Assembly (NCBI RefSeq): GCF_031583025.1
Contig: NZ_CP134062.1
Location: 2,356,001-2,420,000 of the forward strand
From: Mycobacterium sp. Z3061
GTDB lineage: Bacteria; Actinomycetota; Actinomycetes; Mycobacteriales; Mycobacteriaceae
Reading direction: 5' to 3'
DNA length: 64,000 nt
Position numbers and translations under genes: made by a program. Positions 1 to 64,000 of the stretch are shown here, piece by piece. The notes below the pieces were generated by a model. That model made no database searches, was not told where the DNA came from, and saw only the letters and a program-made list of their open reading frames with translations. Within the stretch, counting starts at the first letter, position 1. Every line of letters begins with the position of its first letter.

Positions 1-302
1 CCGAGCTGGCCTGGGAATTGGCGGCGACCCGACTGGGCCGGTTCGCCGGCCTGGTCGTCATCGATCGCGGGCACCCGGCCGTGGCCGGCGCCGACGGGGC
101 GGTTCGCGACGACCAATGTCCGCCGGTGGAGATCGGCACCACCATGCTGGTGAGTTCACCCGCCGCGCGATCCGCGGCCCGCGACAGTCAGCGGCTGGTG
201 CTCTCCGACTACCGCGTCGTGGACCTGGCCGGTCGCCGCAACGCCCAGGAGTCGACAGCGCAGTTGGCCACCGAGATCGTGCTGCGCACCAGCGCCTGGT
301 AG
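1..302 (+). CDS. C-terminal fragment of an unidentified protein
   Basis: An open frame enters from the left edge (codons in phase with base 3) and stops with TAG at 300-302, giving about 99 residues. The start lies outside the window. I do not recognise the family. The stretch LGRFAGLVVIDRGHPA is loosely reminiscent of the part of an alpha/beta-hydrolase that follows the nucleophile elbow, but no catalytic residue can be assigned. It ends 18 nt before glnA4 on the same strand, so it may be the first visible gene of that operon. In M. tuberculosis the gene preceding glnA4 is mapB; this fragment shows no methionine-aminopeptidase motif, so local order differs here or the fragment is another gene. 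Confidence 0.5.
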   Translation, partial: ELAWELAATRLGRFAGLVVIDRGHPAVAGADGAVRDDQCPPVEIGTTMLVSSPAARSAARDSQRLVLSDYRVVDLAGRRNAQESTAQLATEIVLRTSAW

Positions 303-320
303 GCGCGGGGGTCAAGCCAA

Positions 321-1688
321 GTGCCACAACATGATTCGTCGCGACTGCCGCTGACTGAACTGGTGCAGCTGGTGGGCACCGGCGACATCGACACGGTCAT
401 CGTCGCGTTCACCGACATGCAGGGCAGGCTGGCCGGCAAGCGGCTGGCCGGCCGGTTCTTCGTCGACGAGGTGGCCGCGCACGGGGCCGAGTGCTGCAGC
501 TATCTGGTGGCCGTCGACGTCGACCTCAACACCGTGCCCGGCTATGCCATGTCGAGCTGGGAAACCGGTTACGGCGACATGGTGATGACACCCGACCTGT
601 CCACGTTGCGGCTGGTGCCGTGGCTGCCTGGCACGGCCCTGGTGATCGCGGACCTGAGCTGGGCCGACGGCAGCCCGGTGGCCGTGTCGCCGCGCGCCAT
701 CCTGCGCCGCCAGCTCAACCGGCTGGCGGAGCGCGATCTGATCGCCGACGTCGCCACCGAGCTGGAGTTCATCGTGTTCGACGAGTCCTACCGTGCGGCG
801 TGGGCCGGCGGCTACCGGGACCTGACACCGGCCAGCGATTACAACATCGACTACGCGATCATGGCGTCTTCGCGGATGGAGCCGCTGCTGCGCGATATCC
901 GGCTGGGCATGCAGGGCGCAGGTCTGCGGGTCGAGGCCATCAAGGGCGAATGCAACAACGGACAGCAGGAAATCGGCTTCCGCTACGACGAGGCGCTGGT
1001 CACCTGCGACAACCACGCCATCTACAAGAACGGCGCCAAGGAGATTGCCGACCAGCACGGCAAGAGCCTGACGTTCATGGCCAAATACGATGAGCGCGAA
1101 GGCAACAGCTGCCACATTCACCTGTCGTTGCGCGGCCCGGATGACAGTGCGGCGTTCGCCGACGGCAGCGGCGGGATGTCGGCCGCCTTCCGCAGCTTCG
1201 TTGCCGGACTGCTCGCCACGATTCGCGAACTCACGTTGTTTTTCGCGCCGAACATCAACTCGTACAAGCGTTTTGCCGATGGCAGCTTCGCCCCGACGGC
1301 GGTGGCCTGGGGGATGGACAACCGTACCTGCGCGCTGCGCGTGGTGGGGCACGGGCGCAGTATCCGGGTGGAATGCCGGGTGCCGGGCGGCGACGTCAAC
1401 CAGTATCTGGCGGTCGCCGCGCTGATCGCCGGTGGGCTGTACGGTATCGACCGGGGCCTCGAGCTTGGTGAGCCCTACGCGGGCAACGCCTACGACGCGA
1501 GGGATGTCCAGCGGCTGCCGGCCACGCTGGGCGAGGCTGCGACGCTGTTCGGGAATTCGGCGCTGGCGCGGGAGGCCTTCGGCGACGACGTGGTGGCGCA
1601 CTACCTGAACAACGCGCACGTGGAGCTGAAGGCGTTCAACGCCGCGGTCACCGACTGGGAGAGGATTCGTGGCTTTGAACGGCTTTAG
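321..1688 (+). CDS. glnA4: Glutamine synthetase-like ligase GlnA4 (probable gamma-glutamyl-amine ligase)
   Basis: 455 residues, GTG start after a G-rich Shine-Dalgarno region. It belongs to the glutamine synthetase fold: an N-terminal beta-grasp region (FTDMQGRLAGKR), then the catalytic domain with metal- and ATP-binding segments ELEFIVFD, KGECNNGQQEIG, GNSCHIHLSL and the late Arg-rich strand ALRVVGHGRSIRVECR. It is the syntenic counterpart of Rv2860c. Characterised actinobacterial GlnA3/GlnA4 relatives gamma-glutamylate polyamines or ethanolamine rather than ammonia. The downstream gamma-glutamyl hydrolase, aldehyde dehydrogenase and SDR fit such an amine-degradation role. Specificity is inferred from context. 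Its 3' end overlaps the next gene by 20 nt. Confidence 0.9.
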   Translation: MPQHDSSRLPLTELVQLVGTGDIDTVIVAFTDMQGRLAGKRLAGRFFVDEVAAHGAECCSYLVAVDVDLNTVPGYAMSSWETGYGDMVMTPDLSTLRLVPWLPGTALVIADLSWADGSPVAVSPRAILRRQLNRLAERDLIADVATELEFIVFDESYRAAWAGGYRDLTPASDYNIDYAIMASSRMEPLLRDIRLGMQGAGLRVEAIKGECNNGQQEIGFRYDEALVTCDNHAIYKNGAKEIADQHGKSLTFMAKYDEREGNSCHIHLSLRGPDDSAAFADGSGGMSAAFRSFVAGLLATIRELTLFFAPNINSYKRFADGSFAPTAVAWGMDNRTCALRVVGHGRSIRVECRVPGGDVNQYLAVAALIAGGLYGIDRGLELGEPYAGNAYDARDVQRLPATLGEAATLFGNSALAREAFGDDVVAHYLNNAHVELKAFNAAVTDWERIRGFERL

Positions 1689-2430
1689 CTTCGACGGTGG
1701 CGACCCGCCACGGGAGTCCCCCGTCGTGGGCCTGTCGATGTATCTCGAGCGGGTGCGCACGGGAGTCTGGGATATCCCCGCCGCCTACCTGCCTGCCGAC
1801 TACTTCGAGGGCGTGACGCTGGCCGGTGGGATACCGGTGTTGCTGCCGCCGCAACCGGTGAACTCCGGGGCGGTGAACCGCCTGCTCGACAGCCTGGACG
1901 CGTTGGTGATCACCGGCGGCTACGACCTGGACCCCGCGGCCTACGGACAGCAACCGCACAAGACCACCGACGAGCCCCGCACCGATCGCGACGCCTGGGA
2001 GTTCGCGTTGCTGCGCGCGGCGCTGGACCGGCGGTTGCCAGTGCTGGGCATCTGCCGCGGCGCCCAACTGCTCAACGTCGCGTTCGGCGGCACCCTGCAC
2101 CAGCATCTGCCCGAGGTGATCGGTCACTCCGGCCATCGTGCGGGCAACGGTGTGTTCAGCCGGCTGCCGGTGCGCACGGTGCCCGGCACCAAGGTGGCGG
2201 CGGTGCTCGGCGAGACCGCCGACGTGCCGTGCTACCACCATCAGGCCATCGACACGGTGGGGGATCAACTGGTGGTCGGCGCGTGGGACACCGACGGCGT
2301 CGTCGAGGCGGTGGAACTGCCCGGGGACGCGTTTGCCCTTGCCGTGCAATGGCATCCGGAGAAGTCGTTGGACGACCTGCGATTGTTCACCGCGCTGGTC
2401 GACGCCGCGCGATCGTACGCCGCGGCATGA
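1669..2430 (+). CDS. Class I glutamine amidotransferase-like gamma-glutamyl hydrolase (PuuD type)
   Basis: 253 residues, GTG start inside the end of glnA4. Peptidase C26 / PuuD-like fold: the nucleophile elbow GICRGAQLLNV supplies the catalytic Cys, and QWHPEKS near the C-terminus supplies the His-Glu pair. In the Puu pathway this enzyme releases glutamate from gamma-glutamyl-GABA, undoing the activation installed by the ligase. Pairing with glnA4 and an aldehyde dehydrogenase supports a gamma-glutamylated amine route; the exact substrate is not visible. Counterpart of Rv2859c. The stop overlaps the next start as ATGA, so translation is probably coupled. Confidence 0.88.
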   Translation: MALNGFSFDGGDPPRESPVVGLSMYLERVRTGVWDIPAAYLPADYFEGVTLAGGIPVLLPPQPVNSGAVNRLLDSLDALVITGGYDLDPAAYGQQPHKTTDEPRTDRDAWEFALLRAALDRRLPVLGICRGAQLLNVAFGGTLHQHLPEVIGHSGHRAGNGVFSRLPVRTVPGTKVAAVLGETADVPCYHHQAIDTVGDQLVVGAWDTDGVVEAVELPGDAFALAVQWHPEKSLDDLRLFTALVDAARSYAAA

Positions 2431-3794
2431 CCTCCACCCAGCTGGTCAACCCTGCCACCGAGGAGATATTGCGCTCGGTCGAGCACGTCGATGCCGCCGC
2501 CGTGGACGACGCGGTGGCTCGGGCGGCCGCAGCGCAGCGGCGGTGGGCGCGGCTGGCGCCGGCCGAACGCGCCGCCGGACTGCGCGCGTTCGCGGACGCC
2601 GTCGACACGCACCTGGACGAACTGGCCGCGCTGGAGGTGGCCAACTCCGGACACCCCATCGGCTCGGCGCGGTGGGAGGCGGGCAACGTCCGCGATGTGC
2701 TGCGGTACTATGCCGCGGCGCCGGAACGGTTGTCCGGCAAGCAGATTCCGGTAGCCGGCGGGATTGACGTCACCTTCAACGAGCCGATGGGCGTGGTGGG
2801 GGTGATCACGCCGTGGAACTTCCCGATGGTGATCGCGACCTGGGGCATCGCGCCGGCGCTGGCCGCGGGCAACGCGGTTCTGGTCAAGCCCGCCGAGTGG
2901 ACACCGCTGACCACCCTGCGGCTCGGTGAGCTGGCCGTCGAGGCGGGACTGGACGCGGACCTGCTGCAGGTGCTGCCGGGGCAGGGCTCGGTGGTGGGGG
3001 AGCGGTTCGTCACCCACCCCGGCGTCCGCAAGATCGTGTTCACCGGGTCGACCGCGGTGGGCAAGAAGGTGATGGCCGGTGCGGCGGCGCATGTCAAACG
3101 CGTGACGCTGGAACTGGGTGGCAAGAGCGCCAACATCGTGTTCGCCGACTGCGATCTGGAGCAGGCCGCCGCGACGGCGCCGGGCGGGGTGTTCGACAAC
3201 GCCGGTCAGGACTGCTGTGCGCGCAGCCGAATCCTGGTGCAGCGCAGCGTCTACGACCGGTTCATGGAGCTGCTCGAACCGGCGGTACATGCCGTGGCGG
3301 TCGGGGACCCCACCTCGGACCAGACCGAGATGGGCCCGCTGGTGTCGCGTGCCCACTGGAACAAGGTGGCTTCCTACGTGCCCCCGAATGCGCCTGTCGC
3401 CTTTCGCGGCAGCGCGCCCACGGGTCCCGGATTCTGGTTCCCGCCAACGGTTCTCACCCCGCAGCGCACCGACCGCAGCGTCACCGACGAGATCTTCGGG
3501 CCGGTTGTCACGGTCCTGGCCTTCGATGACGAGCACGATGCGATCGCACTTGCCAACGACACCGAATACGGTCTGTCCGGTTCCATCTGGACCGACGACC
3601 TGTCGCGCGCCTTGCGGGTGTCGCGGGCGGTCGAAGCCGGCAACCTGTCCGTGAATTCGCATTCCTCGGTGCGCTACAACACCCCGTTCGGCGGGTTCAA
3701 ACAATCCGGTGTGGGCCGTGAACTCGGGCCCGACGCCCCACTGCATTTCACCGAGACCAAGAACGTGTTCATCGCCATCAAGGAGGAGCAGTGA
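2427..3794 (+). CDS. aldC: NAD(P)-dependent aldehyde dehydrogenase AldC
   Basis: 455 residues, a little short of the usual 480-500 for the family. ATG start chosen because it overlaps the preceding stop (ATGA). ALDH landmarks: the oxyanion region PWNFPMVIATW, cofactor-loop FTGSTAVGKKV, general base Glu in VTLELGGKSANIVF, catalytic Cys in NAGQDCCARSR (two adjacent Cys), and the C-terminal PFGGFKQSGVGRE. It oxidises an aldehyde to the acid. Between the amidase and the SDR it probably handles the (gamma-glutamyl-)aminoaldehyde formed from an amine. Counterpart of Rv2858c. The end overlaps the next gene (GTGA). Confidence 0.92.
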   Translation: MTSTQLVNPATEEILRSVEHVDAAAVDDAVARAAAAQRRWARLAPAERAAGLRAFADAVDTHLDELAALEVANSGHPIGSARWEAGNVRDVLRYYAAAPERLSGKQIPVAGGIDVTFNEPMGVVGVITPWNFPMVIATWGIAPALAAGNAVLVKPAEWTPLTTLRLGELAVEAGLDADLLQVLPGQGSVVGERFVTHPGVRKIVFTGSTAVGKKVMAGAAAHVKRVTLELGGKSANIVFADCDLEQAAATAPGGVFDNAGQDCCARSRILVQRSVYDRFMELLEPAVHAVAVGDPTSDQTEMGPLVSRAHWNKVASYVPPNAPVAFRGSAPTGPGFWFPPTVLTPQRTDRSVTDEIFGPVVTVLAFDDEHDAIALANDTEYGLSGSIWTDDLSRALRVSRAVEAGNLSVNSHSSVRYNTPFGGFKQSGVGRELGPDAPLHFTETKNVFIAIKEEQ

Positions 3795-4567
3795 TCGACC
3801 TGAGTCGGCGGCTGGCGGGCCGGGTGGCGGTCATCACCGGCGGCGGCAGCGGCATCGGCCTGGCCGCGGCGCGGCGCATGCACGCCGAGGGCGCGACCGT
3901 CGTCATCGGCGACATCGACGCCGAGGCCGGTGGCGCCGCCGCCGAGGAACTGTCCGGATTGTATGTGGCCGTTGATGTTTCTGACGAGGAGTCGGTGAAC
4001 AAGCTGTTCGACGGCGCCGTACACGCCTGTGGGTCGATCGACATCGCATTCAACAACGCCGGTATCTCGCCGCCGGAGGACGACCTGATCGAGAGCACCG
4101 AACTGCCGGCGTGGCAGCACGTCCAGGACGTCAACCTGAAATCGGTGTACCTGTGCTGCCGGGCCGCGTTGCGGCACATGGTGCCCGCCGGTAAGGGTTC
4201 GATCATCAACACCGCGTCCTTCGTCGCGGTGCTGGGCTCGGCGACCTCGCAGATCTCCTACACCGCCTCCAAGGGCGGCGTGCTGGCCATGTCGCGGGAA
4301 CTCGGCGTGCAGTTCGCCCGCCAGGGCATCCGCGTCAACGCGCTGTGCCCCGGCCCGGTCAACACACCGCTGCTGCAGGAGCTCTTCGCCAAGGACCCGG
4401 AACGGGCCGCCCGCCGGCTGGTGCACGTGCCGCTGGGCCGTTTCGCCGATCCTGACGAAATCGCCGCCGCCGTGGCATTTCTGGCCAGTGACGACTCGTC
4501 GTTCATCACCGCCTCGACGTTCCTGGTGGACGGCGGCATCAGTTCCGCCTATGTGACGCCGCTGTAG
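3791..4567 (+). CDS. Short-chain dehydrogenase/reductase
   Basis: 258 residues, GTG start overlapping the aldC stop. Classical SDR: the dinucleotide-binding TGGGSGIGLAAA near residue 17, NNAG around residue 88, the active-site Ser followed by YTASKGG (Tyr-x-x-x-Lys), and a C-terminal VDGGIS. It oxidises or reduces a hydroxyl/carbonyl substrate with NAD(P). It is the last gene of the glnA4 operon and corresponds to Rv2857c. The gene ends 4 nt before the convergent PPE gene, leaving no room for an intrinsic terminator. Confidence 0.9.
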   Translation: MIDLSRRLAGRVAVITGGGSGIGLAAARRMHAEGATVVIGDIDAEAGGAAAEELSGLYVAVDVSDEESVNKLFDGAVHACGSIDIAFNNAGISPPEDDLIESTELPAWQHVQDVNLKSVYLCCRAALRHMVPAGKGSIINTASFVAVLGSATSQISYTASKGGVLAMSRELGVQFARQGIRVNALCPGPVNTPLLQELFAKDPERAARRLVHVPLGRFADPDEIAAAVAFLASDDSSFITASTFLVDGGISSAYVTPL

Positions 4568-4571
4568 CGGC

Positions 4572-5522
4572 TCAGGAATAGACCAGCCGACCGTTGACGG
4601 CCAGGCCTCCGATCGTGCGCATCCGCCGGGCCGAGCAGTAGAGGTCGACGACGGCCGCCTTGGGCGGCTCCGCGGCGCCCCATTCCGGTGGCACCGACAG
4701 CCGGCCGACGGACATTCCCTTGCCCCAGGTCGCCCGGACCGGGGGCGGGGCCTTGCGCACCGCCACCATGGCCGGACCCCTGCCGAGGAAGTTGAGCAGG
4801 TGCATCGGGAACTTGACCGGCACGGCAAGGCAACTCAGCCTGGCCAGTGACGAAGACACTGCCGCAAGGGCGGTACCGACGGACGTCAGCGGGGAGGCCG
4901 ACAGGGACTGCAGCACCTGCGGTATCGCGGAAATCAGTTGCGACCCGGCGGACATCATCTCCGGATCGCCGGCCGCACCGAGCTGGGCCGGTACCGGCAG
5001 ATCGAGGGCCAGCGGGCCGGAGGTGAACGGCGTCACCCGCGACGCTTCGGCGGAGGCTGCTGCGTAGGTGTACATCGCCTCGACGTCGCGGGCCCACATC
5101 TGCTCGTAGCGCGCGTCCATCGCGGCGATGGTCTGGGTGTCCTGACTCAACGCGTTGCCGGCGGCCAGCGACGCCCGGTGGGACCGGTTGGCCGCGATCA
5201 CCGGCGGGGGCACTACCGCGGCGTGGGCTTCCTGATAGGCGGTCGCGGCCGCCCGCGCGTGCTCGGCGGTCTGCCTGCTTTTCGCCGCCGCGGCGTTGAG
5301 CCACCCCAGGTAGGGAGTCGCGGCCTGGGTCATGGCGATGGCCGCCATGCCCTGCCAGCCGCAGTTCAACTTCGCGGTCACGCGGCGGAACCCGTCCGCC
5401 GCCTCGTCCAGCCCGTCGGCCACGTTGCTCCAGGCGGTGCCGGCGGCCAGCAGCGACTCGGCACCGGGACCCGAATGCATGCGCGCCGAATGGACTTCCG
5501 GCGGCACCTGGCCGTAGTCCAT
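4572..5522 (-). CDS. PPE family protein, SVP subfamily (orphan)
   Basis: 316 residues. The N-terminus carries the PPE signature (GQVPPEVHSARM) and the helical-hairpin Trp in NCGWQGMAA, followed by the usual helix segments (WLNAAAAKSRQ, PPPVIAANRS, YEQMWARDVEAMY), ending near residue 165. The C-terminal part contains GRLSVPPEW, matching the SVP-subfamily GxxSVPxxW pattern. PPE proteins are type VII (ESX-5) substrates, usually partnered with a PE protein. No PE gene adjoins this one, so its partner would be encoded elsewhere. It starts 117 nt downstream of the phosphodiesterase-like gene and converges with the SDR gene. Confidence 0.9.
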   Translation of the reverse strand: MDYGQVPPEVHSARMHSGPGAESLLAAGTAWSNVADGLDEAADGFRRVTAKLNCGWQGMAAIAMTQAATPYLGWLNAAAAKSRQTAEHARAAATAYQEAHAAVVPPPVIAANRSHRASLAAGNALSQDTQTIAAMDARYEQMWARDVEAMYTYAAASAEASRVTPFTSGPLALDLPVPAQLGAAGDPEMMSAGSQLISAIPQVLQSLSASPLTSVGTALAAVSSSLARLSCLAVPVKFPMHLLNFLGRGPAMVAVRKAPPPVRATWGKGMSVGRLSVPPEWGAAEPPKAAVVDLYCSARRMRTIGGLAVNGRLVYS

Positions 5523-5639
5523 CGCTACATCTCCCGCCCACGGAACGTCCTCCGGGCAGCGATCACGGCCCGCGGTTCCACCATGTCGAACCTATCGCGG
5601 TGGAGATCGGACGATCAGGCAAACGAGATTTGAGTTTGA

Positions 5640-6755
5640 TTAGAGCAATTCGATCAGCGGGATGGCCATCTCGGCCGGGGTCGCCGCACCGTGAAAGCCC
5701 ACCAGGCGCGCCGATTCCGGAGGTTCATGGCCGGTCGCCAGCACCGCCGACCCGCCGGTGCACACCACCACGACATCGCCGATCCGGGGTAGATGAGCGG
5801 GGCTGACCGGTCCGAACAGCCCCGCGGCGACGGCTTGGTCGCGGGTGTAGACGTCTGCGCGGCCGGCCAGGCGTTCTGACCAGGTGGCCACCACATCGGC
5901 GGTGGCGCCGGGCTCGGTGTGCAGATAGCGCACTCGCGGTTCGCCGGCGACCACCCTGATTCCGGCGGCCAGTAGCGGGTCGGCGTCCATGTCGATGCGT
6001 GCGTCCGCGGCGACATTCAGGCCGCCATGATCGGCGGTCACCAGCAGCGCCGCGTTGGCGGGCAGCGACTCGGTCAGTCGGGTCAGCAGCGCATCGACGC
6101 GCGACGCGGCCTCGTGCCACTCGGGTGACCCGACGCCGAATACGTGCGCCATGGTGTCCAGGTCTGCGGTGTAGCCGTAGACCAGTCCGGGTGCCGCGCG
6201 CAGTTCGTCGAGCAATCGCCCGGCGTAGTCGTCGTCGGCGTGCGTGGGTACGAAGAGGGCGCCGTGGTAGGCGGCTTCGGTCAGTCCACTGCCGATGAAC
6301 CATTCCGGCAACAGGGCGCGGGCCTTGACCCCGGCATGCGTCAGGCGGTCGAACCACGTTGGGAGAGGCTGCCATTCGTCGACCGGCGGTTCGTCGCGCC
6401 ACCTGATGTGGTTGAGCACTCGGTCGGTGCCCGGGATGTTGAGGGTGAAGCCGAGGATGCCGTGCTGCCCGGGCAGGGCGCCGGTGCCCAGTGACACCAG
6501 GCTCGTCGGGGTGGTGGACGGAAAGGTGCAGGTCAATTGCCGCAACCGTCCCGTGCCACCGCTCAGCACGGAAGCCAGCAGCGGAGCGTCGTGCACGAGA
6601 TCCGGCAGCAGGTGAAAGCCGAGCCCGTCGATGAGCACGAGCATGACCCGGTCGACGTCCCCGACCGACTCCACCAGGCCGAGCGTGTCTACCGCGCCGG
6701 ATACTCCGAGCAGGGCCGCCGCACTGGGCAGCACGTCGCAGATGGAACCGGGCAC
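5640..6755 (-). CDS. Alkaline-phosphatase-superfamily protein (type I phosphodiesterase/nucleotide pyrophosphatase-like)
   Basis: 371 residues, GTG start. Metal and nucleophile sites of the superfamily are visible: VLIDGLGFH near residue 40 (first metal Asp), CTFPSTTPTSLVSLGTG (Thr/Ser nucleophile region), DLDTMAHVFG (metal Asp and His), and VTADHGGLNV (Asp-His pair). It should hydrolyse a phosphate mono- or diester; the substrate is unknown. No signal peptide is obvious, so it is probably cytoplasmic. It starts 21 nt after the last hydrogenase-locus gene in the same direction and may be co-transcribed, but I know of no functional link. Confidence 0.8.
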   Translation of the reverse strand: MPGSICDVLPSAAALLGVSGAVDTLGLVESVGDVDRVMLVLIDGLGFHLLPDLVHDAPLLASVLSGGTGRLRQLTCTFPSTTPTSLVSLGTGALPGQHGILGFTLNIPGTDRVLNHIRWRDEPPVDEWQPLPTWFDRLTHAGVKARALLPEWFIGSGLTEAAYHGALFVPTHADDDYAGRLLDELRAAPGLVYGYTADLDTMAHVFGVGSPEWHEAASRVDALLTRLTESLPANAALLVTADHGGLNVAADARIDMDADPLLAAGIRVVAGEPRVRYLHTEPGATADVVATWSERLAGRADVYTRDQAVAAGLFGPVSPAHLPRIGDVVVVCTGGSAVLATGHEPPESARLVGFHGAATPAEMAIPLIELL

Positions 6756-6776
6756 GAGGGCAAGTTTGACATGGAA

Positions 6777-7508
6777 TCAGCTACCGAGACGATCGTTGGT
6801 CACCCGCAGCTGCCGGTCTGTGCTCTCGGCCAGCGCGCGCACCTGGTCGGGCTGCAGCCTCCCGCACAGCCGGCCCCAGTGCACGGCGACATCGTCGCCG
6901 GCGGCCACGTCCGGCACCGCGCAGTACCCGTCGGCCCATACGTCGAGGATCCGGGGGGCAGGTTCGGCCAACGCGAGTGTTCGGCCGTCCCACGCCAGCC
7001 GCCCGCACAGGACTTCGATCGCGTCATTGGAACGCGACAGGACGGTGCCCCAGGTGATCCGGCAACTGTCCAGCACATGCAACGGATGCTGATCCATGCC
7101 GCGTCCCAGGAAGCGCGTCCAGGGATACACACCGAAGACGTGGAAGCAGTGATTGCCGGCCGCCTCGTTCGCCAGGTCGGGGGTCAGATGCGACCAGTAC
7201 CGGCCGGCCTGGGGGCCGATGATGGCCAGTAACGCCTCGAAGAACCGGGTACCGGGCAGGTCGGCGCCGACACCGCCACCGAGCCAATACGCTTCGACCA
7301 GCCGATAGTCCAGCGGATCGGCGATACCGGTCAGCTGCGAGAGCACCCGCAGATAGGGCCAGGCCCCGGAGAAGCCGCGCGCCGCGCGCAGCACCTCATC
7401 GACCGCCCCGTCGCGCAGGGTGGCGCCCAGCGGGGGACCGCAATAGCCGAGTGCATTGGGGGCGTAGGCGTATCGGGCGAACATTTCGGCGCCGGTGGCG
7501 TCGGTCAC
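6777..7508 (-). CDS. Hydrogenase-locus conserved protein (DUF6390-like)
   Basis: 243 residues, GTG start overlapping the hypD stop (GTGA), so translation is coupled to hypD. The N-terminus ARYAYAPNALGYCGPP is a hallmark I associate with a family found only beside actinobacterial group 1h hydrogenases (DUF6390, from memory). His/Cys residues (GNHCFHVFGVYPW, HPLHVLDSCRI) could bind metal. No enzymatic motif is recognised. Its fixed place after hypD suggests a role in maturation or assembly of the hydrogenase; this is inferred from context only. Confidence 0.8.
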   Translation of the reverse strand: MTDATGAEMFARYAYAPNALGYCGPPLGATLRDGAVDEVLRAARGFSGAWPYLRVLSQLTGIADPLDYRLVEAYWLGGGVGADLPGTRFFEALLAIIGPQAGRYWSHLTPDLANEAAGNHCFHVFGVYPWTRFLGRGMDQHPLHVLDSCRITWGTVLSRSNDAIEVLCGRLAWDGRTLALAEPAPRILDVWADGYCAVPDVAAGDDVAVHWGRLCGRLQPDQVRALAESTDRQLRVTNDRLGS

Positions 7509-8641
7509 GTCTGGGCGGACCCCACCAGCTTGGCGGCGTCACGGTGCATGCGGCCGAAGTTGTAGTAGGCCGCACACGCCCCCTCGGGGGACACCATGCA
7601 GGTGCCGATCGGTGTCTCCGGAGTGCATGCGGTGCCGAAAACCTTGCACTCCCAGGGCTTGAGCACCCCCTTGAGCACTTCGCCGCACTGGCACGCCTTC
7701 GGGTCCGCGACCCGTACCCCGGGCATCGAGAAGCGTTGTTCGGCATCGAAATCCGCGAAGTCATCGTGCAGGCGCAGCGCGCTCTGCGAGATGAAACCGA
7801 GCCCGCGCCATTCGAAGTGCGGGCGCAACGCGAACACGGTGCCCATCAGTTTCAGTGCGGCGGGATTGCCGTGCTCCGGTACCACCCTCTTGTACTGGTT
7901 TTCCACCTCGCACCGGCCTTCGCGGATCTGCCGCAGCAGCATAGCGACCGACGCGAGGATGTCCAACGGCTCGAAACCCGCCACCACCAACGGCTTTCGG
8001 TAGACGTCCGGGACGAACCGGTAGGGCCGGTTGCCGACCACCGTCGACACATGGCCCGGGCCGATGAACCCGGACAGGCGCAGGTCCGGTGATTCCAGGA
8101 TCGCCTTGATCGGCGGCACGATCGTGACGTGGTTGCAGAACACGCTGAAGTTGGACAACCGCAGCTCGCGTGCGCGCACCAGCGTCACCGCGGTGGACGG
8201 AGCGGTGGTCTCGAAGCCGATGGCGAAGAACACCACCTGGCGGCCGGGGTTGTCGAGCGCGATCTTCAGCGCGTCCAAGGGGGAGTAGACGAACCGAACG
8301 TCGGCGCCTCGTGCTTTCGCGTCGAGCAGGCTGCCCGCCGAACCGGGTACCCGCATCATGTCGCCGAAGCAGGTGAAGATCACGCCGGGTTGGCCGGCCA
8401 GCCACATCGCGTCGTCGATGCGGCCCATCGGAATCACACAGACCGGGCAGCCCGGACCGTGCACCAGTTCGACGTTGTCGGGCAACAGGTGTTCGATGCC
8501 GTGCCGGTAGATGGTGTGGGTGTGCCCGCCGCACACTTCCATGAACTTGAAGTGCCCGGGACCGCTTCCGGCGAGATGCTCGATCGCGGTCAGCAGCGTG
8601 CGGGCCGCCGCGGGATCCCGGAATTCGTCGACGAATTTCAT
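7505..8641 (-). CDS. hypD: Hydrogenase maturation protein HypD
   Basis: 378 residues, typical length. HypD is the Fe-S scaffold on which, with HypC, the Fe(CN)2CO unit of the [NiFe] site is assembled. Visible motifs: CGGHTHTIYRHG, GPGCPVCVIPMGRID (redox/iron-binding Cys), FFAIGFETTAPST, CNHVTIVPP, and the C-terminal Cys cluster (CQCGEVLKG, CKVFGTACTPE, GTCMVSPEGAC) that binds a [4Fe-4S] cluster. It lies 8 nt after hypC and overlaps the next gene. Confidence 0.97.
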   Translation of the reverse strand: MKFVDEFRDPAAARTLLTAIEHLAGSGPGHFKFMEVCGGHTHTIYRHGIEHLLPDNVELVHGPGCPVCVIPMGRIDDAMWLAGQPGVIFTCFGDMMRVPGSAGSLLDAKARGADVRFVYSPLDALKIALDNPGRQVVFFAIGFETTAPSTAVTLVRARELRLSNFSVFCNHVTIVPPIKAILESPDLRLSGFIGPGHVSTVVGNRPYRFVPDVYRKPLVVAGFEPLDILASVAMLLRQIREGRCEVENQYKRVVPEHGNPAALKLMGTVFALRPHFEWRGLGFISQSALRLHDDFADFDAEQRFSMPGVRVADPKACQCGEVLKGVLKPWECKVFGTACTPETPIGTCMVSPEGACAAYYNFGRMHRDAAKLVGSAQT

Positions 8642-8649
8642 TGCGCCCC

Positions 8650-8922
8650 CTAGACGATCGCGGAAGAGTCGAACGCTTCAAGCTCGGTGGTGTAGGCCTC
8701 GCCGAGCTTCTTGATGGCTGCCAACGTGAGCAGTGCTTCGGTCTCGTCGATCTTGGCCATCGCGAAGCCGACGTGCACCAGTACCCAGTCGTCGGGCTGC
8801 GGCGGGTCACCTTCCAACAGGCGCACGCTGATGGTGCGCTGCACGCCGCTGACGTCGACTTTGGCCAAATGGTTTGCGGGATCGGTGATCGCGACGATCC
8901 GCCCAGGGATGCCAAGGCACAT
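8650..8922 (-). CDS. hypC: Hydrogenase maturation chaperone HypC (downstream copy)
   Basis: 90 residues starting MCLGIPGRIVAI. The N-terminal Met-Cys is essential in HypC for holding iron and contacting HypD and the large-subunit precursor. The rest is the expected small OB-like barrel (WVLVHVGFAMAKID) with a C-terminal helix. A strong AAAGGAGA Shine-Dalgarno lies 6 nt before ATG. It directly precedes hypD, as expected for the HypCD complex. A second hypC lies upstream of hypF, and a third HypC-like domain is fused to a SIS domain. Confidence 0.96.
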   Translation of the reverse strand: MCLGIPGRIVAITDPANHLAKVDVSGVQRTISVRLLEGDPPQPDDWVLVHVGFAMAKIDETEALLTLAAIKKLGEAYTTELEAFDSSAIV

Positions 8923-8942
8923 CGGCCGTCTCCTTTCTGGTG

Positions 8943-10055
8943 TCAGCAGATTCGCGGCAGCGGGTCGCCGACCAGCATGTCGACGATCCGGGTGCCACCG
9001 AATCCGGTTCGTAGCAGTACGCTTTCGCGCGGTTCGGTCACGATCTCCCCGATGTCGGCGGCATCGACTCCCAGGGGGTGCGAGCGCAGGGCTGCCAGAC
9101 CCGCATCGGCTTCTCCGGCCGCGACGACGGCGATGAACTTTCCTTCGTTGGCGACATACAGCGGGTCGATGCCCAGGAGTTCACACGCGCCGTTGACCGT
9201 CGGGTGCACCGGCAGGCGTTGCTCGTCCAGCAACACCCCGAGCCCGCAGGACTGCGCGAGTTCGTTGCAGACGGTGCCCACCCCGCCCCGGGTGGCGTCG
9301 CGCAGCCACCGGGTGTTCGGCGCGGCGGCCATCAGCAGTTCGACGAGTGGGCTCAGTGACGCTGTGTCCGAGGCGATGTCGGCCTCGATGGCCAGATCGC
9401 CCCGGGCCAGCAGAACCGCCATGCCGTGATCGCCCATCGACCCCGACAGCAGCACTCTGTCGCCGGCCCGTACCGCGGTGGCCGTCAGGGCGCGCTCCGC
9501 GGGTATGACGCCGGCGCCGGTGGTGGTGATGAACACACCGTCGGCCGCACCGTTGGGCACCACCTTGGTGTCACCGGTGACGATCTGCACACCGGCGTCG
9601 GCCGCCGCGGCCGCCATGTCCGCCACGATCTCTCGCAGCTCCGCGATCGGGAAACCCTCTTCGAGCACGAACGCCGCCGAGATCCAGGACGGCACCGCGC
9701 CGGCCATCGCGAGGTCGTTGCAGGTGCCGTGCACGGCCAGGGCCCCGATCGAGCCGCCCGGAAACCGTCTGGGCTGCACCACGAATGAGTCGGTGGACAT
9801 CGCGACCCGCTGGCCGCCGGGCAGGGTGAGCACCGCGCCATCACCGAGCGACTCGAGCAGCGGGTTGCGAAAGGCCTCCAGGAACACGGCGTCCACCAGT
9901 GCCGCCGAGGCTTTGCCGCCGGCTCCGTGTGCCAGCGTGATGTGGTCGTCGAGCAGGCGGGGACGTCGCCGGCGGAACGATTCGATGCGTTCGATCACCT
10001 GGCCCTCGGCGAACTGCGGTCCCGATGAAAGGTATTCGCCTGCCGTGTTTTTCAT
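8943..10055 (-). CDS. hypE: Hydrogenase maturation protein HypE
   Basis: 370 residues. HypE (PurM/SelD fold) dehydrates the carbamoyl group placed on its C-terminal Cys by HypF to give the cyanide ligands of the active-site iron. The conserved C-terminal tail PRIC, ending in that Cys, is intact. Other landmarks: ITLAHGAGGKAS, STDSFVVQP, GTCNDLAMAGA, GDTKVVPNG, DATRGGVGTV. The start overlaps the SIS gene stop (ATGA). The N-terminus (about 40 residues before ITLAHG) is longer than in many HypE proteins. Confidence 0.97.
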   Translation of the reverse strand: MKNTAGEYLSSGPQFAEGQVIERIESFRRRRPRLLDDHITLAHGAGGKASAALVDAVFLEAFRNPLLESLGDGAVLTLPGGQRVAMSTDSFVVQPRRFPGGSIGALAVHGTCNDLAMAGAVPSWISAAFVLEEGFPIAELREIVADMAAAAADAGVQIVTGDTKVVPNGAADGVFITTTGAGVIPAERALTATAVRAGDRVLLSGSMGDHGMAVLLARGDLAIEADIASDTASLSPLVELLMAAAPNTRWLRDATRGGVGTVCNELAQSCGLGVLLDEQRLPVHPTVNGACELLGIDPLYVANEGKFIAVVAAGEADAGLAALRSHPLGVDAADIGEIVTEPRESVLLRTGFGGTRIVDMLVGDPLPRIC

Positions 10056-10714
10056 GCCACCCCCACCGTCTGATCACACTTGTCCTGAACTGCCAGCCAG
10101 AGCCGGTAACCGAGCAGGGCCTGGGCTTCCTGGATCCGGTGCACGCTCTGGGACGCAACGGTGAAGCAGGCGTCCACATCCGGGTTGCCGGCGAACGCGC
10201 CGCCGTCGTAGCCGGCGAATCCGACGGTGTACAGATCGCGTCGGCGGGCCTCGGCGAGCGCGGTGAGCAGGTTCGGTGAGTTGCCGCTGGTGGACATGGC
10301 AACCGCGATGTCGCCGGGCTGCGCCCGAGCGATCAGCTGACGGGCGAATACCAACTCGAACCCGACGTCGTTGCCCAGCGCGGTGACGATGGCCTGGTCG
10401 GTGGTCAAAGACCAGGCGGGCAAGGGTTTTCCGGTGGGAGGACGGGCGAACAAGCCGGCCAGCGTGGTGCAGTCGGTGCTGCTGCCGCCGTTGCCGAAGG
10501 TGAACATCCGTCCGCCCGTGCTGAACCGGCGGGCCAGTTCGCTTGTGACCCGGGCCAGCAGGTCGGCATTGGCGGCCAGCGTGGCGCGCCGTACCGCGAG
10601 GCTCTCGGCGGCTTTGGCCCGGGCGGACGCGGCCAGGTCCGCCAACAGCGATTCGGGGTTGTCTTCCTGCGCGTCGATGAACGGGTACAGGAAGTCGGTG
10701 GGCTCGTGCTGCAT
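10052..10714 (-). CDS. SIS-domain protein (GmhA-like), hydrogenase-associated
   Basis: 220 residues. The sugar-isomerase (SIS) fold resembles sedoheptulose-7-phosphate isomerase: phosphate-binding FTFGNGGSSTDCTTL, ALGNDVGFE, and SMSTSGNSPN-type loop AMSTSGNSPNLL. GmhA makes a heptose precursor of LPS, which mycobacteria lack, and the gene sits between the SIS-HypC fusion and hypE. I infer a hydrogenase-related use of a phosphorylated metabolite, for example as a ligand source or regulator. Start ATG is 2 nt after the previous stop; the end overlaps hypE. Confidence 0.87.
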   Translation of the reverse strand: MQHEPTDFLYPFIDAQEDNPESLLADLAASARAKAAESLAVRRATLAANADLLARVTSELARRFSTGGRMFTFGNGGSSTDCTTLAGLFARPPTGKPLPAWSLTTDQAIVTALGNDVGFELVFARQLIARAQPGDIAVAMSTSGNSPNLLTALAEARRRDLYTVGFAGYDGGAFAGNPDVDACFTVASQSVHRIQEAQALLGYRLWLAVQDKCDQTVGVA

Positions 10715-10716
10715 GA

Positions 10717-11427
10717 TCAGACCTCCGGTCCGGTGCGCGAGATCGCCGTCCCCGCATGCACCAGCACCAGGTCGCCGGCGGCGACCGGTCCGATCAGGGT
10801 GGTGAGCACCGTTTCGGTGCCCCGTGCCGTACGTATGGCGGCATGGTCGCGGTCCGTCGCGGCCAGCACCTCTCCGAGTCGTCCCTCGTCGCTGCAGGTG
10901 ACGCAAACATCCTCGGGGGCTTCTGTTTTCAACAGGCCGGGGTGTTCGAAACACACGTGCGTCAGTTCCCAGAGCAGGTGGTAGAACAACACGAAGCCGC
11001 CCGTCGCGGGCACCCGGGGATCGGGATCGTCCGACCACAGCACATGGTCGGCGGCGCCGGGTTCGGGCCGGGCGCCGCTGCCGATCCAGATCGTGGTGGC
11101 ACCCCAGGCCGGGCTGCGGCGCATCACCGATCGCACGTCGGGATCGTCGGCGCCGGCGACCGCGATCACCAGGTCGCCGGGGCGTACCGAGATTCGCACC
11201 AGGTCCACCAGGTCCGGCCCCGTGAGCGCGACCGCCGGCAGCGCCCGCTTGCCCACGATCACCGGATGCACGAATTCGACCGCGATGTGCCTGGCATGCG
11301 GTTCCCACGACGGCGCGATCGACCACATGGTGGCGCCCGCCGCGAACCGCCTGGCGACGGTGAAAGCGGCTCCCGCCAGGTCGGCGGCCAGATCGGCGCC
11401 GAGTTCGCGATCCATGGCGGTGCTCAT
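10717..11427 (-). CDS. SIS-like domain fused to a HypC-like domain
   Basis: 236 residues. Residues 1-165 look like a SIS/Rossmann module ([40 protein letters not shown]) resembling the neighbouring SIS protein but with a degenerate phosphate loop. Residues 173-236 ([31 protein letters not shown]) match the HypC barrel, with a CxxC instead of the N-terminal Met-Cys. A HypC domain with an internal CxxC cannot use the free N-terminal Cys mechanism unchanged. It may scaffold the SIS partner with HypD or HypE. The start overlaps the hypF stop (ATGA). Confidence 0.78.
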
Positions 11428-13730
11428 CGGTGTTCCTCCTCTCGCGCGATCAGCATGGCGACCGCGGCCTGGCCCAGCGCCAGCCCGCCGTCATTCGGCG
11501 GCACGAGGCGGTGGGTCAGGACCTCGAAATCTCTGTCGTGCAGGCGGTTCAGGCACTGTTGAAGTAACAGCACGTTCTGAAACACGCCACCGGTGAGGCC
11601 GACCAACCGGGTCGGCCCAGCCACCCGGCACACCAACTCGGCAACAGCATCGGCCAGTGCCCGGTGAAAGCCCGCGGCCAGCGCTGCCGGTGGCACGCCG
11701 TCGCGCAGCGCCGCCACCATCGCCCGCACCATCGGAGCCGGGTCGATCATCGCGTCGGCGCCGATGGCGAATTCCAGCGGTGCGGAGGCCGTCGCAGTCT
11801 GCGCCAGAGCCTCCAGTTCGACGGCGGCTTGTCCCTCGTAGTCGATCCGGTGCCGCACGCCCAACAGGGAGGCGACCGCGTCGAACAACCGGCCCATACT
11901 CGAGCACGGCACGCAAGCCGTGCCGGTGTCCAGAAGAGAACGCAGCAGCCGCAATTCATCGGTCGTGGCGGCGATGACGGGCGCCAGGTCGCCATCCCAG
12001 CCGACCCCGGCCTGCCGCAGCTGGGACAGGGCCATCCGCCACGGATTGCGCACCGCCGCGTCGCCGCCGGGCAGCGGCACCGGACGCAGCTGCCCGGCCC
12101 GCCGGAACCGGTGACTGTCGCGGCCCAGGGTGAGAATCTCCCCGCCCCAGACCGTGCCGTCGCATCCGTAGCCGGTGCCGTCGAAGGCCACGCCGACGAT
12201 CGGCTCACCGAGTCGCCCGTGCTCGGCGAGCAGCGAGACGACGTGTGCGTGGTGGTGCTGGACGAGGTCCAGTGGCCGGCCCTCCCGGTGGCGTTCGGCC
12301 CAGGCGCGGGTGTGATAGCCGGGGTGCAGATCGGCGGCCAGTCGTGCCGGGCGGCCGCGCATCTCGCTGAGTTGGCCCACCGCCTGCTCGAAGGCTCGCA
12401 GGGTTTCGTAGCGGGCCATGTCGCCGATGTGCCCGGACAGGTAGGCGCGCGAACCGTCGGTGAGGCAACAGGTGTTCTTCAATTCTCCGCCCACGGCCAG
12501 CACCGGGGGGCCGTCGATGCCGAGAGCGACGGGCAGCGGCGCATAGCCACGCGAACGCCGGATGGGTAGTTCGCCCCCCTTGCGCACGCGCACCACCGAG
12601 TCGTCGCAGGGCACGTGAATGGGCCGGTCGTGGTCGAGGACGGCGTCGCACAATTGCGGAAGGCGGTGCGCGGCATCCTCTTCGGTGAAGCAGATGGGCT
12701 CCTCGGACCGGTTGGCGCTGGTCATGACCAGGGCATCCGGCGGCCCGTCGAGCAGCAGATGATGAACGGGGGAGTACGGCAGCATCAGGCCGATCAACGG
12801 ATTGCCGGGCGCGACGGCCTCGGCCACCGGAGCGTCCGGCCGGCGGCGCAGCAACACGATCGGCCGCGCCGGACCGGTCAACACCGCGGCCTCGGTGTCG
12901 TCGACGAACGCATACCGCCGCGCCACCGCCAGGTCGCGCACCAGGACGGCAAAAGGTTTGCTGCCGCGTGACTTTCGGGCCCGTAGCCTGCGGACCGCCG
13001 ATTCGTCGTCGACCACACAGGCAAGGTGGTAGCCGCCGATACCCTTGACGGCGACCAGGGCTCCGTCAGCCAGCGCCAGCCGGGTTGCCGCCACGGCGCC
13101 GGGTCCGTGGGTGCGCCCGGCGGGTGAGTCGAACCACAACGAAGGTCCACAGTCCGGGCAGGCGATGGGCTGGGCGTGGAACCGCCGGTCGGTGGGGTCG
13201 TGGTACTCGGCGGCGCACCGTCGGCACATGGCGAAGCCCGACATGGTGGTGGCGGGGCGGTCGTAGGGCAGTGAGCGGATGATCGTGAAGCGCGGGCCGC
13301 AGTTGGTGCAGCTGATGAACGGGTGCCGGTGGCGGCGGTCGCGCGGATCGAACATCTCGGCCAGACAGTCGTCGCACACCGCGACATCGGGTGGGATCGG
13401 TGTTGCCGGGCCGCGCACGGCCTGGCTGTCCACAATGCGGAACGCGGGTGCGGGGCCGTCGCGGACTCCGATGTCGGTCACCGACACGGAACCGACCTGG
13501 GACAGCGGAGGCGCTTGATCACGCAACCGGCGAGCGAACTCGTCCACCCGAGGGGGCTCACCCTGCACTTCGAGAAACACCGCGCCCGAATCGTTTCCGA
13601 CGAAGCCTGTCAACCCCAGCTCGGTCGCGAGCCGGTGTACGAACGGGCGGAAGCCGACCCCCTGAACCACCCCGGTCACCGTGATGCGTCGCCGTACGTC
13701 CTCGGGCCGGGTCAGGGGGGCGGTGGTCAC
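11424..13730 (-). CDS. hypF: Carbamoyltransferase HypF
   Basis: 768 residues, usual length, GTG start. HypF converts carbamoyl phosphate to a carbamoyl-adenylate and transfers it to HypE for cyanide synthesis. Domains in order: acylphosphatase ([13 protein letters not shown], near residue 20), two zinc fingers (CDDCLAEMF...CTNCGPR and CRRCAAEYH...CPDCGPS, residues about 115-195), YrdC-like ([13 protein letters not shown]), and a C-terminal Kae1/TobZ-like domain ([35 protein letters not shown]). It lies 1 nt after hypC and overlaps the next start. Confidence 0.97.
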
Positions 13731-13731
13731 C

Positions 13732-13983
13732 TCAGCTGCCCTCCGGATCGGGTCCCGAGCCCATCATCTGCAGGCCGGCCAGCGCCTGCGCGGCGCCGGC
13801 GCGGTCGGTCTTCTCCACGGCGAAGCCCATATGGATGATCACCCAGTCGCCGGGCTCGACGGTCTCCTCCGGCAGCATCCCGATGTTGACCTTGCGCCGG
13901 CGGCCGGTGACGTCGACCAGGGCCAGCTGCCCCTCGTAGCCCTCCAGCATGCCGATCACCTGGCCGGGAATCCCGAGACACAT
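13732..13983 (-). CDS. hypC: Hydrogenase maturation chaperone HypC (upstream copy)
   Basis: 83 residues, beginning [12 protein letters not shown] with the essential N-terminal Cys. The barrel motif [12 protein letters not shown] is intact. It shares one base with the stop of the endopeptidase gene (TGATG) and precedes hypF by 1 nt. It clearly differs in sequence from the second copy before hypD, so the two may deliver iron to different partners (HypD versus the large subunit) rather than being a recent duplicate. Confidence 0.95.
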
Positions 13984-14468
13984 CAGCACTCCTGCTCCGC
14001 CGGCGCCGAAGTCTGCAGCGCGGCAACGATTCTGTGCACCGCGCGGACCGCACGGGGCACCGCGGCGGCGACCGGTTCGCTCAGGCCCAGGTGTTCCTCC
14101 ACGCTGCCGGCCTCGCAGCCGACGATCACGGTGTAGGGCGGGTTGCCGCCCAACGCCCGCAGGCTGGCGAACACGGTCTGCGGGTCCATGCTGTGCGCGT
14201 CCAGACCCGTTGCACCGGAATCGCCGTCGTGGTCGGCCTGGAATACGTGCAACATGCCCGGGGTGCCGCGGCCGGGTATGGCGTCGACCAGGACGAGCGC
14301 GTCCCACGCGTCGAGCAGGTCGTAGGCCAGGTGCATGCCTCCGATGCCGTAGTCGACGACGCGCACGTCATCGTGCTGGATCTCGGTCAGTCGTGCCACC
14401 TCGGAGCCGAAGCCGTCGTCACCGAGGAAGATGTTGCCGATGCCGGCTACCAGGATTCGCGCTGTCAC
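13983..14468 (-). CDS. Hydrogenase maturation endopeptidase (HyaD/HybD type)
   Basis: 161 residues, GTG start chosen because ARILVAGIGNIFLGDDGFG follows at once, as in the family. This nickel-dependent aspartic-type protease removes the C-terminal tail of the large subunit after nickel insertion. Visible residues: the acidic Asp in GDDGFG, the second ligand Asp in VLVDAIPGRGTPG, and a His in GLDAHSMDP. The substrate should be HhyL, whose DPCLPCGVH motif is followed by a 22-residue tail. An in-frame GTG 12 nt upstream is an alternative start. Confidence 0.93.
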   Translation of the reverse strand: MTARILVAGIGNIFLGDDGFGSEVARLTEIQHDDVRVVDYGIGGMHLAYDLLDAWDALVLVDAIPGRGTPGMLHVFQADHDGDSGATGLDAHSMDPQTVFASLRALGGNPPYTVIVGCEAGSVEEHLGLSEPVAAAVPRAVRAVHRIVAALQTSAPAEQEC

Positions 14469-14482
14469 GGGCCGTCCCACCC

Positions 14483-14602
14483 CTACATGCGCCGCAATCG
14501 TAGGTACCGCTTGGCATCCGGCAGCGAGGCCACACCCAGGCCCACCGCGGCCGCGACGACCAACGCGATCAGAGCGAGGAAAATCCAGCCTAAGACGTCC
14601 AT
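14483..14602 (-). CDS. 39-residue membrane peptide of the hydrogenase locus (DUF6893-like)
   Basis: A very short gene: ATG at 14602, TAG ending at 14483, 39 residues. One hydrophobic helix (about residues 4-27, WIFLALIALVVAAAVGLGV) is followed by the basic tail RYLRLRRM. It overlaps the 3' end of the 438-residue gene by 13 nt and precedes the endopeptidase gene. I recall a family of such small proteins beside group 1h hydrogenases. It has one membrane span and a positive cytoplasmic end, and the hydrogenase subunits have no membrane anchor of their own. It is therefore a candidate tether or quinone-side adaptor; that role is inferred. Confidence 0.8.
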   Translation of the reverse strand: MDVLGWIFLALIALVVAAAVGLGVASLPDAKRYLRLRRM

Positions 14603-15906
14603 GACGGGTTCCTTTCAGTGAGCGGTTCGATTTCGTCGGGGGAGAAGTACAGGTAGCGGCCATACCAGTCGTGCAGTTCGGCAGCCGGGTCGTCCTCCAC
14701 CACCACGGCCACATGTTTGTTGCCCTCGACGTCCTCATGCACCGACGTGACGCGCGCGGTCTTGCCGGCCACGAAGATGTCCTGCGCGTCGGCGTTGCGC
14801 CGCGGCCGAAGTACGACCCGGCTGCCCCGGGCGACCCGAACTCCGTGCACCAGGACGGCGTCGACCTCGGGGCGAACCGCGTTGTCGGCCAGTGGGTCCC
14901 ACCAGTCGACCCCGTCGGGTATCTCGGGGACGAGCCCGGCGGCGCGGTGTGGGTCGCGCAGCACACCGTGCAGGCGGCCCATGTCCTCGGCCGACATCGC
15001 GTCACACCGGTCGATGATCTGTGCCGCCCGCGCATCCGTGGCGCGGGCCTGGGCTTTCTCTTCGTCGGTCATCGTCATCACGCGCAGCGTGAGGATCTCG
15101 TCGATCTCGGTGCAGTCGAAGAGTGCGGTGCCGCTCTGTTCGGCCACTTCGGGGTGGTCGTAGAGGATGATCGGCGAGATCAGCAACATGTCGTGTGCGC
15201 CCGGCGGCCCGGCCAGCACCGGGAAACACCGATGCTGGGTGCACCGCGAGGCCGCGCCGGCCGCGCCGGCCGGGGGCTCCAGCAGTGAAATGAACTCGCC
15301 GCCAACGGCTTCGGCGATCACATGAGTGCCGATCATCGAGCGCGCCAGGGCATCGTTCTTGTCCGTGGCCGCCGCCCCGGCATTGGCCAGGTGCACGGAG
15401 ATCCGCAGCAGGTCGCCGTCGGGCTCGACGGAGACGGTGAGCCGGCCCCACACCTCGTGCCGCTCGCGAACCAGGCGGCCACCGTCGACCGCTTCGATAT
15501 CGGTTGCGGGCGCGGCTGTTACGGGCAGCGTCCAAGGCGCGTCGTTCAGGGGCAACGGGCCGAAACATCTTTCGCACTCCACCGCTTCGTCCCAGGTCAG
15601 CCATGACCCGGCCGGGGTGGTCAGTTCGCCGACCGCCTCGAAGCCGCCGGCAACCGCGCGTTGCGCGTGGCGGCGCTGCAGCTGCAGGAAACGCACCACC
15701 AGGGTGATCGCATCGGCGGAGCGGACCAGAAACTGCGCTGCCAGGGCGTCGTCCTCGCCGTGTCCGTCCGCGGCCGCGCCCGGCGGGCCGAGTACGCCGA
15801 ATTGCCAACGGGATTGATTCTTGCTCGATGTCCCGCGATAGGGGTACAGCAGGTAGCCCTCGTACAGCACCGCGTCGGCGACGGCGCGGGCCCGGTCCCG
15901 GCTCAT
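14590..15906 (-). CDS. Hydrogenase-locus conserved protein, unknown function (438 aa)
   Basis: ATG start overlaps the previous stop (ATGA). The N-terminus VLYEGYLLYPYRGTSSKNQ is striking and is followed by a middle segment with CERCFGPLPL (CxxC). The C-terminal 80 residues (GSRVVLRPRRNADAQDIF, GKTARVTSVHEDVEGN, YFSPDEIEPL) look like a small beta-barrel. No signal peptide or membrane helix is seen. I cannot name an activity. The fixed position in the operon suggests an assembly or electron-transfer accessory protein for the group 1h hydrogenase. Confidence 0.85.
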   Translation of the reverse strand: MSRDRARAVADAVLYEGYLLYPYRGTSSKNQSRWQFGVLGPPGAAADGHGEDDALAAQFLVRSADAITLVVRFLQLQRRHAQRAVAGGFEAVGELTTPAGSWLTWDEAVECERCFGPLPLNDAPWTLPVTAAPATDIEAVDGGRLVRERHEVWGRLTVSVEPDGDLLRISVHLANAGAAATDKNDALARSMIGTHVIAEAVGGEFISLLEPPAGAAGAASRCTQHRCFPVLAGPPGAHDMLLISPIILYDHPEVAEQSGTALFDCTEIDEILTLRVMTMTDEEKAQARATDARAAQIIDRCDAMSAEDMGRLHGVLRDPHRAAGLVPEIPDGVDWWDPLADNAVRPEVDAVLVHGVRVARGSRVVLRPRRNADAQDIFVAGKTARVTSVHEDVEGNKHVAVVVEDDPAAELHDWYGRYLYFSPDEIEPLTERNPSWTS

Positions 15907-16559
15907 GGGGCGGCCTCCCGTTGCGAGGCGTCGGCCAGCAGCGCGGTCACCGCGTGGTCGAGGTCCAGCAGCCCGCGCGCCGACTTGTATCCGGCCAGCG
16001 CCGAGACGGTCTCGTGTCTCAGGCGGACCCATCCGGTGCTGGGGTAATGCAGGGCGATGAGGTCGCGCCAGACGCCGACCGGCATGTCGTAGCGGTCCTC
16101 GCAGTCCCACGAGACCTGTTGCACCGAGAACCCGCGCGGTGATGTCACGAAAATGGTCCCGCTGAACAGGAATTGCAGGGGCAGGGTGCCGTGGTCGAGC
16201 GCGTGCAGGTATTTCGCGGCCGCGACCTCGAAGTCGTACGTGCACTCCAGTGGCAGTGCCACCGTGGTGGTGCCGGAGAACCCCGGCACCATGGCGCCAC
16301 AGTGTTGCCACAGGAAGGTGCGCTGGGTGGTCGCCCAACGGTCCCGGGTGCCGAACAGGTCGGTGAGGCCGGCCGCCTCTTCGTCGTTGTAGGGCCGGCG
16401 CAGTGGTTCGATGCGCACCTGGCAACGCAGCGCGATCGCGTGCACGGGATCGTGCGGGCTGGCCACGACGCGGACGCGCGCGGTCAGCATCGGAGTGACG
16501 GCATACGGTTCGGGTGTCACGTCCAGCACCGCGAAGGACACGTCCAGGTGTTCGGTCAT
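15903..16559 (-). CDS. Hydrogenase-locus conserved protein (DUF6084-like)
   Basis: 218 residues; ATG at 16559 chosen because it overlaps the previous stop (ATGA). No cofactor motif is clear. The protein is rich in beta-strand-like segments (VSFAVLDVTPEPYAVTPML, FSGTTTVALPLECTYDFEV) and conserved aromatic residues (LWQHCGAMVPGF, MPVGVWRDLIALHYP). It matches in length and context what I remember as DUF6084, found only near group 1h hydrogenases. Function unknown; co-translation with its neighbours suggests a complex. Confidence 0.82.
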   Translation of the reverse strand: MTEHLDVSFAVLDVTPEPYAVTPMLTARVRVVASPHDPVHAIALRCQVRIEPLRRPYNDEEAAGLTDLFGTRDRWATTQRTFLWQHCGAMVPGFSGTTTVALPLECTYDFEVAAAKYLHALDHGTLPLQFLFSGTIFVTSPRGFSVQQVSWDCEDRYDMPVGVWRDLIALHYPSTGWVRLRHETVSALAGYKSARGLLDLDHAVTALLADASQREAAP

Positions 16560-17179
16560 GGCGGTGTCTGACGAGCGCGCGCCGCGATCCGCGCGAAGAA
16601 ACCGTCGATGAAGTCCCGCGCCTCCTGCCCCCCGTCGAACCCGCGCCACAGCATGCGCAGCCGGCCGACGAATTCGTAGCAGGCGTCGATCGGCACCAGG
16701 AATGTCTGCGGCGCTCCGGTTTCGGGCACCCGCACCAGGAGTGCCTCGACGTCGTCGGCCAACAGGTCGACGCGGCGATCGGCGGCCCGGACGGCGTTCC
16801 ACATGTCCAGGTCCAGCTCGGACTCGCACGCCCCCGCCGGCCCGGGATAGAACGCGACGGTGCGGCCTAGCGCCGAGTTGGTGAAGAAGAACGCCACCCC
16901 GACGGGAATCTGCATCGCCTCCCAGGCCCGCCGGTCGAGCGCGAAGTCGGTGAACGCCAGATACCGGTCGGGCACCGCGCGGTAGCGCAGTTCGGCGTGC
17001 GGGTCGGTGAACAACAGGTAGCAGCCGCGGCAGACGCACATCAGTTGCCGGCCCGCCACGTTGACCACGTGCTGGTGCTCGTCGGCTATCGACTCCGCAC
17101 ACATCTCGCACCGCTCCCCGGCCTGCTCCTGACGTCGCGGGCTGCTGATGCGGGACAACACGTCGTAGGGGCTGGTCAT
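16556..17179 (-). CDS. Hydrogenase-locus Cys-rich protein (DUF5947-like)
   Basis: 207 residues; ATG at 17179 overlaps the preceding stop. The N-terminal zinc-ribbon or rubredoxin-like module has Cys24 and Cys27 (GERCEMCAESI) and Cys48, Cys50 and Cys53 (LMCVCRGCYLLF). The rest carries GVAFFFTNSALGRTVAFYPG. It recalls DUF5947 of group 1h hydrogenase operons. It may bind zinc or iron and help carry electrons or assemble the complex; this is an inference. Confidence 0.83.
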   Translation of the reverse strand: MTSPYDVLSRISSPRRQEQAGERCEMCAESIADEHQHVVNVAGRQLMCVCRGCYLLFTDPHAELRYRAVPDRYLAFTDFALDRRAWEAMQIPVGVAFFFTNSALGRTVAFYPGPAGACESELDLDMWNAVRAADRRVDLLADDVEALLVRVPETGAPQTFLVPIDACYEFVGRLRMLWRGFDGGQEARDFIDGFFARIAARARQTPP

Positions 17180-18045
17180 GCCGAAGCCCCCAGCACTTCG
17201 CGCGGCAGCGCCACCGACAGCGCCCCGTCCCGGGTCAGCAGCGGCAACGGCTCGAGGTGGCAGCCGGGGCCTGCTCCGGCCTGGGTAACGTCGAATTCCG
17301 TTCCACAGCGCGGGCATTGGAGCAGTTTTCGGTGCAGCTGCGCACCCGCCAGCGTGTCGTCGCACACCGGGCAGCGGTCCCGGTAGGCCAGGAGCTGTTC
17401 GTCCACTCGGCACGCCAGCACCGTGGCATCGGCGACCAGGAAGCCGGCGACCTCGCCGGGTGCCAGGTCGGCCAACTCCGGCACCGGATGCCATTCCGTG
17501 CCACCGTCAGGGTGCAGGTGCGCCAGAAGTGATTGTGCCGGAATGACATCGGTGTGCTCGGCGGTCACCACCTCGATCTCGTCGATCTCCGGCGCGGCGG
17601 CCCTTATCGCATCCTGCACCGCCAGCTCCAACGTGACCGCCGAGGAGGGACAGCTCTTGCAGCTGCCCTGAAAGCGCAGCCGCGCCGTCCCGTCGGCGAC
17701 CTCGACCAACTCGACGTCGCCGCCGTGCGAGCCCAGGTAGGGCCGTACCCGGTCCAGCGCGTCACCGACCCGGCGCCGCACGTCGTGCGGATGCAGGCCG
17801 TGGACCAGGAGCAGGCTGGCCACCAGGTCGTCGGTGGCCAGCCGCTCGGCCAACTGCGGACCCACCTGGGCCATGATCCGTTGCAGCCCGGCCCCGTACA
17901 GCCCGACCACCTCCCGGACCAGCTGCTGCGCGCGGTCATGGGCGGCGGGTCCGCTCGTCGCGCAGGAATCCAGCAGCGTCTGGATCCGATCACCCGCAGC
18001 GCGCCACTGTGTCTCGTGCGCAGGGGATTCCGGGCGATCCACCAT
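17176..18045 (-). CDS. NifU-like domain plus Rieske-fold domain with four cysteines
   Basis: 289 residues, ATG 3 nt after hhyL. Residues about 1-90 are helical. Residues 95-160 are a NifU C-terminal domain (LGSHGGDVELVEV and Cys129-x-x-Cys132 in GSCKSCPSSAV), which elsewhere binds or transfers Fe-S clusters. Residues 195-285 follow the Rieske pattern CPxxDxxL...LxCPxxGxxFD, but both His ligands are replaced by Cys: CPVC at 225-228 and CPRC at 244-247. The domain therefore probably binds an all-Cys centre (rubredoxin-like iron, zinc, or an all-Cys [2Fe-2S]). Placed right after the structural genes, it is a strong candidate for the hydrogenase's electron-transfer partner toward the quinone pool. 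Confidence 0.88.
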   Translation of the reverse strand: MVDRPESPAHETQWRAAGDRIQTLLDSCATSGPAAHDRAQQLVREVVGLYGAGLQRIMAQVGPQLAERLATDDLVASLLLVHGLHPHDVRRRVGDALDRVRPYLGSHGGDVELVEVADGTARLRFQGSCKSCPSSAVTLELAVQDAIRAAAPEIDEIEVVTAEHTDVIPAQSLLAHLHPDGGTEWHPVPELADLAPGEVAGFLVADATVLACRVDEQLLAYRDRCPVCDDTLAGAQLHRKLLQCPRCGTEFDVTQAGAGPGCHLEPLPLLTRDGALSVALPREVLGASA

Positions 18046-18048
18046 CTC

Positions 18049-19848
18049 TCACTCCGTTGCGGGTGACTGGGTGGGAGTATGCAGTCTCTCCAGCGTCTTG
18101 CCCTTGCCCAGATACATGTGCACGCCGCAGGGCAGGCACGGATCGAAGCTGCGCACCGTGCGCATCACGTCGATGCCCTTGAAGTTCTCCCGGTCGTTCT
18201 CCTCGAAGATCGGCTGTCCCTGCACCGCGTCCTCGTAGGGGCCCGGCGTGCCGTAGCTGTCGCGCGGGTTGGCGTTCCACGGGGTGGGCGGATAGGGGTG
18301 GTAGTTGGCGATCTTGCCGTCGCGGATCACCATGTGGTGGCTCAGCACGCCGCGCACCGCCTCGGTGAAGCCGCAGCCGATGCCCTCGTCGGGAACCTCG
18401 AACTTCTCCCAGGTTTTCGTTCGGCCGGCCCGGATCTCGGCCAGCGCCTTCTCGGCGAAGTAGAGTCCGCACGCCGCCGCGTAGGCCTGGAAGTAGGTGC
18501 GCGCCCGGTTGCGTTCGAGGGTGTTGGAGCCGTGCCTGGGCACCTTCCACTCGAATTCCACCGGGCCCTTCAGCGCCGTCTTGGGCAGGTTGATCTTGAC
18601 GCTGTTGCCGGTGGCCTTGACGTAGCCGATGTCGACCAGTCCGGCCAGCGCGGTCGACCACAACCGGGCCAACGGGCCGCCGCCGGTGTCCAGCGCCAAG
18701 TGGTCCTTGCCGTCGAACCAGCGCGGTGACATCACCCAGCTGTAGTTGCCGCCGTCCATCTCGCGCTTCTGCGGATGCGGGTTGGTGTGCTGGTTCCACG
18801 GGTGCCGCCGGTCGATCGGGTTGCCCAGCGGGTCGGTCTTGACGAACATCTCCTGGTCGGTCCAGTCGTCGTAATACGAACTGCCCAAAAGGATCCGGAT
18901 GCCCAGGTTGATGTCGACCAGGGAATGGGTGACCAGCTTGCCGTCGACGACGACGCCGGGGGTGACGTACATCGCGTTACCCCAGCGCTCCATGTCCTTG
19001 TATTCGAAGTTGCACACCTCCGGGTCCTGGAACGAGCCCCAGCAACCCAGCAGGGTGCGGCGCAGACCGACCTTCTCGTAACCGGGCAGCGCCTCGTAGA
19101 AGAAGTCGAACAGGTCGTCGTGCATCGGGACGACCTTCTTCATGAACTCGACGTAGCGCATCAACCGGGTCATGTAGTCGGTCATCAGCTGGATGGTGGC
19201 CACCGTGCCGACCCCGCCGGGGTACAGCGTGGAGGGATGCACGTGACGCCCTTCCATGAGACAGAACATCTCTCGGGTCCAGCGGCTGACTTGCAGTGCC
19301 TCGCGGTAGAACTCACCGCTGAACGGGTTCAGCGAGCGCATGATGTCGGCGATCGTCTTGTACCCGTGCGCGTCGGCGTGCGGAGCCTGGGTCTTCTCCG
19401 CCTTGGCCAGCACACCTGGGTTGGTCTCGGCGACCATCTTCTCGCAGAAGTCCACACCCACCAGGTTCTCCTGGAAGATGTTGTGGTCGAACATGTATTC
19501 CGCGGCCTCGCCCAGGTTGACGATCCATTCGCCGATGTGCGGCGGCTTGACGCCGTAGGCCATGTTCTGCGCGTAGCAGGAGCAGGTGGCGTGGTTGTCG
19601 CCGCAGATGCCGCAGATGCGGCTGGTGATGAAGTGGGCGTCGCGGGGGTCTTTGCCCTTCATGAAGATCGAGTAGCCGCGGAAGATCGACGACGTGCTGT
19701 GGCACTCGACCACTTCCCGGTTCTCGAAGTCGATCTTGGTGTAGATGCCGAGGCTGCCGACGATCCGGGTGATGGGGTCCCAGGCCATCTCGACGAGCTG
19801 ACCGGGTTCCCGCTTGGAAGTTGACGGTTCGGGAATGATGGTTGTCAT
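18049..19848 (-). CDS. hhyL: [NiFe]-hydrogenase group 1h large subunit
   Basis: 599 residues. It carries the Ni-Fe active site. The N-terminal L1 motif RICGICGDNH provides Cys79 and Cys82, and the C-terminal L2 motif DPCLPCGVH provides Cys571 and Cys574. A 22-residue tail after His577 should be removed by the endopeptidase encoded in the same operon. It oxidises H2 and passes electrons to the small subunit. The motif forms and the Asp-containing small-subunit partner place it in group 1h, the actinobacterial high-affinity enzyme that scavenges trace H2 during starvation. It follows hhyS by 66 nt. Confidence 0.97.
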   Translation of the reverse strand: MTTIIPEPSTSKREPGQLVEMAWDPITRIVGSLGIYTKIDFENREVVECHSTSSIFRGYSIFMKGKDPRDAHFITSRICGICGDNHATCSCYAQNMAYGVKPPHIGEWIVNLGEAAEYMFDHNIFQENLVGVDFCEKMVAETNPGVLAKAEKTQAPHADAHGYKTIADIMRSLNPFSGEFYREALQVSRWTREMFCLMEGRHVHPSTLYPGGVGTVATIQLMTDYMTRLMRYVEFMKKVVPMHDDLFDFFYEALPGYEKVGLRRTLLGCWGSFQDPEVCNFEYKDMERWGNAMYVTPGVVVDGKLVTHSLVDINLGIRILLGSSYYDDWTDQEMFVKTDPLGNPIDRRHPWNQHTNPHPQKREMDGGNYSWVMSPRWFDGKDHLALDTGGGPLARLWSTALAGLVDIGYVKATGNSVKINLPKTALKGPVEFEWKVPRHGSNTLERNRARTYFQAYAAACGLYFAEKALAEIRAGRTKTWEKFEVPDEGIGCGFTEAVRGVLSHHMVIRDGKIANYHPYPPTPWNANPRDSYGTPGPYEDAVQGQPIFEENDRENFKGIDVMRTVRSFDPCLPCGVHMYLGKGKTLERLHTPTQSPATE

Positions 19849-19890
19849 AGCGAATACTGCTCTCCGCCCTGCGGGCTGTGTGGAGGATGA

Positions 19891-19908
19891 GGCCGGCCGC
19901 GACCGGCC
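19891..19908. repeat. Small hairpin between hhyS and hhyL
   Basis: GGCCGG, six bases, CCGGCC: a 6-bp GC-only stem in the 66-nt gap between the two structural genes. It has no T-run, so it is not a classic terminator. It could stabilise or process the hhyS or hhyL message. Confidence 0.35.
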
Positions 19909-19914
19909 CGGCGC

Positions 19915-20970
19915 TCACCAGGTTCGGCGGGCTCCGGTGACCAGTTCGGTGCCCTTGTGGCGCCAGCGAGGTTCCTTGTCGACCGTCTTTGCGGTGATAT
20001 GGCGCAGGCTTCGGATCACGGTCCCGTACAGACCCGATGCGGTGCTGGACAGCTTGCCGCCCGGCGGTTCGTCCATGAACGGCATGAACTTGTCCGGGAA
20101 TCCGGGCATGGTGCAGCCGATGCAGATGCCGCCGACGTTGGGGCAACCGCCGATGCCGTTGATCCAGCCTCGCTTGGGCACGTTGCACTTCACCACGGGG
20201 CCCCAACAGCCAAGTTTGACAATGCATTTCGGTGACCCGTATTCGGTGGCGAAGTCACCCTGCTCGTAGTAGCCGGCCCGGTCACAGCCTTCGTGCACGG
20301 TCTGGCCGAACAACCACTTGGGGCGCAGTGCGTCGTCGAGTGGGATCATCGGCGCCTGGCCGGTGGCCATGTACAGCAGGTACGTCAGCGTCTCGGACAG
20401 GTTGTCGGGATGGATCGGGCACCCGGGCACGCAGACGATCGGTATGCCGGCCTTGCTCTTCCAGTCCCAGCCGAGGTAGTCGGGGACTCCCATCGCCCCG
20501 GTCGGGTTACCCGCCATCGCGTGGATTCCGCCATAGGTGGCGCAGGTCCCGACGGCGACGATCGCGGTGGCCTTGGGCGCCAGCCGATCCAGCCACTCGC
20601 TGGTCGTCATCGGCTGGCCGGTGGCCGGGTCGTTGCCGAACCCGCACCAGTAGCCTTCGCTCTTGATCTGCTCGTTGGGGATGGATCCCTCGACGACCAG
20701 CACGAAGGGTTCCAGCTCACCCCGGTCGGCTTTGAAGAACCACGCGAGGAAGTCGTCGGCCCCTCCAGTGGGTCCGCATTCGAAGTCGATCAGCGGCCAG
20801 TGCACGGCGACTTGAGGGAGTCCGGGCAAGGCACCCAAGGCGATTTCTTCGACACTGGGCTGGGTGGCGGCAGTCAACGCCACCGAATCGCCGTCACAAC
20901 TGAGGCCGGCGTTGATCCACAGAACGTGAATCAACGTTTGTTCTGCTTTGACTGCTGCTTCTGTTGGCAT
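19915..20970 (-). CDS. hhyS: [NiFe]-hydrogenase group 1h small subunit
   Basis: 351 residues, ATG preceded by GGAAAG 7 nt upstream. It carries three Fe-S clusters that conduct electrons from the active site. The first ligand motif is Cys25-Asp-Gly-Asp28 in NAGLSCDGDSVAL: the usual CxxC is CxxD, the hallmark of group 1h enzymes, whose proximal [4Fe-4S] cluster is held by three Cys and one Asp and is linked to oxygen tolerance. Further ligands: VGTCATYGG, PGCPIHPDN, HEGCDRAG, SPKCIVKLGCWGP, GGCPNVGGICIGC. There is no Tat signal and no C-terminal membrane helix, so the enzyme faces the cytoplasm. Confidence 0.97.
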   Translation of the reverse strand: MPTEAAVKAEQTLIHVLWINAGLSCDGDSVALTAATQPSVEEIALGALPGLPQVAVHWPLIDFECGPTGGADDFLAWFFKADRGELEPFVLVVEGSIPNEQIKSEGYWCGFGNDPATGQPMTTSEWLDRLAPKATAIVAVGTCATYGGIHAMAGNPTGAMGVPDYLGWDWKSKAGIPIVCVPGCPIHPDNLSETLTYLLYMATGQAPMIPLDDALRPKWLFGQTVHEGCDRAGYYEQGDFATEYGSPKCIVKLGCWGPVVKCNVPKRGWINGIGGCPNVGGICIGCTMPGFPDKFMPFMDEPPGGKLSSTASGLYGTVIRSLRHITAKTVDKEPRWRHKGTELVTGARRTW

Positions 20971-21052
20971 ACTGCAGCTTTCCGGGGCCCGGGCTGCGGC
21001 CCCCTACGCCGCCGGAGTCGACCGTCGGCCCACTTGCGCGGCGCTATTCTCA

Positions 21053-21081
21053 GGCCTACTCGCGCTGTCCGGCAATGTCAA
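21053..21081 (-). promoter_or_regulatory. Candidate sigma-A promoter for hhyS
   Basis: On the minus strand a perfect -35 TTGACA (21081-21076) is followed after 17 nt by TAGGCC (21058-21053), which lacks the final T of a -10. The start site would fall about 75 nt before the hhyS ATG. The -35 is excellent and the -10 only fair. Confidence 0.38.
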
Positions 21082-21241
21082 CGGCTCGTTGCCGGAACGT
21101 CGTCGCACACACGTCAGGTCAGGGCCTGCCATGGCACCAAAATAGCTGTCGGGCTGCAAGATTCAGAACTGTCGCGATTGCTCGACGTAGAGGCTGCGGG
21201 CAAACTTATTGTCGTTCGCGTTATTTCTGTCATGCACATCG

Positions 21242-21266
21242 TTCGCAAGAAATATCCGATTGCGAA
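21242..21266. promoter_or_regulatory. Inverted repeat TTCGCAA-N11-TTGCGAA
   Basis: Perfect 7-bp arms separated by 11 nt, one turn apart centre to centre as in dimeric-regulator operators. It sits between the hypA stop and the candidate hhyS promoter, about 160 nt upstream of the latter, in an A+T-rich patch. It could be an activator site or a weak hairpin behind hypA. Confidence 0.4.
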
Positions 21267-21288
21267 ATGCCGCCATCCTGAGTCACTT

Positions 21289-21624
21289 TCATGACACATC
21301 CAGCGATGCCACCAGGAACTCGTCGCCTTGCAGTATCTCGACGTCCGGGCTTTCGCACCGCGGACACCAGATGGACCATTGCGAAGCGATTTCCGACCGA
21401 CCGCCGCAGGCGGCGCAACGCACTTCGGCCGGGACGTGCTCGAGCTCCAGCTCGGCGTCGGGCATGCCCTCGGCATCGCGCACCAAAGTCCAACAAAACG
21501 ACAAGGATTCGGGCACCACTTGCCGAAGCGCGCCGACTCGCACCCGCACCCGCTCGACGTGACGCCCCGCGGCGTGGGACTTGACCACCCCGGCGATCGC
21601 CTGGCACAGCGAGAGCTCATGCAC
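21289..21624 (-). CDS. hypA: Hydrogenase nickel metallochaperone HypA
   Basis: 111 residues. The GTG at 21624 is chosen over an upstream ATG because HypA needs a Met-His-Glu N-terminus for nickel binding, and this start gives MHELSLCQAI. The zinc site is CAACGG...CPRC (two CxxC). It delivers nickel to the large-subunit precursor, normally with the GTPase HypB, which is missing from this window. It lies 37 nt after the PPE-MPTR gene and 318 nt before hhyS, on the same strand as both. Confidence 0.95.
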   Translation of the reverse strand: MHELSLCQAIAGVVKSHAAGRHVERVRVRVGALRQVVPESLSFCWTLVRDAEGMPDAELELEHVPAEVRCAACGGRSEIASQWSIWCPRCESPDVEILQGDEFLVASLDVS

Positions 21625-21660
21625 CGTCGCCAACATTAGCACTCCGAAAACCGCTGCGGG

Positions 21661-24600
21661 TCAGAACAACTGGCGGAAGAATCCGGTGACGTTGGTGCCG
21701 ACATTGGCGATGCCGGTGATGAGGTCGGGGGTTTGGAAGTTGTTGGTGCCGGTGTTGTAGAGGCCGGTGATGTAGGTGCCGGTGTTGAGGATGCCGGCGA
21801 GGTTTTGGCCGTAGTTTTGCCAGCCGCTGGTGAAGCCGGTGGTGATGGGGTCGAGGACGGCGGTGTTGAGGAAGCCGCTGGTTCCGTAGCCGGTGTTGAA
21901 GAAGCCGCTGCTGTTGCCGCCGCCGGTGTTGCCGAAGCCGCTGCTGGGGTGGGTGGTGGTGTTTCCGAGTCCGGAGAATTGCAGCAGTGTGTAGGTGTTG
22001 GTGTAGTCGACCAGGAACGCGCCGGCGGACTCGTCGGGGACGTTGGGATCGCCGAAGAAGTAATTGATGCTGGTGTGGATCGGTATGTCGAGGCTGAAGT
22101 TGATGCCGATGTTGTCGGCGCGCCAGAACAGGCCGATGTTTTGGTTTCCGGCGATGAAGGCGCCGGTGTTGAGGTTGCCGGTGTTGCCCAGGCCGGTGTT
22201 GGTGTTGCCGATGTTGTCGGCGCCGGTGTTGGTGTTGCCGATGTTGTGGGCGCCGGTGTTGTAGTTGCCGATGTTGAGGTGGCCGGTGTTGAAGGTGCCG
22301 ATGTTGTGGTTGCCGAAGTTGTAGTTGCCGGGGTTGAGGTTGCCGGTGTTGTAGTTGCCGGTGTTGAAGTTGCCGGTGTTGTGGTGGCCGGAGTTGAAGA
22401 AGCCGGTGTTGCCGGTGCCGGAGTTGAACAGGCCGGTGTTGCCGGTGCCGGAGTTCAAGCCGCCGAAGCCGATTTGGTTGTCGCCGGTCAGGCCGATGCC
22501 GATGTTGCCGGTGCCGGTGTTGGCCAGGCCGATGTTGTGGTTGCCGGTGTTGGCCAGGCCGAAGTTGAAGTCGCCGAGGTTGGCCAGGCCCCAGTTGTTG
22601 TTGCCGGTGTTGGCGCTGCCGAAGTTGTTTGAGCCCCAGTTGGCGTTGCCGATGTTGGTGCTGCCCAGGTTGCCGCTGCCGACGTTGGTGTTGCCTTCGT
22701 TGCCCAGGCCGAAGTTGAAGTTGCCCCAGTTGCCGTTGCCGACGTTGCCGCCGCCGAGGTTGCCCCAGCCCAGGTTGGCGGGGCTGGTGTAGGTGATGCC
22801 GAACAGGCCGGCCAGGTTGTGTCCGCTCATGCCGATGCCGGAGAGGATGTCGAGGTTGGCGGGGTTGAGGGTGGAGAGGTCGCCGGCGTTGAAGATCCCG
22901 GAGATGGCGTTGCCGACGTTGCCTAGGCCGGAGGCGAATGCGTCGGAGTCGGCGGTGAAGTTGAGCATGCCGGAGGTGCCGCTGCCGGTGTTGCCGAAGC
23001 CGGAGATGCCGCCGCCGAAGCCGTAGTTGAAGAAGCCGGAGGAGGGGGAGGTGGTGGCGTTGAAGAAGCCGGTGCCGGCGGGGATGGTGAACAAGGTGAT
23101 GGAGTTGGACACGGTGATGCCGGTGTCGCCGAGGATGGTTTGGGGCAGGGGGATGGTGGCGGAGAAGCCGGCGGTGCCGTTGTGGTCGGCGGTGTTGAAG
23201 AAGCCGTTGTTGGAGCTGCCGGTGTTGAAGGCGCCGGTGTTGAGGTCGCCGGGGTTGGCGATGCCGGTGTTGAGGTTGCCGACGTTGTAGGCGCCGGTGT
23301 TGGAGTCACCGGCGTTGCCGAAGCCGGTGTTGAGGTTTCCGGAGTTGTTCCAGCCGGTGTTGTAGTCCCCGGAGTTGGCGAAGCCGCTGTTGGCTTGGCC
23401 GGAGTTGTACCAGCCGGTGTTGTAGTGCCCGGAGTTGGCCCAGCCCCAGTTGCCGTCTCCGGTGTTGGCCATGCCGTAGTTGTGGGTGCCGGCGTTGAGT
23501 AGGCCGAAGTTGTAGTCACCGGCGTTGAGCAGGCCGACGTTGGCGGTGCCGGCGTTGAGTAGGCCGACGTTGCTGGTGCCGGCCAGCAGCAGGCCGAGGT
23601 TGGCGTCGCCGGTGGTGAGCAGGCCGACGTTGGCGTTTCCGGCGTTGAACAGGCCGGTGTTGTTGGTCCCGGAGTTGAATAGGCCGGTGTTGCCGGTGCC
23701 GGAGTTGAAGCCGCCGATGCCGATCTGGTGGTCGCCGGTCAGGCCGATGCCGATGTTGCCGGTGCCGGTGTTGGCCAGGCCGAAGTTGTAGTCGCCGGTG
23801 TTGGCCAACCCGAGGTTGTAGCTGCCGTTGTTGGCCCAGCCCAGGTTGAGGTTGCCCAGGTTGGCCAGCCCGAAGTTGTTGGAGCCCCAGTTGGCGATGC
23901 CCAGGGGGTTGGCGTCGCCGAGGTTGGCCACGGCCAGGAAGTTGTGGTCGCCGATGTTGGCGGTGGCCAAGATGTTGTAGCTGCCTTGGTTGGCGTTGGC
24001 GAAGAAGTTCCAGGCCCCGATGTTGGCGTCGCCGAAGTAGTTGCGGTAGCCGATGTTGGCGTTGCCGGCGTTGTTGTGGCCGATGTTGGCGCTGCCCACG
24101 GCCCAGTTGCCGGTGTTGCCGCCGCCGGTGAGGAAGTCGCCGGTGTTGCCGCTGCTGGAGAAGGGGTTCAGGAACGGGGGCAGGAAGGAGAAGCCCAGGC
24201 CGTCGTAGTTGCCCAGGTTGCCGTTGCCGTAGTTGAAGTTGCCGACCGTTGCCGTTGCCGATGTTCCAGAACCCGACATCGGCGAAGCCGATGTTGTGGG
24301 GCAGGGCGGTGAAGATGTCGATACCCGACAGATTCGAGCCGATGTTGCCGAACCCGGAGACCACCGCCAGGGCACCCTGACCCGCGTTGTAGATGCCCGA
24401 GACCCTGACTCCGGTGTTCAGCGCCCCCGAGAGCAGCCCGCCGATGTTGCCCAGCCCTGAGCTCAACCCACTGCCACCGGAGGCGATGTTGAACAACCCT
24501 GAGCTGCCCGACCCGTAATTGCCGAATCCCGAGGAATTCCCCGCCCCGGTATTGAAAAAGCCCGAGGACTCCGACGTCGTCACATTCCCGAACCCCGGCT

Positions 24601-27600
24601 CCCCACCGACAGAGAACAACGTATGCAACGTCGTCTGCACCGTATACGGCATGTTCTGATACGCGGCCAATTGCGCGTAATAGAAAGCCGGACTGTTGTA
24701 GGCCACGAAGAACGTGTCCTTGTATGAGGTGGTTTGTGTGACGGCATAACTGAGGGTGATGAGGCCTTCGCCGTTGCCGCGCCAGAAGAGGCCGTTGTTG
24801 CGGTCGCCGGAGATGAAGGCGCCGGTGTTGAGGTTGCCGGTGTTGGCGTATCCGGTGTTGATGTTGCCGGGGTTGTAGTCGCCGGTGTTGGTGTCTCCGA
24901 CGTTGAAGCTGCCGGTGTTGTAGTTACCGGGGTTGGCGAAGCCGGTGTTGTGATCGCCGGTGTTGTGGCCGCCGGTGTTGAAGTTGCTCCGAGTTCCACC
25001 AACCCGAGTTGGCCACACCGGAATTGGCCCAGCCGGTGTTGTAGTTGCCGGAGTTGGTGAAGCCCCAGTTGCCGGTGCCGGAGTTCAGCCAGCCGGTGTT
25101 GCCGGTGCCGGCGTTGAGGAACCCGGAGTTACCCGAACCGGAGTTGAACAACCCGGTGTTGGCGGTGCCCGAGTTCCAGCCGCCGAAGCCGAACTGGTTG
25201 TCCCCGGTCAACCCGATCCCGATGTTGCCGCTGCCGGTATTGGCCAACCCGATATTGCCGTCTCCGGTATTGGCGAACCCGAAATTCAGACTCCCCGCGT
25301 TGCCGCTGCCGATGTTCAGACTGCCCAGGTTCCCCGAGCCGAAGTTCACACTGCCCAGGTTCCCGAAACCCAGATTCGACGACCCCAGATTGCCCCACCC
25401 GAAATTCAGACTCCCCAGATTCCCCCACCCAGATTCGAATCCCCCACACTCCCACTACCCACATTGAAATTCCCCAGATTCCCCCCACCCACATTGAACT
25501 GACCCACATCCCCCCAACCAAAGTTCATCTGACCCACGTTGGCGATACCGAAGTTCAGCCCACCGCTGAAGTAGCCGCTGATGTCCTGGCCGGTGTTTGC
25601 CAGGCCGGTGATGAGGTCGGGGGTTTGGAAGTTGTTGGTGCCGGTGTTGTAGAGGCCGGTGATGTAGGTGCCGGTGTTGAGGATGCCGGCGAGGTTTTGG
25701 CCGTAGTTTTGCCAGCCGCTGGTGAAGCCGGTGGTGATGGGGTCGAGGACGGCGGTGTTGAGGAAGCCGCTGGTGCCGTAGCCGGTGTTGAAGAAGCCGC
25801 TGCTGTTGCCGCCGCCGGTGTTGCCGAAGCCGCTGCTGGGGTGGGTGGTGGTGTTTCCGAGTCCGGAGAACTGCAGCAGTGTGTAGGTGTTGGTGTAGTC
25901 GACCAGGAACGCGCCGGCGGACTCGTCGGGGACGTTGGGATCGCCGAAGAAGTAATTGATGCTGGTGTGGATCGGTATGTCGAGGCTGAAGTTGATGCCG
26001 ATGTTGTCGGCGCGCCAGAACAGGCCGATGTTTTGGTTGCCGGCGATGAAGGCGCCGGTGTTGAGGTTGCCGGTGTTGCCCAGGCCGGTGTTGGTGTTGC
26101 CGATGTTGTCGGCGCCGGTGTTGGTGTTGCCGATGTTGTGGGCGCCGGTGTTGTAGTTGCCGATGTTGAGGTGGCCGGTGTTGAAGGTGCCGATGTTGTG
26201 GTTGCCGAAGTTGTAGTTGCCGGGGTTGTAGTTGCCGGTGTTGTAGTTGCCGGTGTTGAAGGATCCGGTGTTGTGGTGGCCGGAGTTGAAGAAGCCGGTG
26301 TTGCCGGTGCCGGAGTTGAACAGGCCGGTGTTGCCGGTGCCGGAGTTCAAGCCGCCGAAGCCGATTTGGTTGTCGCCGGTCAGGCCGATGCCGATGTTGC
26401 CGGTGCCGGTGTTGGCCAGGCCGATGTTGTGGTTGCCGGTGTTGGCCAGGCCGAAGTTGAAGTCGCCGAGGTTGGCCAGGCCCCAGTTGTTGTTGCCGGT
26501 GTTGGCGCTGCCGAAGTTGTTTGAGCCCCAGTTGGCGTTGCCGATGTTGGTGCTGCCCAGGTTGCCGCTGCCGACGTTGGTGTTGCCTTCGTTGCCTAGG
26601 CCGAAGTTGAAGTTGCCCCAGTTGCCGTTGCCGACGTTGCCGCCGCCGAGGTTGCCCCAGCCCAGGTTGGCGGGGCTGGTGTAGGTGATGCCGAACAGGC
26701 CGGCCAGGTTGTGTCCGCTCATGCCGATGCCGGAGAGGATGTCGAGGTTGGCGGGGTTGAGGGTGGAGAGGTCGCCGGCGTTGAAGATCCCGGAGATGGC
26801 GTTGCCGACGTTGCCCAGGCCGGAGGCGAATGCGTCGGAGTCGGCGGTGAAGTTGAGCATGCCGGAGGTGCCGCTGCCGGTGTTGCCGAAGCCGGAGATG
26901 CCGCCGCCGAAGCCGTAGTTGAAGAAGCCGGAGGAGGGGGAGGTGGTGGCGTTGAAGAAGCCGGTGCCGGCGGGGATGGTGAACAAGGTGATGGAGTTGG
27001 ACACGGTGATGCCGGTGTCGCCGAGGATGGTTTGGGGCAGGGGGATGGTGGCGGAGAAGCCGGCGGTGCCGTTGTGGTCGGCGGTGTTGAAGAAGCCGTT
27101 GTTGGAGCTGCCGGTGTTGAAGGCGCCGGTGTTGAGGTCGCCGGGGTTGGCGATGCCGGTGTTGAGGTTGCCGACGTTGTAGGCGCCGGTGTTGGAGTCT
27201 CCGGCGTTGCCGAAGCCGGTGTTGAGGTTTCCGAGTTGTTCCAGCCGGTGTTGTAGTCCCCGGAGTTGGCGAAGCCGCTGTTGGCTTGGCCGGAGTTGTA
27301 CCAGCCGGTGTTGTAGTGCCCGGAGTTGGCCCAGCCCCAGTTGCCGTCTCCGGTGTTGGCCATGCCGTAGTTGTGGGTGCCGGCGTTGAGTAGGCCGAAG
27401 TTGTAGTCACCGGCGTTGAGCAGGCCGACGTTGGCTTGGCCGGCGTTGAGTAGGCCGACGTTGCTGGTGCCGGCCAGCAGCAGGCCGAGGTTGGCGTCGC
27501 CGGTGGTGAGCAGGCCGACGTTGGCGTTTCCGGCGTTGAACAGGCCGGTGTTGTTGGTCCCGGAGTTGAACAGGCCGGTGTTGCCGGTGCCGGAGTTGAA

Positions 27601-29993
27601 GCCGCCGATGCCGATCTGGTGGTCGCCGGTCAGGCCGATGCCGATGTTGCCGGTGCCGGTGTTGGCCAGGCCGAAGTTGTAGTCGCCGGTGTTGGCCAAC
27701 CCGAGGTTGTAGCTGCCGTTGTTGGCCCAGCCCAGGTTGAGGTTGCCCAGGTTGGCCAGCCCGAAGTTGTTGGAGCCCCAGTTGGCGATGCCCAGGGGGT
27801 TGGCGTCGCCGAGGTTGGCCACGGCCAGGAAGTTGTGGTCGCCGATGTTGGCGGTGGCCAAGATGTTGTAGCTGCCTTGGTTGGCGTTGGCGAAGAAGTT
27901 CCAGGCCCCGATGTTGGCGTCGCCGAAGTAGTTGCGGTAGCCGATGTTGGCGTTGCCGGCGTTGTTGTGGCCGATGTTGGCGCTGCCCACGGCCCAGTTG
28001 CCGGTGTTGCCGCCGCCGGTGAGGAAGTCGCCGGTGTTGCCGCTGCTGGAGAAGGGGTTCAGGAACGGGGGCAGGAAGGAGAAGCCCAGGCCGTCGTAGT
28101 TGCCCAGGTTGCCGTTGCCGTAGTTGAAGTTGCCGACGTTGCCGTTGCCGATGTTCCAGAACCCGACATCGGCGAAGCCGATGTTGTGGGGCAGGGCGGT
28201 GAAGATGTCGATACCCGACAGATTCGAGCCGATGTTGCCGAACCCGGAGACCACCGCCAGGGCACCCTGACCCGCGTTGTAGATGCCCGAGACCCCGACT
28301 CCGGTGTTCAGCGCCCCCGAGAGCAGCCCGCCGATGTTGCCCAGCCCTGAGCTCAACCCACTGCCACCGGAGGCGATGTTGAACAACCCTGAGCTGCCCG
28401 ACCCGTAATTGCCGAATCCCGAGGAATTCCCCGCCCCGGTATTGAAAAAGCCCGAGGACTCCGACGTCGTCACATTCCCGAACCCCGGCTCCCCACCGAC
28501 AGAGAACAACGTATGCAACGTCGTCTGCACCGTATACGGCATGTTGTAGTAAGCCTGTAATTGTTGTTCGTAGAAATTGGGGGCGTTGTACGAGGCAAAA
28601 AATGTATTTTTATACATTGTCGTCTCGATCACCGAGTAGTTCAGGGTGATGAGGCCCTGGCCGTTGCCGCGCCAGAAGAGGCCGTTGTTGCGGTCGCCGG
28701 AGATGAAGGCGCCGGTGTTGAGGTTGCCGGTGTTGGCGTATCCGGTGTTGATGTTGCCGGGGTTGTAGTCGCCGGTGTTGGTGTCTCCGACGTTGAAGCT
28801 GCCGGTGTTGTAGTTACCGGGGTTGGCGAAGCCGGTGTTGTGATCGCCGGTGTTGTGGCCGCCGGTGTTGAAGTTGCCCGAGTTCCACCAACCCGAGTTG
28901 GCCACACCGGAATTGGCCCAGCCGGTGTTGTAGTTGCCGGAGTTGGTGAAGCCCCAGTTGCCGGTGCCGGAGTTCAGCCAGCCGGTGTTGCCGGTGCCGG
29001 CGTTGAGGAACCCGGAGTTACCCGAACCGGAGTTGAACAACCCGGTGTTGGCGGTGCCCGAGTTCCAGCCGCCGAAGCCGAACTGGTTGTCCCCGGTCAA
29101 CCCGATCCCGATGTTGCCGCTGCCGGTATTGGCCAACCCGATATTGCCGTCTCCGGTATTGGCGAACCCGAAATTCAGACTCCCCGCGTTGCCGCTGCCG
29201 ATGTTCAGACTGCCCAGGTTCCCCGAGCCGAAGTTCACACTGCCCAGGTTCCCGAAACCCAGATTCGACGACCCCAGATTGCCCCACCCGAAATTCAGAC
29301 TCCCCAGATTCCCCCCACCCAGATTCGAATCCCCCACACTCCCACTACCCACATTGAAATTCCCCAGATTCCCCCCACCCAGATTGAACTGACCCACATC
29401 CCCCCAACCAAAGTTGAACCGTCCCACATCCGCCAAACCGAAGTTGATGACGAGGGTGCCCGCGTCGTCGAGGAGCGCGGGCAGCGCCGCGAACGAGGGA
29501 ATCGCCGCGGCCACTGACGAGGCGCCGGAGTAATAGCCGAACATGGTGGCGACGTTCTGTGCCCACATCTGCTCGTAGGTCGCTTCGGCGGCCGCGATCG
29601 CCGGAGCGTTGAGGCCGAACCAGTTCGACGTCACCAGAGATACGAACTGGGCACGGTTGGCCGCGACGATTGCCGGGGGTACCGCACTCGTGAGCGCCGA
29701 CTCGAACGCCTCGGCGGCGGCCCGTACCTGAGTAGCGGCCCCCTCGGCTCCGGCCGCCGCGGCCTGCAACCAGCCGGCGTAGGGGCGGCAGCCGCCAGCA
29801 TCGCGGAAGCGGCCGCACCCTGCCATGCACCGCCCACCAGACCCCGACGTCGTCGACCGAACGACGCCGCCGCCGCGCCGAGTTCGGCGGCCAACCCGTC
29901 CCAGGCCTCAGCGACGGCGAACCACGGGTCCGACCCCGCGCCCCCGTAGATGAGCGCGGAGTTGATCTCCGGTGCCAACAGCGGAAAGTCCAT
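21661..29993 (-). CDS. Giant PPE-MPTR protein, interrupted by five apparent frameshifts
   Basis: About 2,775 codons. ATG at 29993 opens [11 protein letters not shown], a PPE N-terminus with APE for PPE, followed by [21 protein letters not shown] and related PPE helices. The remainder is MPTR repeats (NxGxGNxG-type: [24 protein letters not shown]), ending at TCA 21661. The frame breaks near 29783, 27233, 25424, 24988 and 24246. Comparing its two internal repeat copies shows that four of the breaks are single-base indels present in only one copy, at least two in or beside C or G runs. The fifth (29783) is a missing base in a G run, judged from the expected PYAGW motif. PPE-MPTR proteins are ESX-5-exported, cell-surface or outer-membrane-associated. 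Treat as intact gene with sequence errors or as a recent pseudogene. Confidence 0.8.
21713..25526. repeat. Tandem duplication inside the PPE-MPTR gene, copy A
   Basis: Aligns to copy B (25605-29417) at an offset of 3,891-3,892 nt. The two are almost identical over 3.8 kb. Differences are a few substitutions, four single-base indels that break the frame, and one ~97-nt diverged island at 24656-24752. Confidence 0.92.
25605..29417. repeat. Tandem duplication inside the PPE-MPTR gene, copy B
   Basis: Direct repeat of copy A, separated from it by about 80 nt encoding [16 protein letters not shown]. Its diverged island is at 28546-28642 and is noticeably A+T-rich. Copy B is next to the PPE N-terminal domain. 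Confidence 0.92.
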
Positions 29994-30089
29994 GCCCAGC
30001 CCTTCGTGTCCTCGCGCCTGACCAGCACGTCCGCGGCCGAGCCGGTGGCCCTGCCGCAACGGTGCAGACGGCGGTAGAAATTAGCAGCA

Positions 30090-30109
30090 TTTATGACGGT
30101 TTATGACGG
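30090..30109. repeat. Tandem direct repeat TTTATGACGG x2
   Basis: Two perfect 10-bp copies without spacer, about one helical turn apart, about 100 nt upstream of the PPE-MPTR start. The arrangement suits side-by-side binding of a regulator; no regulator is known to me. Confidence 0.45.
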
Positions 30110-30181
30110 TTTCCGGAGGATTAGCCTAACGTCCCCGACCCGCACCGTCCCGCCCACCGATAATTGAAGAAAATTCAACAA

Positions 30182-30202
30182 TTTCTGAACATTATTCAGA
30201 AA
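30182..30202. promoter_or_regulatory. Palindrome TTTCTGAA-CATTA-TTCAGAAA
   Basis: Perfect 8-bp arms with a 5-nt centre, midway between two divergent PE/PPE genes. Its symmetry and A+T-rich setting suggest an operator shared by both genes. A transcribed hairpin is the alternative. Confidence 0.5.
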
Positions 30203-30480
30203 CTCCAACATCGTCTGTGGCCGCATTGCGGATCCACAATCGTGGGTCCCGTGTTGGTGATCCGACGGTGAGCGGGGCGCCGTCGGTAGCTGGCCGACCT
30301 GGCCCAGACCAGTCTAGTTCGCTTGCGGAACAACAAGTTTCAGAGACTTCCTGTGTCGGGGCACGTGCCGGAAGCGAGGTCGAGCATTCCGTCGGTGGAT
30401 CCGAAAGATCTGCATTGCGGTCGGTCCCAAGAATTGCTACATTCTTGCCTGAATTGCTGCAATGAAATGGCTCACGTTCA

Positions 30481-30486
30481 TATACT
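30481..30486 (+). promoter_or_regulatory. Candidate -10 hexamer (TATACT) for PE_PGRS
   Basis: TATACT lies 48 nt before the PE_PGRS ATG, with no clear -35 at 17-18 nt, which is common in mycobacteria. A GAGAGG Shine-Dalgarno-like stretch precedes the ATG. Confidence 0.4.
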
Positions 30487-30534
30487 CCGCGTGTTCGATT
30501 CGCCAGCAGCCAACCAAATGAGAGGGCCCCGGGC

Positions 30535-33500
30535 ATGTCCTTCCTGTTTGCAGCACCCGACGTATTGGCAGCGGCGGCGAACGACGTGTCGAGGATCGGT
30601 TCGGCCCTCGGCGCGGCGAACGCCCAGGCGGTCGTCCCGACGGTGAGATCTGCTGCCGGCGGCCGCTGACGAGGTCTCGGCGGCCATCGCGGCGCTGTTC
30701 GCCGACCACGCTGAGCAGTACCGCGCGGTGAGCGTCGAGGTGGAGCTGTTCCGGGAGCGGTTCGCCCAGCTCCTGGCGTCTGGTGGCACCACCTACGCCG
30801 TCGCGGAGGCCGCGAACGGAAACCTGCTGCAGCAGATCGAGCAGGCCACCCTGGACTTCATCAACGCCCCAGCGAGCTCCTCACGGGACGCGCGCTGATC
30901 GGCGACGGCGCCGACGGCGCGGCCAGCACCGGCGGCAGGGGAGGCGACGGCGGATGGTTGTGGGGCAGCGGCGGCAATGGTGGATCCGGGGCGGCCGGCG
31001 GTAATGGTGGGGCCGGCGGGTCAGCCGGGTTGTTCGGGCGGGGTGGAAACGGAGGGGCGGGCAGGGCGGCGGTCACCGCGGGCGGAGCCGGTGGCGCCGG
31101 CGGCGCTGGGGGCGCCAGTGGAATTCTCGGCGGCTTCAGCGGCGGGGCCGGTGGCGCCGGCGGGGCGGGCGCGGCCGGCGCGGCGGGCCAGGCCGGCGGT
31201 GCGGGCGGCGCGGGCGGGGCCGGCGGAGCCAACATGCAGGTGCTGTTCGGCCACGGCGGTGCCGGTGGCGTCGGGGGTACCGGAGGTGCGGGTGGAGCCG
31301 GCGTCACGGGGGACACGGGCAGTGGCGTCGCCGGCGGCGGGGGCAATGGTGGCATCGGCGGTGCCGGAGGTGCGGGCGGCGCCAACAATGCCCTGCTGTT
31401 CGGCTCGGCGGGCACCGGCGCCACCGGAGGCGTCGGCGGGGCCGGCGGCACCGGAGGATTCGGCGGAACGAGCTTCGGGCCGGGAGTCGCCGGTGGAAGC
31501 GGCGGCGACGGCGGCAGCGCGGGAGCCGGGTGGTGCCGGGGGAGCTGCGAACTGGTTCGGCAACGGCGGCGGCGCGGCGGGCGGCGCAGGGATCGGTGGC
31601 GTCGGCGGCCAGGGTGGCGCCGGTGGCGCCGGCGCTGCGAACCTCACGGCCGGAGCCACTGGATACGACGGCGGGGCCGGCGGACACGGCGGTCAGGGCG
31701 GCTCGGCCGGTGCGGGCGGCGTCAACGGCGCCGGCGGTGTGGGCGGTAGCGGCGGTGCCGGCGGCGTCGGAGGTGATGGCGCGACGGTGGCCGGCAGCGA
31801 TGGCGGTGTCGGTGGTGCCGGCGGCCGGGGCGGTGACGCGGGCCTGGGCGGCGCGGCCGGTGCCGGTGCGGGCGCTGCGGGCACCGCGGGTCACGCCGGT
31901 GACGGCGGTGCGGGCGGCCGGGGCGGTAAGGGCGGCGCGGGCGCTGACGGCGTCACCGCAGGCGGTGCGGGCTACGCCGGTGGCCACGGCGGCGTGGGGG
32001 GTCAGGGCGGCAATGCGCCGCCGGAGGGACCAACGGCGGCGGCGGTGCTGGGGGTGCCGGGCGGCAACGGCGGCGACGGCGCCACGGATCCGGACATCCA
32101 CCGACCGCCATGCGGGCAACGGCGGTCGCGGCGGAGACGGAGGTACCGGCGGTGACGGCGGGGCATCCGGCACCGGCGGACTGGGTGGTGTCGCGGGCGA
32201 CGGTGGCCGCGGGGGCGACGCTGGTGACGGTGCCGCCGGCGCCGACAGCGGCTACAACGGCATCGGTGGCAACGGCGGCGGCGGGGGCGCCGGCGGCGCC
32301 GGCGGCGCGGGTGCGGCCGCCACCTCGCCAGGCGGTGTCGCGGGCAGCGGCGGAGCCGGTGGGACCGGAGGTCAGGCCGGTGCCGGTGGCACCTCGAGCG
32401 GACTCGTCGGCGAAGGCGGCACCGGGGGCACAGGTGGGGACGGTGGCCGGGGCGGCGTCGGCGGCACCGGAGCCGACGGCGGACTCGGCGGTGCCGGCGG
32501 GATCGGCGGAGCCGCCGGCGGCGGGGGTGCCGGCGGCAGTGTCACCGCTGGTGAAGACGGTCTTGGTGGCTATGCCGGAAAGGGCGGCAGCGGCCGGAAC
32601 CGGTGGCCTGGGTGGTGACGGCGGAGCAGCTGGTGCGCACGGCACCGGCGCGCGCCGGGGGCGCAGGCGGTGGCGGCGGCAAGGCCGGTGTCGGCGGCAG
32701 CGGATTGGCCCCCGCAGGCGTGGCGGCGGACGGCGGCGACGGCGGGGCCGGCGGGGCCGGCGGCCAGGGTGGCGCGGCAGACGTAGGTGGCGTCAACGGC
32801 GCCGGCGGTAAGGGTGGCGCCGGCGCGGACGGCGCCGACGGAGGCACACCCGGCGGCACCGAGAACGGCTACGGCGGCAAGGGCGGCAACGGCGGCAACG
32901 GCGGCCTGGCGGGCGCCGGACTGGGTGCCGTGGGTACCGGCGGTGACGGCGGAGACGCGGGCGACGGTGGCAACGGCGCCGACGGCGGCAGCGCCCCCGC
33001 CGACTATTACGGCGCCAACGGCGGTTATGCCGGTGACGGCGGTGATGGCGGCGTCGGCGGCAACGCCGGCGGAACCACCGCCCACAACGGCAACGGCGGC
33101 AACGGCGGCGTCGGCGGGCGCGGCGGCAATGGCGCCAGGGGCATCCCCGACAACTGGCATCGGCGCCCGCAGCGGCGGTATGGGTGGCGTCGGCGGCTTC
33201 GGTGGGGACGGCGGCGCCGCCGGCACCGGGGGAGTCGGTGGACTCGCGGGCAACGGTGGTCAGGGTGGCATCGGTGGCGACGGCGGTGCCGGGTCGGCCG
33301 GCCTGGACGGTACCGGCCACAACGGTGGGGCCGGCGGCGACGCCGGCCGGGGCGGAAACGGTGGCAACGCAGGCGGCGCAACCGGCGCCAACGGCAGCGG
33401 AGGTCACGGTGGGGCCGGCGGCGCCGGAGGCCGCGGTGGGTCGGGTGTCTCGGTGAGCGGCACCGCCGGTACGGGCGGCGTGGGCGGTAACGGCGGTGTC

Positions 33501-36500
33501 GGCGGAGGCGGTGGTTGGGCCGGCACCGGCGGCAGCGGCGCATCCGCCGGTGCCGGCGGCAGTGGTGGCGTCGGCGGCGGCGGTGGCACCGGCGGCGACG
33601 GCGGCTACAACGGCGCCGCGGGCACTGGCGGAACGGCCGGGAAAGGCGGCGCCGGCGGTACCGGCGGAGCGGCGAACGCCTCGGGCAACCTCGCCGGAAC
33701 CGGCGGTGCCGGAGGGGCCGGCGGCGACGGTGGTGCGGGGGGCATCGCCAACGGATACAACGGTCAGGGCGGCATCGGCGGTAGGGGCAGCGCCGGTGGC
33801 GCCGGTGGCACCGGCAAGGCGCGGGCTGCACCCGGCGGAGTCGCCGGTGCCGGCGGCACCGGGGGCGCGGCGGGCAAAGGCGGGACCGGTGGGCAGTCCT
33901 CGTCGGTGCCGACGGCTTCAGCGGCTTCGGTGGCAAAGGCGGGGCTGGTGCGACCGGTGGCGTCGGAGGTATCGGCGGGGCGGCCGGTGCCGTTGGTAAT
34001 GGGTGGCACCGGCGGCACGGGTGGCGCCGGTGGCGGCGGTGGAACGGGCGGCGTCGCGCTCGGCCCGACCGGCGTGGCGGGCGGTGGCGGCATTCGCCGG
34101 CGCCGGTGGTACCGGCGGGCAGGGTGGCGCGGCCGCGGCAGGCGGCGTGAACAGGAACGGCGGCACCGGCGGTGCCGGCGGGTCGAGGGTGACGGCGGGG
34201 TTGCCGGGGCGTCCCAGAACGGCCGCTTCGGCGGCGACGGCGGCAACGGCGGCTGGGGCGGTGCGGCCGGTGCCGGCCAGGGCTCCAGCGGCGTGGCCGG
34301 CGACGGCGGCAAGGGCGGCGCCGGCGGCAATGCCAGAGCGGGCGGCGCCGCCGGCACCGGCAACAACGGCGGCAACGGCGCCAACGGTGGTCAGGGGGTG
34401 ACGGCGGCAACGCCGGCGGTCCGACCGGTCGCAACGGCGATGGCGGAGCGGGCGGCGCGGCAGGTGACGGCGGCAAGGGCGGCACCGGCACGACCGATAC
34501 GGGCAACGGGGCCGGTGCCGGTGGCCAGGGCGGCACCGGCGGTATCGGCGGCACCGGCGGCTCCGCCGGCACGGGTGGCAACGGCGGCACCGGTGGCGAG
34601 GCGGCGGCGTCGGCGGCAAGGGTGGTGGCGGCGGCACCGGTGCCGATGCGCTGGCCGGCAGCGGTCATGCCGGGGGCAGCGGAGGCAACGCCGGACGCGG
34701 TGGCGCCGGCGGATATTCCGGCGGAGCTGACTCGGCTGGCAGCAACGGCAACGGCGGCCAAGGCGGTGATGGCGGTACCGGCGGAACGGGAGGTACCGGC
34801 GCCGCGGGCGTCAGCAGTAGCGGCCAGGTCGGCGGCGCCGGCGGCAAGGGTGGCGATGCGGGCGTCGGCGGTGGCAGCGGTGGTGGCGGAACTGCCGGTC
34901 ACGCGGGCAATGCGGGCACCGGTGGCACCGGAGGTGCGGGCGGCACCGGAGGGGCCGGCGCTGATAACGCTGTGGCGGCGGGCACCGGATATGCAGGCGG
35001 CGCTGGAGGTGCCGGCGGTCAAGGCGGCTCGGGTGTCTCCGGGCGGCGCCAACGGTGCCGGTGGCCGGGGCGGTGACGGCGGCGCCGGCGGGCACGGCGG
35101 TGACGGCAAGGCAGGGGCCGCAACCGTCGGTCAGGCCGGCGGCGCCGGCGGTCGGGGAGGCGACGCCGGAGCCGGCGGGGCAGCGGGCACCGGCGCGGGT
35201 GTCGCGGCCCAGGCCGGTGCGGCGGGTACCGGAGGCATCGGTGGTGACGGTGGTGACGGTGGGGCCGGTGCTGCCAACAGCACCGCGGGCGGCGCCGGCA
35301 TGCCGGGGGCGCCGGGGCGCGGGCGGTCAAGGTGGTTCGGCCGGCTTGGGCGGCACGAACGGCGGCGGCGGCCTGGGTGGTGACGGTGGCCGCGGTGGTA
35401 CCGGTGCTGACGGCGCTGCGGGTGTGGGCACTGTCGGTCAGGACGGCGGTGCCGGCGGCAGAGGCGGTGACGCGGGTGCCGGCGGCGCGGCCGGCACCGG
35501 CGCGGTGCGGCGGGCAGTGCGGGTCGCGCGGGCAGCGGCGGTGCCGGTGGAGACGGTGCTGACGGTGGGTCCGGCGGCGCCAACACCGCCGCTGGCCAGG
35601 CCGGGTATGCCGGCGGCGCCGGGGGCGCGGGTGGTCAGGGCGGGTCGGCCGGCGTGGGCGGCACGAACGGCGGCGGCGGCCTGGGTGGTGACGGTGGCCG
35701 CGGTGGCGCCGGCGCTGCGGGCGCCGCGGGTGTGGGCACTGTCGGTCAGGACGGCGGCGCCGGTGGCAGAGGCGGTGACGCGGGTGCCGGCGGGGCGGCC
35801 GGAACCGGATCAGGCGCCACGGGCAGTGCGGGTCGCGCGGGTTCGGCGTGGTGCCGGTGGTCAGGGTGGCGATGGTGGGACCGGCGGCGCCAACACACTC
35901 GCGGGGCAGGCCGGGTATGCCGGCGGCACCGGCGGCGCGGGCGGTCACGGCGGCGCGGCGGGTGCGGGTGGCGTGAATGGTGACGGCGGCCGGGGCGGCA
36001 GCGGCGGGTACACCGAGGTGCGGGTGGCACGGGGGCCACCGTGACGGGAAGCGACGGAGGCGCCGGCGGTACCGGCGGTCGGGGCGGCGACGCGGGCGCC
36101 GGCGGCACGGCCGGCAGTGGCGCCGGCGCTTCGGGCGGCAAGGGCCTTTCCGGCGACGGTGGTCGGGGCGGGCGCGGCGGCGACGGTGGCGTTGCCGGAC
36201 GGGACGGCAACGGTAACGGATACACCGGCGGCGCGGGTGGGGTCGGCGGCGCGGGCGGCAACGCAGGCGTCGGCGGCAGCAACGGCAGCGGCGGGCCGGT
36301 GGCACCGGAGGTCAGGGCGGTGCCGGCGCCAATGGACGACCGGACACCGGCGTCGGTGCCGGCAATGGTGGCACCGGCGGGCGCGGCGGGAGTGGCGGTT
36401 CCGGCGGGGTGGCCGGCACCGGCGGCAGCGGCGGCGTCGCGGGGGCGGGTGGCGACGGCGGCCAAGGCGGGACCGGTGGCGTCGGCGGCACCAACAATCA

Positions 36501-39500
36501 CGTCCGCAGCACCGCCGGCATGGGCGGCGCCGGTGGCCAGGGTGGACAGGGCGCGGCCGACATCGGTGGCGGCGCCGGCAACGGTGGTGCCGGTGGTGCC
36601 GGTGGCGCCGGAGGGCTCGACGCGAGCGGCGGGGGCGCGGGTGGTACCGCAGGGGACGGAGGCGCCGGTGGAACGGGCGGCGCGGGCACGGTAGGCACGG
36701 CGCCGGGTACCGCGGGTTCGGTGGGCGGCCGTGGCGGCGCGGGCGGCGCCGGCGGCCAGGGTGGCAACGGGAGTGCCTTCAACGGTGACGGCGGGCAGGC
36801 GGCGCCGGTGGTCGAGGCGGCACCGGCGGTGCCGGTTACGCCGATGACGGCAGCAACGACGCCGGCGACGGCGGCGAGCGGGGCCGGTGGGACCGGCGGC
36901 ACGGCCGGAGCGGTCGGCGCCGGGGCCGGGTTGTCCGGCAACGCCGGCGCCGCCGGTACCGGGGGTCAGGGCGGTCAGGGCGGACAGGGCGGCGTGTCCG
37001 CCGCCGCTGGGACGGCCGGCGACGGCGGCGCAGGCGGAGCCGGAGGCGCGGGCGGAAGCGGTGCCGACGGTCTGACCGGCACCGGCAAGAACGGCACCGG
37101 CGGCCAGGGCGGGCAGGGCGGCCAGGGTGGCAACGCCGGCGGTTCGAGCGGTGCCAACGGCAGCGGTGGGGCCGGCGGCACAGGCGGCCAGGGCGGTGTC
37201 GGCGGCTCGGGTACCGCCGACACCGGCCTGGGCGGCGGTGACGGTGGTCGGGGCGGTGACGGCGGAAATGGCGGTATCGGCGGTGCGGTGGGCGCCGGAG
37301 GCACCGGCGGTACCGTCGGCGCCGCGGGAACCGGCGGTGGCGGAGGGCGCCGGCGGCAACGGTGCCGGCAATGTCACCGCCGGAATGGCCGGCGGCGATG
37401 GCGGCGCCGGCGGCCAGGGCGGGCAGGGTGCGACGGGCACCACCCCTGCGATCGGTGGCACGGGTGGCGCCGGCGGCACCGGCGGAGCCGACCTCAGCGG
37501 CAGCGGCACCGGCGGCACCGGCGGGGCCGGTGGAACCGGTGGCCAGGGCGGCACCGGAGCTGACAACAGCAGAAGTAATGGCTTCGGTTCCACTGGCGGC
37601 CAGGGCGGCGTCGGCGGCGCCGGCGGCCAGGGTGGAAACGCCGTCACCGGCGGCACCAACGGCGCCGGCGGCGCGGGTGGTCAGGGCGGAACGGGCGGCA
37701 CGGCCGGACAGGGCACCGCCGCAGACGGCAGCGGCAGGGGCGGTGTCGGTGGCGGCGGAGGCACCGGTGGTGTCGGCGGGACGGCGGGTACCGGTGCCGG
37801 TGCTGCCGGAGCAGCGGGCGTCGGCGGCCAAGGCGGTACCGGCGGGGTCGGTGGCACCGGCGAGTACAGCAGCGGCGCCGGCGGTCAGGGCGGTGCCGGC
37901 GGTCAGGGCGGCATCGACACCGGTCTCGGCGGCGGCACCGGCGGCAAGGGCGGTACCGGTGGCCAGGGCGGGAAAACTTGGGCAGCGGCGCGGGTGCGGG
38001 CGGCCAGGGCGGCACCGGAGGACAGGGTGGCGCCGACACCCGAGGTGGCGCCGGTACGGGCGGCCAGGGCGGTACCGGCGGAGCTGCCGGCGCCAACCCC
38101 AACGACTACGCCGGCGGTGGCGACGGCGGTGACGGCGGCACCGGTGGTCGCGGCGGCGACGGCGCAGTCGGGAGCAGGCACAACGGCGGCACCGGAGGAG
38201 CGGGTGGACAGGGCGGCACCGGTGCCAACGACTTCTCCGGAGGCGACGGCGGCGCCGGTGGCCAGGGCGGAACCGGCGGAAGCGCCGGGGATCACCTCAA
38301 CGGCGGCACCGGTGGTACCGGCGGCCAGGGCGGTGTCGGCGTGCAAGGCGGTGCAGCCGGCACCGGCGGTAAGGGCGGTACCGGCGGCGCCGGCGGCTTG
38401 AACGCCAGATTCGGTGACCCGGTCGGCAAGGGCGGCCAGGGCGGTCAGGGCGGCGCCGACACCGGTGCCGGAGCCGGCGCCGGTGGTGTCGGTGGCACCG
38501 GTGGCATCGGCGGGGCTGACGAGGTAGGCGGCGTGGCCGGCACCGGCGGTGCGGGTGGTCAGGGCGGCCAGGGCGGTGACGGCCTCTCGCTCAACGTCGG
38601 AAGCGGTGCCGGCACCGGAGGAAAGGGCGGCACCGGTGGTGCCGGGGGCCTCGGTGGTGCCGGGGGCGCGGGGTCGGCGGCGGCACCAACGGCGCCGGCG
38701 GCGAGGGCGGCACCGGTGGAACCGGCGGAACCGGCGGCAAGGGTGGCGGCCAGACCGGGGCGGGCGCCACGGCGGGCGCCGGTGGCCAAGCGGTACCGGG
38801 GGAGCCGCGGGTGCCGGCGGCGCGGCTGGCAGCGGCGGCGGGTCGGCCAGAGCCGCGGGCGACGGTGGCGACGGTGGCGCGGGCGGCGCCGGGGGTCAGG
38901 GCGGCCAGGGTCGCCTGGGGGCGAACGGCGGGGCCGGCGGTGCGGGTGGTGTTGGCGCCACGGGTGGCACAGCGACCGGCACGGGCCACGTCGCGGGTAA
39001 CGGCGGCGCGGGCGGTGTCGGCGGTGTCGGCGGCAACGCCGATTGGGACTCCATCGCCGGCGCCGGCGGCACCGGCGGCACCGGCGGGTCCGGCGGGGCC
39101 GCGACCGGTGGCGCCAACGGTGGCGTCGGCGGCAAAGGCGGGACCGGCGGCGTCGGAGGTGTCGGCGGCACCGGAAATGCGCAGTTCCGTCCGGGTGAGA
39201 CCGGTGGCACCGGCGGAGCCGGGGGTACCGGTGGCCAGGGCGCAGCAATGCGCCGCCGGCGGCGCCAACGGAGCCGGCGGCGCCGGGGGTACCGGTGGCC
39301 AGGGCGGTCAGGGCGGCGCCGGCTTCGCCGACGACCGACAGAACACCGCCGGAAATGGCGGGGCCGGCGGCACCGGCGGCGTCGGCGGCACTGGTGGCGC
39401 GGCCGGCAGCGGCACGGGTGCGGTGGCCAGCGCGGCGGGTACCGGTGGTCAGGGCGGCCAGGGCGGAACCGGCGGTCGCACCATCTACGCCGGCAACAGC

Positions 39501-39905
39501 GCCGGTACGGGCGGCGTGGGCGGCCAGGGTGGCGTCGGCGGTCAGGGCGCCGACGGCGCGGTCGGTGGCGGCACCGGCTACAACGGTGGACTCGGCGGTG
39601 CCGGCGGCGTCGGCGGTACCGGCGGCTCCAACAGCACGGGCATCGGGGGCACCGGTGGTCACGGCGGCAAGGGTGGCACTGGCGGCGACGCCGGTGACGG
39701 CACCGGCGGACAGGCCGGCGGCACCGGCGGCACGGGTGGTAGCGGCGGTGCGGGCGGCACCGGTGGCGTCGGATCCAGCGGTAAGTCCGGTAACGCGGGC
39801 GGCGGCGGCGTCGTCGGCAACGTGGGAACCGGTCCGTCCGGCTCGACCGGCGGCACCGGTGGAACGGGTGGAACCTCAGGCAGCGGCGGCGCCGGGTCTA
39901 GTTAG
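30535..39905 (+). CDS. Giant PE_PGRS protein, interrupted by many apparent frameshifts
   Basis: About 9.4 kb, roughly 3,100 codons. ATG 30535 starts [19 protein letters not shown], a typical PE domain that continues in another frame ([39 protein letters not shown]) to about 30870, followed by PGRS repeats (GGAGGxGG) to the TAG at 39903-39905. No second PE domain occurs, so I treat it as one gene. The Gly-rich frame changes near 30645, 30873, 31532, 32095, 32596, 32650, 33157, 33895, 33998, 34090, 34185 and 34400, with more downstream. Most changes lie in G/C runs, suggesting base-calling errors. The longest clean stretches are 36409-37340, 37978-38680 and 39270-39905. PE_PGRS proteins are ESX-5-exported surface proteins. 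It is not the positional equivalent of PE_PGRS48. Confidence 0.75.
35250..35870. repeat. Segmental repeat of about 308 nt within the PGRS region
   Basis: A Gly-rich block containing [17 protein letters not shown] and then [20 protein letters not shown] recurs after 308 nt (identical word at 35354 and 35662). The expected in-frame period is 309, so the missing base probably marks another indel. It indicates growth of the gene by unequal crossing-over. Confidence 0.7.
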
Positions 39906-41017
39906 CCCACGCGCTCCGTCGCCGGGGCCCACTTCTCTTCGATCCGTCCGTAACGCCACACCAGCAGCGCGACGGCCCAGGTCAGAACGAACATCCCGAC
40001 GACGACGAAGCCCACCGTGTTCAGGTCCAGGCCGGCGATCCAGTCCCACAGGCCACCGCGCCAGCCGAGACGACCGGCGAACAGCCCCAGCAACTCCACG
40101 GTGCCGATCAGCAGCGCCACCGCCACCGACAAACCGGTGACGGTGAGGTTGTAGTAGATCTTGCGTACCGGGTTGGAGAACGCCCAGCCGTAGGCGAAGT
40201 TCATGAACGAGCCGTCGATTGTGTCCAGCAGACACATGCCGGCGGTGAACAGCACCGGTAGGCACAGGATGGCGTACCAGGGCAGCCCGGACGCCGCGCT
40301 GGTGCCCGCCAGCACCAACAGCGCGATCTCGGTGGCGGTGTCGAAGCCCAGGCCGAACAGCAGTCCGAGCGGATACATGTGCCAGGACTTGGTGATCGAC
40401 TTGGTGAGGCGTCCCAGGAATCGGTTGAGCAGGCCGCGATTGTCCAGTTGCTGTTCGAGCTCCGCCTCATTGAACTCGCCGTGGCGCAGCCCCCGGAACA
40501 CCCGCACGATGCCGATCAGCACGACGATGTTCATCAGGGCGATCAAGTACAGGAACCCGCCCGAGACGCTGGTTCCGATCAGCCCGGTATAGAAGTGCAG
40601 CCGCGACGAGTCGTCCTCGACGGGGCCGACGACGGCGCGCAACCCGGCTGCCAGGAGCAGCGCGAGGGTGAACACCACCGAAGAGTGGCCCAGGGAGAAG
40701 AAGAATCCGACGGCCAGGGGACGCTGGCCCTCGCTCATCAGCTTGCGGGTGGTGTTGTCGATGGCGGCGATGTGGTCGGCGTCGAACGCGTGCCGCAGCC
40801 CCAGGGTGTAGGCGGTGAGCCCGATGCCCACGCCGAAAGCCTTGTGGCCCAGACTCAGATGCGCCGGCTCCACCACCAGGATCAGGGTCAGCCATCCCAC
40901 CAGGTGCAGCGCCGCGATCACCGCCAGCATGACTCCCAGCCGACCCCACTCGGCCGGGGACAGCGCCCCCCGCAGTCGCGACCACGGTGACTGCCGGTCG
41001 AGCCGGTCGCTGGCCAT
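39902..41017 (-). CDS. nicT: Nickel permease NicT (NiCoT family)
   Basis: 371 residues; ATG at 41017 follows a strong GGGGAGG Shine-Dalgarno. The NiCoT signature [14 protein letters not shown] (His76-x4-Asp81-His82) in the second membrane helix is intact, as is [13 protein letters not shown]. About eight membrane segments are visible. It imports Ni2+ (some members also Co2+), the metal needed by the hydrogenase. Counterpart of Rv2856. Its TAA (39904-39902) overlaps the TAG of PE_PGRS on the opposite strand. The divergent Fur-family gene and the box over its promoter suggest nickel-dependent repression. Confidence 0.95.
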
Positions 41018-41049
41018 CCGAATCCTCCCCACCGACAGAGACGCGCTCA

Positions 41050-41079
41050 ACTGTAGGTTCGCCCAAGAATTGGTTGCAA
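41050..41079 (-). promoter_or_regulatory. Candidate nicT promoter
   Basis: Minus strand: TTGCAA (-35, 41079-41074), 18-nt spacer, TACAGT (-10, 41055-41050). The start site would be about 41043, giving a 26-nt leader with the GGGGAGG ribosome site. Confidence 0.5.
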
Positions 41080-41090
41080 CTGACTCGCAG
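41074..41090. promoter_or_regulatory. Candidate Nur (nickel) box overlapping the nicT -35
   Basis: TTGCAA-CTGAC-TCGCAG. The Streptomyces Nur operator is, from memory, TTGCaa-N5-ttGCAA. The first half matches fully and the second at four of six positions, with the exact 5-nt spacing. Its overlap with the -35 would let nickel-bound Nur block nicT transcription. Confidence 0.5.
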
Positions 41091-41152
41091 GAGCGGGACG
41101 CGCCGGTGGAGCCCCACTGGCAATCCCGCGCCGGCGGCGCAACACTGAACTG

Positions 41153-41683
41153 GTGACGACAGAACCGGTGGGCCTGGACCCGGCGGCCGCCGAGCGGATC
41201 GGCGAACTGCTGCGCTCGCGCGGACTGCGGCGGATGGCCTCGCGGATCCAGGTTTTGGCGATCCTGGAACCGGTCAACGGGCACCTGTCGGTGGCCGAGA
41301 TCCAGCACCGGTTGCCGGCGTGCCTGGCGCCCGGAGACCAGCCTCCCGACCTCGCGACCATCTACCGCACCGTCACCACCCTGGTCGATCAGGGCGTGCT
41401 GCACGCATTGACCCTCGACGGCGGCGTCACGACCTACGGCATGGCCACCGCGCCGCACCACCACGCCGTGTGCACCCAGTGCGGAGCGATCATCGAGGTG
41501 CCCGCCCGCAAGCTCAGTTCGGCGCTCGAACATGCGATGGCGGGTAGTTCGTTCGCGCTGTCCGAGCGGGCCGGGCTGACGCTGCACGGCCTGTGCCCGG
41601 CCTGCCAGGAAAGCGTGCAGGACTATCTCGAGGGGGAGAGCGACTCCACCGATCCACGACCGCCCAAGGGACGCCGCGGCTGA
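41153..41683 (+). CDS. Fur-family metalloregulator, probable nickel sensor Nur
   Basis: 176 residues, GTG start. N-terminal winged helix with the recognition region LATIYRTVTTLVDQGVLH. C-terminal sensing domain with His102-103-104 followed by CTQC (Cys107, Cys110) and a second zinc pair CPAC (Cys148, Cys151). The Fur family includes Fe, Zn, Mn and Ni sensors that sequence alone separates poorly. Divergence from nicT and the Nur-like box point to nickel. M. tuberculosis has only FurA and FurB (Zur), neither at this locus. The end is 1 nt from the convergent mtr stop. Confidence 0.85.
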   Translation: MTTEPVGLDPAAAERIGELLRSRGLRRMASRIQVLAILEPVNGHLSVAEIQHRLPACLAPGDQPPDLATIYRTVTTLVDQGVLHALTLDGGVTTYGMATAPHHHAVCTQCGAIIEVPARKLSSALEHAMAGSSFALSERAGLTLHGLCPACQESVQDYLEGESDSTDPRPPKGRRG

Positions 41684-41684
41684 G

Positions 41685-43064
41685 TCAGCTCAGGCCCAGC
41701 AGTGCGTTCTCCACCACTTCGGCCAGGGCGGGATGGATCCAGTACTGGCCGCGGGCCATCTCGTGGGCGGTGAGTCCGAAGCTCATCGCCTGGATCAGCG
41801 GCTGAATCAGCGACGACGCCTGATAGCCCATCAAGTGCGCGCCCAACAGCCGTCCGGTGCCGCGCTCGGCGATCAACTTGACGATGCCGGTGGTGTCCTC
41901 CATGGCCCACCCGTACGCGACGTCGCCGTAGTCCTGGATCTTGACCGAGACGTCGAAACCCTGTGCCACTGCTTGGTTTTCGGTCAATCCGACGCTGGCC
42001 AACTGCGGATCGGTGAACACCGCCGACGGCACGAACCGGTGATCGGTGACGGCCATCGACCCGGTGTCATCCCAGTCGCAGAGCAGATTTCGCTGCACGA
42101 CGCGTGCCTCGTGGTTGGCGACGTGCTTGAGCTGATAGGGCGAAGACACGTCGCCGAGCGCGAAAACCCCACGCGCGGAGGTTCGTTGGTACTCGTCGAC
42201 GACGACGCGGCCGTTCTCGACGGCGATTCCGGCCTGCTCCGCGTCGAGCAGGTCGGCGTTGGACAACCGCCCGGTGGCGACCAGCAGCGCGTCCGCGTCC
42301 AGGGTGTTTCCGTCGTCGAGTTGCAGTGACACACCCGACCCGCGGTTCTGTCCGCCCACGACATTGCGGTGGGTCCGCAGTTCCCACTTGCCCGACACGA
42401 TGCGGGTGAACCGCTCGCAGATGGTGTCGTCACAGTGACGCAGTAGGCAACTGCCGCGCACCACGAGGGTCACCCGCGAACCCAGGGCGGAGAAGACGTG
42501 GGCGAATTCTGCTGCCACGAAGCCACTTCCGACGATGACCAGGTGGTCGGGCAGATCAGGAATCCGCATGATGGTGTCGCTGGTGTGGTATCTGACACCC
42601 GAGGCGGTGATGGCCGGCGGAACCGTCGGCCGCGAGCCCGCGGCGATCACCACCTGGTCGGCGGTGAACTCCTCACCGTCTTCGGTGCGCAGCAGATAAC
42701 GCCCGTCTGCGGTGACCGGCCCGAAACGCGTGTGGCTGCCGTAGACGTCGATGTTGGCCGCCGAACGGCGGTAGTCCTCACCGCTGGGCCCGATCGGATC
42801 GATGCGCCCGAAGACCCGCGACACGATGTCGCTCCAGCGCACCCGGTCGATGTGGGCGTCGACGCCGTAGCGGGCCGCGCCCTGGATCGTCTTGGCCACC
42901 TCGGCGGCGTAGACGAACATCTTCGTCGGGATGCACCCGACGTTCAGACAGGTGCCGCCGAAGACGCCCTGCTCACAGATCGCCACCCGTTTGGATGCAT
43001 AGTGCTCGTTGAGAATGCTGTTGCCCGAACCGGTTCCGATGATCGCGAGATCGTAGGTCTCCAT
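41685..43064 (-). CDS. mtr: Mycothione reductase
   Basis: 459 residues, equal to M. tuberculosis Mtr (Rv2855). ATG at 43064 gives [16 protein letters not shown] with the FAD-binding glycines. The redox disulfide is in [14 protein letters not shown], the NADPH fold in [12 protein letters not shown], the second FAD motif in [10 protein letters not shown], and the catalytic His-Glu in [11 protein letters not shown]. It reduces mycothiol disulfide with NADPH and keeps the main actinobacterial thiol buffer reduced. It lies 8 nt after the hydrolase gene, in one transcript. Confidence 0.96.
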
Positions 43065-43072
43065 ACGATGCG

Positions 43073-44098
43073 TCACCCTTTCCCCGACCGGTTCTCGGGC
43101 GGGACCGAGGCGTCGGTGTCGTTGAGCTTGCTGAGGTGTTCGTCGAGCCAGCGGTCCAGATGGCGATAGGCTAGCTGACGCGGTTGGGAAAGCGACAGGA
43201 ACACATCGTGTTTGGCATCCGGCACCGGAATGATGCTGGTGCGGTTGCCGATACAGCCGGCCCACCGCGCGATCTGGCTGACGTCGAGTACCGCGTCACC
43301 GCGCTGCAGGGCCGCCGGTTCGGCGCTCTCGGGTACGGTGTGGTCCGAACGCAGGATCAGGTTGGGCACCCCGACGTCGAGCCCCCGGTGCAGCCGGGCC
43401 TGGCCGCGACGCACCGCGTGCAGCCAGCCGAACGTTACCGGGAAGCCGCCCAACGGTTTCCACTGCAGGTTGTACTCGAACTCGCCGTGGTAGTCGCGGT
43501 GCAGGCTCGACCCGTACCCGCCGCTACCGCTGGCCCGCGCGACGCCCTTGCTGCGCATGCGCGACAGCGCCGCGATGGTGGCCGAGGTGACTCCGAGGCG
43601 CAGGATCGCCGGGCCGTGCAGGTCGAGGAACGGGCTGTTGAGGACAAGGCCGCTGACACCGGCCTGCGCGGTCGCACCCTGGCGGCGCAGCCGGTCCAGC
43701 CACAGCGACAAGATCAGCCCACCCGCCGAATGTCCGTACATCAGCACCCTGGCATCGGACTGTTCGCGGATCAGGGCCAGCGCCCGGTTGAGCTCGTCGT
43801 CGTAGTGGGCCAGGTTGGTGGTGAAGTGCGGGGTCTGGTCCGCCCGGTGTGAACGGCCGCACTTGCGCAGGTCCAGCGCGTAGAAGGTGAAGCCGCGGTC
43901 GGCGAAGTGGTCGGCCAGCGCGGTGTGGAAGAAATAGTCGGTGTAGCCGTGCACGGCCAGCACCGCGTGGCCGGCCGCAGTTTGCGGGCCGCGGCGAACG
44001 AGCGTCGCGACGATCTCGCCCTCACCATCCGGGTCGGGCCCGAGCGGGATGGTGCACTGCCAGTAGCCCGGCAGGACGTCGGGCTCCCAGCCAGTCAC
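43073..44098 (-). CDS. Alpha/beta-hydrolase, lysophospholipase-like
   Basis: 341 residues, GTG start. The alpha/beta-hydrolase fold is shown by [14 protein letters not shown] (oxyanion region), the nucleophile elbow [14 protein letters not shown], an acid in [12 protein letters not shown], and the catalytic His in [11 protein letters not shown]. It corresponds to Rv2854, upstream of mtr. The natural substrate is unknown; the family cleaves acylglycerols or lysophospholipids. A TAAGCT hexamer 6 nt before the GTG suggests a leaderless transcript that also carries mtr. Confidence 0.88.
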
Positions 44099-44104
44099 GA
44101 GGCC

Positions 44105-44110
44105 AGCTTA
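44105..44110 (-). promoter_or_regulatory. Candidate -10 (TAAGCT), leaderless start of the hydrolase-mtr unit
   Basis: Minus-strand TAAGCT ends 6 nt before the GTG at 44098, so transcription would start at the initiation codon. No Shine-Dalgarno is visible. Confidence 0.42.
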
Positions 44111-44209
44111 AAGGTTTGTGCCCTGGCCGATGCGGTGGATTGGGTGGCCAACTCCCTTCGGCGATAGCCTTGGGAACCGGCAGTCTCCCAGGAAAGGACA
44201 GCGATCGGC

Positions 44210-45688
44210 GTGGCACAGCAAGCCAGAACCGACGTCGTGCTGGTGGGTGCCGGAATCATGAGCGCCACCCTGGGCGCGTTGCTGCGGCGGCTGGAGCCCG
44301 GCTGGTCGATCACCGTGATCGAACGCCTGGACGCCGTGGGCGCCGAGAGCAGCAGTCCGTGGAACAACGCCGGCACCGGCCATGCGGGGCTGTGCGAAAT
44401 GAACTACACGCCGCAGCGCTCCGACGGCTCGATCGACGTCACCAAGGCAGTGCTGGTCAACGAGCAGTTCCAGGTCACCCGGCAGTTCTGGGCCTACGCG
44501 GCCGAAAACGGCATCCTCACCGATGTACCGGGCTTCCTCAACCCGGTTCCGCACGTCAGTTTCGTGCGCGGGGTGGCCGGGGTCGACTATCTGCGGCGAC
44601 GCCGTGAGGCGCTGGCGCGCAACCCGTTGTTCGCCGGCACCGAGCTGATCGTGGACCCCGGCGAGTTCGCGCGCCGGCTGCCGTTCATGGCCGCCAACCG
44701 CGACTTCACCGAACCGGTGGCCCTGAATTGGGCCGCCGACGGCACGGACGTCGACTTCGGCGCCCTGTCCCGGCAGCTCATCGGCTATTGCGTAAAGGCC
44801 GGTGCCACCGTGTTGTTCGGCCACGAGGTGCGCGGCCTGTCACGTCGCGATGGTGGCTGGACGCTGACCGTCGGCAACCGGCGCACCGGTGAGAAGCGGA
44901 AACTGGATGCCCGGTTCGTCTTCGTCGGCGCCGGCGGTGATGCGTTGCCGTTGCTGCAGAAGGCCGGTATCGAGGAGATCCGCGGCTTCGCCGGTTTCCC
45001 GATCGGCGGCCGTTTCGTGCGCACCGCCAACCCCGGGCTCACCGCCGCGCACCGGGCCAAGGTGTACGGCGCGCCGTCGCCGGGCGCCCCGCCGCTGGGC
45101 GCGCTGCACCTTGACCTGCGGTTCGTCAACGGCCGGCCGTGGCTGGTGTTCGGCCCTTACGCCGGCTGGTCGCCGAAGTTCCTGAAGCACGGGCACGTCA
45201 GCGACCTGCCCCGCTCGATACGGCCGGACAATCTGCCGTCCATGCTGGGCGTCGGCGTGCGGGAGCTGACACTGCTGCGGTACCTGATCGCTCAACTGCG
45301 GCTGACCGATCCGGACCGGATGGCGGCGTTGCGTGAATTCGCGCCCAGCGCAGTGGATTCGGACTGGGAGCCGACGGTCGCCGGACAGCGGGTCCAGGTG
45401 ATCCGGCGGACCAGGGGCAAGGGCGGGGCGCTGGAGTTCGGCACCACCATCGTGGGTGCCGCCGACGGCAGCATCGCCGGCCTGCTGGGCGGCTCGCCGG
45501 GTGCCTCGACCGCGGTCCCGGCGATGTTGGAGGTGCTGCAACGCTGTTTCGCCAACCGGTACCAGTCGTGGTTACCTACCCTCAAAGAGATCGTGCCGTC
45601 ACTGGGAGCTGACTTGTCGGGTGAACCCGCGCTGTACGACGAGTTGAGGTCGTGGACCGACAAAACGCTGCACTTGAAGGCGGCATGA
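44210..45688 (+). CDS. mqo: Malate:quinone oxidoreductase
   Basis: 492 residues, GTG start with AAAGGA 11 nt upstream. An FAD-binding [18 protein letters not shown] opens the protein, then the Mqo-typical [20 protein letters not shown] and later [19 protein letters not shown]. It is a membrane-associated flavoenzyme that oxidises malate to oxaloacetate and reduces menaquinone. Counterpart of Rv2852c. It is followed immediately by the GNAT gene. In M. tuberculosis PE_PGRS48 lies between mqo and the Rv2854-mtr unit; here that 111-nt gap has no gene. Confidence 0.95.
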
Positions 45689-46171
45689 ATGTCTGAAGCC
45701 TTGCGCCGCTCCTGGTTCAAAGACCTTGACGCGCGGACTCTTTACGAACTCCTGAAGCTGCGCGTCGAGGTGTTCGTGGTCGAACAGGCCTGCCCCTACC
45801 CGGAGCTGGACGGTCGCGACCTGCTCGCCGAGACCCGGCACTTCTGGCTGGAATCGTCCGATGGAGAGGTGGTCTGCACGTTGCGGTTGATGGAGGAGCA
45901 CGCCGGTGGTGAGAAGGCGTTCCGGATCGGCCGGGTGTGCACCAAGCGCAGCGCGCGCGGACAGGGCCACGCCACCCGGCTGCTGCGCGCCGCGCTGGCC
46001 GAGGTGGGCGATTACCCCTGCCGCATCGACGCGCAGAAATACCTGACCGAGATGTACGCCCGGCACGGCTTCGTGCGCGACGGTGACGATTTCCTCGACG
46101 ACGGGATTCCGCACGTGCCGATGCTCAGGCCTGGTTCGGGGCCAGGTTCTGCCGCGGCAGGCGCGCGGTGA
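45689..46171 (+). CDS. GNAT-family N-acetyltransferase (ElaA-like)
   Basis: 160 residues. The ATG immediately follows the mqo stop. Typical ElaA/GNAT layout: [13 protein letters not shown] at the N-terminus, acetyl-CoA pyrophosphate loop [19 protein letters not shown] (R/Q-x-x-G-x-G/A), and a C-terminal [20 protein letters not shown]. Acceptor unknown. Counterpart of Rv2851c; it overlaps the chelatase-like gene by GTGA. Confidence 0.9.
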
Positions 46172-48000
46172 AGCCCTATCCGTTCAGCGCGATCGTCGGG
46201 CACGACCAGCTGCGGCTGGCGCTGCTGCTGTGCGCCGTGCGCCCCGAGATCGGCGGCGCCCTCATCCGGGGCGAGAAGGGCACCGCCAAGTCCACCGCCG
46301 TGCGCGGGCTGGCGGCGTTGCTGTCGGCGGGGCTGGTGGAGATGCCGTTGGGGGCCACCGAAGACCGGGTCGTCGGCTCGCTGGATCTGCAGCGGGTGCT
46401 GCGGGACGGCGAGCATGCCTTCTCCCCGGGCCTGCTGGCCCGCGCGCACGGCGGCGTCCTCTACGTCGACGAGGTGAACCTGCTGCACGACCATCTGGTC
46501 GACATCCTGCTCGACGCCGCCGCCATGGGCCGGGTGCACATCGAACGAGACGGCATCTCCCACACGCACGAGGCCCGGTTCGTCCTGATCGGGACCATGA
46601 ACCCCGAGGAGGGTGAGCTGCGTCCGCAGCTGTTGGACCGGTTCGGTCTGACGGTCGACGTCCAGGCCTCGCGCGACGTCGATGTGCGGGTGGAGGTGAT
46701 CCGCCAGCGGATGGCCTACGAAGCCGATCCCGACGCGTTCGCCCGCAAGTATGCCGACGCCGACGCCGAGCTGGCCGGCCGGATCGCCGCGGCGCGCGCC
46801 ATAGTCGACGATGTGGTGTTGCCCGACAACGAGTTACGGCGCATCGCGGCGCTGTGTGCGGCTTTCGACGTCGACGGCATGCGAGCCGATCTGGTGGTGG
46901 CGCGCACCGCCGCCGCCCACGCGGCGTGGCGCGGTGCGCTCACGGTCGAGGAGCAGGACATCCGGGTGGCCGCGGAACTGGCATTGCCGCACCGCCGCCG
47001 CCGCGATCCCTTCGACGATCACGGCATCGACCGCGACCAGCTGGACGACGCGCTGGCGCGGGCGGATGCGGAGTCCCAGGGCCAGCCGGACCCCGACCCC
47101 GATCCGCCCGGCGGTGGTCAGTCCGCGGAAGAGTCTGTCCCCGAACAGAATTCGGGCGATACCGGCGCACCGCCCAGGCCTGGTTCACCGCCCAGGCCCA
47201 GCGCGCCGCCGTCCAAGGTGTTTCGCACCCGGGCTTTGACGGTGCCCGGGGTCGGTGAAGGCGCGCCCGGACGACGATCCCGCGCCCGCAACGCCTCCGG
47301 CAGCGTGGTGGCCGCCGCCGACCCCGCCGACCCGGATGGGCACGGCCTGCATCTGTTCGCCACTCTGCTGACGGCCGCCGAAGACGCCGAGCGGGCCGGG
47401 CCGCTGCAGTTACGAACCAGCCACCTGCGCCGGGCCGTCCGTGAGGGACGCGAGGGCAACCTGGTGATCTTCGTGGTCGACGCCTCCGGTTCGATGGCCG
47501 CCCGCGACCGCATGGCCGCTGTCAGCGGCGCCGCCATGTCGCTACTGCGCGACGCCTACCAGCGGCGCGACAAGGTCGCCGTCATCACCTTCCGCCAGCA
47601 GGAGGCCAGGATCCTGCTGCCGCCGACGTCGTCGGCGCACATCGCCGGGCGGCGACTGGCCCGGTTCGACACCGGCGGCAGGACCCCGCTCGCCGAGGGC
47701 CTGCTGGCCGCGCGCGCACTGGTGATCCGGGAGAAGGTGCGCGACCGGGCGCGCCGTCCGCTGGTGGTGGTGCTGACCGACGGCCGCGCCACCGCCGGCC
47801 CGGACCCGTTGGTTCGCAGCAGGATTGCCGCCGAGAGGCTGGTAGCCGAAGGTGTTGCCGCTGTCGTCGTCGACTGCGAGACGTCGTATGTGCGGTTGGG
47901 TCTGGCCGGACAACTGGCCCGTCAGTTGGGTGCTCCGGTCATCCGCATGGAACAGCTGCACGCCGATCACCTGACCCGGGCCGTCCGCAGCGTGGCCTGA
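46168..48000 (+). CDS. Magnesium/cobalt-chelatase-like AAA+ / VWA protein
   Basis: 610 residues, GTG start. The N-terminal AAA+ ATPase of the ChlI/BchI type has Walker [10 protein letters not shown] and Walker [15 protein letters not shown]. An acidic, Pro-rich linker spans about residues 295-385 ([26 protein letters not shown]). The C-terminal von Willebrand A domain has the MIDAS motif VDASGSMAA and [11 protein letters not shown]. Fusion of I- and D-type subunits is typical of actinobacterial homologues (Rv2850c). With cobO, cobB and cysG downstream it is a candidate for metal insertion in cobalamin or sirohaem synthesis, though no large (H/N) subunit is nearby. Confidence 0.9.
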
Positions 48001-48003
48001 CAG

Positions 48004-48009
48004 GATAAT
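48004..48009 (+). promoter_or_regulatory. Candidate -10 (GATAAT), leaderless cobO
   Basis: GATAAT, one base off TATAAT, ends 5 nt before the cobO ATG. There is no Shine-Dalgarno. Confidence 0.42.
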
Positions 48010-48014
48010 CAGTT

Positions 48015-48629
48015 ATGCCCCAAGGCAATCCGACTGGAGTCCCGAACGACGGCCTGACCACCCGGGCCCGGCGCAACACCCCCGTGCTGGCGGTGCACAC
48101 CGGCGACGGCAAGGGCAAGTCGACGGCCGCGTTCGGAATGGCGTTGCGCGCCTGGAATGCCGGGATGAGTGTGGCGGTGTTCCAGTTCGTCAAGAGTGCG
48201 AAGTGGAAGGTGGGCGAGGAGTCAGCGTTTCGGGAGCTCGGCCGCTTGCATGAAAGCGCGGGCGTCGGTGGGGCGGTCGAGTGGCACAAGATGGGTTCGG
48301 GCTGGTCCTGGTCGCGCAAGGCCGGCAGCGAGGTCGACCACGCCGCGGCGGCCGCCGACGGCTGGGCCGAGATCCGCGGCCGCCTGCGCGAGCAGCGGCA
48401 CGACTTCTATGTCCTCGACGAGTTCACCTATCCGCTGAAGTGGGGCTGGGTCGACGTCGGCGAGGTGGTCGAAGCGCTGCGGGCCCGGCCGGGTCAGCAG
48501 CATGTGGTGATCACCGGCCGCGACGCGCCGCCGCTGCTGGTCGAGGCCGCCGACCTGGTGACCGAGATGGGCAAGGTGAAGCACCCGATGGACGCCGGCC
48601 GCAAGGGCCAGAAGGGCATCGAGTGGTGA
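48015..48629 (+). CDS. cobO: Cob(I)yrinic acid a,c-diamide adenosyltransferase
   Basis: 204 residues. CobA/CobO-type ATP:corrinoid adenosyltransferase with P-loop HTGDGKGKSTAAFGMALRA, VLDEFTYPL and VITGRDAPPLL. It adds the 5'-deoxyadenosyl ligand to the cobalt of corrinoids. Counterpart of Rv2849c. The stop overlaps the cobB GTG (GTGA). Confidence 0.95.
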   Translation: MPQGNPTGVPNDGLTTRARRNTPVLAVHTGDGKGKSTAAFGMALRAWNAGMSVAVFQFVKSAKWKVGEESAFRELGRLHESAGVGGAVEWHKMGSGWSWSRKAGSEVDHAAAAADGWAEIRGRLREQRHDFYVLDEFTYPLKWGWVDVGEVVEALRARPGQQHVVITGRDAPPLLVEAADLVTEMGKVKHPMDAGRKGQKGIEW

Positions 48630-49993
48630 GCCCGGCGCCCGCGGTCGTCATCGCCGCCCCGGCATCGGGCAGTGGAAAGACCACGGTGGCAACGGGTTTG
48701 ATCGGCGCGCTTCGCCGGGCCGGGCACCGGGTGGCGTCCTTCAAGGTCGGCCCCGACTTCATCGACCCCGGCTACCATGCCCTGGCCGCCGGGCGACCCG
48801 GCCGCAACCTCGACCCGGTAATGGTGGGGGACAAGCTGATCGGCCCGCTGTTCGGTCACGGCGCCCGCGGCGCCGACATCGCGGTGATCGAAGGGGTGAT
48901 GGGCCTGTTCGACGGCCGGATCGGTCCGGACGCCACCGGCCCGGCCGCCGGATCCACCGCGCATGTCGCCGGCCTGCTGGGTGCGCCGGTGATCCTGGTG
49001 GTCGATGCCCGCGGGCAGAGCCACAGCATCGCCGCACTGCTGCACGGCTTTTCAACCTTCGACCCGCACACCCGGATCTGCGGGGTGATCCTCAACCGCG
49101 TCGGGACGGCCAGGCACGAGCTGGTGCTGCGGCAGGGCTGTGAGCAGGCCGGGGTCCCCGTGCTCGGGGCGATCCCGCGGACGGCCGAATTGGAGCTTCC
49201 GACAAGGTATCTGGGGCTGGTCACCGCCGTGGAGTACGGGCGCCACGCCGAGCGGGCGATCGAGGCGATGACGGAACTGGTGGCGCACCACGTCGATCTG
49301 CCGGCGGTGGTGGCGGCGGCCGGCGGCCGGGTGGACGACCCGCCCTGGGACCCGTCGTCCGCAGTGAGCGCGGTCGATGGGCACGTCCGCGTAGCCCTGG
49401 CGGCCGGCAAGGCGTTCACCTTCGGCTACGCCGAACACGCCGAGCTGCTGCGGGCCGCCGGCGCCCAGGTCGTCGAATTCGACCCGCTCAACGATGCCCT
49501 GCCCGAGGCGACGGACGCCGTGTTGCTGCCCGGGGGGTTTCCCGAGCAGTTCACCGCGGAACTGTCCGCCAACGACGTCGTCCGGCGTCAGATCGCCGCA
49601 CTGGCTGCCACGGGGGCGCCTGTGCACGCCGAGTGCGCCGGGCTGATCTATCTGGCCGACGAACTCGACGGCTACCCGATGTGCGGGGTGCTGTCGGGGT
49701 CGGCGCGGTTCACCCAGCGGCTCACCCTGGGCTACCGGGACGCGGTGGCCGTTGCCGACTCGTCGATGTTCGCGGCCGGACAACGGGTGGTGGGCCACGA
49801 ATTCCACCGGACCACGGTCACCTTCACCGACAGCTACCAGCCGGCCTGGGTCTACCGCGGCGGAGCCGTGGATCGCACCCCGGACGGCGCCGTCCGGGGC
49901 GGGGTGCACGCGTCGTATCTGCATACGCATCCCGCGGCGGTGCCCGATGCGGTGGCCCGCTTCGTCGCGCAGGCCGTCAAACCCCGGGCCTAG
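48626..49993 (+). CDS. cobB: Cobyrinic/hydrogenobyrinic acid a,c-diamide synthase
   Basis: 455 residues. GTG at 48626 chosen for its overlap with cobO and because VVIAAPASGSGKTTVATGL follows, the expected N-terminal P-loop. Middle FKVGPDFIDPGYH and EGVMGLFDG bind the substrate. The C-terminal type-1-like glutaminase domain has LLPGGFPEQF, the nucleophile Cys in VHAECAGLIYL, and HASYLHTH. It amidates the a and c side chains using glutamine and ATP. Counterpart of Rv2848c. Confidence 0.95.
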   Translation: MSPAPAVVIAAPASGSGKTTVATGLIGALRRAGHRVASFKVGPDFIDPGYHALAAGRPGRNLDPVMVGDKLIGPLFGHGARGADIAVIEGVMGLFDGRIGPDATGPAAGSTAHVAGLLGAPVILVVDARGQSHSIAALLHGFSTFDPHTRICGVILNRVGTARHELVLRQGCEQAGVPVLGAIPRTAELELPTRYLGLVTAVEYGRHAERAIEAMTELVAHHVDLPAVVAAAGGRVDDPPWDPSSAVSAVDGHVRVALAAGKAFTFGYAEHAELLRAAGAQVVEFDPLNDALPEATDAVLLPGGFPEQFTAELSANDVVRRQIAALAATGAPVHAECAGLIYLADELDGYPMCGVLSGSARFTQRLTLGYRDAVAVADSSMFAAGQRVVGHEFHRTTVTFTDSYQPAWVYRGGAVDRTPDGAVRGGVHASYLHTHPAAVPDAVARFVAQAVKPRA

Positions 49994-50001
49994 CGCGACA
50001 T

Positions 50002-50007
50002 TAAGCT
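50002..50007 (+). promoter_or_regulatory. Candidate -10 (TAAGCT), leaderless cysG
   Basis: TAAGCT ends 6 nt before the cysG GTG, the same hexamer and spacing as before the lysophospholipase-like gene. No Shine-Dalgarno is present. Confidence 0.45.
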
Positions 50008-50013
50008 TGCCCG

Positions 50014-51234
50014 GTGACCGAGAGCCCCTATCTGGTGGGACTGCGACTGACCGGCCGAAAGGTCGTCGTCGTCGGCGGGGGAGGCGTCGCTCAGCGCCGG
50101 TTGCCGCTGCTGATCGCCAGCGGCGCCGACGTGCACGTGATCTCCCGCAGCGCCACCGCCGCGGTCGAGGCGATGGACGGGATCACCCTGTCGCTGCGCG
50201 AATACCGCGCCGGCGACCTCGACGGCGCCTGGTACGCGCTGGCGGCCACCGACGAGCCCGAGGTGAACGCGGCGATCGTCGCCGAGGCCGAACGCCGTCA
50301 CATCTTCTGCGTCCGCGCTGACATCGCGGTCGAGGGAACGGCGGTCACCCCGGCGTCCTTCAGCTACGCGGGACTGTCCGTGGGGGTCCTGGCCGGAGGG
50401 GAGCACCGGCGTTCGGCGGCCATCCGGTCGGCCATCCGGGAGGCCCTGCAACAGGGCCTCATCGCGGCCGAGGGCTCCGATGACGTCCTGCGCGGCAGCG
50501 TGGCGCTGGTCGGGGGCGGTCCGGGCGATCCCGAACTGATCACGGTTCGGGGCCGCCGACTGCTCGCCCAGGCCGACGTGGTCGTCGCCGACCGGCTCGC
50601 TCCGCCCGAACTGCTGGCCGAGCTGTCCCCGCATGTCGAGGTGATCGACGCCGCCAAGATCCCGTACGGCCGGGCCATGGCCCAGGACGCGATCAATGAG
50701 GTGCTGATCGAACGGGCCCGGCACGGCAAGTTCGTGGTGCGTCTCAAAGGGGGCGATCCGTTCGTGTTCGCCCGGGGGTACGAGGAAGTTCTGGCCTGTG
50801 CGGAAGCGGGGATTCCGGTGACCGTGGTGCCAGGTGTGACAAGTGCCATAGCCGTGCCCGCTCTGGCGGGCGTTCCGGTGACTCACCGGGCCACAAATCA
50901 TGAATTCGTGGTGGTCAGCGGCCATTTGGCGCCCGATCATCCCGAATCGTTAGTGAATTGGGACGCTTTGGCAGCAATGTCAGGGACCATCGTTTTGCTG
51001 ATGGCGGTCGAACGCATCGAACTCTTTGTGGCTGCGCTGTTAAAAGGCGGCCGACCTGGGGATACTCCGGTCATGGTGGTGCAACATGGAACGACGGCAG
51101 CGCAACAGACGTTGCGGGCGACCCTGGCGGACACGCCGGAAAAGGTCCGCGCGGAGGGTGTTCGACCTCCCGCGATCATCGTTATCGGGCCCGTCGCGGG
51201 CCTCGGCGACGTTCAGGGTTTAAACAATTCTTAA
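50014..51234 (+). CDS. cysG: Sirohaem synthase-like fusion: precorrin-2 dehydrogenase / uroporphyrinogen-III methyltransferase
   Basis: 406 residues, GTG start. N-terminal NAD-binding VVVVGGGGVAQRRLPLL with CysG/Met8-type dehydrogenase-ferrochelatase domain (residues 1-150). C-terminal SUMT domain: GGGPGDPELITVRGRRLL, KGGDPFVFARGYEEVL, VVPGVTSAIAVPALAGVPV. It makes precorrin-2 and feeds sirohaem (sulfite/nitrite reductases) and cobalamin. Counterpart of Rv2847c. Base composition drops after about 50,880, with more A/T at third positions than in its neighbours. Confidence 0.93.
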   Translation: MTESPYLVGLRLTGRKVVVVGGGGVAQRRLPLLIASGADVHVISRSATAAVEAMDGITLSLREYRAGDLDGAWYALAATDEPEVNAAIVAEAERRHIFCVRADIAVEGTAVTPASFSYAGLSVGVLAGGEHRRSAAIRSAIREALQQGLIAAEGSDDVLRGSVALVGGGPGDPELITVRGRRLLAQADVVVADRLAPPELLAELSPHVEVIDAAKIPYGRAMAQDAINEVLIERARHGKFVVRLKGGDPFVFARGYEEVLACAEAGIPVTVVPGVTSAIAVPALAGVPVTHRATNHEFVVVSGHLAPDHPESLVNWDALAAMSGTIVLLMAVERIELFVAALLKGGRPGDTPVMVVQHGTTAAQQTLRATLADTPEKVRAEGVRPPAIIVIGPVAGLGDVQGLNNS

Positions 51235-51248
51235 GATTACTGTAAGGT
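51220..51248 (+). promoter_or_regulatory. Candidate efpA promoter
   Basis: TTAAAC (51220-51225), 17 nt, TAAGGT (51243-51248), ending 8 nt before the efpA ATG. A second -10-like TAAGAT lies at 51232-51237. Both overlap or closely follow the 3' end of cysG. Confidence 0.4.
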
Positions 51249-51256
51249 AACCCGCT

Positions 51257-52849
51257 ATGACGGCTCTCAACGACTCAGAGCGGGCAGTCCACACTTGGAC
51301 TGAGGGACGCTCAGAACGTTCGGCCCAGGAGCGTCCCACGCGAACAGTGGAGACCCCTTTGCAGCGCTTGAGCAGGTATTACCCGACGTGGCTACCCTCG
51401 CGGCGGTTCATCGCCGCGGTTATCGCCATCGGCGGTATGCAGCTGCTGGCCACCATGGACAGCACGGTCGCCATCGTCGCGCTTCCTAAGATTCAGAACG
51501 AGCTCAGCCTGTCCGACGCCGGTCGTAGCTGGGTGATCACCGCTTATGTGCTGACCTTCGGCGGGCTGATGCTGCTCGGCGGCCGGCTCGGCGACACCAT
51601 CGGGCGTAAGCGCACCTTCATCGTCGGTGTCGCGCTGTTCACCATTTCCTCGGTGCTGTGCGCGGTGGCCTGGGACGAGGTGACGCTGGTCATCGCCCGG
51701 CTGTCGCAGGGCGTGGGCTCGGCTATCGCCTCGCCGACCGGTTTGGCGCTGGTGGCGACCACCTTCCCGAAGGGGCCGGCGCGTAACGCCGCGACGGCGG
51801 TCTTCGCGGCCATGACGGCGATCGGGTCCGTGATGGGCCTGGTGGTCGGTGGCGCGCTGACCGAGTTCTCGTGGCGGCTGGCGTTCATGGTCAACGTGCC
51901 GATCGGGCTGGTGATGATCTACCTGGCCCGCACCGCGCTGCGGGAAACCAACCGTGAGCGGATGAAGCTTGACGCGGCCGGGGCCATGCTCGCCACGCTG
52001 GCGTGCACCGCCGCCGTGTTCGCGTTCTCGGTGGGCCCGGAGAAGGGCTGGGTTTCGGTCACCACAATCGGTTCCGGTGTGGTGGCGGTGCTGGCGGCCA
52101 TCGGGTTCGCCATCGTCGAGCGCACCGCGGAGAACCCGGTCATCCCGTTCCAGCTGTTCCGCGACCGCAACCGGCTGGTCACCTTCGTGGCGATCTTCCT
52201 GGCCGGCGGCGTCATGTTCACCCTGACGGTGTCCATCGGCCTGTATGTGCAGGACATCCTGGGCTACAGCGCGTTGCGCGCCGGTGTGGGCTTCATTCCG
52301 TTCGTCATCGCGATGGGCATCGGCCTGGGCATCTCGTCTCAGCTGGTCTCGCGGTTCTCGCCGCGGGTGCTGACCATCGGCGGTGGCTGGCTGCTGCTGG
52401 GCGCCATGATCTACGGGTCGTTGTTCATGCACCGCGGTGCGTCCTACTTCCCGAACCTGGTGCTGCCGATCGTCGTCGGCGGGATCGGCATCGGCATGGT
52501 GGTCGTCCCGCTCACGCTGGCAGCCATCGCCGGCGTCGGATTCGACCAGATCGGCCCCGTGTCCGCGATGACGCTGATGCTGCAGAGTCTGGGCGGGCCG
52601 CTGGTGCTGGCCGTCATCCAGGCCGTCATCACGTCCCGCACGCTGTACCTGGGCGGCACGACGGGCCCCGTCAAGTTCATGAACGACATGCAGTTGCAGG
52701 CGCTGGACCACGGCTACACCTACGGGCTGCTGTGGATCGCCGGAGCGGCCGTGATCGTCGGTATCGCGGCGTTGTTCATCGGCTACACGCCCGAGCAGGT
52801 CGCGCACGCCCAGGAAGTCAAGGAAGCGATCGACGCCGGAGAGCTGTAG
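51257..52849 (+). CDS. efpA: Multidrug efflux MFS transporter EfpA
   Basis: 530 residues, same length as M. tuberculosis EfpA (Rv2846c). DHA2-type major facilitator with about 14 membrane segments after a ~50-residue hydrophilic N-terminus. The loop 2-3 motif is LGGRLGDTIGRKRTF, and the first helix carries ATMDSTVAIVALP. It is a proton-driven exporter of drugs and probably lipids in the inner membrane. It ends 135 nt before proS. Confidence 0.96.
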   Translation: MTALNDSERAVHTWTEGRSERSAQERPTRTVETPLQRLSRYYPTWLPSRRFIAAVIAIGGMQLLATMDSTVAIVALPKIQNELSLSDAGRSWVITAYVLTFGGLMLLGGRLGDTIGRKRTFIVGVALFTISSVLCAVAWDEVTLVIARLSQGVGSAIASPTGLALVATTFPKGPARNAATAVFAAMTAIGSVMGLVVGGALTEFSWRLAFMVNVPIGLVMIYLARTALRETNRERMKLDAAGAMLATLACTAAVFAFSVGPEKGWVSVTTIGSGVVAVLAAIGFAIVERTAENPVIPFQLFRDRNRLVTFVAIFLAGGVMFTLTVSIGLYVQDILGYSALRAGVGFIPFVIAMGIGLGISSQLVSRFSPRVLTIGGGWLLLGAMIYGSLFMHRGASYFPNLVLPIVVGGIGIGMVVVPLTLAAIAGVGFDQIGPVSAMTLMLQSLGGPLVLAVIQAVITSRTLYLGGTTGPVKFMNDMQLQALDHGYTYGLLWIAGAAVIVGIAALFIGYTPEQVAHAQEVKEAIDAGEL

Positions 52850-52865
52850 GCCGGCGCCCGTCGCG

Positions 52866-52924
52866 CCGAGCCTGTAAGTCTGGCGGCCCCTCCTCGCGCT
52901 TTCTCTGCGATTTTGCAGGCTCGG
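52866..52924. repeat. Long-loop inverted repeat between efpA and proS
   Basis: CCGAGCCTG (52866-52874) pairs perfectly with CAGGCTCGG (52916-52924) across a 41-nt loop. Including a G-T pair the stem extends to about 12 bp. There is no T-run. Possible roles are 3'-end protection or termination for efpA, or an upstream structure for proS. Confidence 0.45.
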
Positions 52925-52970
52925 TGCCGGCTCCTGCTCGACGTGAGATCTGACACGCTCGGCCCCCAAG

Positions 52971-52976
52971 TAGGCT
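52971..52976 (+). promoter_or_regulatory. Candidate -10 (TAGGCT) for proS
   Basis: TAGGCT ends 8 nt before the GTG start of proS, so the transcript would be leaderless or nearly so. Confidence 0.38.
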
Positions 52977-52984
52977 TGCCGCCT

Positions 52985-54730
52985 GTGATCACCAGGATGT
53001 CCGAGCTGTTCCTGCGCACCCTGCGCGACGACCCCGCCGACGCAGAGGTGCCCAGCCACAAACTGCTGATCCGCGCCGGATACGTCCGGCCCATCGCGCC
53101 CGGCCTCTACAGCTGGCTGCCGCTCGGCCTGAAGGTGCTGCGCAACATCGAGCGCATCGTCCGCGAGGAGATGAACGCGATCGGCGGCCAGGAGATCCTG
53201 TTCCCGGCCCTGCTGCCGCGCGCGCCCTACGAGACCACCAACAGGTGGACCGAATACGGAGACAGCGTCTTCCGGGTCCAGGACCGGCGCGGCAACGACT
53301 ACATGCTGGGCCCCACCCACGAAGAGCTGTTCACCCTGACCGTCAAGGGCGAGTACAGCTCCTACAAGGACTTCCCGCTGACCCTCTACCAAATCCAGAA
53401 CAAATACCGCGACGAGGCGCGCCCGCGCGCCGGCATCCTGCGCGGCCGCGAGTTCGTCATGAAGGACTCGTACTCCTTCGACCTCGACGCCGCCGGCCTC
53501 AAGGCCTCCTACCACGCGCACCGCGAGGCTTACCAGCGGATCTTCGACCGGCTCGAGGTGCGCTACGTCATCGTCTCGGCCGTGTCGGGTGCGATGGGCG
53601 GTAGCGCGTCCGAAGAATTCCTGGCCGAGAGCCCGATCGGCGAGGACACCTTCGTCCGGTGTGTGGAATCGGGCTACGCCGCCAACGTCGAAGCCGTCAT
53701 CACCGCCCGCCCCGACGCACAACCCACCGACGACAAGCCCCCGGCCGAGGTCCACGACACCGGTGACACCCCCACCATCGCCACCCTGGTCGCCTGGGCC
53801 AACGAGGCGCTGGACCGCACCGTGACCGCCGCCGACACCCTCAAGAACGTTCTGCTGAAGGTCCGCCAGCCCGGCGGCGACTGGGAACTGCTGGCCATCG
53901 GTGTGCCCGGTGACCGCGAGGTCGACGACAAGCGCCTCGGCGCGGCGCTGGAACCGGCCGAGTACGCGCTGATCGACGACGCGGACTTCGCCAAGTACCC
54001 GTTCCTGGTCAAGGGGTACATCGGCCCGAAAGCGCTGCGGGAGAACGACGTCCGCTACCTCGTCGACCCGCGGGTGGTGGACGGCACCAGTTGGATCACC
54101 GGCGCCGACGAGCCCGGGCGCCACGTGGTCGGCCTGGTCGCCGGTCGCGACTTCACCGCCGACGGCACCATCGAGGCGGCCGAGGTACGCGAGGGCGACC
54201 CGTCACCCGACGGGGCCGGCCCGCTGGTGATGGCCCGCGGCATCGAGATCGGCCACATCTTCCAGCTCGGGCGCAAGTACACCGACGCGTTCAGTGCCGA
54301 CGTGCTCGGCGAGGACGGGAAGCCGGTGCGGCTGACCATGGGGTCCTACGGCGTCGGAGTGTCGCGCCTGGTGGCCGTGGTCGCCGAGCAGCACCACGAC
54401 CAGCTGGGCCTGCGCTGGCCGGCTTCGATCAGCCCGTTCGGGGTGCATCTGGTGATGGCCAACAAGGACCCCGAGGCCCGGCTGGGCGCCGCCAAGCTGG
54501 CAGCCGACCTGGACAAGGTGGGGGTGGACGTGCTGCTGGATGACCGCCAGGCCTCACCCGGGGTGAAGTTCAAGGACGCCGAGCTGCTCGGCGTGCCCTG
54601 GGTCGTCGTGGTAGGCCGCGGCTGGGCCGACGGCAGGGTGGAGCTGCGCAACCGGTTCAGCGGGGAGACCAGCGAGCTGGCCGTCGGTGATTCGCTGACC
54701 AGCGACCTGGTCGCCGCCATCAGCGGCTGA
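52985..54730 (+). CDS. proS: Prolyl-tRNA synthetase
   Basis: 581 residues; GTG at 52985 gives [21 protein letters not shown], matching the mycobacterial N-terminus and length (Rv2845c). Bacterial-type class II enzyme: [14 protein letters not shown], motif 2 [17 protein letters not shown], editing insertion between about residues 230 and 390 ([12 protein letters not shown]), motif 3 [14 protein letters not shown], and a C-terminal anticodon-binding domain ([19 protein letters not shown]). It charges tRNA-Pro. It ends 12 nt from a convergent gene. Confidence 0.97.
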
Positions 54731-54742
54731 GAACAGCCCGAC

Positions 54743-55189
54743 CTATTCGTTCCCGCCCGGGAACGCCGTGGTGATCGGCCAGCCGCCCAGCACCTTGTTC
54801 CACCGCGCGGCCAGCACCGCGCTCTGCGTCAGCGCCGTCGAGGCGAACGCCCGGTCCTCGGCCGTCTCGGCATGCTCGACGACCGCCCGCCAGGCCGTCG
54901 CGCCGTCGTTCTCCATGCGCGCCGCCAGCCGCGCCGCATCCGCCGGGCTGCCCACCGGCGACGGCAGCTGATACCCGGCGGCGGCGGGCGCCGGCGTGAC
55001 CTTGCGGGCACTGAGCATCGCGATGACGTCGTCGCGGCGCTGGCGGTGCTGATTGAGCGCCTCCACCACCAGGTCGTTGACGCTGGGCGGCGACAGCGCC
55101 GACACGATGCCGTAGCCGTAGATGGTGCCGTGCTCGACGGCCAGCGCGTCGCTGAGCGCCGCGACGTCGGCGTCCTTGCCACCGCTCAT
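54743..55189 (-). CDS. Ferritin-like (DUF4439-type) protein
   Basis: 148 residues; ATG overlaps the stop of the lipoprotein gene (ATGA). A helical protein with LAVEHGTIYGYG and NQHRQRRDDV, the Glu-x-x-His spacing of ferritin-like four-helix bundles, but only part of the usual di-iron ligands is visible. Counterpart of Rv2844. Function unknown; co-translated with the upstream lipoprotein, with which it may share the fold. Confidence 0.85.
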   Translation of the reverse strand: MSGGKDADVAALSDALAVEHGTIYGYGIVSALSPPSVNDLVVEALNQHRQRRDDVIAMLSARKVTPAPAAAGYQLPSPVGSPADAARLAARMENDGATAWRAVVEHAETAEDRAFASTALTQSAVLAARWNKVLGGWPITTAFPGGNE

Positions 55190-55734
55190 ATCGACGGGCC
55201 CCCCGGCACCAGCGCAACCTCGCACGACGCCGTGCACGATGCCGCGATCGAGGCGAGCAGTCCGGCCCGGTAGCCCGACGACGTCGACACCAGGCGATTG
55301 GCCTCCTCGGCCGACTTGCGCAGCGAATCGATCACGTCGGAAACCGGCGGTGGTGGCGGCGGCGGAGCCTCCGGCTCGGTCGGGCTGGGGGTCGCGCTGG
55401 AGCTGCTCGTTTCACTGGTCGAGGAGACGAGCTTGCCGGCGGCCCGCGCGATCTCGGTGGACAGCGCCCGGGCGTGCGCGGCGCGCTGGGTGGCGACCAC
55501 GGTCAACGCGGCCGCGATCTGCGGGGGGCTGCCGATCGCTCCGGCGGCCGCGGCGGCCAGCGCACTGTCGCGCCGGGCCTGGTCCAACGGGCCCACCAAC
55601 TCCTCGACGGCGGGGGGCTTGGGCGCCGACTCGCCGCAGGCGGTTGCCGCCACCCCGAGTGCGGCGAGAGCGGCACCACCGGCGAGCACACGCCGCCTGC
55701 TGATGACGGGTACTGCTCTGGGCACGTCCCACAT
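55186..55734 (-). CDS. Probable Tat-exported lipoprotein, DUF4439-like
   Basis: 182 residues from ATG 55734, chosen over upstream starts because it places an export signal at the N-terminus: ISRRRVLAGGAALAALGVA with twin Arg, followed by lipobox AATAC. The mature part has helices (RAAHARALSTEIARAAG), a Ser/Pro-rich linker with seven prolines (PPPPPPP), and a C-terminal ALVPGGPSI. Counterpart of Rv2843. Expected at the outer face of the membrane. Function unknown. Confidence 0.83.
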   Translation of the reverse strand: MWDVPRAVPVISRRRVLAGGAALAALGVAATACGESAPKPPAVEELVGPLDQARRDSALAAAAAGAIGSPPQIAAALTVVATQRAAHARALSTEIARAAGKLVSSTSETSSSSATPSPTEPEAPPPPPPPVSDVIDSLRKSAEEANRLVSTSSGYRAGLLASIAASCTASCEVALVPGGPSI

Positions 55735-55931
55735 CCTGCCATCACCGGGCACCGTGACAGCGCCAGCCACGATGGCGTCAGGCCCCGGCAGAGAACCGGC
55801 TCGGTAACCGGGGAGTTGTTGAACGGGCGTCAATAGCGGATCCTGGCGTATCGTGGGTGGCTGGCTCTCTGAGTTCGCTGTGAAAGCCACGCTCAAGCGC
55901 ATGACCGACAATTCAAGATGAGGAGCTCGCC

Positions 55932-56462
55932 GTGACCACCGGGCTACCTTCGCAGACGCAGGTGATCGAGCTGTTGACCGGAGAGTTCGCGCGCGCCGGT
56001 TACGAGATCGAAGACGTGGTCATCAACAGCCGCACGCGCCCACCGCGCATCACCGTGATCGCCGACGGCGACACCGCGCTGGACCTCGACACCATCGCCG
56101 CGCTCTCGCGAACCGCCTCCGATTTGCTGGACAGTGTGGACGGCGGCGACGCCGACGGATACATCCTCGAGGTCAGCTCTCCCGGCGTCGACCGCCCGTT
56201 GACCACCGAAAAACACTTCCGGCGGGCGCGGGGCCGCAAGGTGGACCTCGCGCTGGCAGATGGGTCGCAGCTGTCCGGCCGAATCGCCGAAGCCGGCAAC
56301 GGCACGCTGTCGCTGGTGGTCCGCACCGGCCGCGAGCTGGCGATGCGGGAGATACCGCTGACCGACGTCGTCAAAGCGGTTGTGCAGGTTGAGTTTTCGC
56401 CACCAGCCCGGGCGGAGCTGGAGCTGCTGGGTCAGGCACAGAGGACGGAGGCCGGAGCATGA
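55932..56462 (+). CDS. rimP: Ribosome maturation factor RimP
   Basis: 176 residues, GTG start with GAGGAG 6 nt upstream. Family motifs: [56 protein letters not shown]. It helps 30S subunit maturation. Counterpart of Rv2842c and first gene of the rimP-nusA-ylxR-infB-rbfA cluster. Its stop overlaps the nusA start (ATGA). A -10-like TATCGT is at 55849-55854 in the 197-nt divergent gap. Confidence 0.95.
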
Positions 56463-57502
56463 ACATCGACATGGCCGCACTCCACGCGATCGAGGTGGAC
56501 CGGGGCATCTCGGTCAGCGAGCTGCTCGAGACGATCAAGTCCGCGCTGCTCACCGCCTACCGGCACACCGAGGGCCACCAGTCCGACGCCCGCATCGAGA
56601 TCGACCGCAAGACCGGCGTGGTGCGGGTGATCGCCCGCGAGACCGACGAAGACGGCAACTTGATCAGCGAGTGGGACGACACCCCGGAGGGCTTCGGTCG
56701 CATCGCCGCCACCACCGCGCGGCAGGTCATGCTGCAGCGTTTCCGCGACGCGGAGAACGAGCGCACCTTCGGCGAGTTCTCCACCCGCGAAGGCGAGATC
56801 GTCGCCGGGGTCATCCAGCGCGACAGCCGGGCCAACGCCCGTGGCCTGGTCGTTGTCCGGATAGGCACCGAGGCCAAGGCCTCCGAAGGCGTGATCCCGG
56901 CCGCCGAACAGGTGCCGGGCGAGAGCTACGAGCACGGCAACCGGCTGCGCTGCTACGTCGTCGGGGTCAGTCGCGGCTCGCGTGAACCGCTGATCACCCT
57001 CTCGCGCACCCACCCGAACCTGGTGCGCAAGCTGTTCTCGCTCGAGGTTCCCGAGATCGCCGACGGTTCGGTGGAGATCGTGGCGGTGGCCCGAGAGGCC
57101 GGCCACCGGTCCAAGATCGCCGTGGTATCCCGGGTGCCCGGTCTGAACGCCAAGGGCGCCTGCATCGGTCCGATGGGGCAGCGGGTCCGCAACGTGATGA
57201 GCGAGCTGTCCGGCGAGAAGATCGACATCATCGACTACGACGAGGACCCGGCCCGCTTCGTGGCCAACGCGTTGTCGCCGGCCAAGGTGGTGTCGGTGTC
57301 GGTGATCGACCCGAACGCCCGCGCCGCCCGGGTCGTGGTTCCCGACTTCCAGTTGTCCCTGGCCATCGGCAAGGAAGGGCAGAACGCCCGGCTCGCCGCC
57401 CGCCTCACGGGGTGGCGCATCGACATCCGGGGTGACGCGCCGGGCGGCTCCGAGGGCCAGCCTGACCAGGGGGCCAGCCACGGAATGGCCCACGGGCACT
57501 GA
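56459..57502 (+). CDS. nusA: Transcription termination/antitermination factor NusA
   Basis: 347 residues, the short actinobacterial form without C-terminal acidic repeats. N-terminal RNA-polymerase-binding domain, S1 domain (about 110-180, [12 protein letters not shown]), then KH1 and KH2 ([37 protein letters not shown]). It regulates pausing, termination and rRNA antitermination. Counterpart of Rv2841c. A Gly/Gln/His-rich tail ([15 protein letters not shown]) follows. Confidence 0.97.
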
Positions 57503-57599
57503 AGCGTGCCGCGGCGGCTCGGGGCAATCCGCAGTAGTCGGCTGCTGAATTGCTGCGCGAGCGGCCGCAGGGTGGTTCTGACCACTGGTCGGGTGACGC

Positions 57600-57605
57600 T
57601 AGACT
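57600..57605 (+). promoter_or_regulatory. Candidate -10 (TAGACT) for ylxR/infB
   Basis: TAGACT ends 5 nt before the ylxR GTG, within the 108-nt gap after nusA, so ylxR-infB could have its own leaderless promoter inside the operon. Confidence 0.42.
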
Positions 57606-57610
57606 GAGCC

Positions 57611-57991
57611 GTGATCCAGCGCGAGCCTTCGGCCTCGGCGCGCCAACGTCCGGAAACCCCCAGCGGACCGGTGCGGACGTGTGTCGGATGCCGGAGGCGA
57701 GAGTTGGCCGTCGAACTGCTTCGAGTGGTGGCTCGGTCTACCGGGAACGGCAACTACGCCGTAATCGTTGACACAGCCGGAAGCCTGCCGGGGCGAGGTG
57801 CGTGGTTGCATCCCGATCCGCAGTGCGCACAACAAGCGATCCGGCGGCGGGCTTTCACCCGCGCGCTGCGCATCACCGGTTCGCCGGACACATCCGCGGT
57901 GATCGAGCACGTCGAGTTCTCGGCGGCCCGCATCACCAACGGCAACAGAACAGGTAGCAACGAACATGAGCACACCGTGAAGTCCCGATGA
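57611..57991 (+). CDS. YlxR family RNA-binding protein (DUF448)
   Basis: 126 residues, GTG start. YlxR core: [19 protein letters not shown] and the conserved [12 protein letters not shown] followed by [11 protein letters not shown]. It always sits between nusA and infB. Homologues bind RNA, and one has been tied to RNase P activity. Counterpart of Rv2840c but with a longer C-terminal tail after residue 100. Part of the translation/transcription cluster. Confidence 0.9.
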
Positions 57992-58056
57992 CCATGCGTC
58001 ATAGCTAACCCCCGAGGCGCGGCCCACCGCTTGTCGCCTCATAGACAGGAGATGTA

Positions 58057-60919
58057 GTGGCAGGTAAGGCCCGCGTACACGAGTTGGCTAAGGAACTCGG
58101 TGTCACCAGCAAGCAAGTTCTCGCCCGACTGACCGAACAGGGCGAATTCGTCAAATCGGCATCATCCACGGTGGAAGCACCCGTGGCCAGGCGCCTCCGC
58201 GAGTCGTTCGGCGGCAGCAAGCCCGCCGCAGGCGGTGCGGCCAAGACCCAGGCAGGCCCTCCGGCCGGCGCGCAACCGGCGGCCAAGCCCGCCGAGAAGG
58301 TCGCCCCCTCGGCAACCGATGCGGCACTCGACCGCGCACTGGACAAGGCCGTCGGCAACGGCGCGCCCACCAGCGCGCCCGCCAAACCGGCCGCTCCCGG
58401 CCGCCCGGCCCCCGCGGCCCCACCGGCGCCTCCGGCTGCCCCGTCGGCGCCGGCCGCCCCGGCGGCTCCCGCTGCCCGGGCAAAGCCCGCGGCACCGGCC
58501 CCGCCAGCCCCGAGCCCGGCGGCTTCGGCACCGGGACAAGCGCCGGCCCCGCAGGCCCCGCCGCAGCCAGGCGCGACGCCCGGGCCGCGTCCGGGCCCGA
58601 TGCCCAAACCCGGCGTCCGCACCCCGCGCGTCGGCAACAACCCGTTCTCCTCGGCGCAGCCGGTGGACCGGCCGATTCCGCGTCCGCATCCGCAGGCTCC
58701 GCGCCCCGGCGCGCCCCGGCCGGGCGCGCGCGCGACCGGGCGGAGCTTCGCCCGGCAGCATGCCGCCGCGTCCCGGTGGCGCCTCCGGCGGGCCTCGTCC
58801 GCCGCGTACCGGCGCGCCGCGGCCTGGTGGTGCCCGCCCCGGTGGCGGCGGTCCCGGCGGCGGTGGCGGCGGCGGCGGTAACTACCGCGGCGGCGGCGGT
58901 GTCGGCGCGGCACCCGGCGGTGGCGGCGGCTTCCGTGGTCGTCCCGGCGGCGGTGGCCCCGGCGGCGGTGGCGGTGGCGGCCGTCCCGGCCAGCGCGGGG
59001 GCGCGGCCGGTGCGTTCGGCCGTCCCGGCGGCGCGCCCCGGCGTGGCCGCAAGTCCAAGCGGGCCAAACGCGCCGAATACGAGAACATGCAGGCCCCGGT
59101 CGTCGGCGGTGTGCGGTTGCCGCACGGCAACGGCGAGACCATCCGGCTGGCCCGCGGCGCATCGCTGAGCGACTTCGCCGACAAGATCAACGCCAACCCG
59201 GCCGCGCTGGTGCAGGCGCTGTTCAATCTCGGCGAGATGGTCACGGCCACCCAGTCGGTCGGCGACGAGACGCTCGAGCTGCTGGGCAGCGAAATGAACT
59301 ACAACGTTCAGGTCGTCAGTCCCGAGGACGAGGACCGCGAGCTGCTGGAGTCCTTCGACCTCACCTACGGCGAAGACGAAGGCGGCGAAGAGGATCTGCA
59401 GACCCGTCCGCCGGTGGTCACCGTCATGGGTCACGTCGACCACGGCAAGACCCGCCTGCTGGACACGATCCGTAACGCCAGCGTCCGCGAGGGCGAGGCG
59501 GGTGGCATCACCCAGCACATCGGCGCCTACCAGGTCGGGGTCAACTTCGAGGGCAGCGAGCGGCTGATCACCTTCATCGACACCCCGGGTCACGAGGCGT
59601 TCACCGCCATGCGTGCCCGCGGCGCCAAGGCCACCGACATCGCCATCCTGGTGGTGGCGGCCGACGACGGCGTGATGCCGCAGACGGTGGAGGCCATCAA
59701 CCACGCGCAGGCCGCCGATGTGCCGATCGTGGTGGCGGTCAACAAGATCGACAAGGAGGGCGCCGACCCTGCGAAGATCCGCGGCCAGCTCACCGAATAC
59801 GGGCTGGTGGCCGAGGATTTCGGTGGCGACACGATGTTCGTCGACATCTCGGCCAAGCAGGGCACCAACATCGAGGCTCTGGAAGAAGCGGTGCTGCTGA
59901 CCGCCGACGCCGCCCTGGACCTGCGGGCCAACCCCGACATGGAGGCCCAGGGTGTGGCCATCGAGGCGCACCTGGACCGCGGTCGCGGTCCGGTGGCCAC
60001 CGTGCTGATTCAGCGCGGCACGTTGCGGGTCGGCGACTCGATCGTCGCCGGCGACGCCTACGGCCGCGTCCGCCGCATGGTCGACGAGCACGGCGAGGAC
60101 GTCCACGAGGCGTTGCCGTCGCGTCCGGTGCAGGTCATCGGCTTCACGTCGGTGCCCGGCGCCGGTGACAACCTGCTGGTCGTCGACGAGGACCGGATCG
60201 CCCGCCAGATCGCCGACCGGCGCAGCGCCCGCAAGCGCAACGCGCTGGCGGCCCGCAGCCGCAAGCGGATCAGCCTGGAGGACCTGGACTCGGCGCTGAA
60301 GGAAACCAGCCAGCTGAACCTGATCCTCAAGGGCGACAATGCCGGTACCGTCGAGGCGCTGGAAGAGGCCCTGATGGGCATCGAGGTGGACGACGAGGTG
60401 GCGCTGCGCGTCATCGACCGCGGTGTCGGTGGCATCACCGAGACCAACGTCAACCTGGCGTCGGCATCGGATGCGATCATCATCGGCTTCAACGTGCGGG
60501 CCGAGGGCAAGGCGACGGAGCTGGCCAACCGCGAAGGCGTCGAGATCCGCTACTACTCGGTGATCTACCAGGCCATCGACGAGATCGAGAAGGCCCTGCG
60601 CGGCATGCTCAAGCCGATCTACGAGGAGAACCAGCTGGGCCGTGCGGAGATCCGCGCGATCTTCCGCTCTTCGAAGGTGGGCGTCATCGCCGGTTGCATG
60701 ATCACCTCCGGTGTGGTGCGCCGCAACGCCAAGGCCCGGCTGTTGCGGGACAACATCGTGGTGACCGAGAACCTCTCGATCAACTCGCTGCGGCGGGAGA
60801 AGGACGACGTCACCGAGGTCCGCGAGGGCTTCGAATGCGGTCTGACGCTGGGTTATTCGGACATCAAGGAAGGCGACATCATCGAGTCCTTCGAGCTCGT
60901 GCAGAAGGAACGGTCATGA
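58057..60919 (+). CDS. infB: Translation initiation factor IF-2 (apparent frameshift)
   Basis: GTG start after AGGAGA. About 954 residues if read through. Residues 1-220: N-terminal helical domain ([19 protein letters not shown]) and a Pro/Ala-rich linker. The reading frame then shifts in the GC dinucleotide run at 58724-58734. It resumes in the +1 frame with [14 protein letters not shown] and Gly-rich [18 protein letters not shown]. The GTPase domain has [20 protein letters not shown] and NKID, followed by domains to the C-terminus [12 protein letters not shown]-2 is essential and both halves are otherwise intact, so loss of one GC pair in the read is the likeliest cause. Counterpart of Rv2839c. 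Confidence 0.93.
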
Positions 60920-60934
60920 CCGGGCCGGGGCAGC

Positions 60935-62459
<1,525 letters not shown>

Positions 62460-62464
62460 CGGCC

Positions 62465-63799
62465 TTGCACGACGGCGGGCCCGGCCCCGGCCGGCCGGCG
62501 GCCGGTGGTCGGCAGATCGCGGCGCTGGCGCTGCCGGCCCTTGGTGTGCTGGCCGCCGAGCCGTTGTACCTGCTCTTCGATACCGCGGTGGTCGGGCGGC
62601 TCGGCGCGGTGGCGCTGGCCGGCCTGGCGATCGGCAGCCTGGTGCTCGGCCTGGTCAGTACCCAGCTGACGTTCCTGTCCTACGGCACCACGGCCCGCGC
62701 GGCGCGCTACTTCGGTGCGAGCGACCGCGCCGCGGCCGTCAACGAGGGCGTTCAGGCGACGTGGCTGGGATTGGGGCTCGGCGCGGCGATCGTCGTCGTG
62801 GTGCAGGCCGTGGCGGTGCCGGTGGTATCGGCGATCGGGTCGAGCGCCCAGATTGCGTCGGCGGCGCTGCCCTGGTTGCGGATCGCCATTCTCGGCGCCC
62901 CGGCGATCCTGGTCTCGCTGGCCGGCAACGGCTGGATGCGTGGCGTGCAGGACACCGTGCGGCCGCTGCGCTATGTGGTCGCAGGGTTTGTGGTCTCGGC
63001 GCTGCTGTGCCCGGTGCTGGTGTACGGCTGGCTCGGCCTGCCGAGGCTGGGTCTGTCCGGCTCAGCCGTGGCCAATCTCGTGGGGCAGTGGCTGGCGGCG
63101 CTGTTGTTCGGTGGCGCGCTGCTGGCCGAGCGGGCACCGCTGCGACCCGACCGTGCCGCGCTGCGCGCCCAACTGGTGATGGGGCGGGACCTGATCCTGC
63201 GCAGCATGGCCTTTCAGGTCTGCTTCGTCTCGGCCGCCGCGGTGGCGGCACGGTTCGGAGCCGCCGCGCTGGCCGCCCACCAGATTGTGTTGCAGCTGTG
63301 GACGTTTCTCGCACTGGTGCTCGATTCGCTGGCCATCGCCGCGCAGTCGCTGGTAGGGGCGGCGCTGGGGGCCGGTGACGCCCCGCATGCCAAGTGGGTC
63401 GCGTGGCGGGTGACATGGTTTTCGCTGCTGGCGGCGGGCCTGCTGGCCGTCGCGTTCGCGCTGGGCTCCTCGGTGTTGCCGGACCTGTTCACCGACGACC
63501 GCTCCGTACTGGCCGCGATCGGGGTCCCGTGGTGGTTCATGGTGGCCCAATTACCCATCGCGGGAATCGTTTTCGCGTTGGACGGGGTGTTGCTGGGGGC
63601 CGGCGACGCCGCCTTCATGCGCACCGCCACCGTCGCCGCCGCGCTGCTGGGTTTCCTGCCGCTGATCTGGCTGTCGCTGGCGTACGGATGGGGGTTGACG
63701 GGAATCTGGTCCGGGCTGACCGCATTCATGGTGTTGCGGTTGGCCTTCGGTGGCTGGCGGGCGCTGTCGGGCCGCTGGGTGGTCACCGGGACTGTCTGA
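62465..63799 (+). CDS. dinF: MATE-family efflux protein DinF
   Basis: 444 residues. The TTG at 62465 is the most likely start: it lies 5 nt after the nrnA stop and precedes the conserved AGGRQIAALALPALGVLAAEP. About 12 membrane helices, with MATE landmarks LLFDTAVVGRLGAVALAGLA and QSLVGAALGAGD. It exports toxic cations or drugs using H+ or Na+. Counterpart of Rv2836c. Last gene of the cluster. Confidence 0.92.
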   Translation: MHDGGPGPGRPAAGGRQIAALALPALGVLAAEPLYLLFDTAVVGRLGAVALAGLAIGSLVLGLVSTQLTFLSYGTTARAARYFGASDRAAAVNEGVQATWLGLGLGAAIVVVVQAVAVPVVSAIGSSAQIASAALPWLRIAILGAPAILVSLAGNGWMRGVQDTVRPLRYVVAGFVVSALLCPVLVYGWLGLPRLGLSGSAVANLVGQWLAALLFGGALLAERAPLRPDRAALRAQLVMGRDLILRSMAFQVCFVSAAAVAARFGAAALAAHQIVLQLWTFLALVLDSLAIAAQSLVGAALGAGDAPHAKWVAWRVTWFSLLAAGLLAVAFALGSSVLPDLFTDDRSVLAAIGVPWWFMVAQLPIAGIVFALDGVLLGAGDAAFMRTATVAAALLGFLPLIWLSLAYGWGLTGIWSGLTAFMVLRLAFGGWRALSGRWVVTGTV

Positions 63800-63880
63800 T
63801 ACGCCGAGATGGCCGTGGTGGTTGTGATCAATCACCTCATCACAGCCCTGACGGCAATCTCGGCAACACACACCCGGGGC

Positions 63881-63886
63881 TACACT
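63881..63886 (+). promoter_or_regulatory. Candidate -10 (TACACT), leaderless ugpA
   Basis: TACACT ends 7 nt before the ugpA GTG. The 94-nt gap after dinF contains no other feature, so this is probably the promoter of the sugar-phosphate importer operon. Confidence 0.45.
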
Positions 63887-63893
63887 CACGCCG

Positions 63894-64000
63894 GTGAGCA
63901 CCCGGACCCGGCGCCGCCCGTGGAGTGACTACGCACTGTTCCTCGTGCTGGTCGGCCCCAATGTGGGGTTGTTGGCGCTGTTCATCTACCGGCCGCTGGC
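63894..64000 (+). CDS. ugpA: ABC transporter permease UgpA (N-terminal part)
   Basis: Starts at GTG 63894 and runs off the right edge after 35 codons. A basic N-terminus (STRTRRRPWSDYALF) leads into the first membrane helix (LVLVGPNVGLLALFIY). Identity rests mainly on synteny: Rv2835c ugpA follows dinF in M. tuberculosis. UgpA forms, with UgpE, the channel for glycerophosphodiester (glycerophosphocholine) import. Confidence 0.75.
   Translation, partial: MSTRTRRRPWSDYALFLVLVGPNVGLLALFIYRPL

What the first reader, a model, noticed from the sequence alone, without database searches (positions are those of the whole stretch)
5640..41683. Complete group 1h hydrogenase plus nickel module at the place where M. 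tuberculosis keeps only nicT
The flanks (Rv2860c-Rv2857c and nicT-mtr order) are conserved, yet about 16 hydrogenase genes lie between the SDR gene and nicT. As I remember the tuberculosis genome, nicT stands there without hydrogenase. The simplest reading is loss of the H2-scavenging locus in the tuberculosis lineage, leaving the nickel permease as a relic. Insertion here is the alternative.
Basis: partly seen in the sequence, partly recalled or inferred. Interest (0 to 1): 0.75.

Follow-up and report, generated by a model that had tools for sequence, protein, structure and literature searches.

The report
Hydrogen-scavenging gene cluster repeatedly lost
This mycobacterium carries an old, inherited set of genes for living on traces of hydrogen gas; many related species, some of them close kin of the tuberculosis bacillus, appear to have deleted that set separately while mostly keeping the nickel importer beside it.

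Summary
A group 1h [NiFe] hydrogenase cluster (15 genes, 6777-21636) lies between the glnA4-GATase-ALDH-SDR block and nicT-mtr. Two corrections: about 18 kb of PPE and PE_PGRS-like sequence separates it from nicT, and it lacks hypB, which 48 of 52 comparable loci have. The genome has hypA and hypB beside a second hyp cluster.

Loss, not insertion, is supported. In a chosen set of 100 slow-grower loci read from mtr, hhy follows mtr in 52 of the 62 genomes with an HhyL match; hhy genes broadly follow the species tree (Mantel r 0.81). M. spongiae, close kin of M. tuberculosis, has the cluster here; M. riyadhense has an empty site. But loss was repeated: at least 16 changes on the tree, 12 forced by well-supported branches, and relics imply seven or eight different breakages.

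"nicT as relic" is not supported: nicT is uninterrupted in 21 of 22 hhy-minus loci and dN/dS stays 0.09-0.20, also in genomes where no urease or PF00374 hydrogenase was found. The M. tuberculosis genome was not examined. The enzyme is known; the repeated loss and orphan nickel genes are the interesting part.

The parts
321..4567 (+). Left flank: glnA4-like glutamine synthetase (321-1688), GATase/Peptidase_C26 (1669-2430), aldehyde dehydrogenase (2427-3794), SDR (3791-4567); counterparts of Rv2860c-Rv2857c by gene order (Rv numbers recalled)
   Evidence: Pfam. Of 100 mtr-anchored stretches 32 hold pde plus SDR and/or GATase, 11 of these with GATase but no SDR; 38 hold pde alone, many of them ending there
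4572..5522 (-). PPE gene between the SDR gene and pde
   Evidence: Pfam PF00823; PMC1660551 (passage) places an M. avium PPE gene between Rv2856 and Rv2857c
5640..6755 (-). type I phosphodiesterase/nucleotide pyrophosphatase family gene (pde); stays in many loci that lost the hydrogenase genes
   Evidence: Pfam
6777..7508 (-). DUF6390 protein, end of the hydrogenase cluster
   Evidence: Pfam PF19927
7505..8641 (-). hypD
   Evidence: TIGR00075
8650..8922 (-). hypC
   Evidence: Pfam PF01455
8943..10055 (-). hypE
   Evidence: TIGR02124
10052..11326 (-). SIS-domain (GmhA-like) protein between hypF and hypE, also in many slow-grower loci
11424..13730 (-). hypF
   Evidence: TIGR00143
13732..13983 (-). 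second HypC/HupF-like chaperone
   Evidence: Pfam PF01455 at residues 109-177 of ORF 13732-14307; start inferred
13983..14468 (-). hydrogenase maturation endopeptidase
   Evidence: TIGR00072; start inferred
14590..15906 (-). conserved unknown protein next to the structural genes
   Evidence: no Pfam hit; homologues at the same place in other loci
15903..16559 (-). DUF6084 protein
   Evidence: Pfam PF19562; start inferred
16556..17179 (-). DUF5947 protein
   Evidence: Pfam PF19372; start inferred
17176..18045 (-). hhyE, NifU/Rieske-type iron-sulphur protein (presumed electron carrier)
   Evidence: Pfam; role from PMC6883350 passages
18049..19848 (-). hhyL, group 1h large subunit; RICGICG 77-83, DPCLPCGVH 569-577, 22-residue tail beyond His577
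19915..20970 (-). hhyS, group 1h small subunit
20971..21288 (-). gap where most relatives examined have hypB; no hypB here
21289..21636 (-). hypA
   Evidence: Pfam PF01155
21661..30060 (-). PPE-MPTR tract with a repeat at a spacing of about 3.89 kb
   Evidence: Pfam PF00823 and PF01469; repeats; limits approximate
30900..39900 (+). PE_PGRS-like tract, glycine-rich frame changes many times; named by eye
   Evidence: limits approximate
39902..41017 (-). nicT, NiCoT-family nickel/cobalt permease
   Evidence: NF052500; Pfam PF03824
41685..43061 (-). mtr, mycothione reductase; anchor used for the comparisons
   Evidence: TIGR03452

Best explanation
The interval holds a vertically inherited group 1h [NiFe] hydrogenase cluster that sat between mtr-nicT and the SDR block in an ancestor of the main slow-grower clade. 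HhyS-HhyL should oxidise trace H2 and pass electrons through HhyE to the respiratory chain; HypA and HypC-F with the endopeptidase build the [NiFe] centre, with nickel brought in by NicT (inferred from the families). In the window's species HypB probably comes from the second hyp cluster (inferred: a hypB was found there), and PPE and PE_PGRS-like sequence separates nicT from hypA. Many slow-grower lineages, among them relatives of M. tuberculosis, lost the cluster independently, by deletions with different end points where remains can be read, usually leaving nicT and pde. NicT is still selected for afterwards, so it probably does another job (another nickel or cobalt protein). Shown here: gene content, shared order, broad tree agreement, relics, purifying selection on nicT. 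Inferred: enzyme function, electron path, HypB supply, and that M. tuberculosis followed the same path.
For: Of 100 chosen mtr-anchored loci (38 of the 47 genomes without and 62 of the 95 with an HhyL match), hhy follows mtr in 52, with nicT between in 44; hypA stands between nicT and hhyS in all 44 rows. HhyL match in 95 of 142 genomes with a slow-grower-type mtr, one only a fragment. In the hhy tree of 45 genomes a branch with support 100/99 parts 36 slow-grower-type from 9 fast-grower-type genomes (types judged by mtr identity). Distances agree with SecA+mtr over 36 genomes: Mantel r 0.81, 0 of 2000 permutations as high. At least 16 changes of presence on the 70-genome tree, 12 forced by starred branches; the 22 lost genomes of the inner group as one clade rejected, p-AU 0.0009. 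Remains at the site: G029, G105, G282, G326 (frameshift), G365 and G394, G089, the G007/G108/G211 group (hypB), G203 (hypA 44-64 next to DUF6390 175-243). M. spongiae intact (G026, contig 5,581,157 bp, the published length; PMC11361433 section 7); M. riyadhense empty (G064, contig 6,155,284 bp; PMC11237670 table passage). nicT uninterrupted over at least 90% of its length in 21 of 22 hhy-minus loci; dN/dS 0.09-0.20 in six pairs that both lack hhy.
Against: M. tuberculosis itself was not read. Deep-branching genomes without hhy (perhaps the terrae group: G174, G181, G069, G022, G073, G309, G348, G372) have mtr near SDR with no nicT, pde or fragments, so arrival at the site after that split is possible. 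In other clades hhy lies elsewhere (G186, G060, G320, G083, G251, G094, also G143) or pde comes first (G071, G117, G380, G319): the module has moved. In 12 of 20 hhy-minus, nicT-bearing sites no fragment was found, and one of the 8 others (G250) is weak and one (G059) runs off its contig. Only 18 of 33 splits are shared by the two trees; seven starred conflicts involve G244 and G071/G117. The species tree has two genes, one of them next to the locus; the AU groups were named after seeing the tree. G368 has a stop at residue 323 of nicT. Some dN/dS pairs (G023-G064, G007-G236) may not share one loss, so part of their divergence may predate it.
Confidence: 0.88

Rival explanations
1. Insertion: the hydrogenase cluster entered this site recently by horizontal transfer in the window's species or a few lineages, and the tuberculosis arrangement is the older one.
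For: Sites without nicT, pde or hhy exist in deep-branching genomes; the module sits at other places in some clades; trees conflict for G244 and G071/G117.
Against: Same site in 52 of 62 fetched genomes with an HhyL match, broadly congruent gene tree, remains in hhy-minus genomes, G+C of most of the block close to the flanks, hhyS-hhyL somewhat lower at about 64%.
Confidence: 0.05
2. One loss in the tuberculosis-associated lineage explains the empty sites there, and losses elsewhere are few.
For: The hhy-minus genomes G029, G105, G357, G064 and G023 cannot be excluded as one clade by the two-gene tree (p-AU 0.099; with G113 added 0.17).
Against: In the best tree M. spongiae (G026, intact) groups with other intact genomes, and G064/G023 with intact G113, on starred branches. 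G029 and G105 keep different remains and G064 none. All 22 inner-group losses as one clade are rejected.
Confidence: 0.07
3. nicT in hhy-minus species is a relic on the way out.
For: G105 has only two nicT fragments, G203 and G282 have no slow-grower-type nicT, and G368 has a stop at residue 323: nicT does get lost in some lineages.
Against: 21 of 22 hhy-minus loci have it uninterrupted and dN/dS is 0.09-0.20. PMC10961391 (passage) describes M. [quoted passage not shown] Presence of nicT does not follow urease (9 of 24 with, 6 of 19 without nicT; Fisher p 0.76), so urease alone does not explain it either.
Confidence: 0.12

Closest known systems
Group 1h (actinobacterial-type) [NiFe] hydrogenase: Hhy of M. 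smegmatis and HofGK (5aa5)
   Same: Large and small subunit by far closest to 5aa5, HhyE-type NifU/Rieske protein next to hhyL, endopeptidase, hyp genes. PMC6883350 (passages) describes the M. smegmatis operon and the need for HhyE.
   Different: hypB missing from the cluster; PPE and PE_PGRS-like sequence between nicT and hypA; activity not measured; direct comparison with M. smegmatis sequences not run.
hhy locus of M. spongiae FSD4b-SM
   Same: PMC11361433 (passage) reports a group 1h complex orthologous to M. smegmatis hhy. The held genome of that length (G026) has it at the same mtr-nicT site, with hypB (L140).
   Different: M. spongiae keeps hypB and has nicT 119 bases from hypA; the passages seen do not discuss the site or its loss elsewhere.
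M. tuberculosis nicT (Rv2856) - Rv2857c neighbourhood
   Same: By PMC1660551 (passage) nicT and Rv2857c are neighbours, as nicT, pde and SDR are in M. riyadhense, M. simulans and M. asiaticum (L092, L096, L094).

Membership tests
Group 1h [NiFe] hydrogenase | Catalytic subunits most similar to the solved group 1h enzyme 5aa5 | tested here: met
   1088 against 166 bits (large), 555 against 147 bits (small). That 5aa5 is group 1h is recalled.
Group 1h [NiFe] hydrogenase | Two Cys pairs for the [NiFe] centre and a cleavable C-terminal tail | tested here: met
   RICGICG 77-83 and DPCLPCGVH 569-577; the solved chain ends at the residue aligned to His577, 22 residues follow; cleavage itself inferred
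Group 1h [NiFe] hydrogenase | HhyE-type iron-sulphur protein in the structural operon | tested here: met
   NifU and Rieske domain matches, 17176-18045
Group 1h [NiFe] hydrogenase | Placement in the HydDB classification tree | not tested
   no HydDB reference set was used
Group 1h [NiFe] hydrogenase | Uptake of H2 at atmospheric level in air | not testable with these tools
   needs a gas assay
Complete hypABCDEF maturation set at one locus | all six hyp genes present | tested here: not met
   hypB absent from the window; hypB homologue elsewhere in the genome
NicT (NiCoT) permease | Match above curated cut-off of NF052500 | tested here: met
   606 bits against 450
NicT (NiCoT) permease | Transport of nickel rather than cobalt | not testable with these tools
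   metal preference needs an uptake assay; PMC2667541 passages say it varies within the family

The most novel reading that the evidence does not exclude
Slow-growing mycobacteria that lost the hydrogenase still use nickel (or cobalt) through an enzyme not yet recognised. Of 24 hhy-minus, nicT-bearing genomes, 12 gave no urease match (TIGR01792) and no PF00374 hydrogenase match; in 8 of these 12 nicT was tested in pairs and has dN/dS 0.09-0.20. An M. asiaticum lineage (G007, G108, G211) also keeps an uninterrupted hypB, a nickel-insertion GTPase, right beside nicT with dN/dS 0.05-0.12. This orphan nickel pair would feed an unknown metalloprotein. Group 4 hydrogenases and other nickel or cobalt enzymes were not searched.
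Probability: 0.25. Interest if true: 0.7.

Novelty: new member of a known kind. Interest (0 to 1): 0.45.

Why it matters
Atmospheric H2 oxidation helps starving aerobic bacteria to survive. A fixed site with intact clusters, partial relics and clean deletions in close relatives turns 'when and how often did slow growers give up H2 scavenging' into a question that can be mapped base by base, including along the line that led to the tubercle bacillus. It also suggests that nicT beside mtr should not be read as leftover: something else seems to need it.

Tried and rejected
Recent insertion: rejected on synteny, tree agreement and relics. Single loss: rejected for the inner slow growers as a whole, left open among five tuberculosis-associated and neighbouring genomes. 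nicT kept for urease alone: no association. hypB in the window or in the 40 kb around the second large subunit: none; found in the next stretch. G105 (4,504,020 bp) and G029 (5,092,988 bp) have sizes near M. shinjukuense and M. lacus (4,489,120 and 5,077,830 bp in PMC11237670), but the lengths differ, so no name is claimed. PMC8356964 and PMC13098282 had no occurrence of the terms sought.

Choices that shape counts: the 100 loci were picked by hand (38 of 47 genomes without an HhyL match; G010, G078, G101, G139, G226, G321, G332, G363 and G377 not fetched; 62 of 95 with one). Of the 80 genomes, ten are not in the 70-genome tree, one for want of a match and nine because no SecA stretch was fetched: G010, G059, G101, G139, G150, G292, G332, G351, G360, G377. 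'Present' on that tree means anywhere in the genome. Lists of present, absent and relic genomes were typed by hand. Some drafts are incomplete (G306 79%, G360 80%) and were kept.


Full report
What is there. The window is G000:C1:2356001-2420000 of a 6.79 Mb mycobacterial genome. On the left lies a + strand block of glutamine synthetase, GATase, aldehyde dehydrogenase and SDR, then, on the - strand, a PPE gene and a phosphodiesterase. From 6777 to 21636 follow DUF6390, hypD, hypC, hypE, a SIS-domain protein, hypF, a second HypC-like protein, an endopeptidase, a conserved unknown, DUF6084, DUF5947, hhyE, hhyL, hhyS and hypA. The large and small subunits are by far closest to the solved enzyme 5aa5; the large subunit has both Cys motifs and 22 residues beyond the His where the solved chain ends, as expected for an enzyme that needs the endopeptidase. 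After hypA come about 18 kb of PPE-MPTR and PE_PGRS-like sequence, then nicT and mtr.

What is missing. Of nine hypA-hhyS gaps read, seven hold a hypB-like ORF; the window and G228 do not. Over the loci searched, 48 of the 52 with hhy beside mtr have hypB above 60% identity; G120, G228, G045 and G382 do not, nor do the window, G006 and G047.

Distribution. HhyL was found in 111 of 198 genus genomes. Of 396 genus genomes 142 have a slow-grower-type mtr (E <= 1e-236); 95 of these have an HhyL match, one only a 112-residue fragment (47 of 70, 48 of 72). I read 100 of the 142 from mtr towards the SDR block: 38 of the 47 without a match and 62 of the 95 with one, chosen by hand. hhy follows mtr in 52 of these 62: in 44 with nicT between, in 8 without. 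The other ten are a fragment (G282), contig ends (G047, G188) or hhy elsewhere (G094, G143, G186, G060, G320, G083, G251). In ten intact loci nicT ends 81-128 bases from hypA; a few others have a longer gap there (for example G015, G158, G161, G341).

Loss at this site. Two close relatives of M. tuberculosis can be named by exact chromosome length: M. spongiae (G026, 5,581,157 bp, PMC11361433 section 7) is intact, and M. riyadhense (G064, 6,155,284 bp, PMC11237670 table passage) has mtr, nicT, pde and SDR with nothing of the cluster found. M. simulans and the M. asiaticum group lack the cluster too, the latter apart from hypB in three of four genomes. A relaxed search of 37 mtr-SDR intervals found hyp or hhy remains in 8 of 20 hhy-minus, nicT-bearing sites (one of them, G250, weak; another, G059, runs off its contig), in 0 of 7 where hhy lies elsewhere and in 0 of 10 where both are missing. 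Further remains: G029 and G105 keep hypA, B, C, D, E and F but no hhyL; G282 keeps the last 134 residues of hhyL; G326 has a frameshifted hhyL. In G203, of the window's own clade, hypA residues 44-64 stand next to DUF6390 residues 175-243, with about 23 kb between mtr and this scar that reads, by eye, as PE_PGRS and PPE genes. I count seven or eight different breakages (G029 and G105 may share a first step).

Trees. On a SecA+mtr tree of 70 genomes (36 present anywhere in the genome, 28 absent, 6 relic) presence needs at least 16 changes, 12 forced by starred branches. Holding the 22 lost genomes of the inner group together is rejected (p-AU 0.0009); holding five tuberculosis-associated or neighbouring ones together is not (0.099, and 0.17 with G113); groups were chosen after seeing the tree. 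A six-gene hhy tree of 45 genomes has a branch of support 100/99 between slow- and fast-grower-type genomes. Over the 36 shared genomes it has 18 of 33 splits in common with the species tree; the seven starred conflicts involve G244 and the G071/G117 pair; distances correlate at r 0.81, 0 of 2000 permutations as high. This reads as mainly vertical descent with repeated loss.

How it likely works. By homology HhyS-HhyL oxidise trace H2 and HhyE hands on the electrons; in M. smegmatis HhyE is needed for normal H2 uptake (PMC6883350, passages). NicT supplies nickel, HypA with HypB, probably from the second cluster, insert it, HypC-F make the Fe(CN)2CO part (established roles, recalled), and the endopeptidase trims HhyL. 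None of this was measured for the window's species.

nicT after the loss. nicT is uninterrupted over at least 90% of its length in 21 of 22 hhy-minus loci; G368 has a stop at residue 323. In six pairs of genomes that both lack hhy its dN/dS is 0.09-0.20 (G007-G211, G007-G108, G007-G236, G116-G227, G365-G394, G023-G064), much like pairs that keep hhy (0.05-0.18, one at 0.39). Not every pair need share one loss. Of 43 hhy-minus genomes tested for urease, 9 of 24 with nicT and 6 of 19 without it have one (Fisher p 0.76). Twelve of the 24 have neither a urease nor a PF00374 match (one, G306, is 79% complete; one is G368). G007, G108 and G211 keep hypB beside nicT, uninterrupted, dN/dS 0.05-0.12. 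Group 4 hydrogenases and other nickel or cobalt proteins were not searched, so an ordinary user may exist. G029, G105 and G282, whose hyp genes look intact in the matches (the SIS gene has stops in G105 and G282), have other hydrogenase-like matches, which may be why.

Fast growers. G020, G124 and G119 carry a diverged nicT convergent with mtr, with hhyL 88-107 kb away, and two named contigs, OTB74 and M. llatzerense, have a nicT beside hhy (L067, L083). A link between nicT and hydrogenase genes may thus be older than the slow-grower site.

Literature. Library searches listed one paper that reports hhy in a close relative of M. tuberculosis, PMC11361433 (abstract, outline, section 7 and passages seen); no listed title or abstract start described repeated loss at the mtr-nicT site. 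Most subscription papers are not in the library. PMC6883350, PMC1660551, PMC10961391, PMC12542625, PMC2667541, PMC3443423, PMC13143225 and PMC11237670 were seen as passages only.

Verdict. A known enzyme system at a conserved place; its loss is real and repeated, and nicT does not behave like a relic.

Noticed in passing
window 30900-39900: PE_PGRS-like tract in which the glycine-rich frame switches many times without clear gene ends; sequencing indels in 80% G+C DNA or a decayed gene would both fit.
   Followed up: partly
window 21661-29900: PPE-MPTR tract with 300-base stretches 95-100% identical at a spacing of about 3.89 kb: a tandem duplication or an assembly artefact.
   Followed up: partly
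G000:C1:4338173-4339603 and 3253814-3254950: Two further [NiFe] hydrogenase large-subunit matches in the same genome, the first with hyp genes about 15 kb away; no urease alpha subunit match in this genome.
   Followed up: partly
L134 (G045) and L138 (G382): hhy structural genes present but hypB, hypF, SIS, hypE, hypD and the usual hypC not found at the locus.
   Followed up: no
L179 (G244): hhy genes group with G143 against the species tree; the genome is marked 6% contaminated, so exchange or a mixed assembly.
   Followed up: no
L044: A contig labelled MAG Bifidobacterium breve carries a NicT 75% identical to the window's; probably a mis-binned contig.
   Followed up: no
G047:C63 and G047:C24: Two mtr copies, 93% and 91% identical to the window's.
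   Followed up: no
L284 and L114 (G203): About 23 kb of PE_PGRS/PPE-like sequence (by eye) between mtr and the hypA scar, much as in the window; absent between nicT and hypA in G120 and G228 of the same clade.
   Followed up: partly
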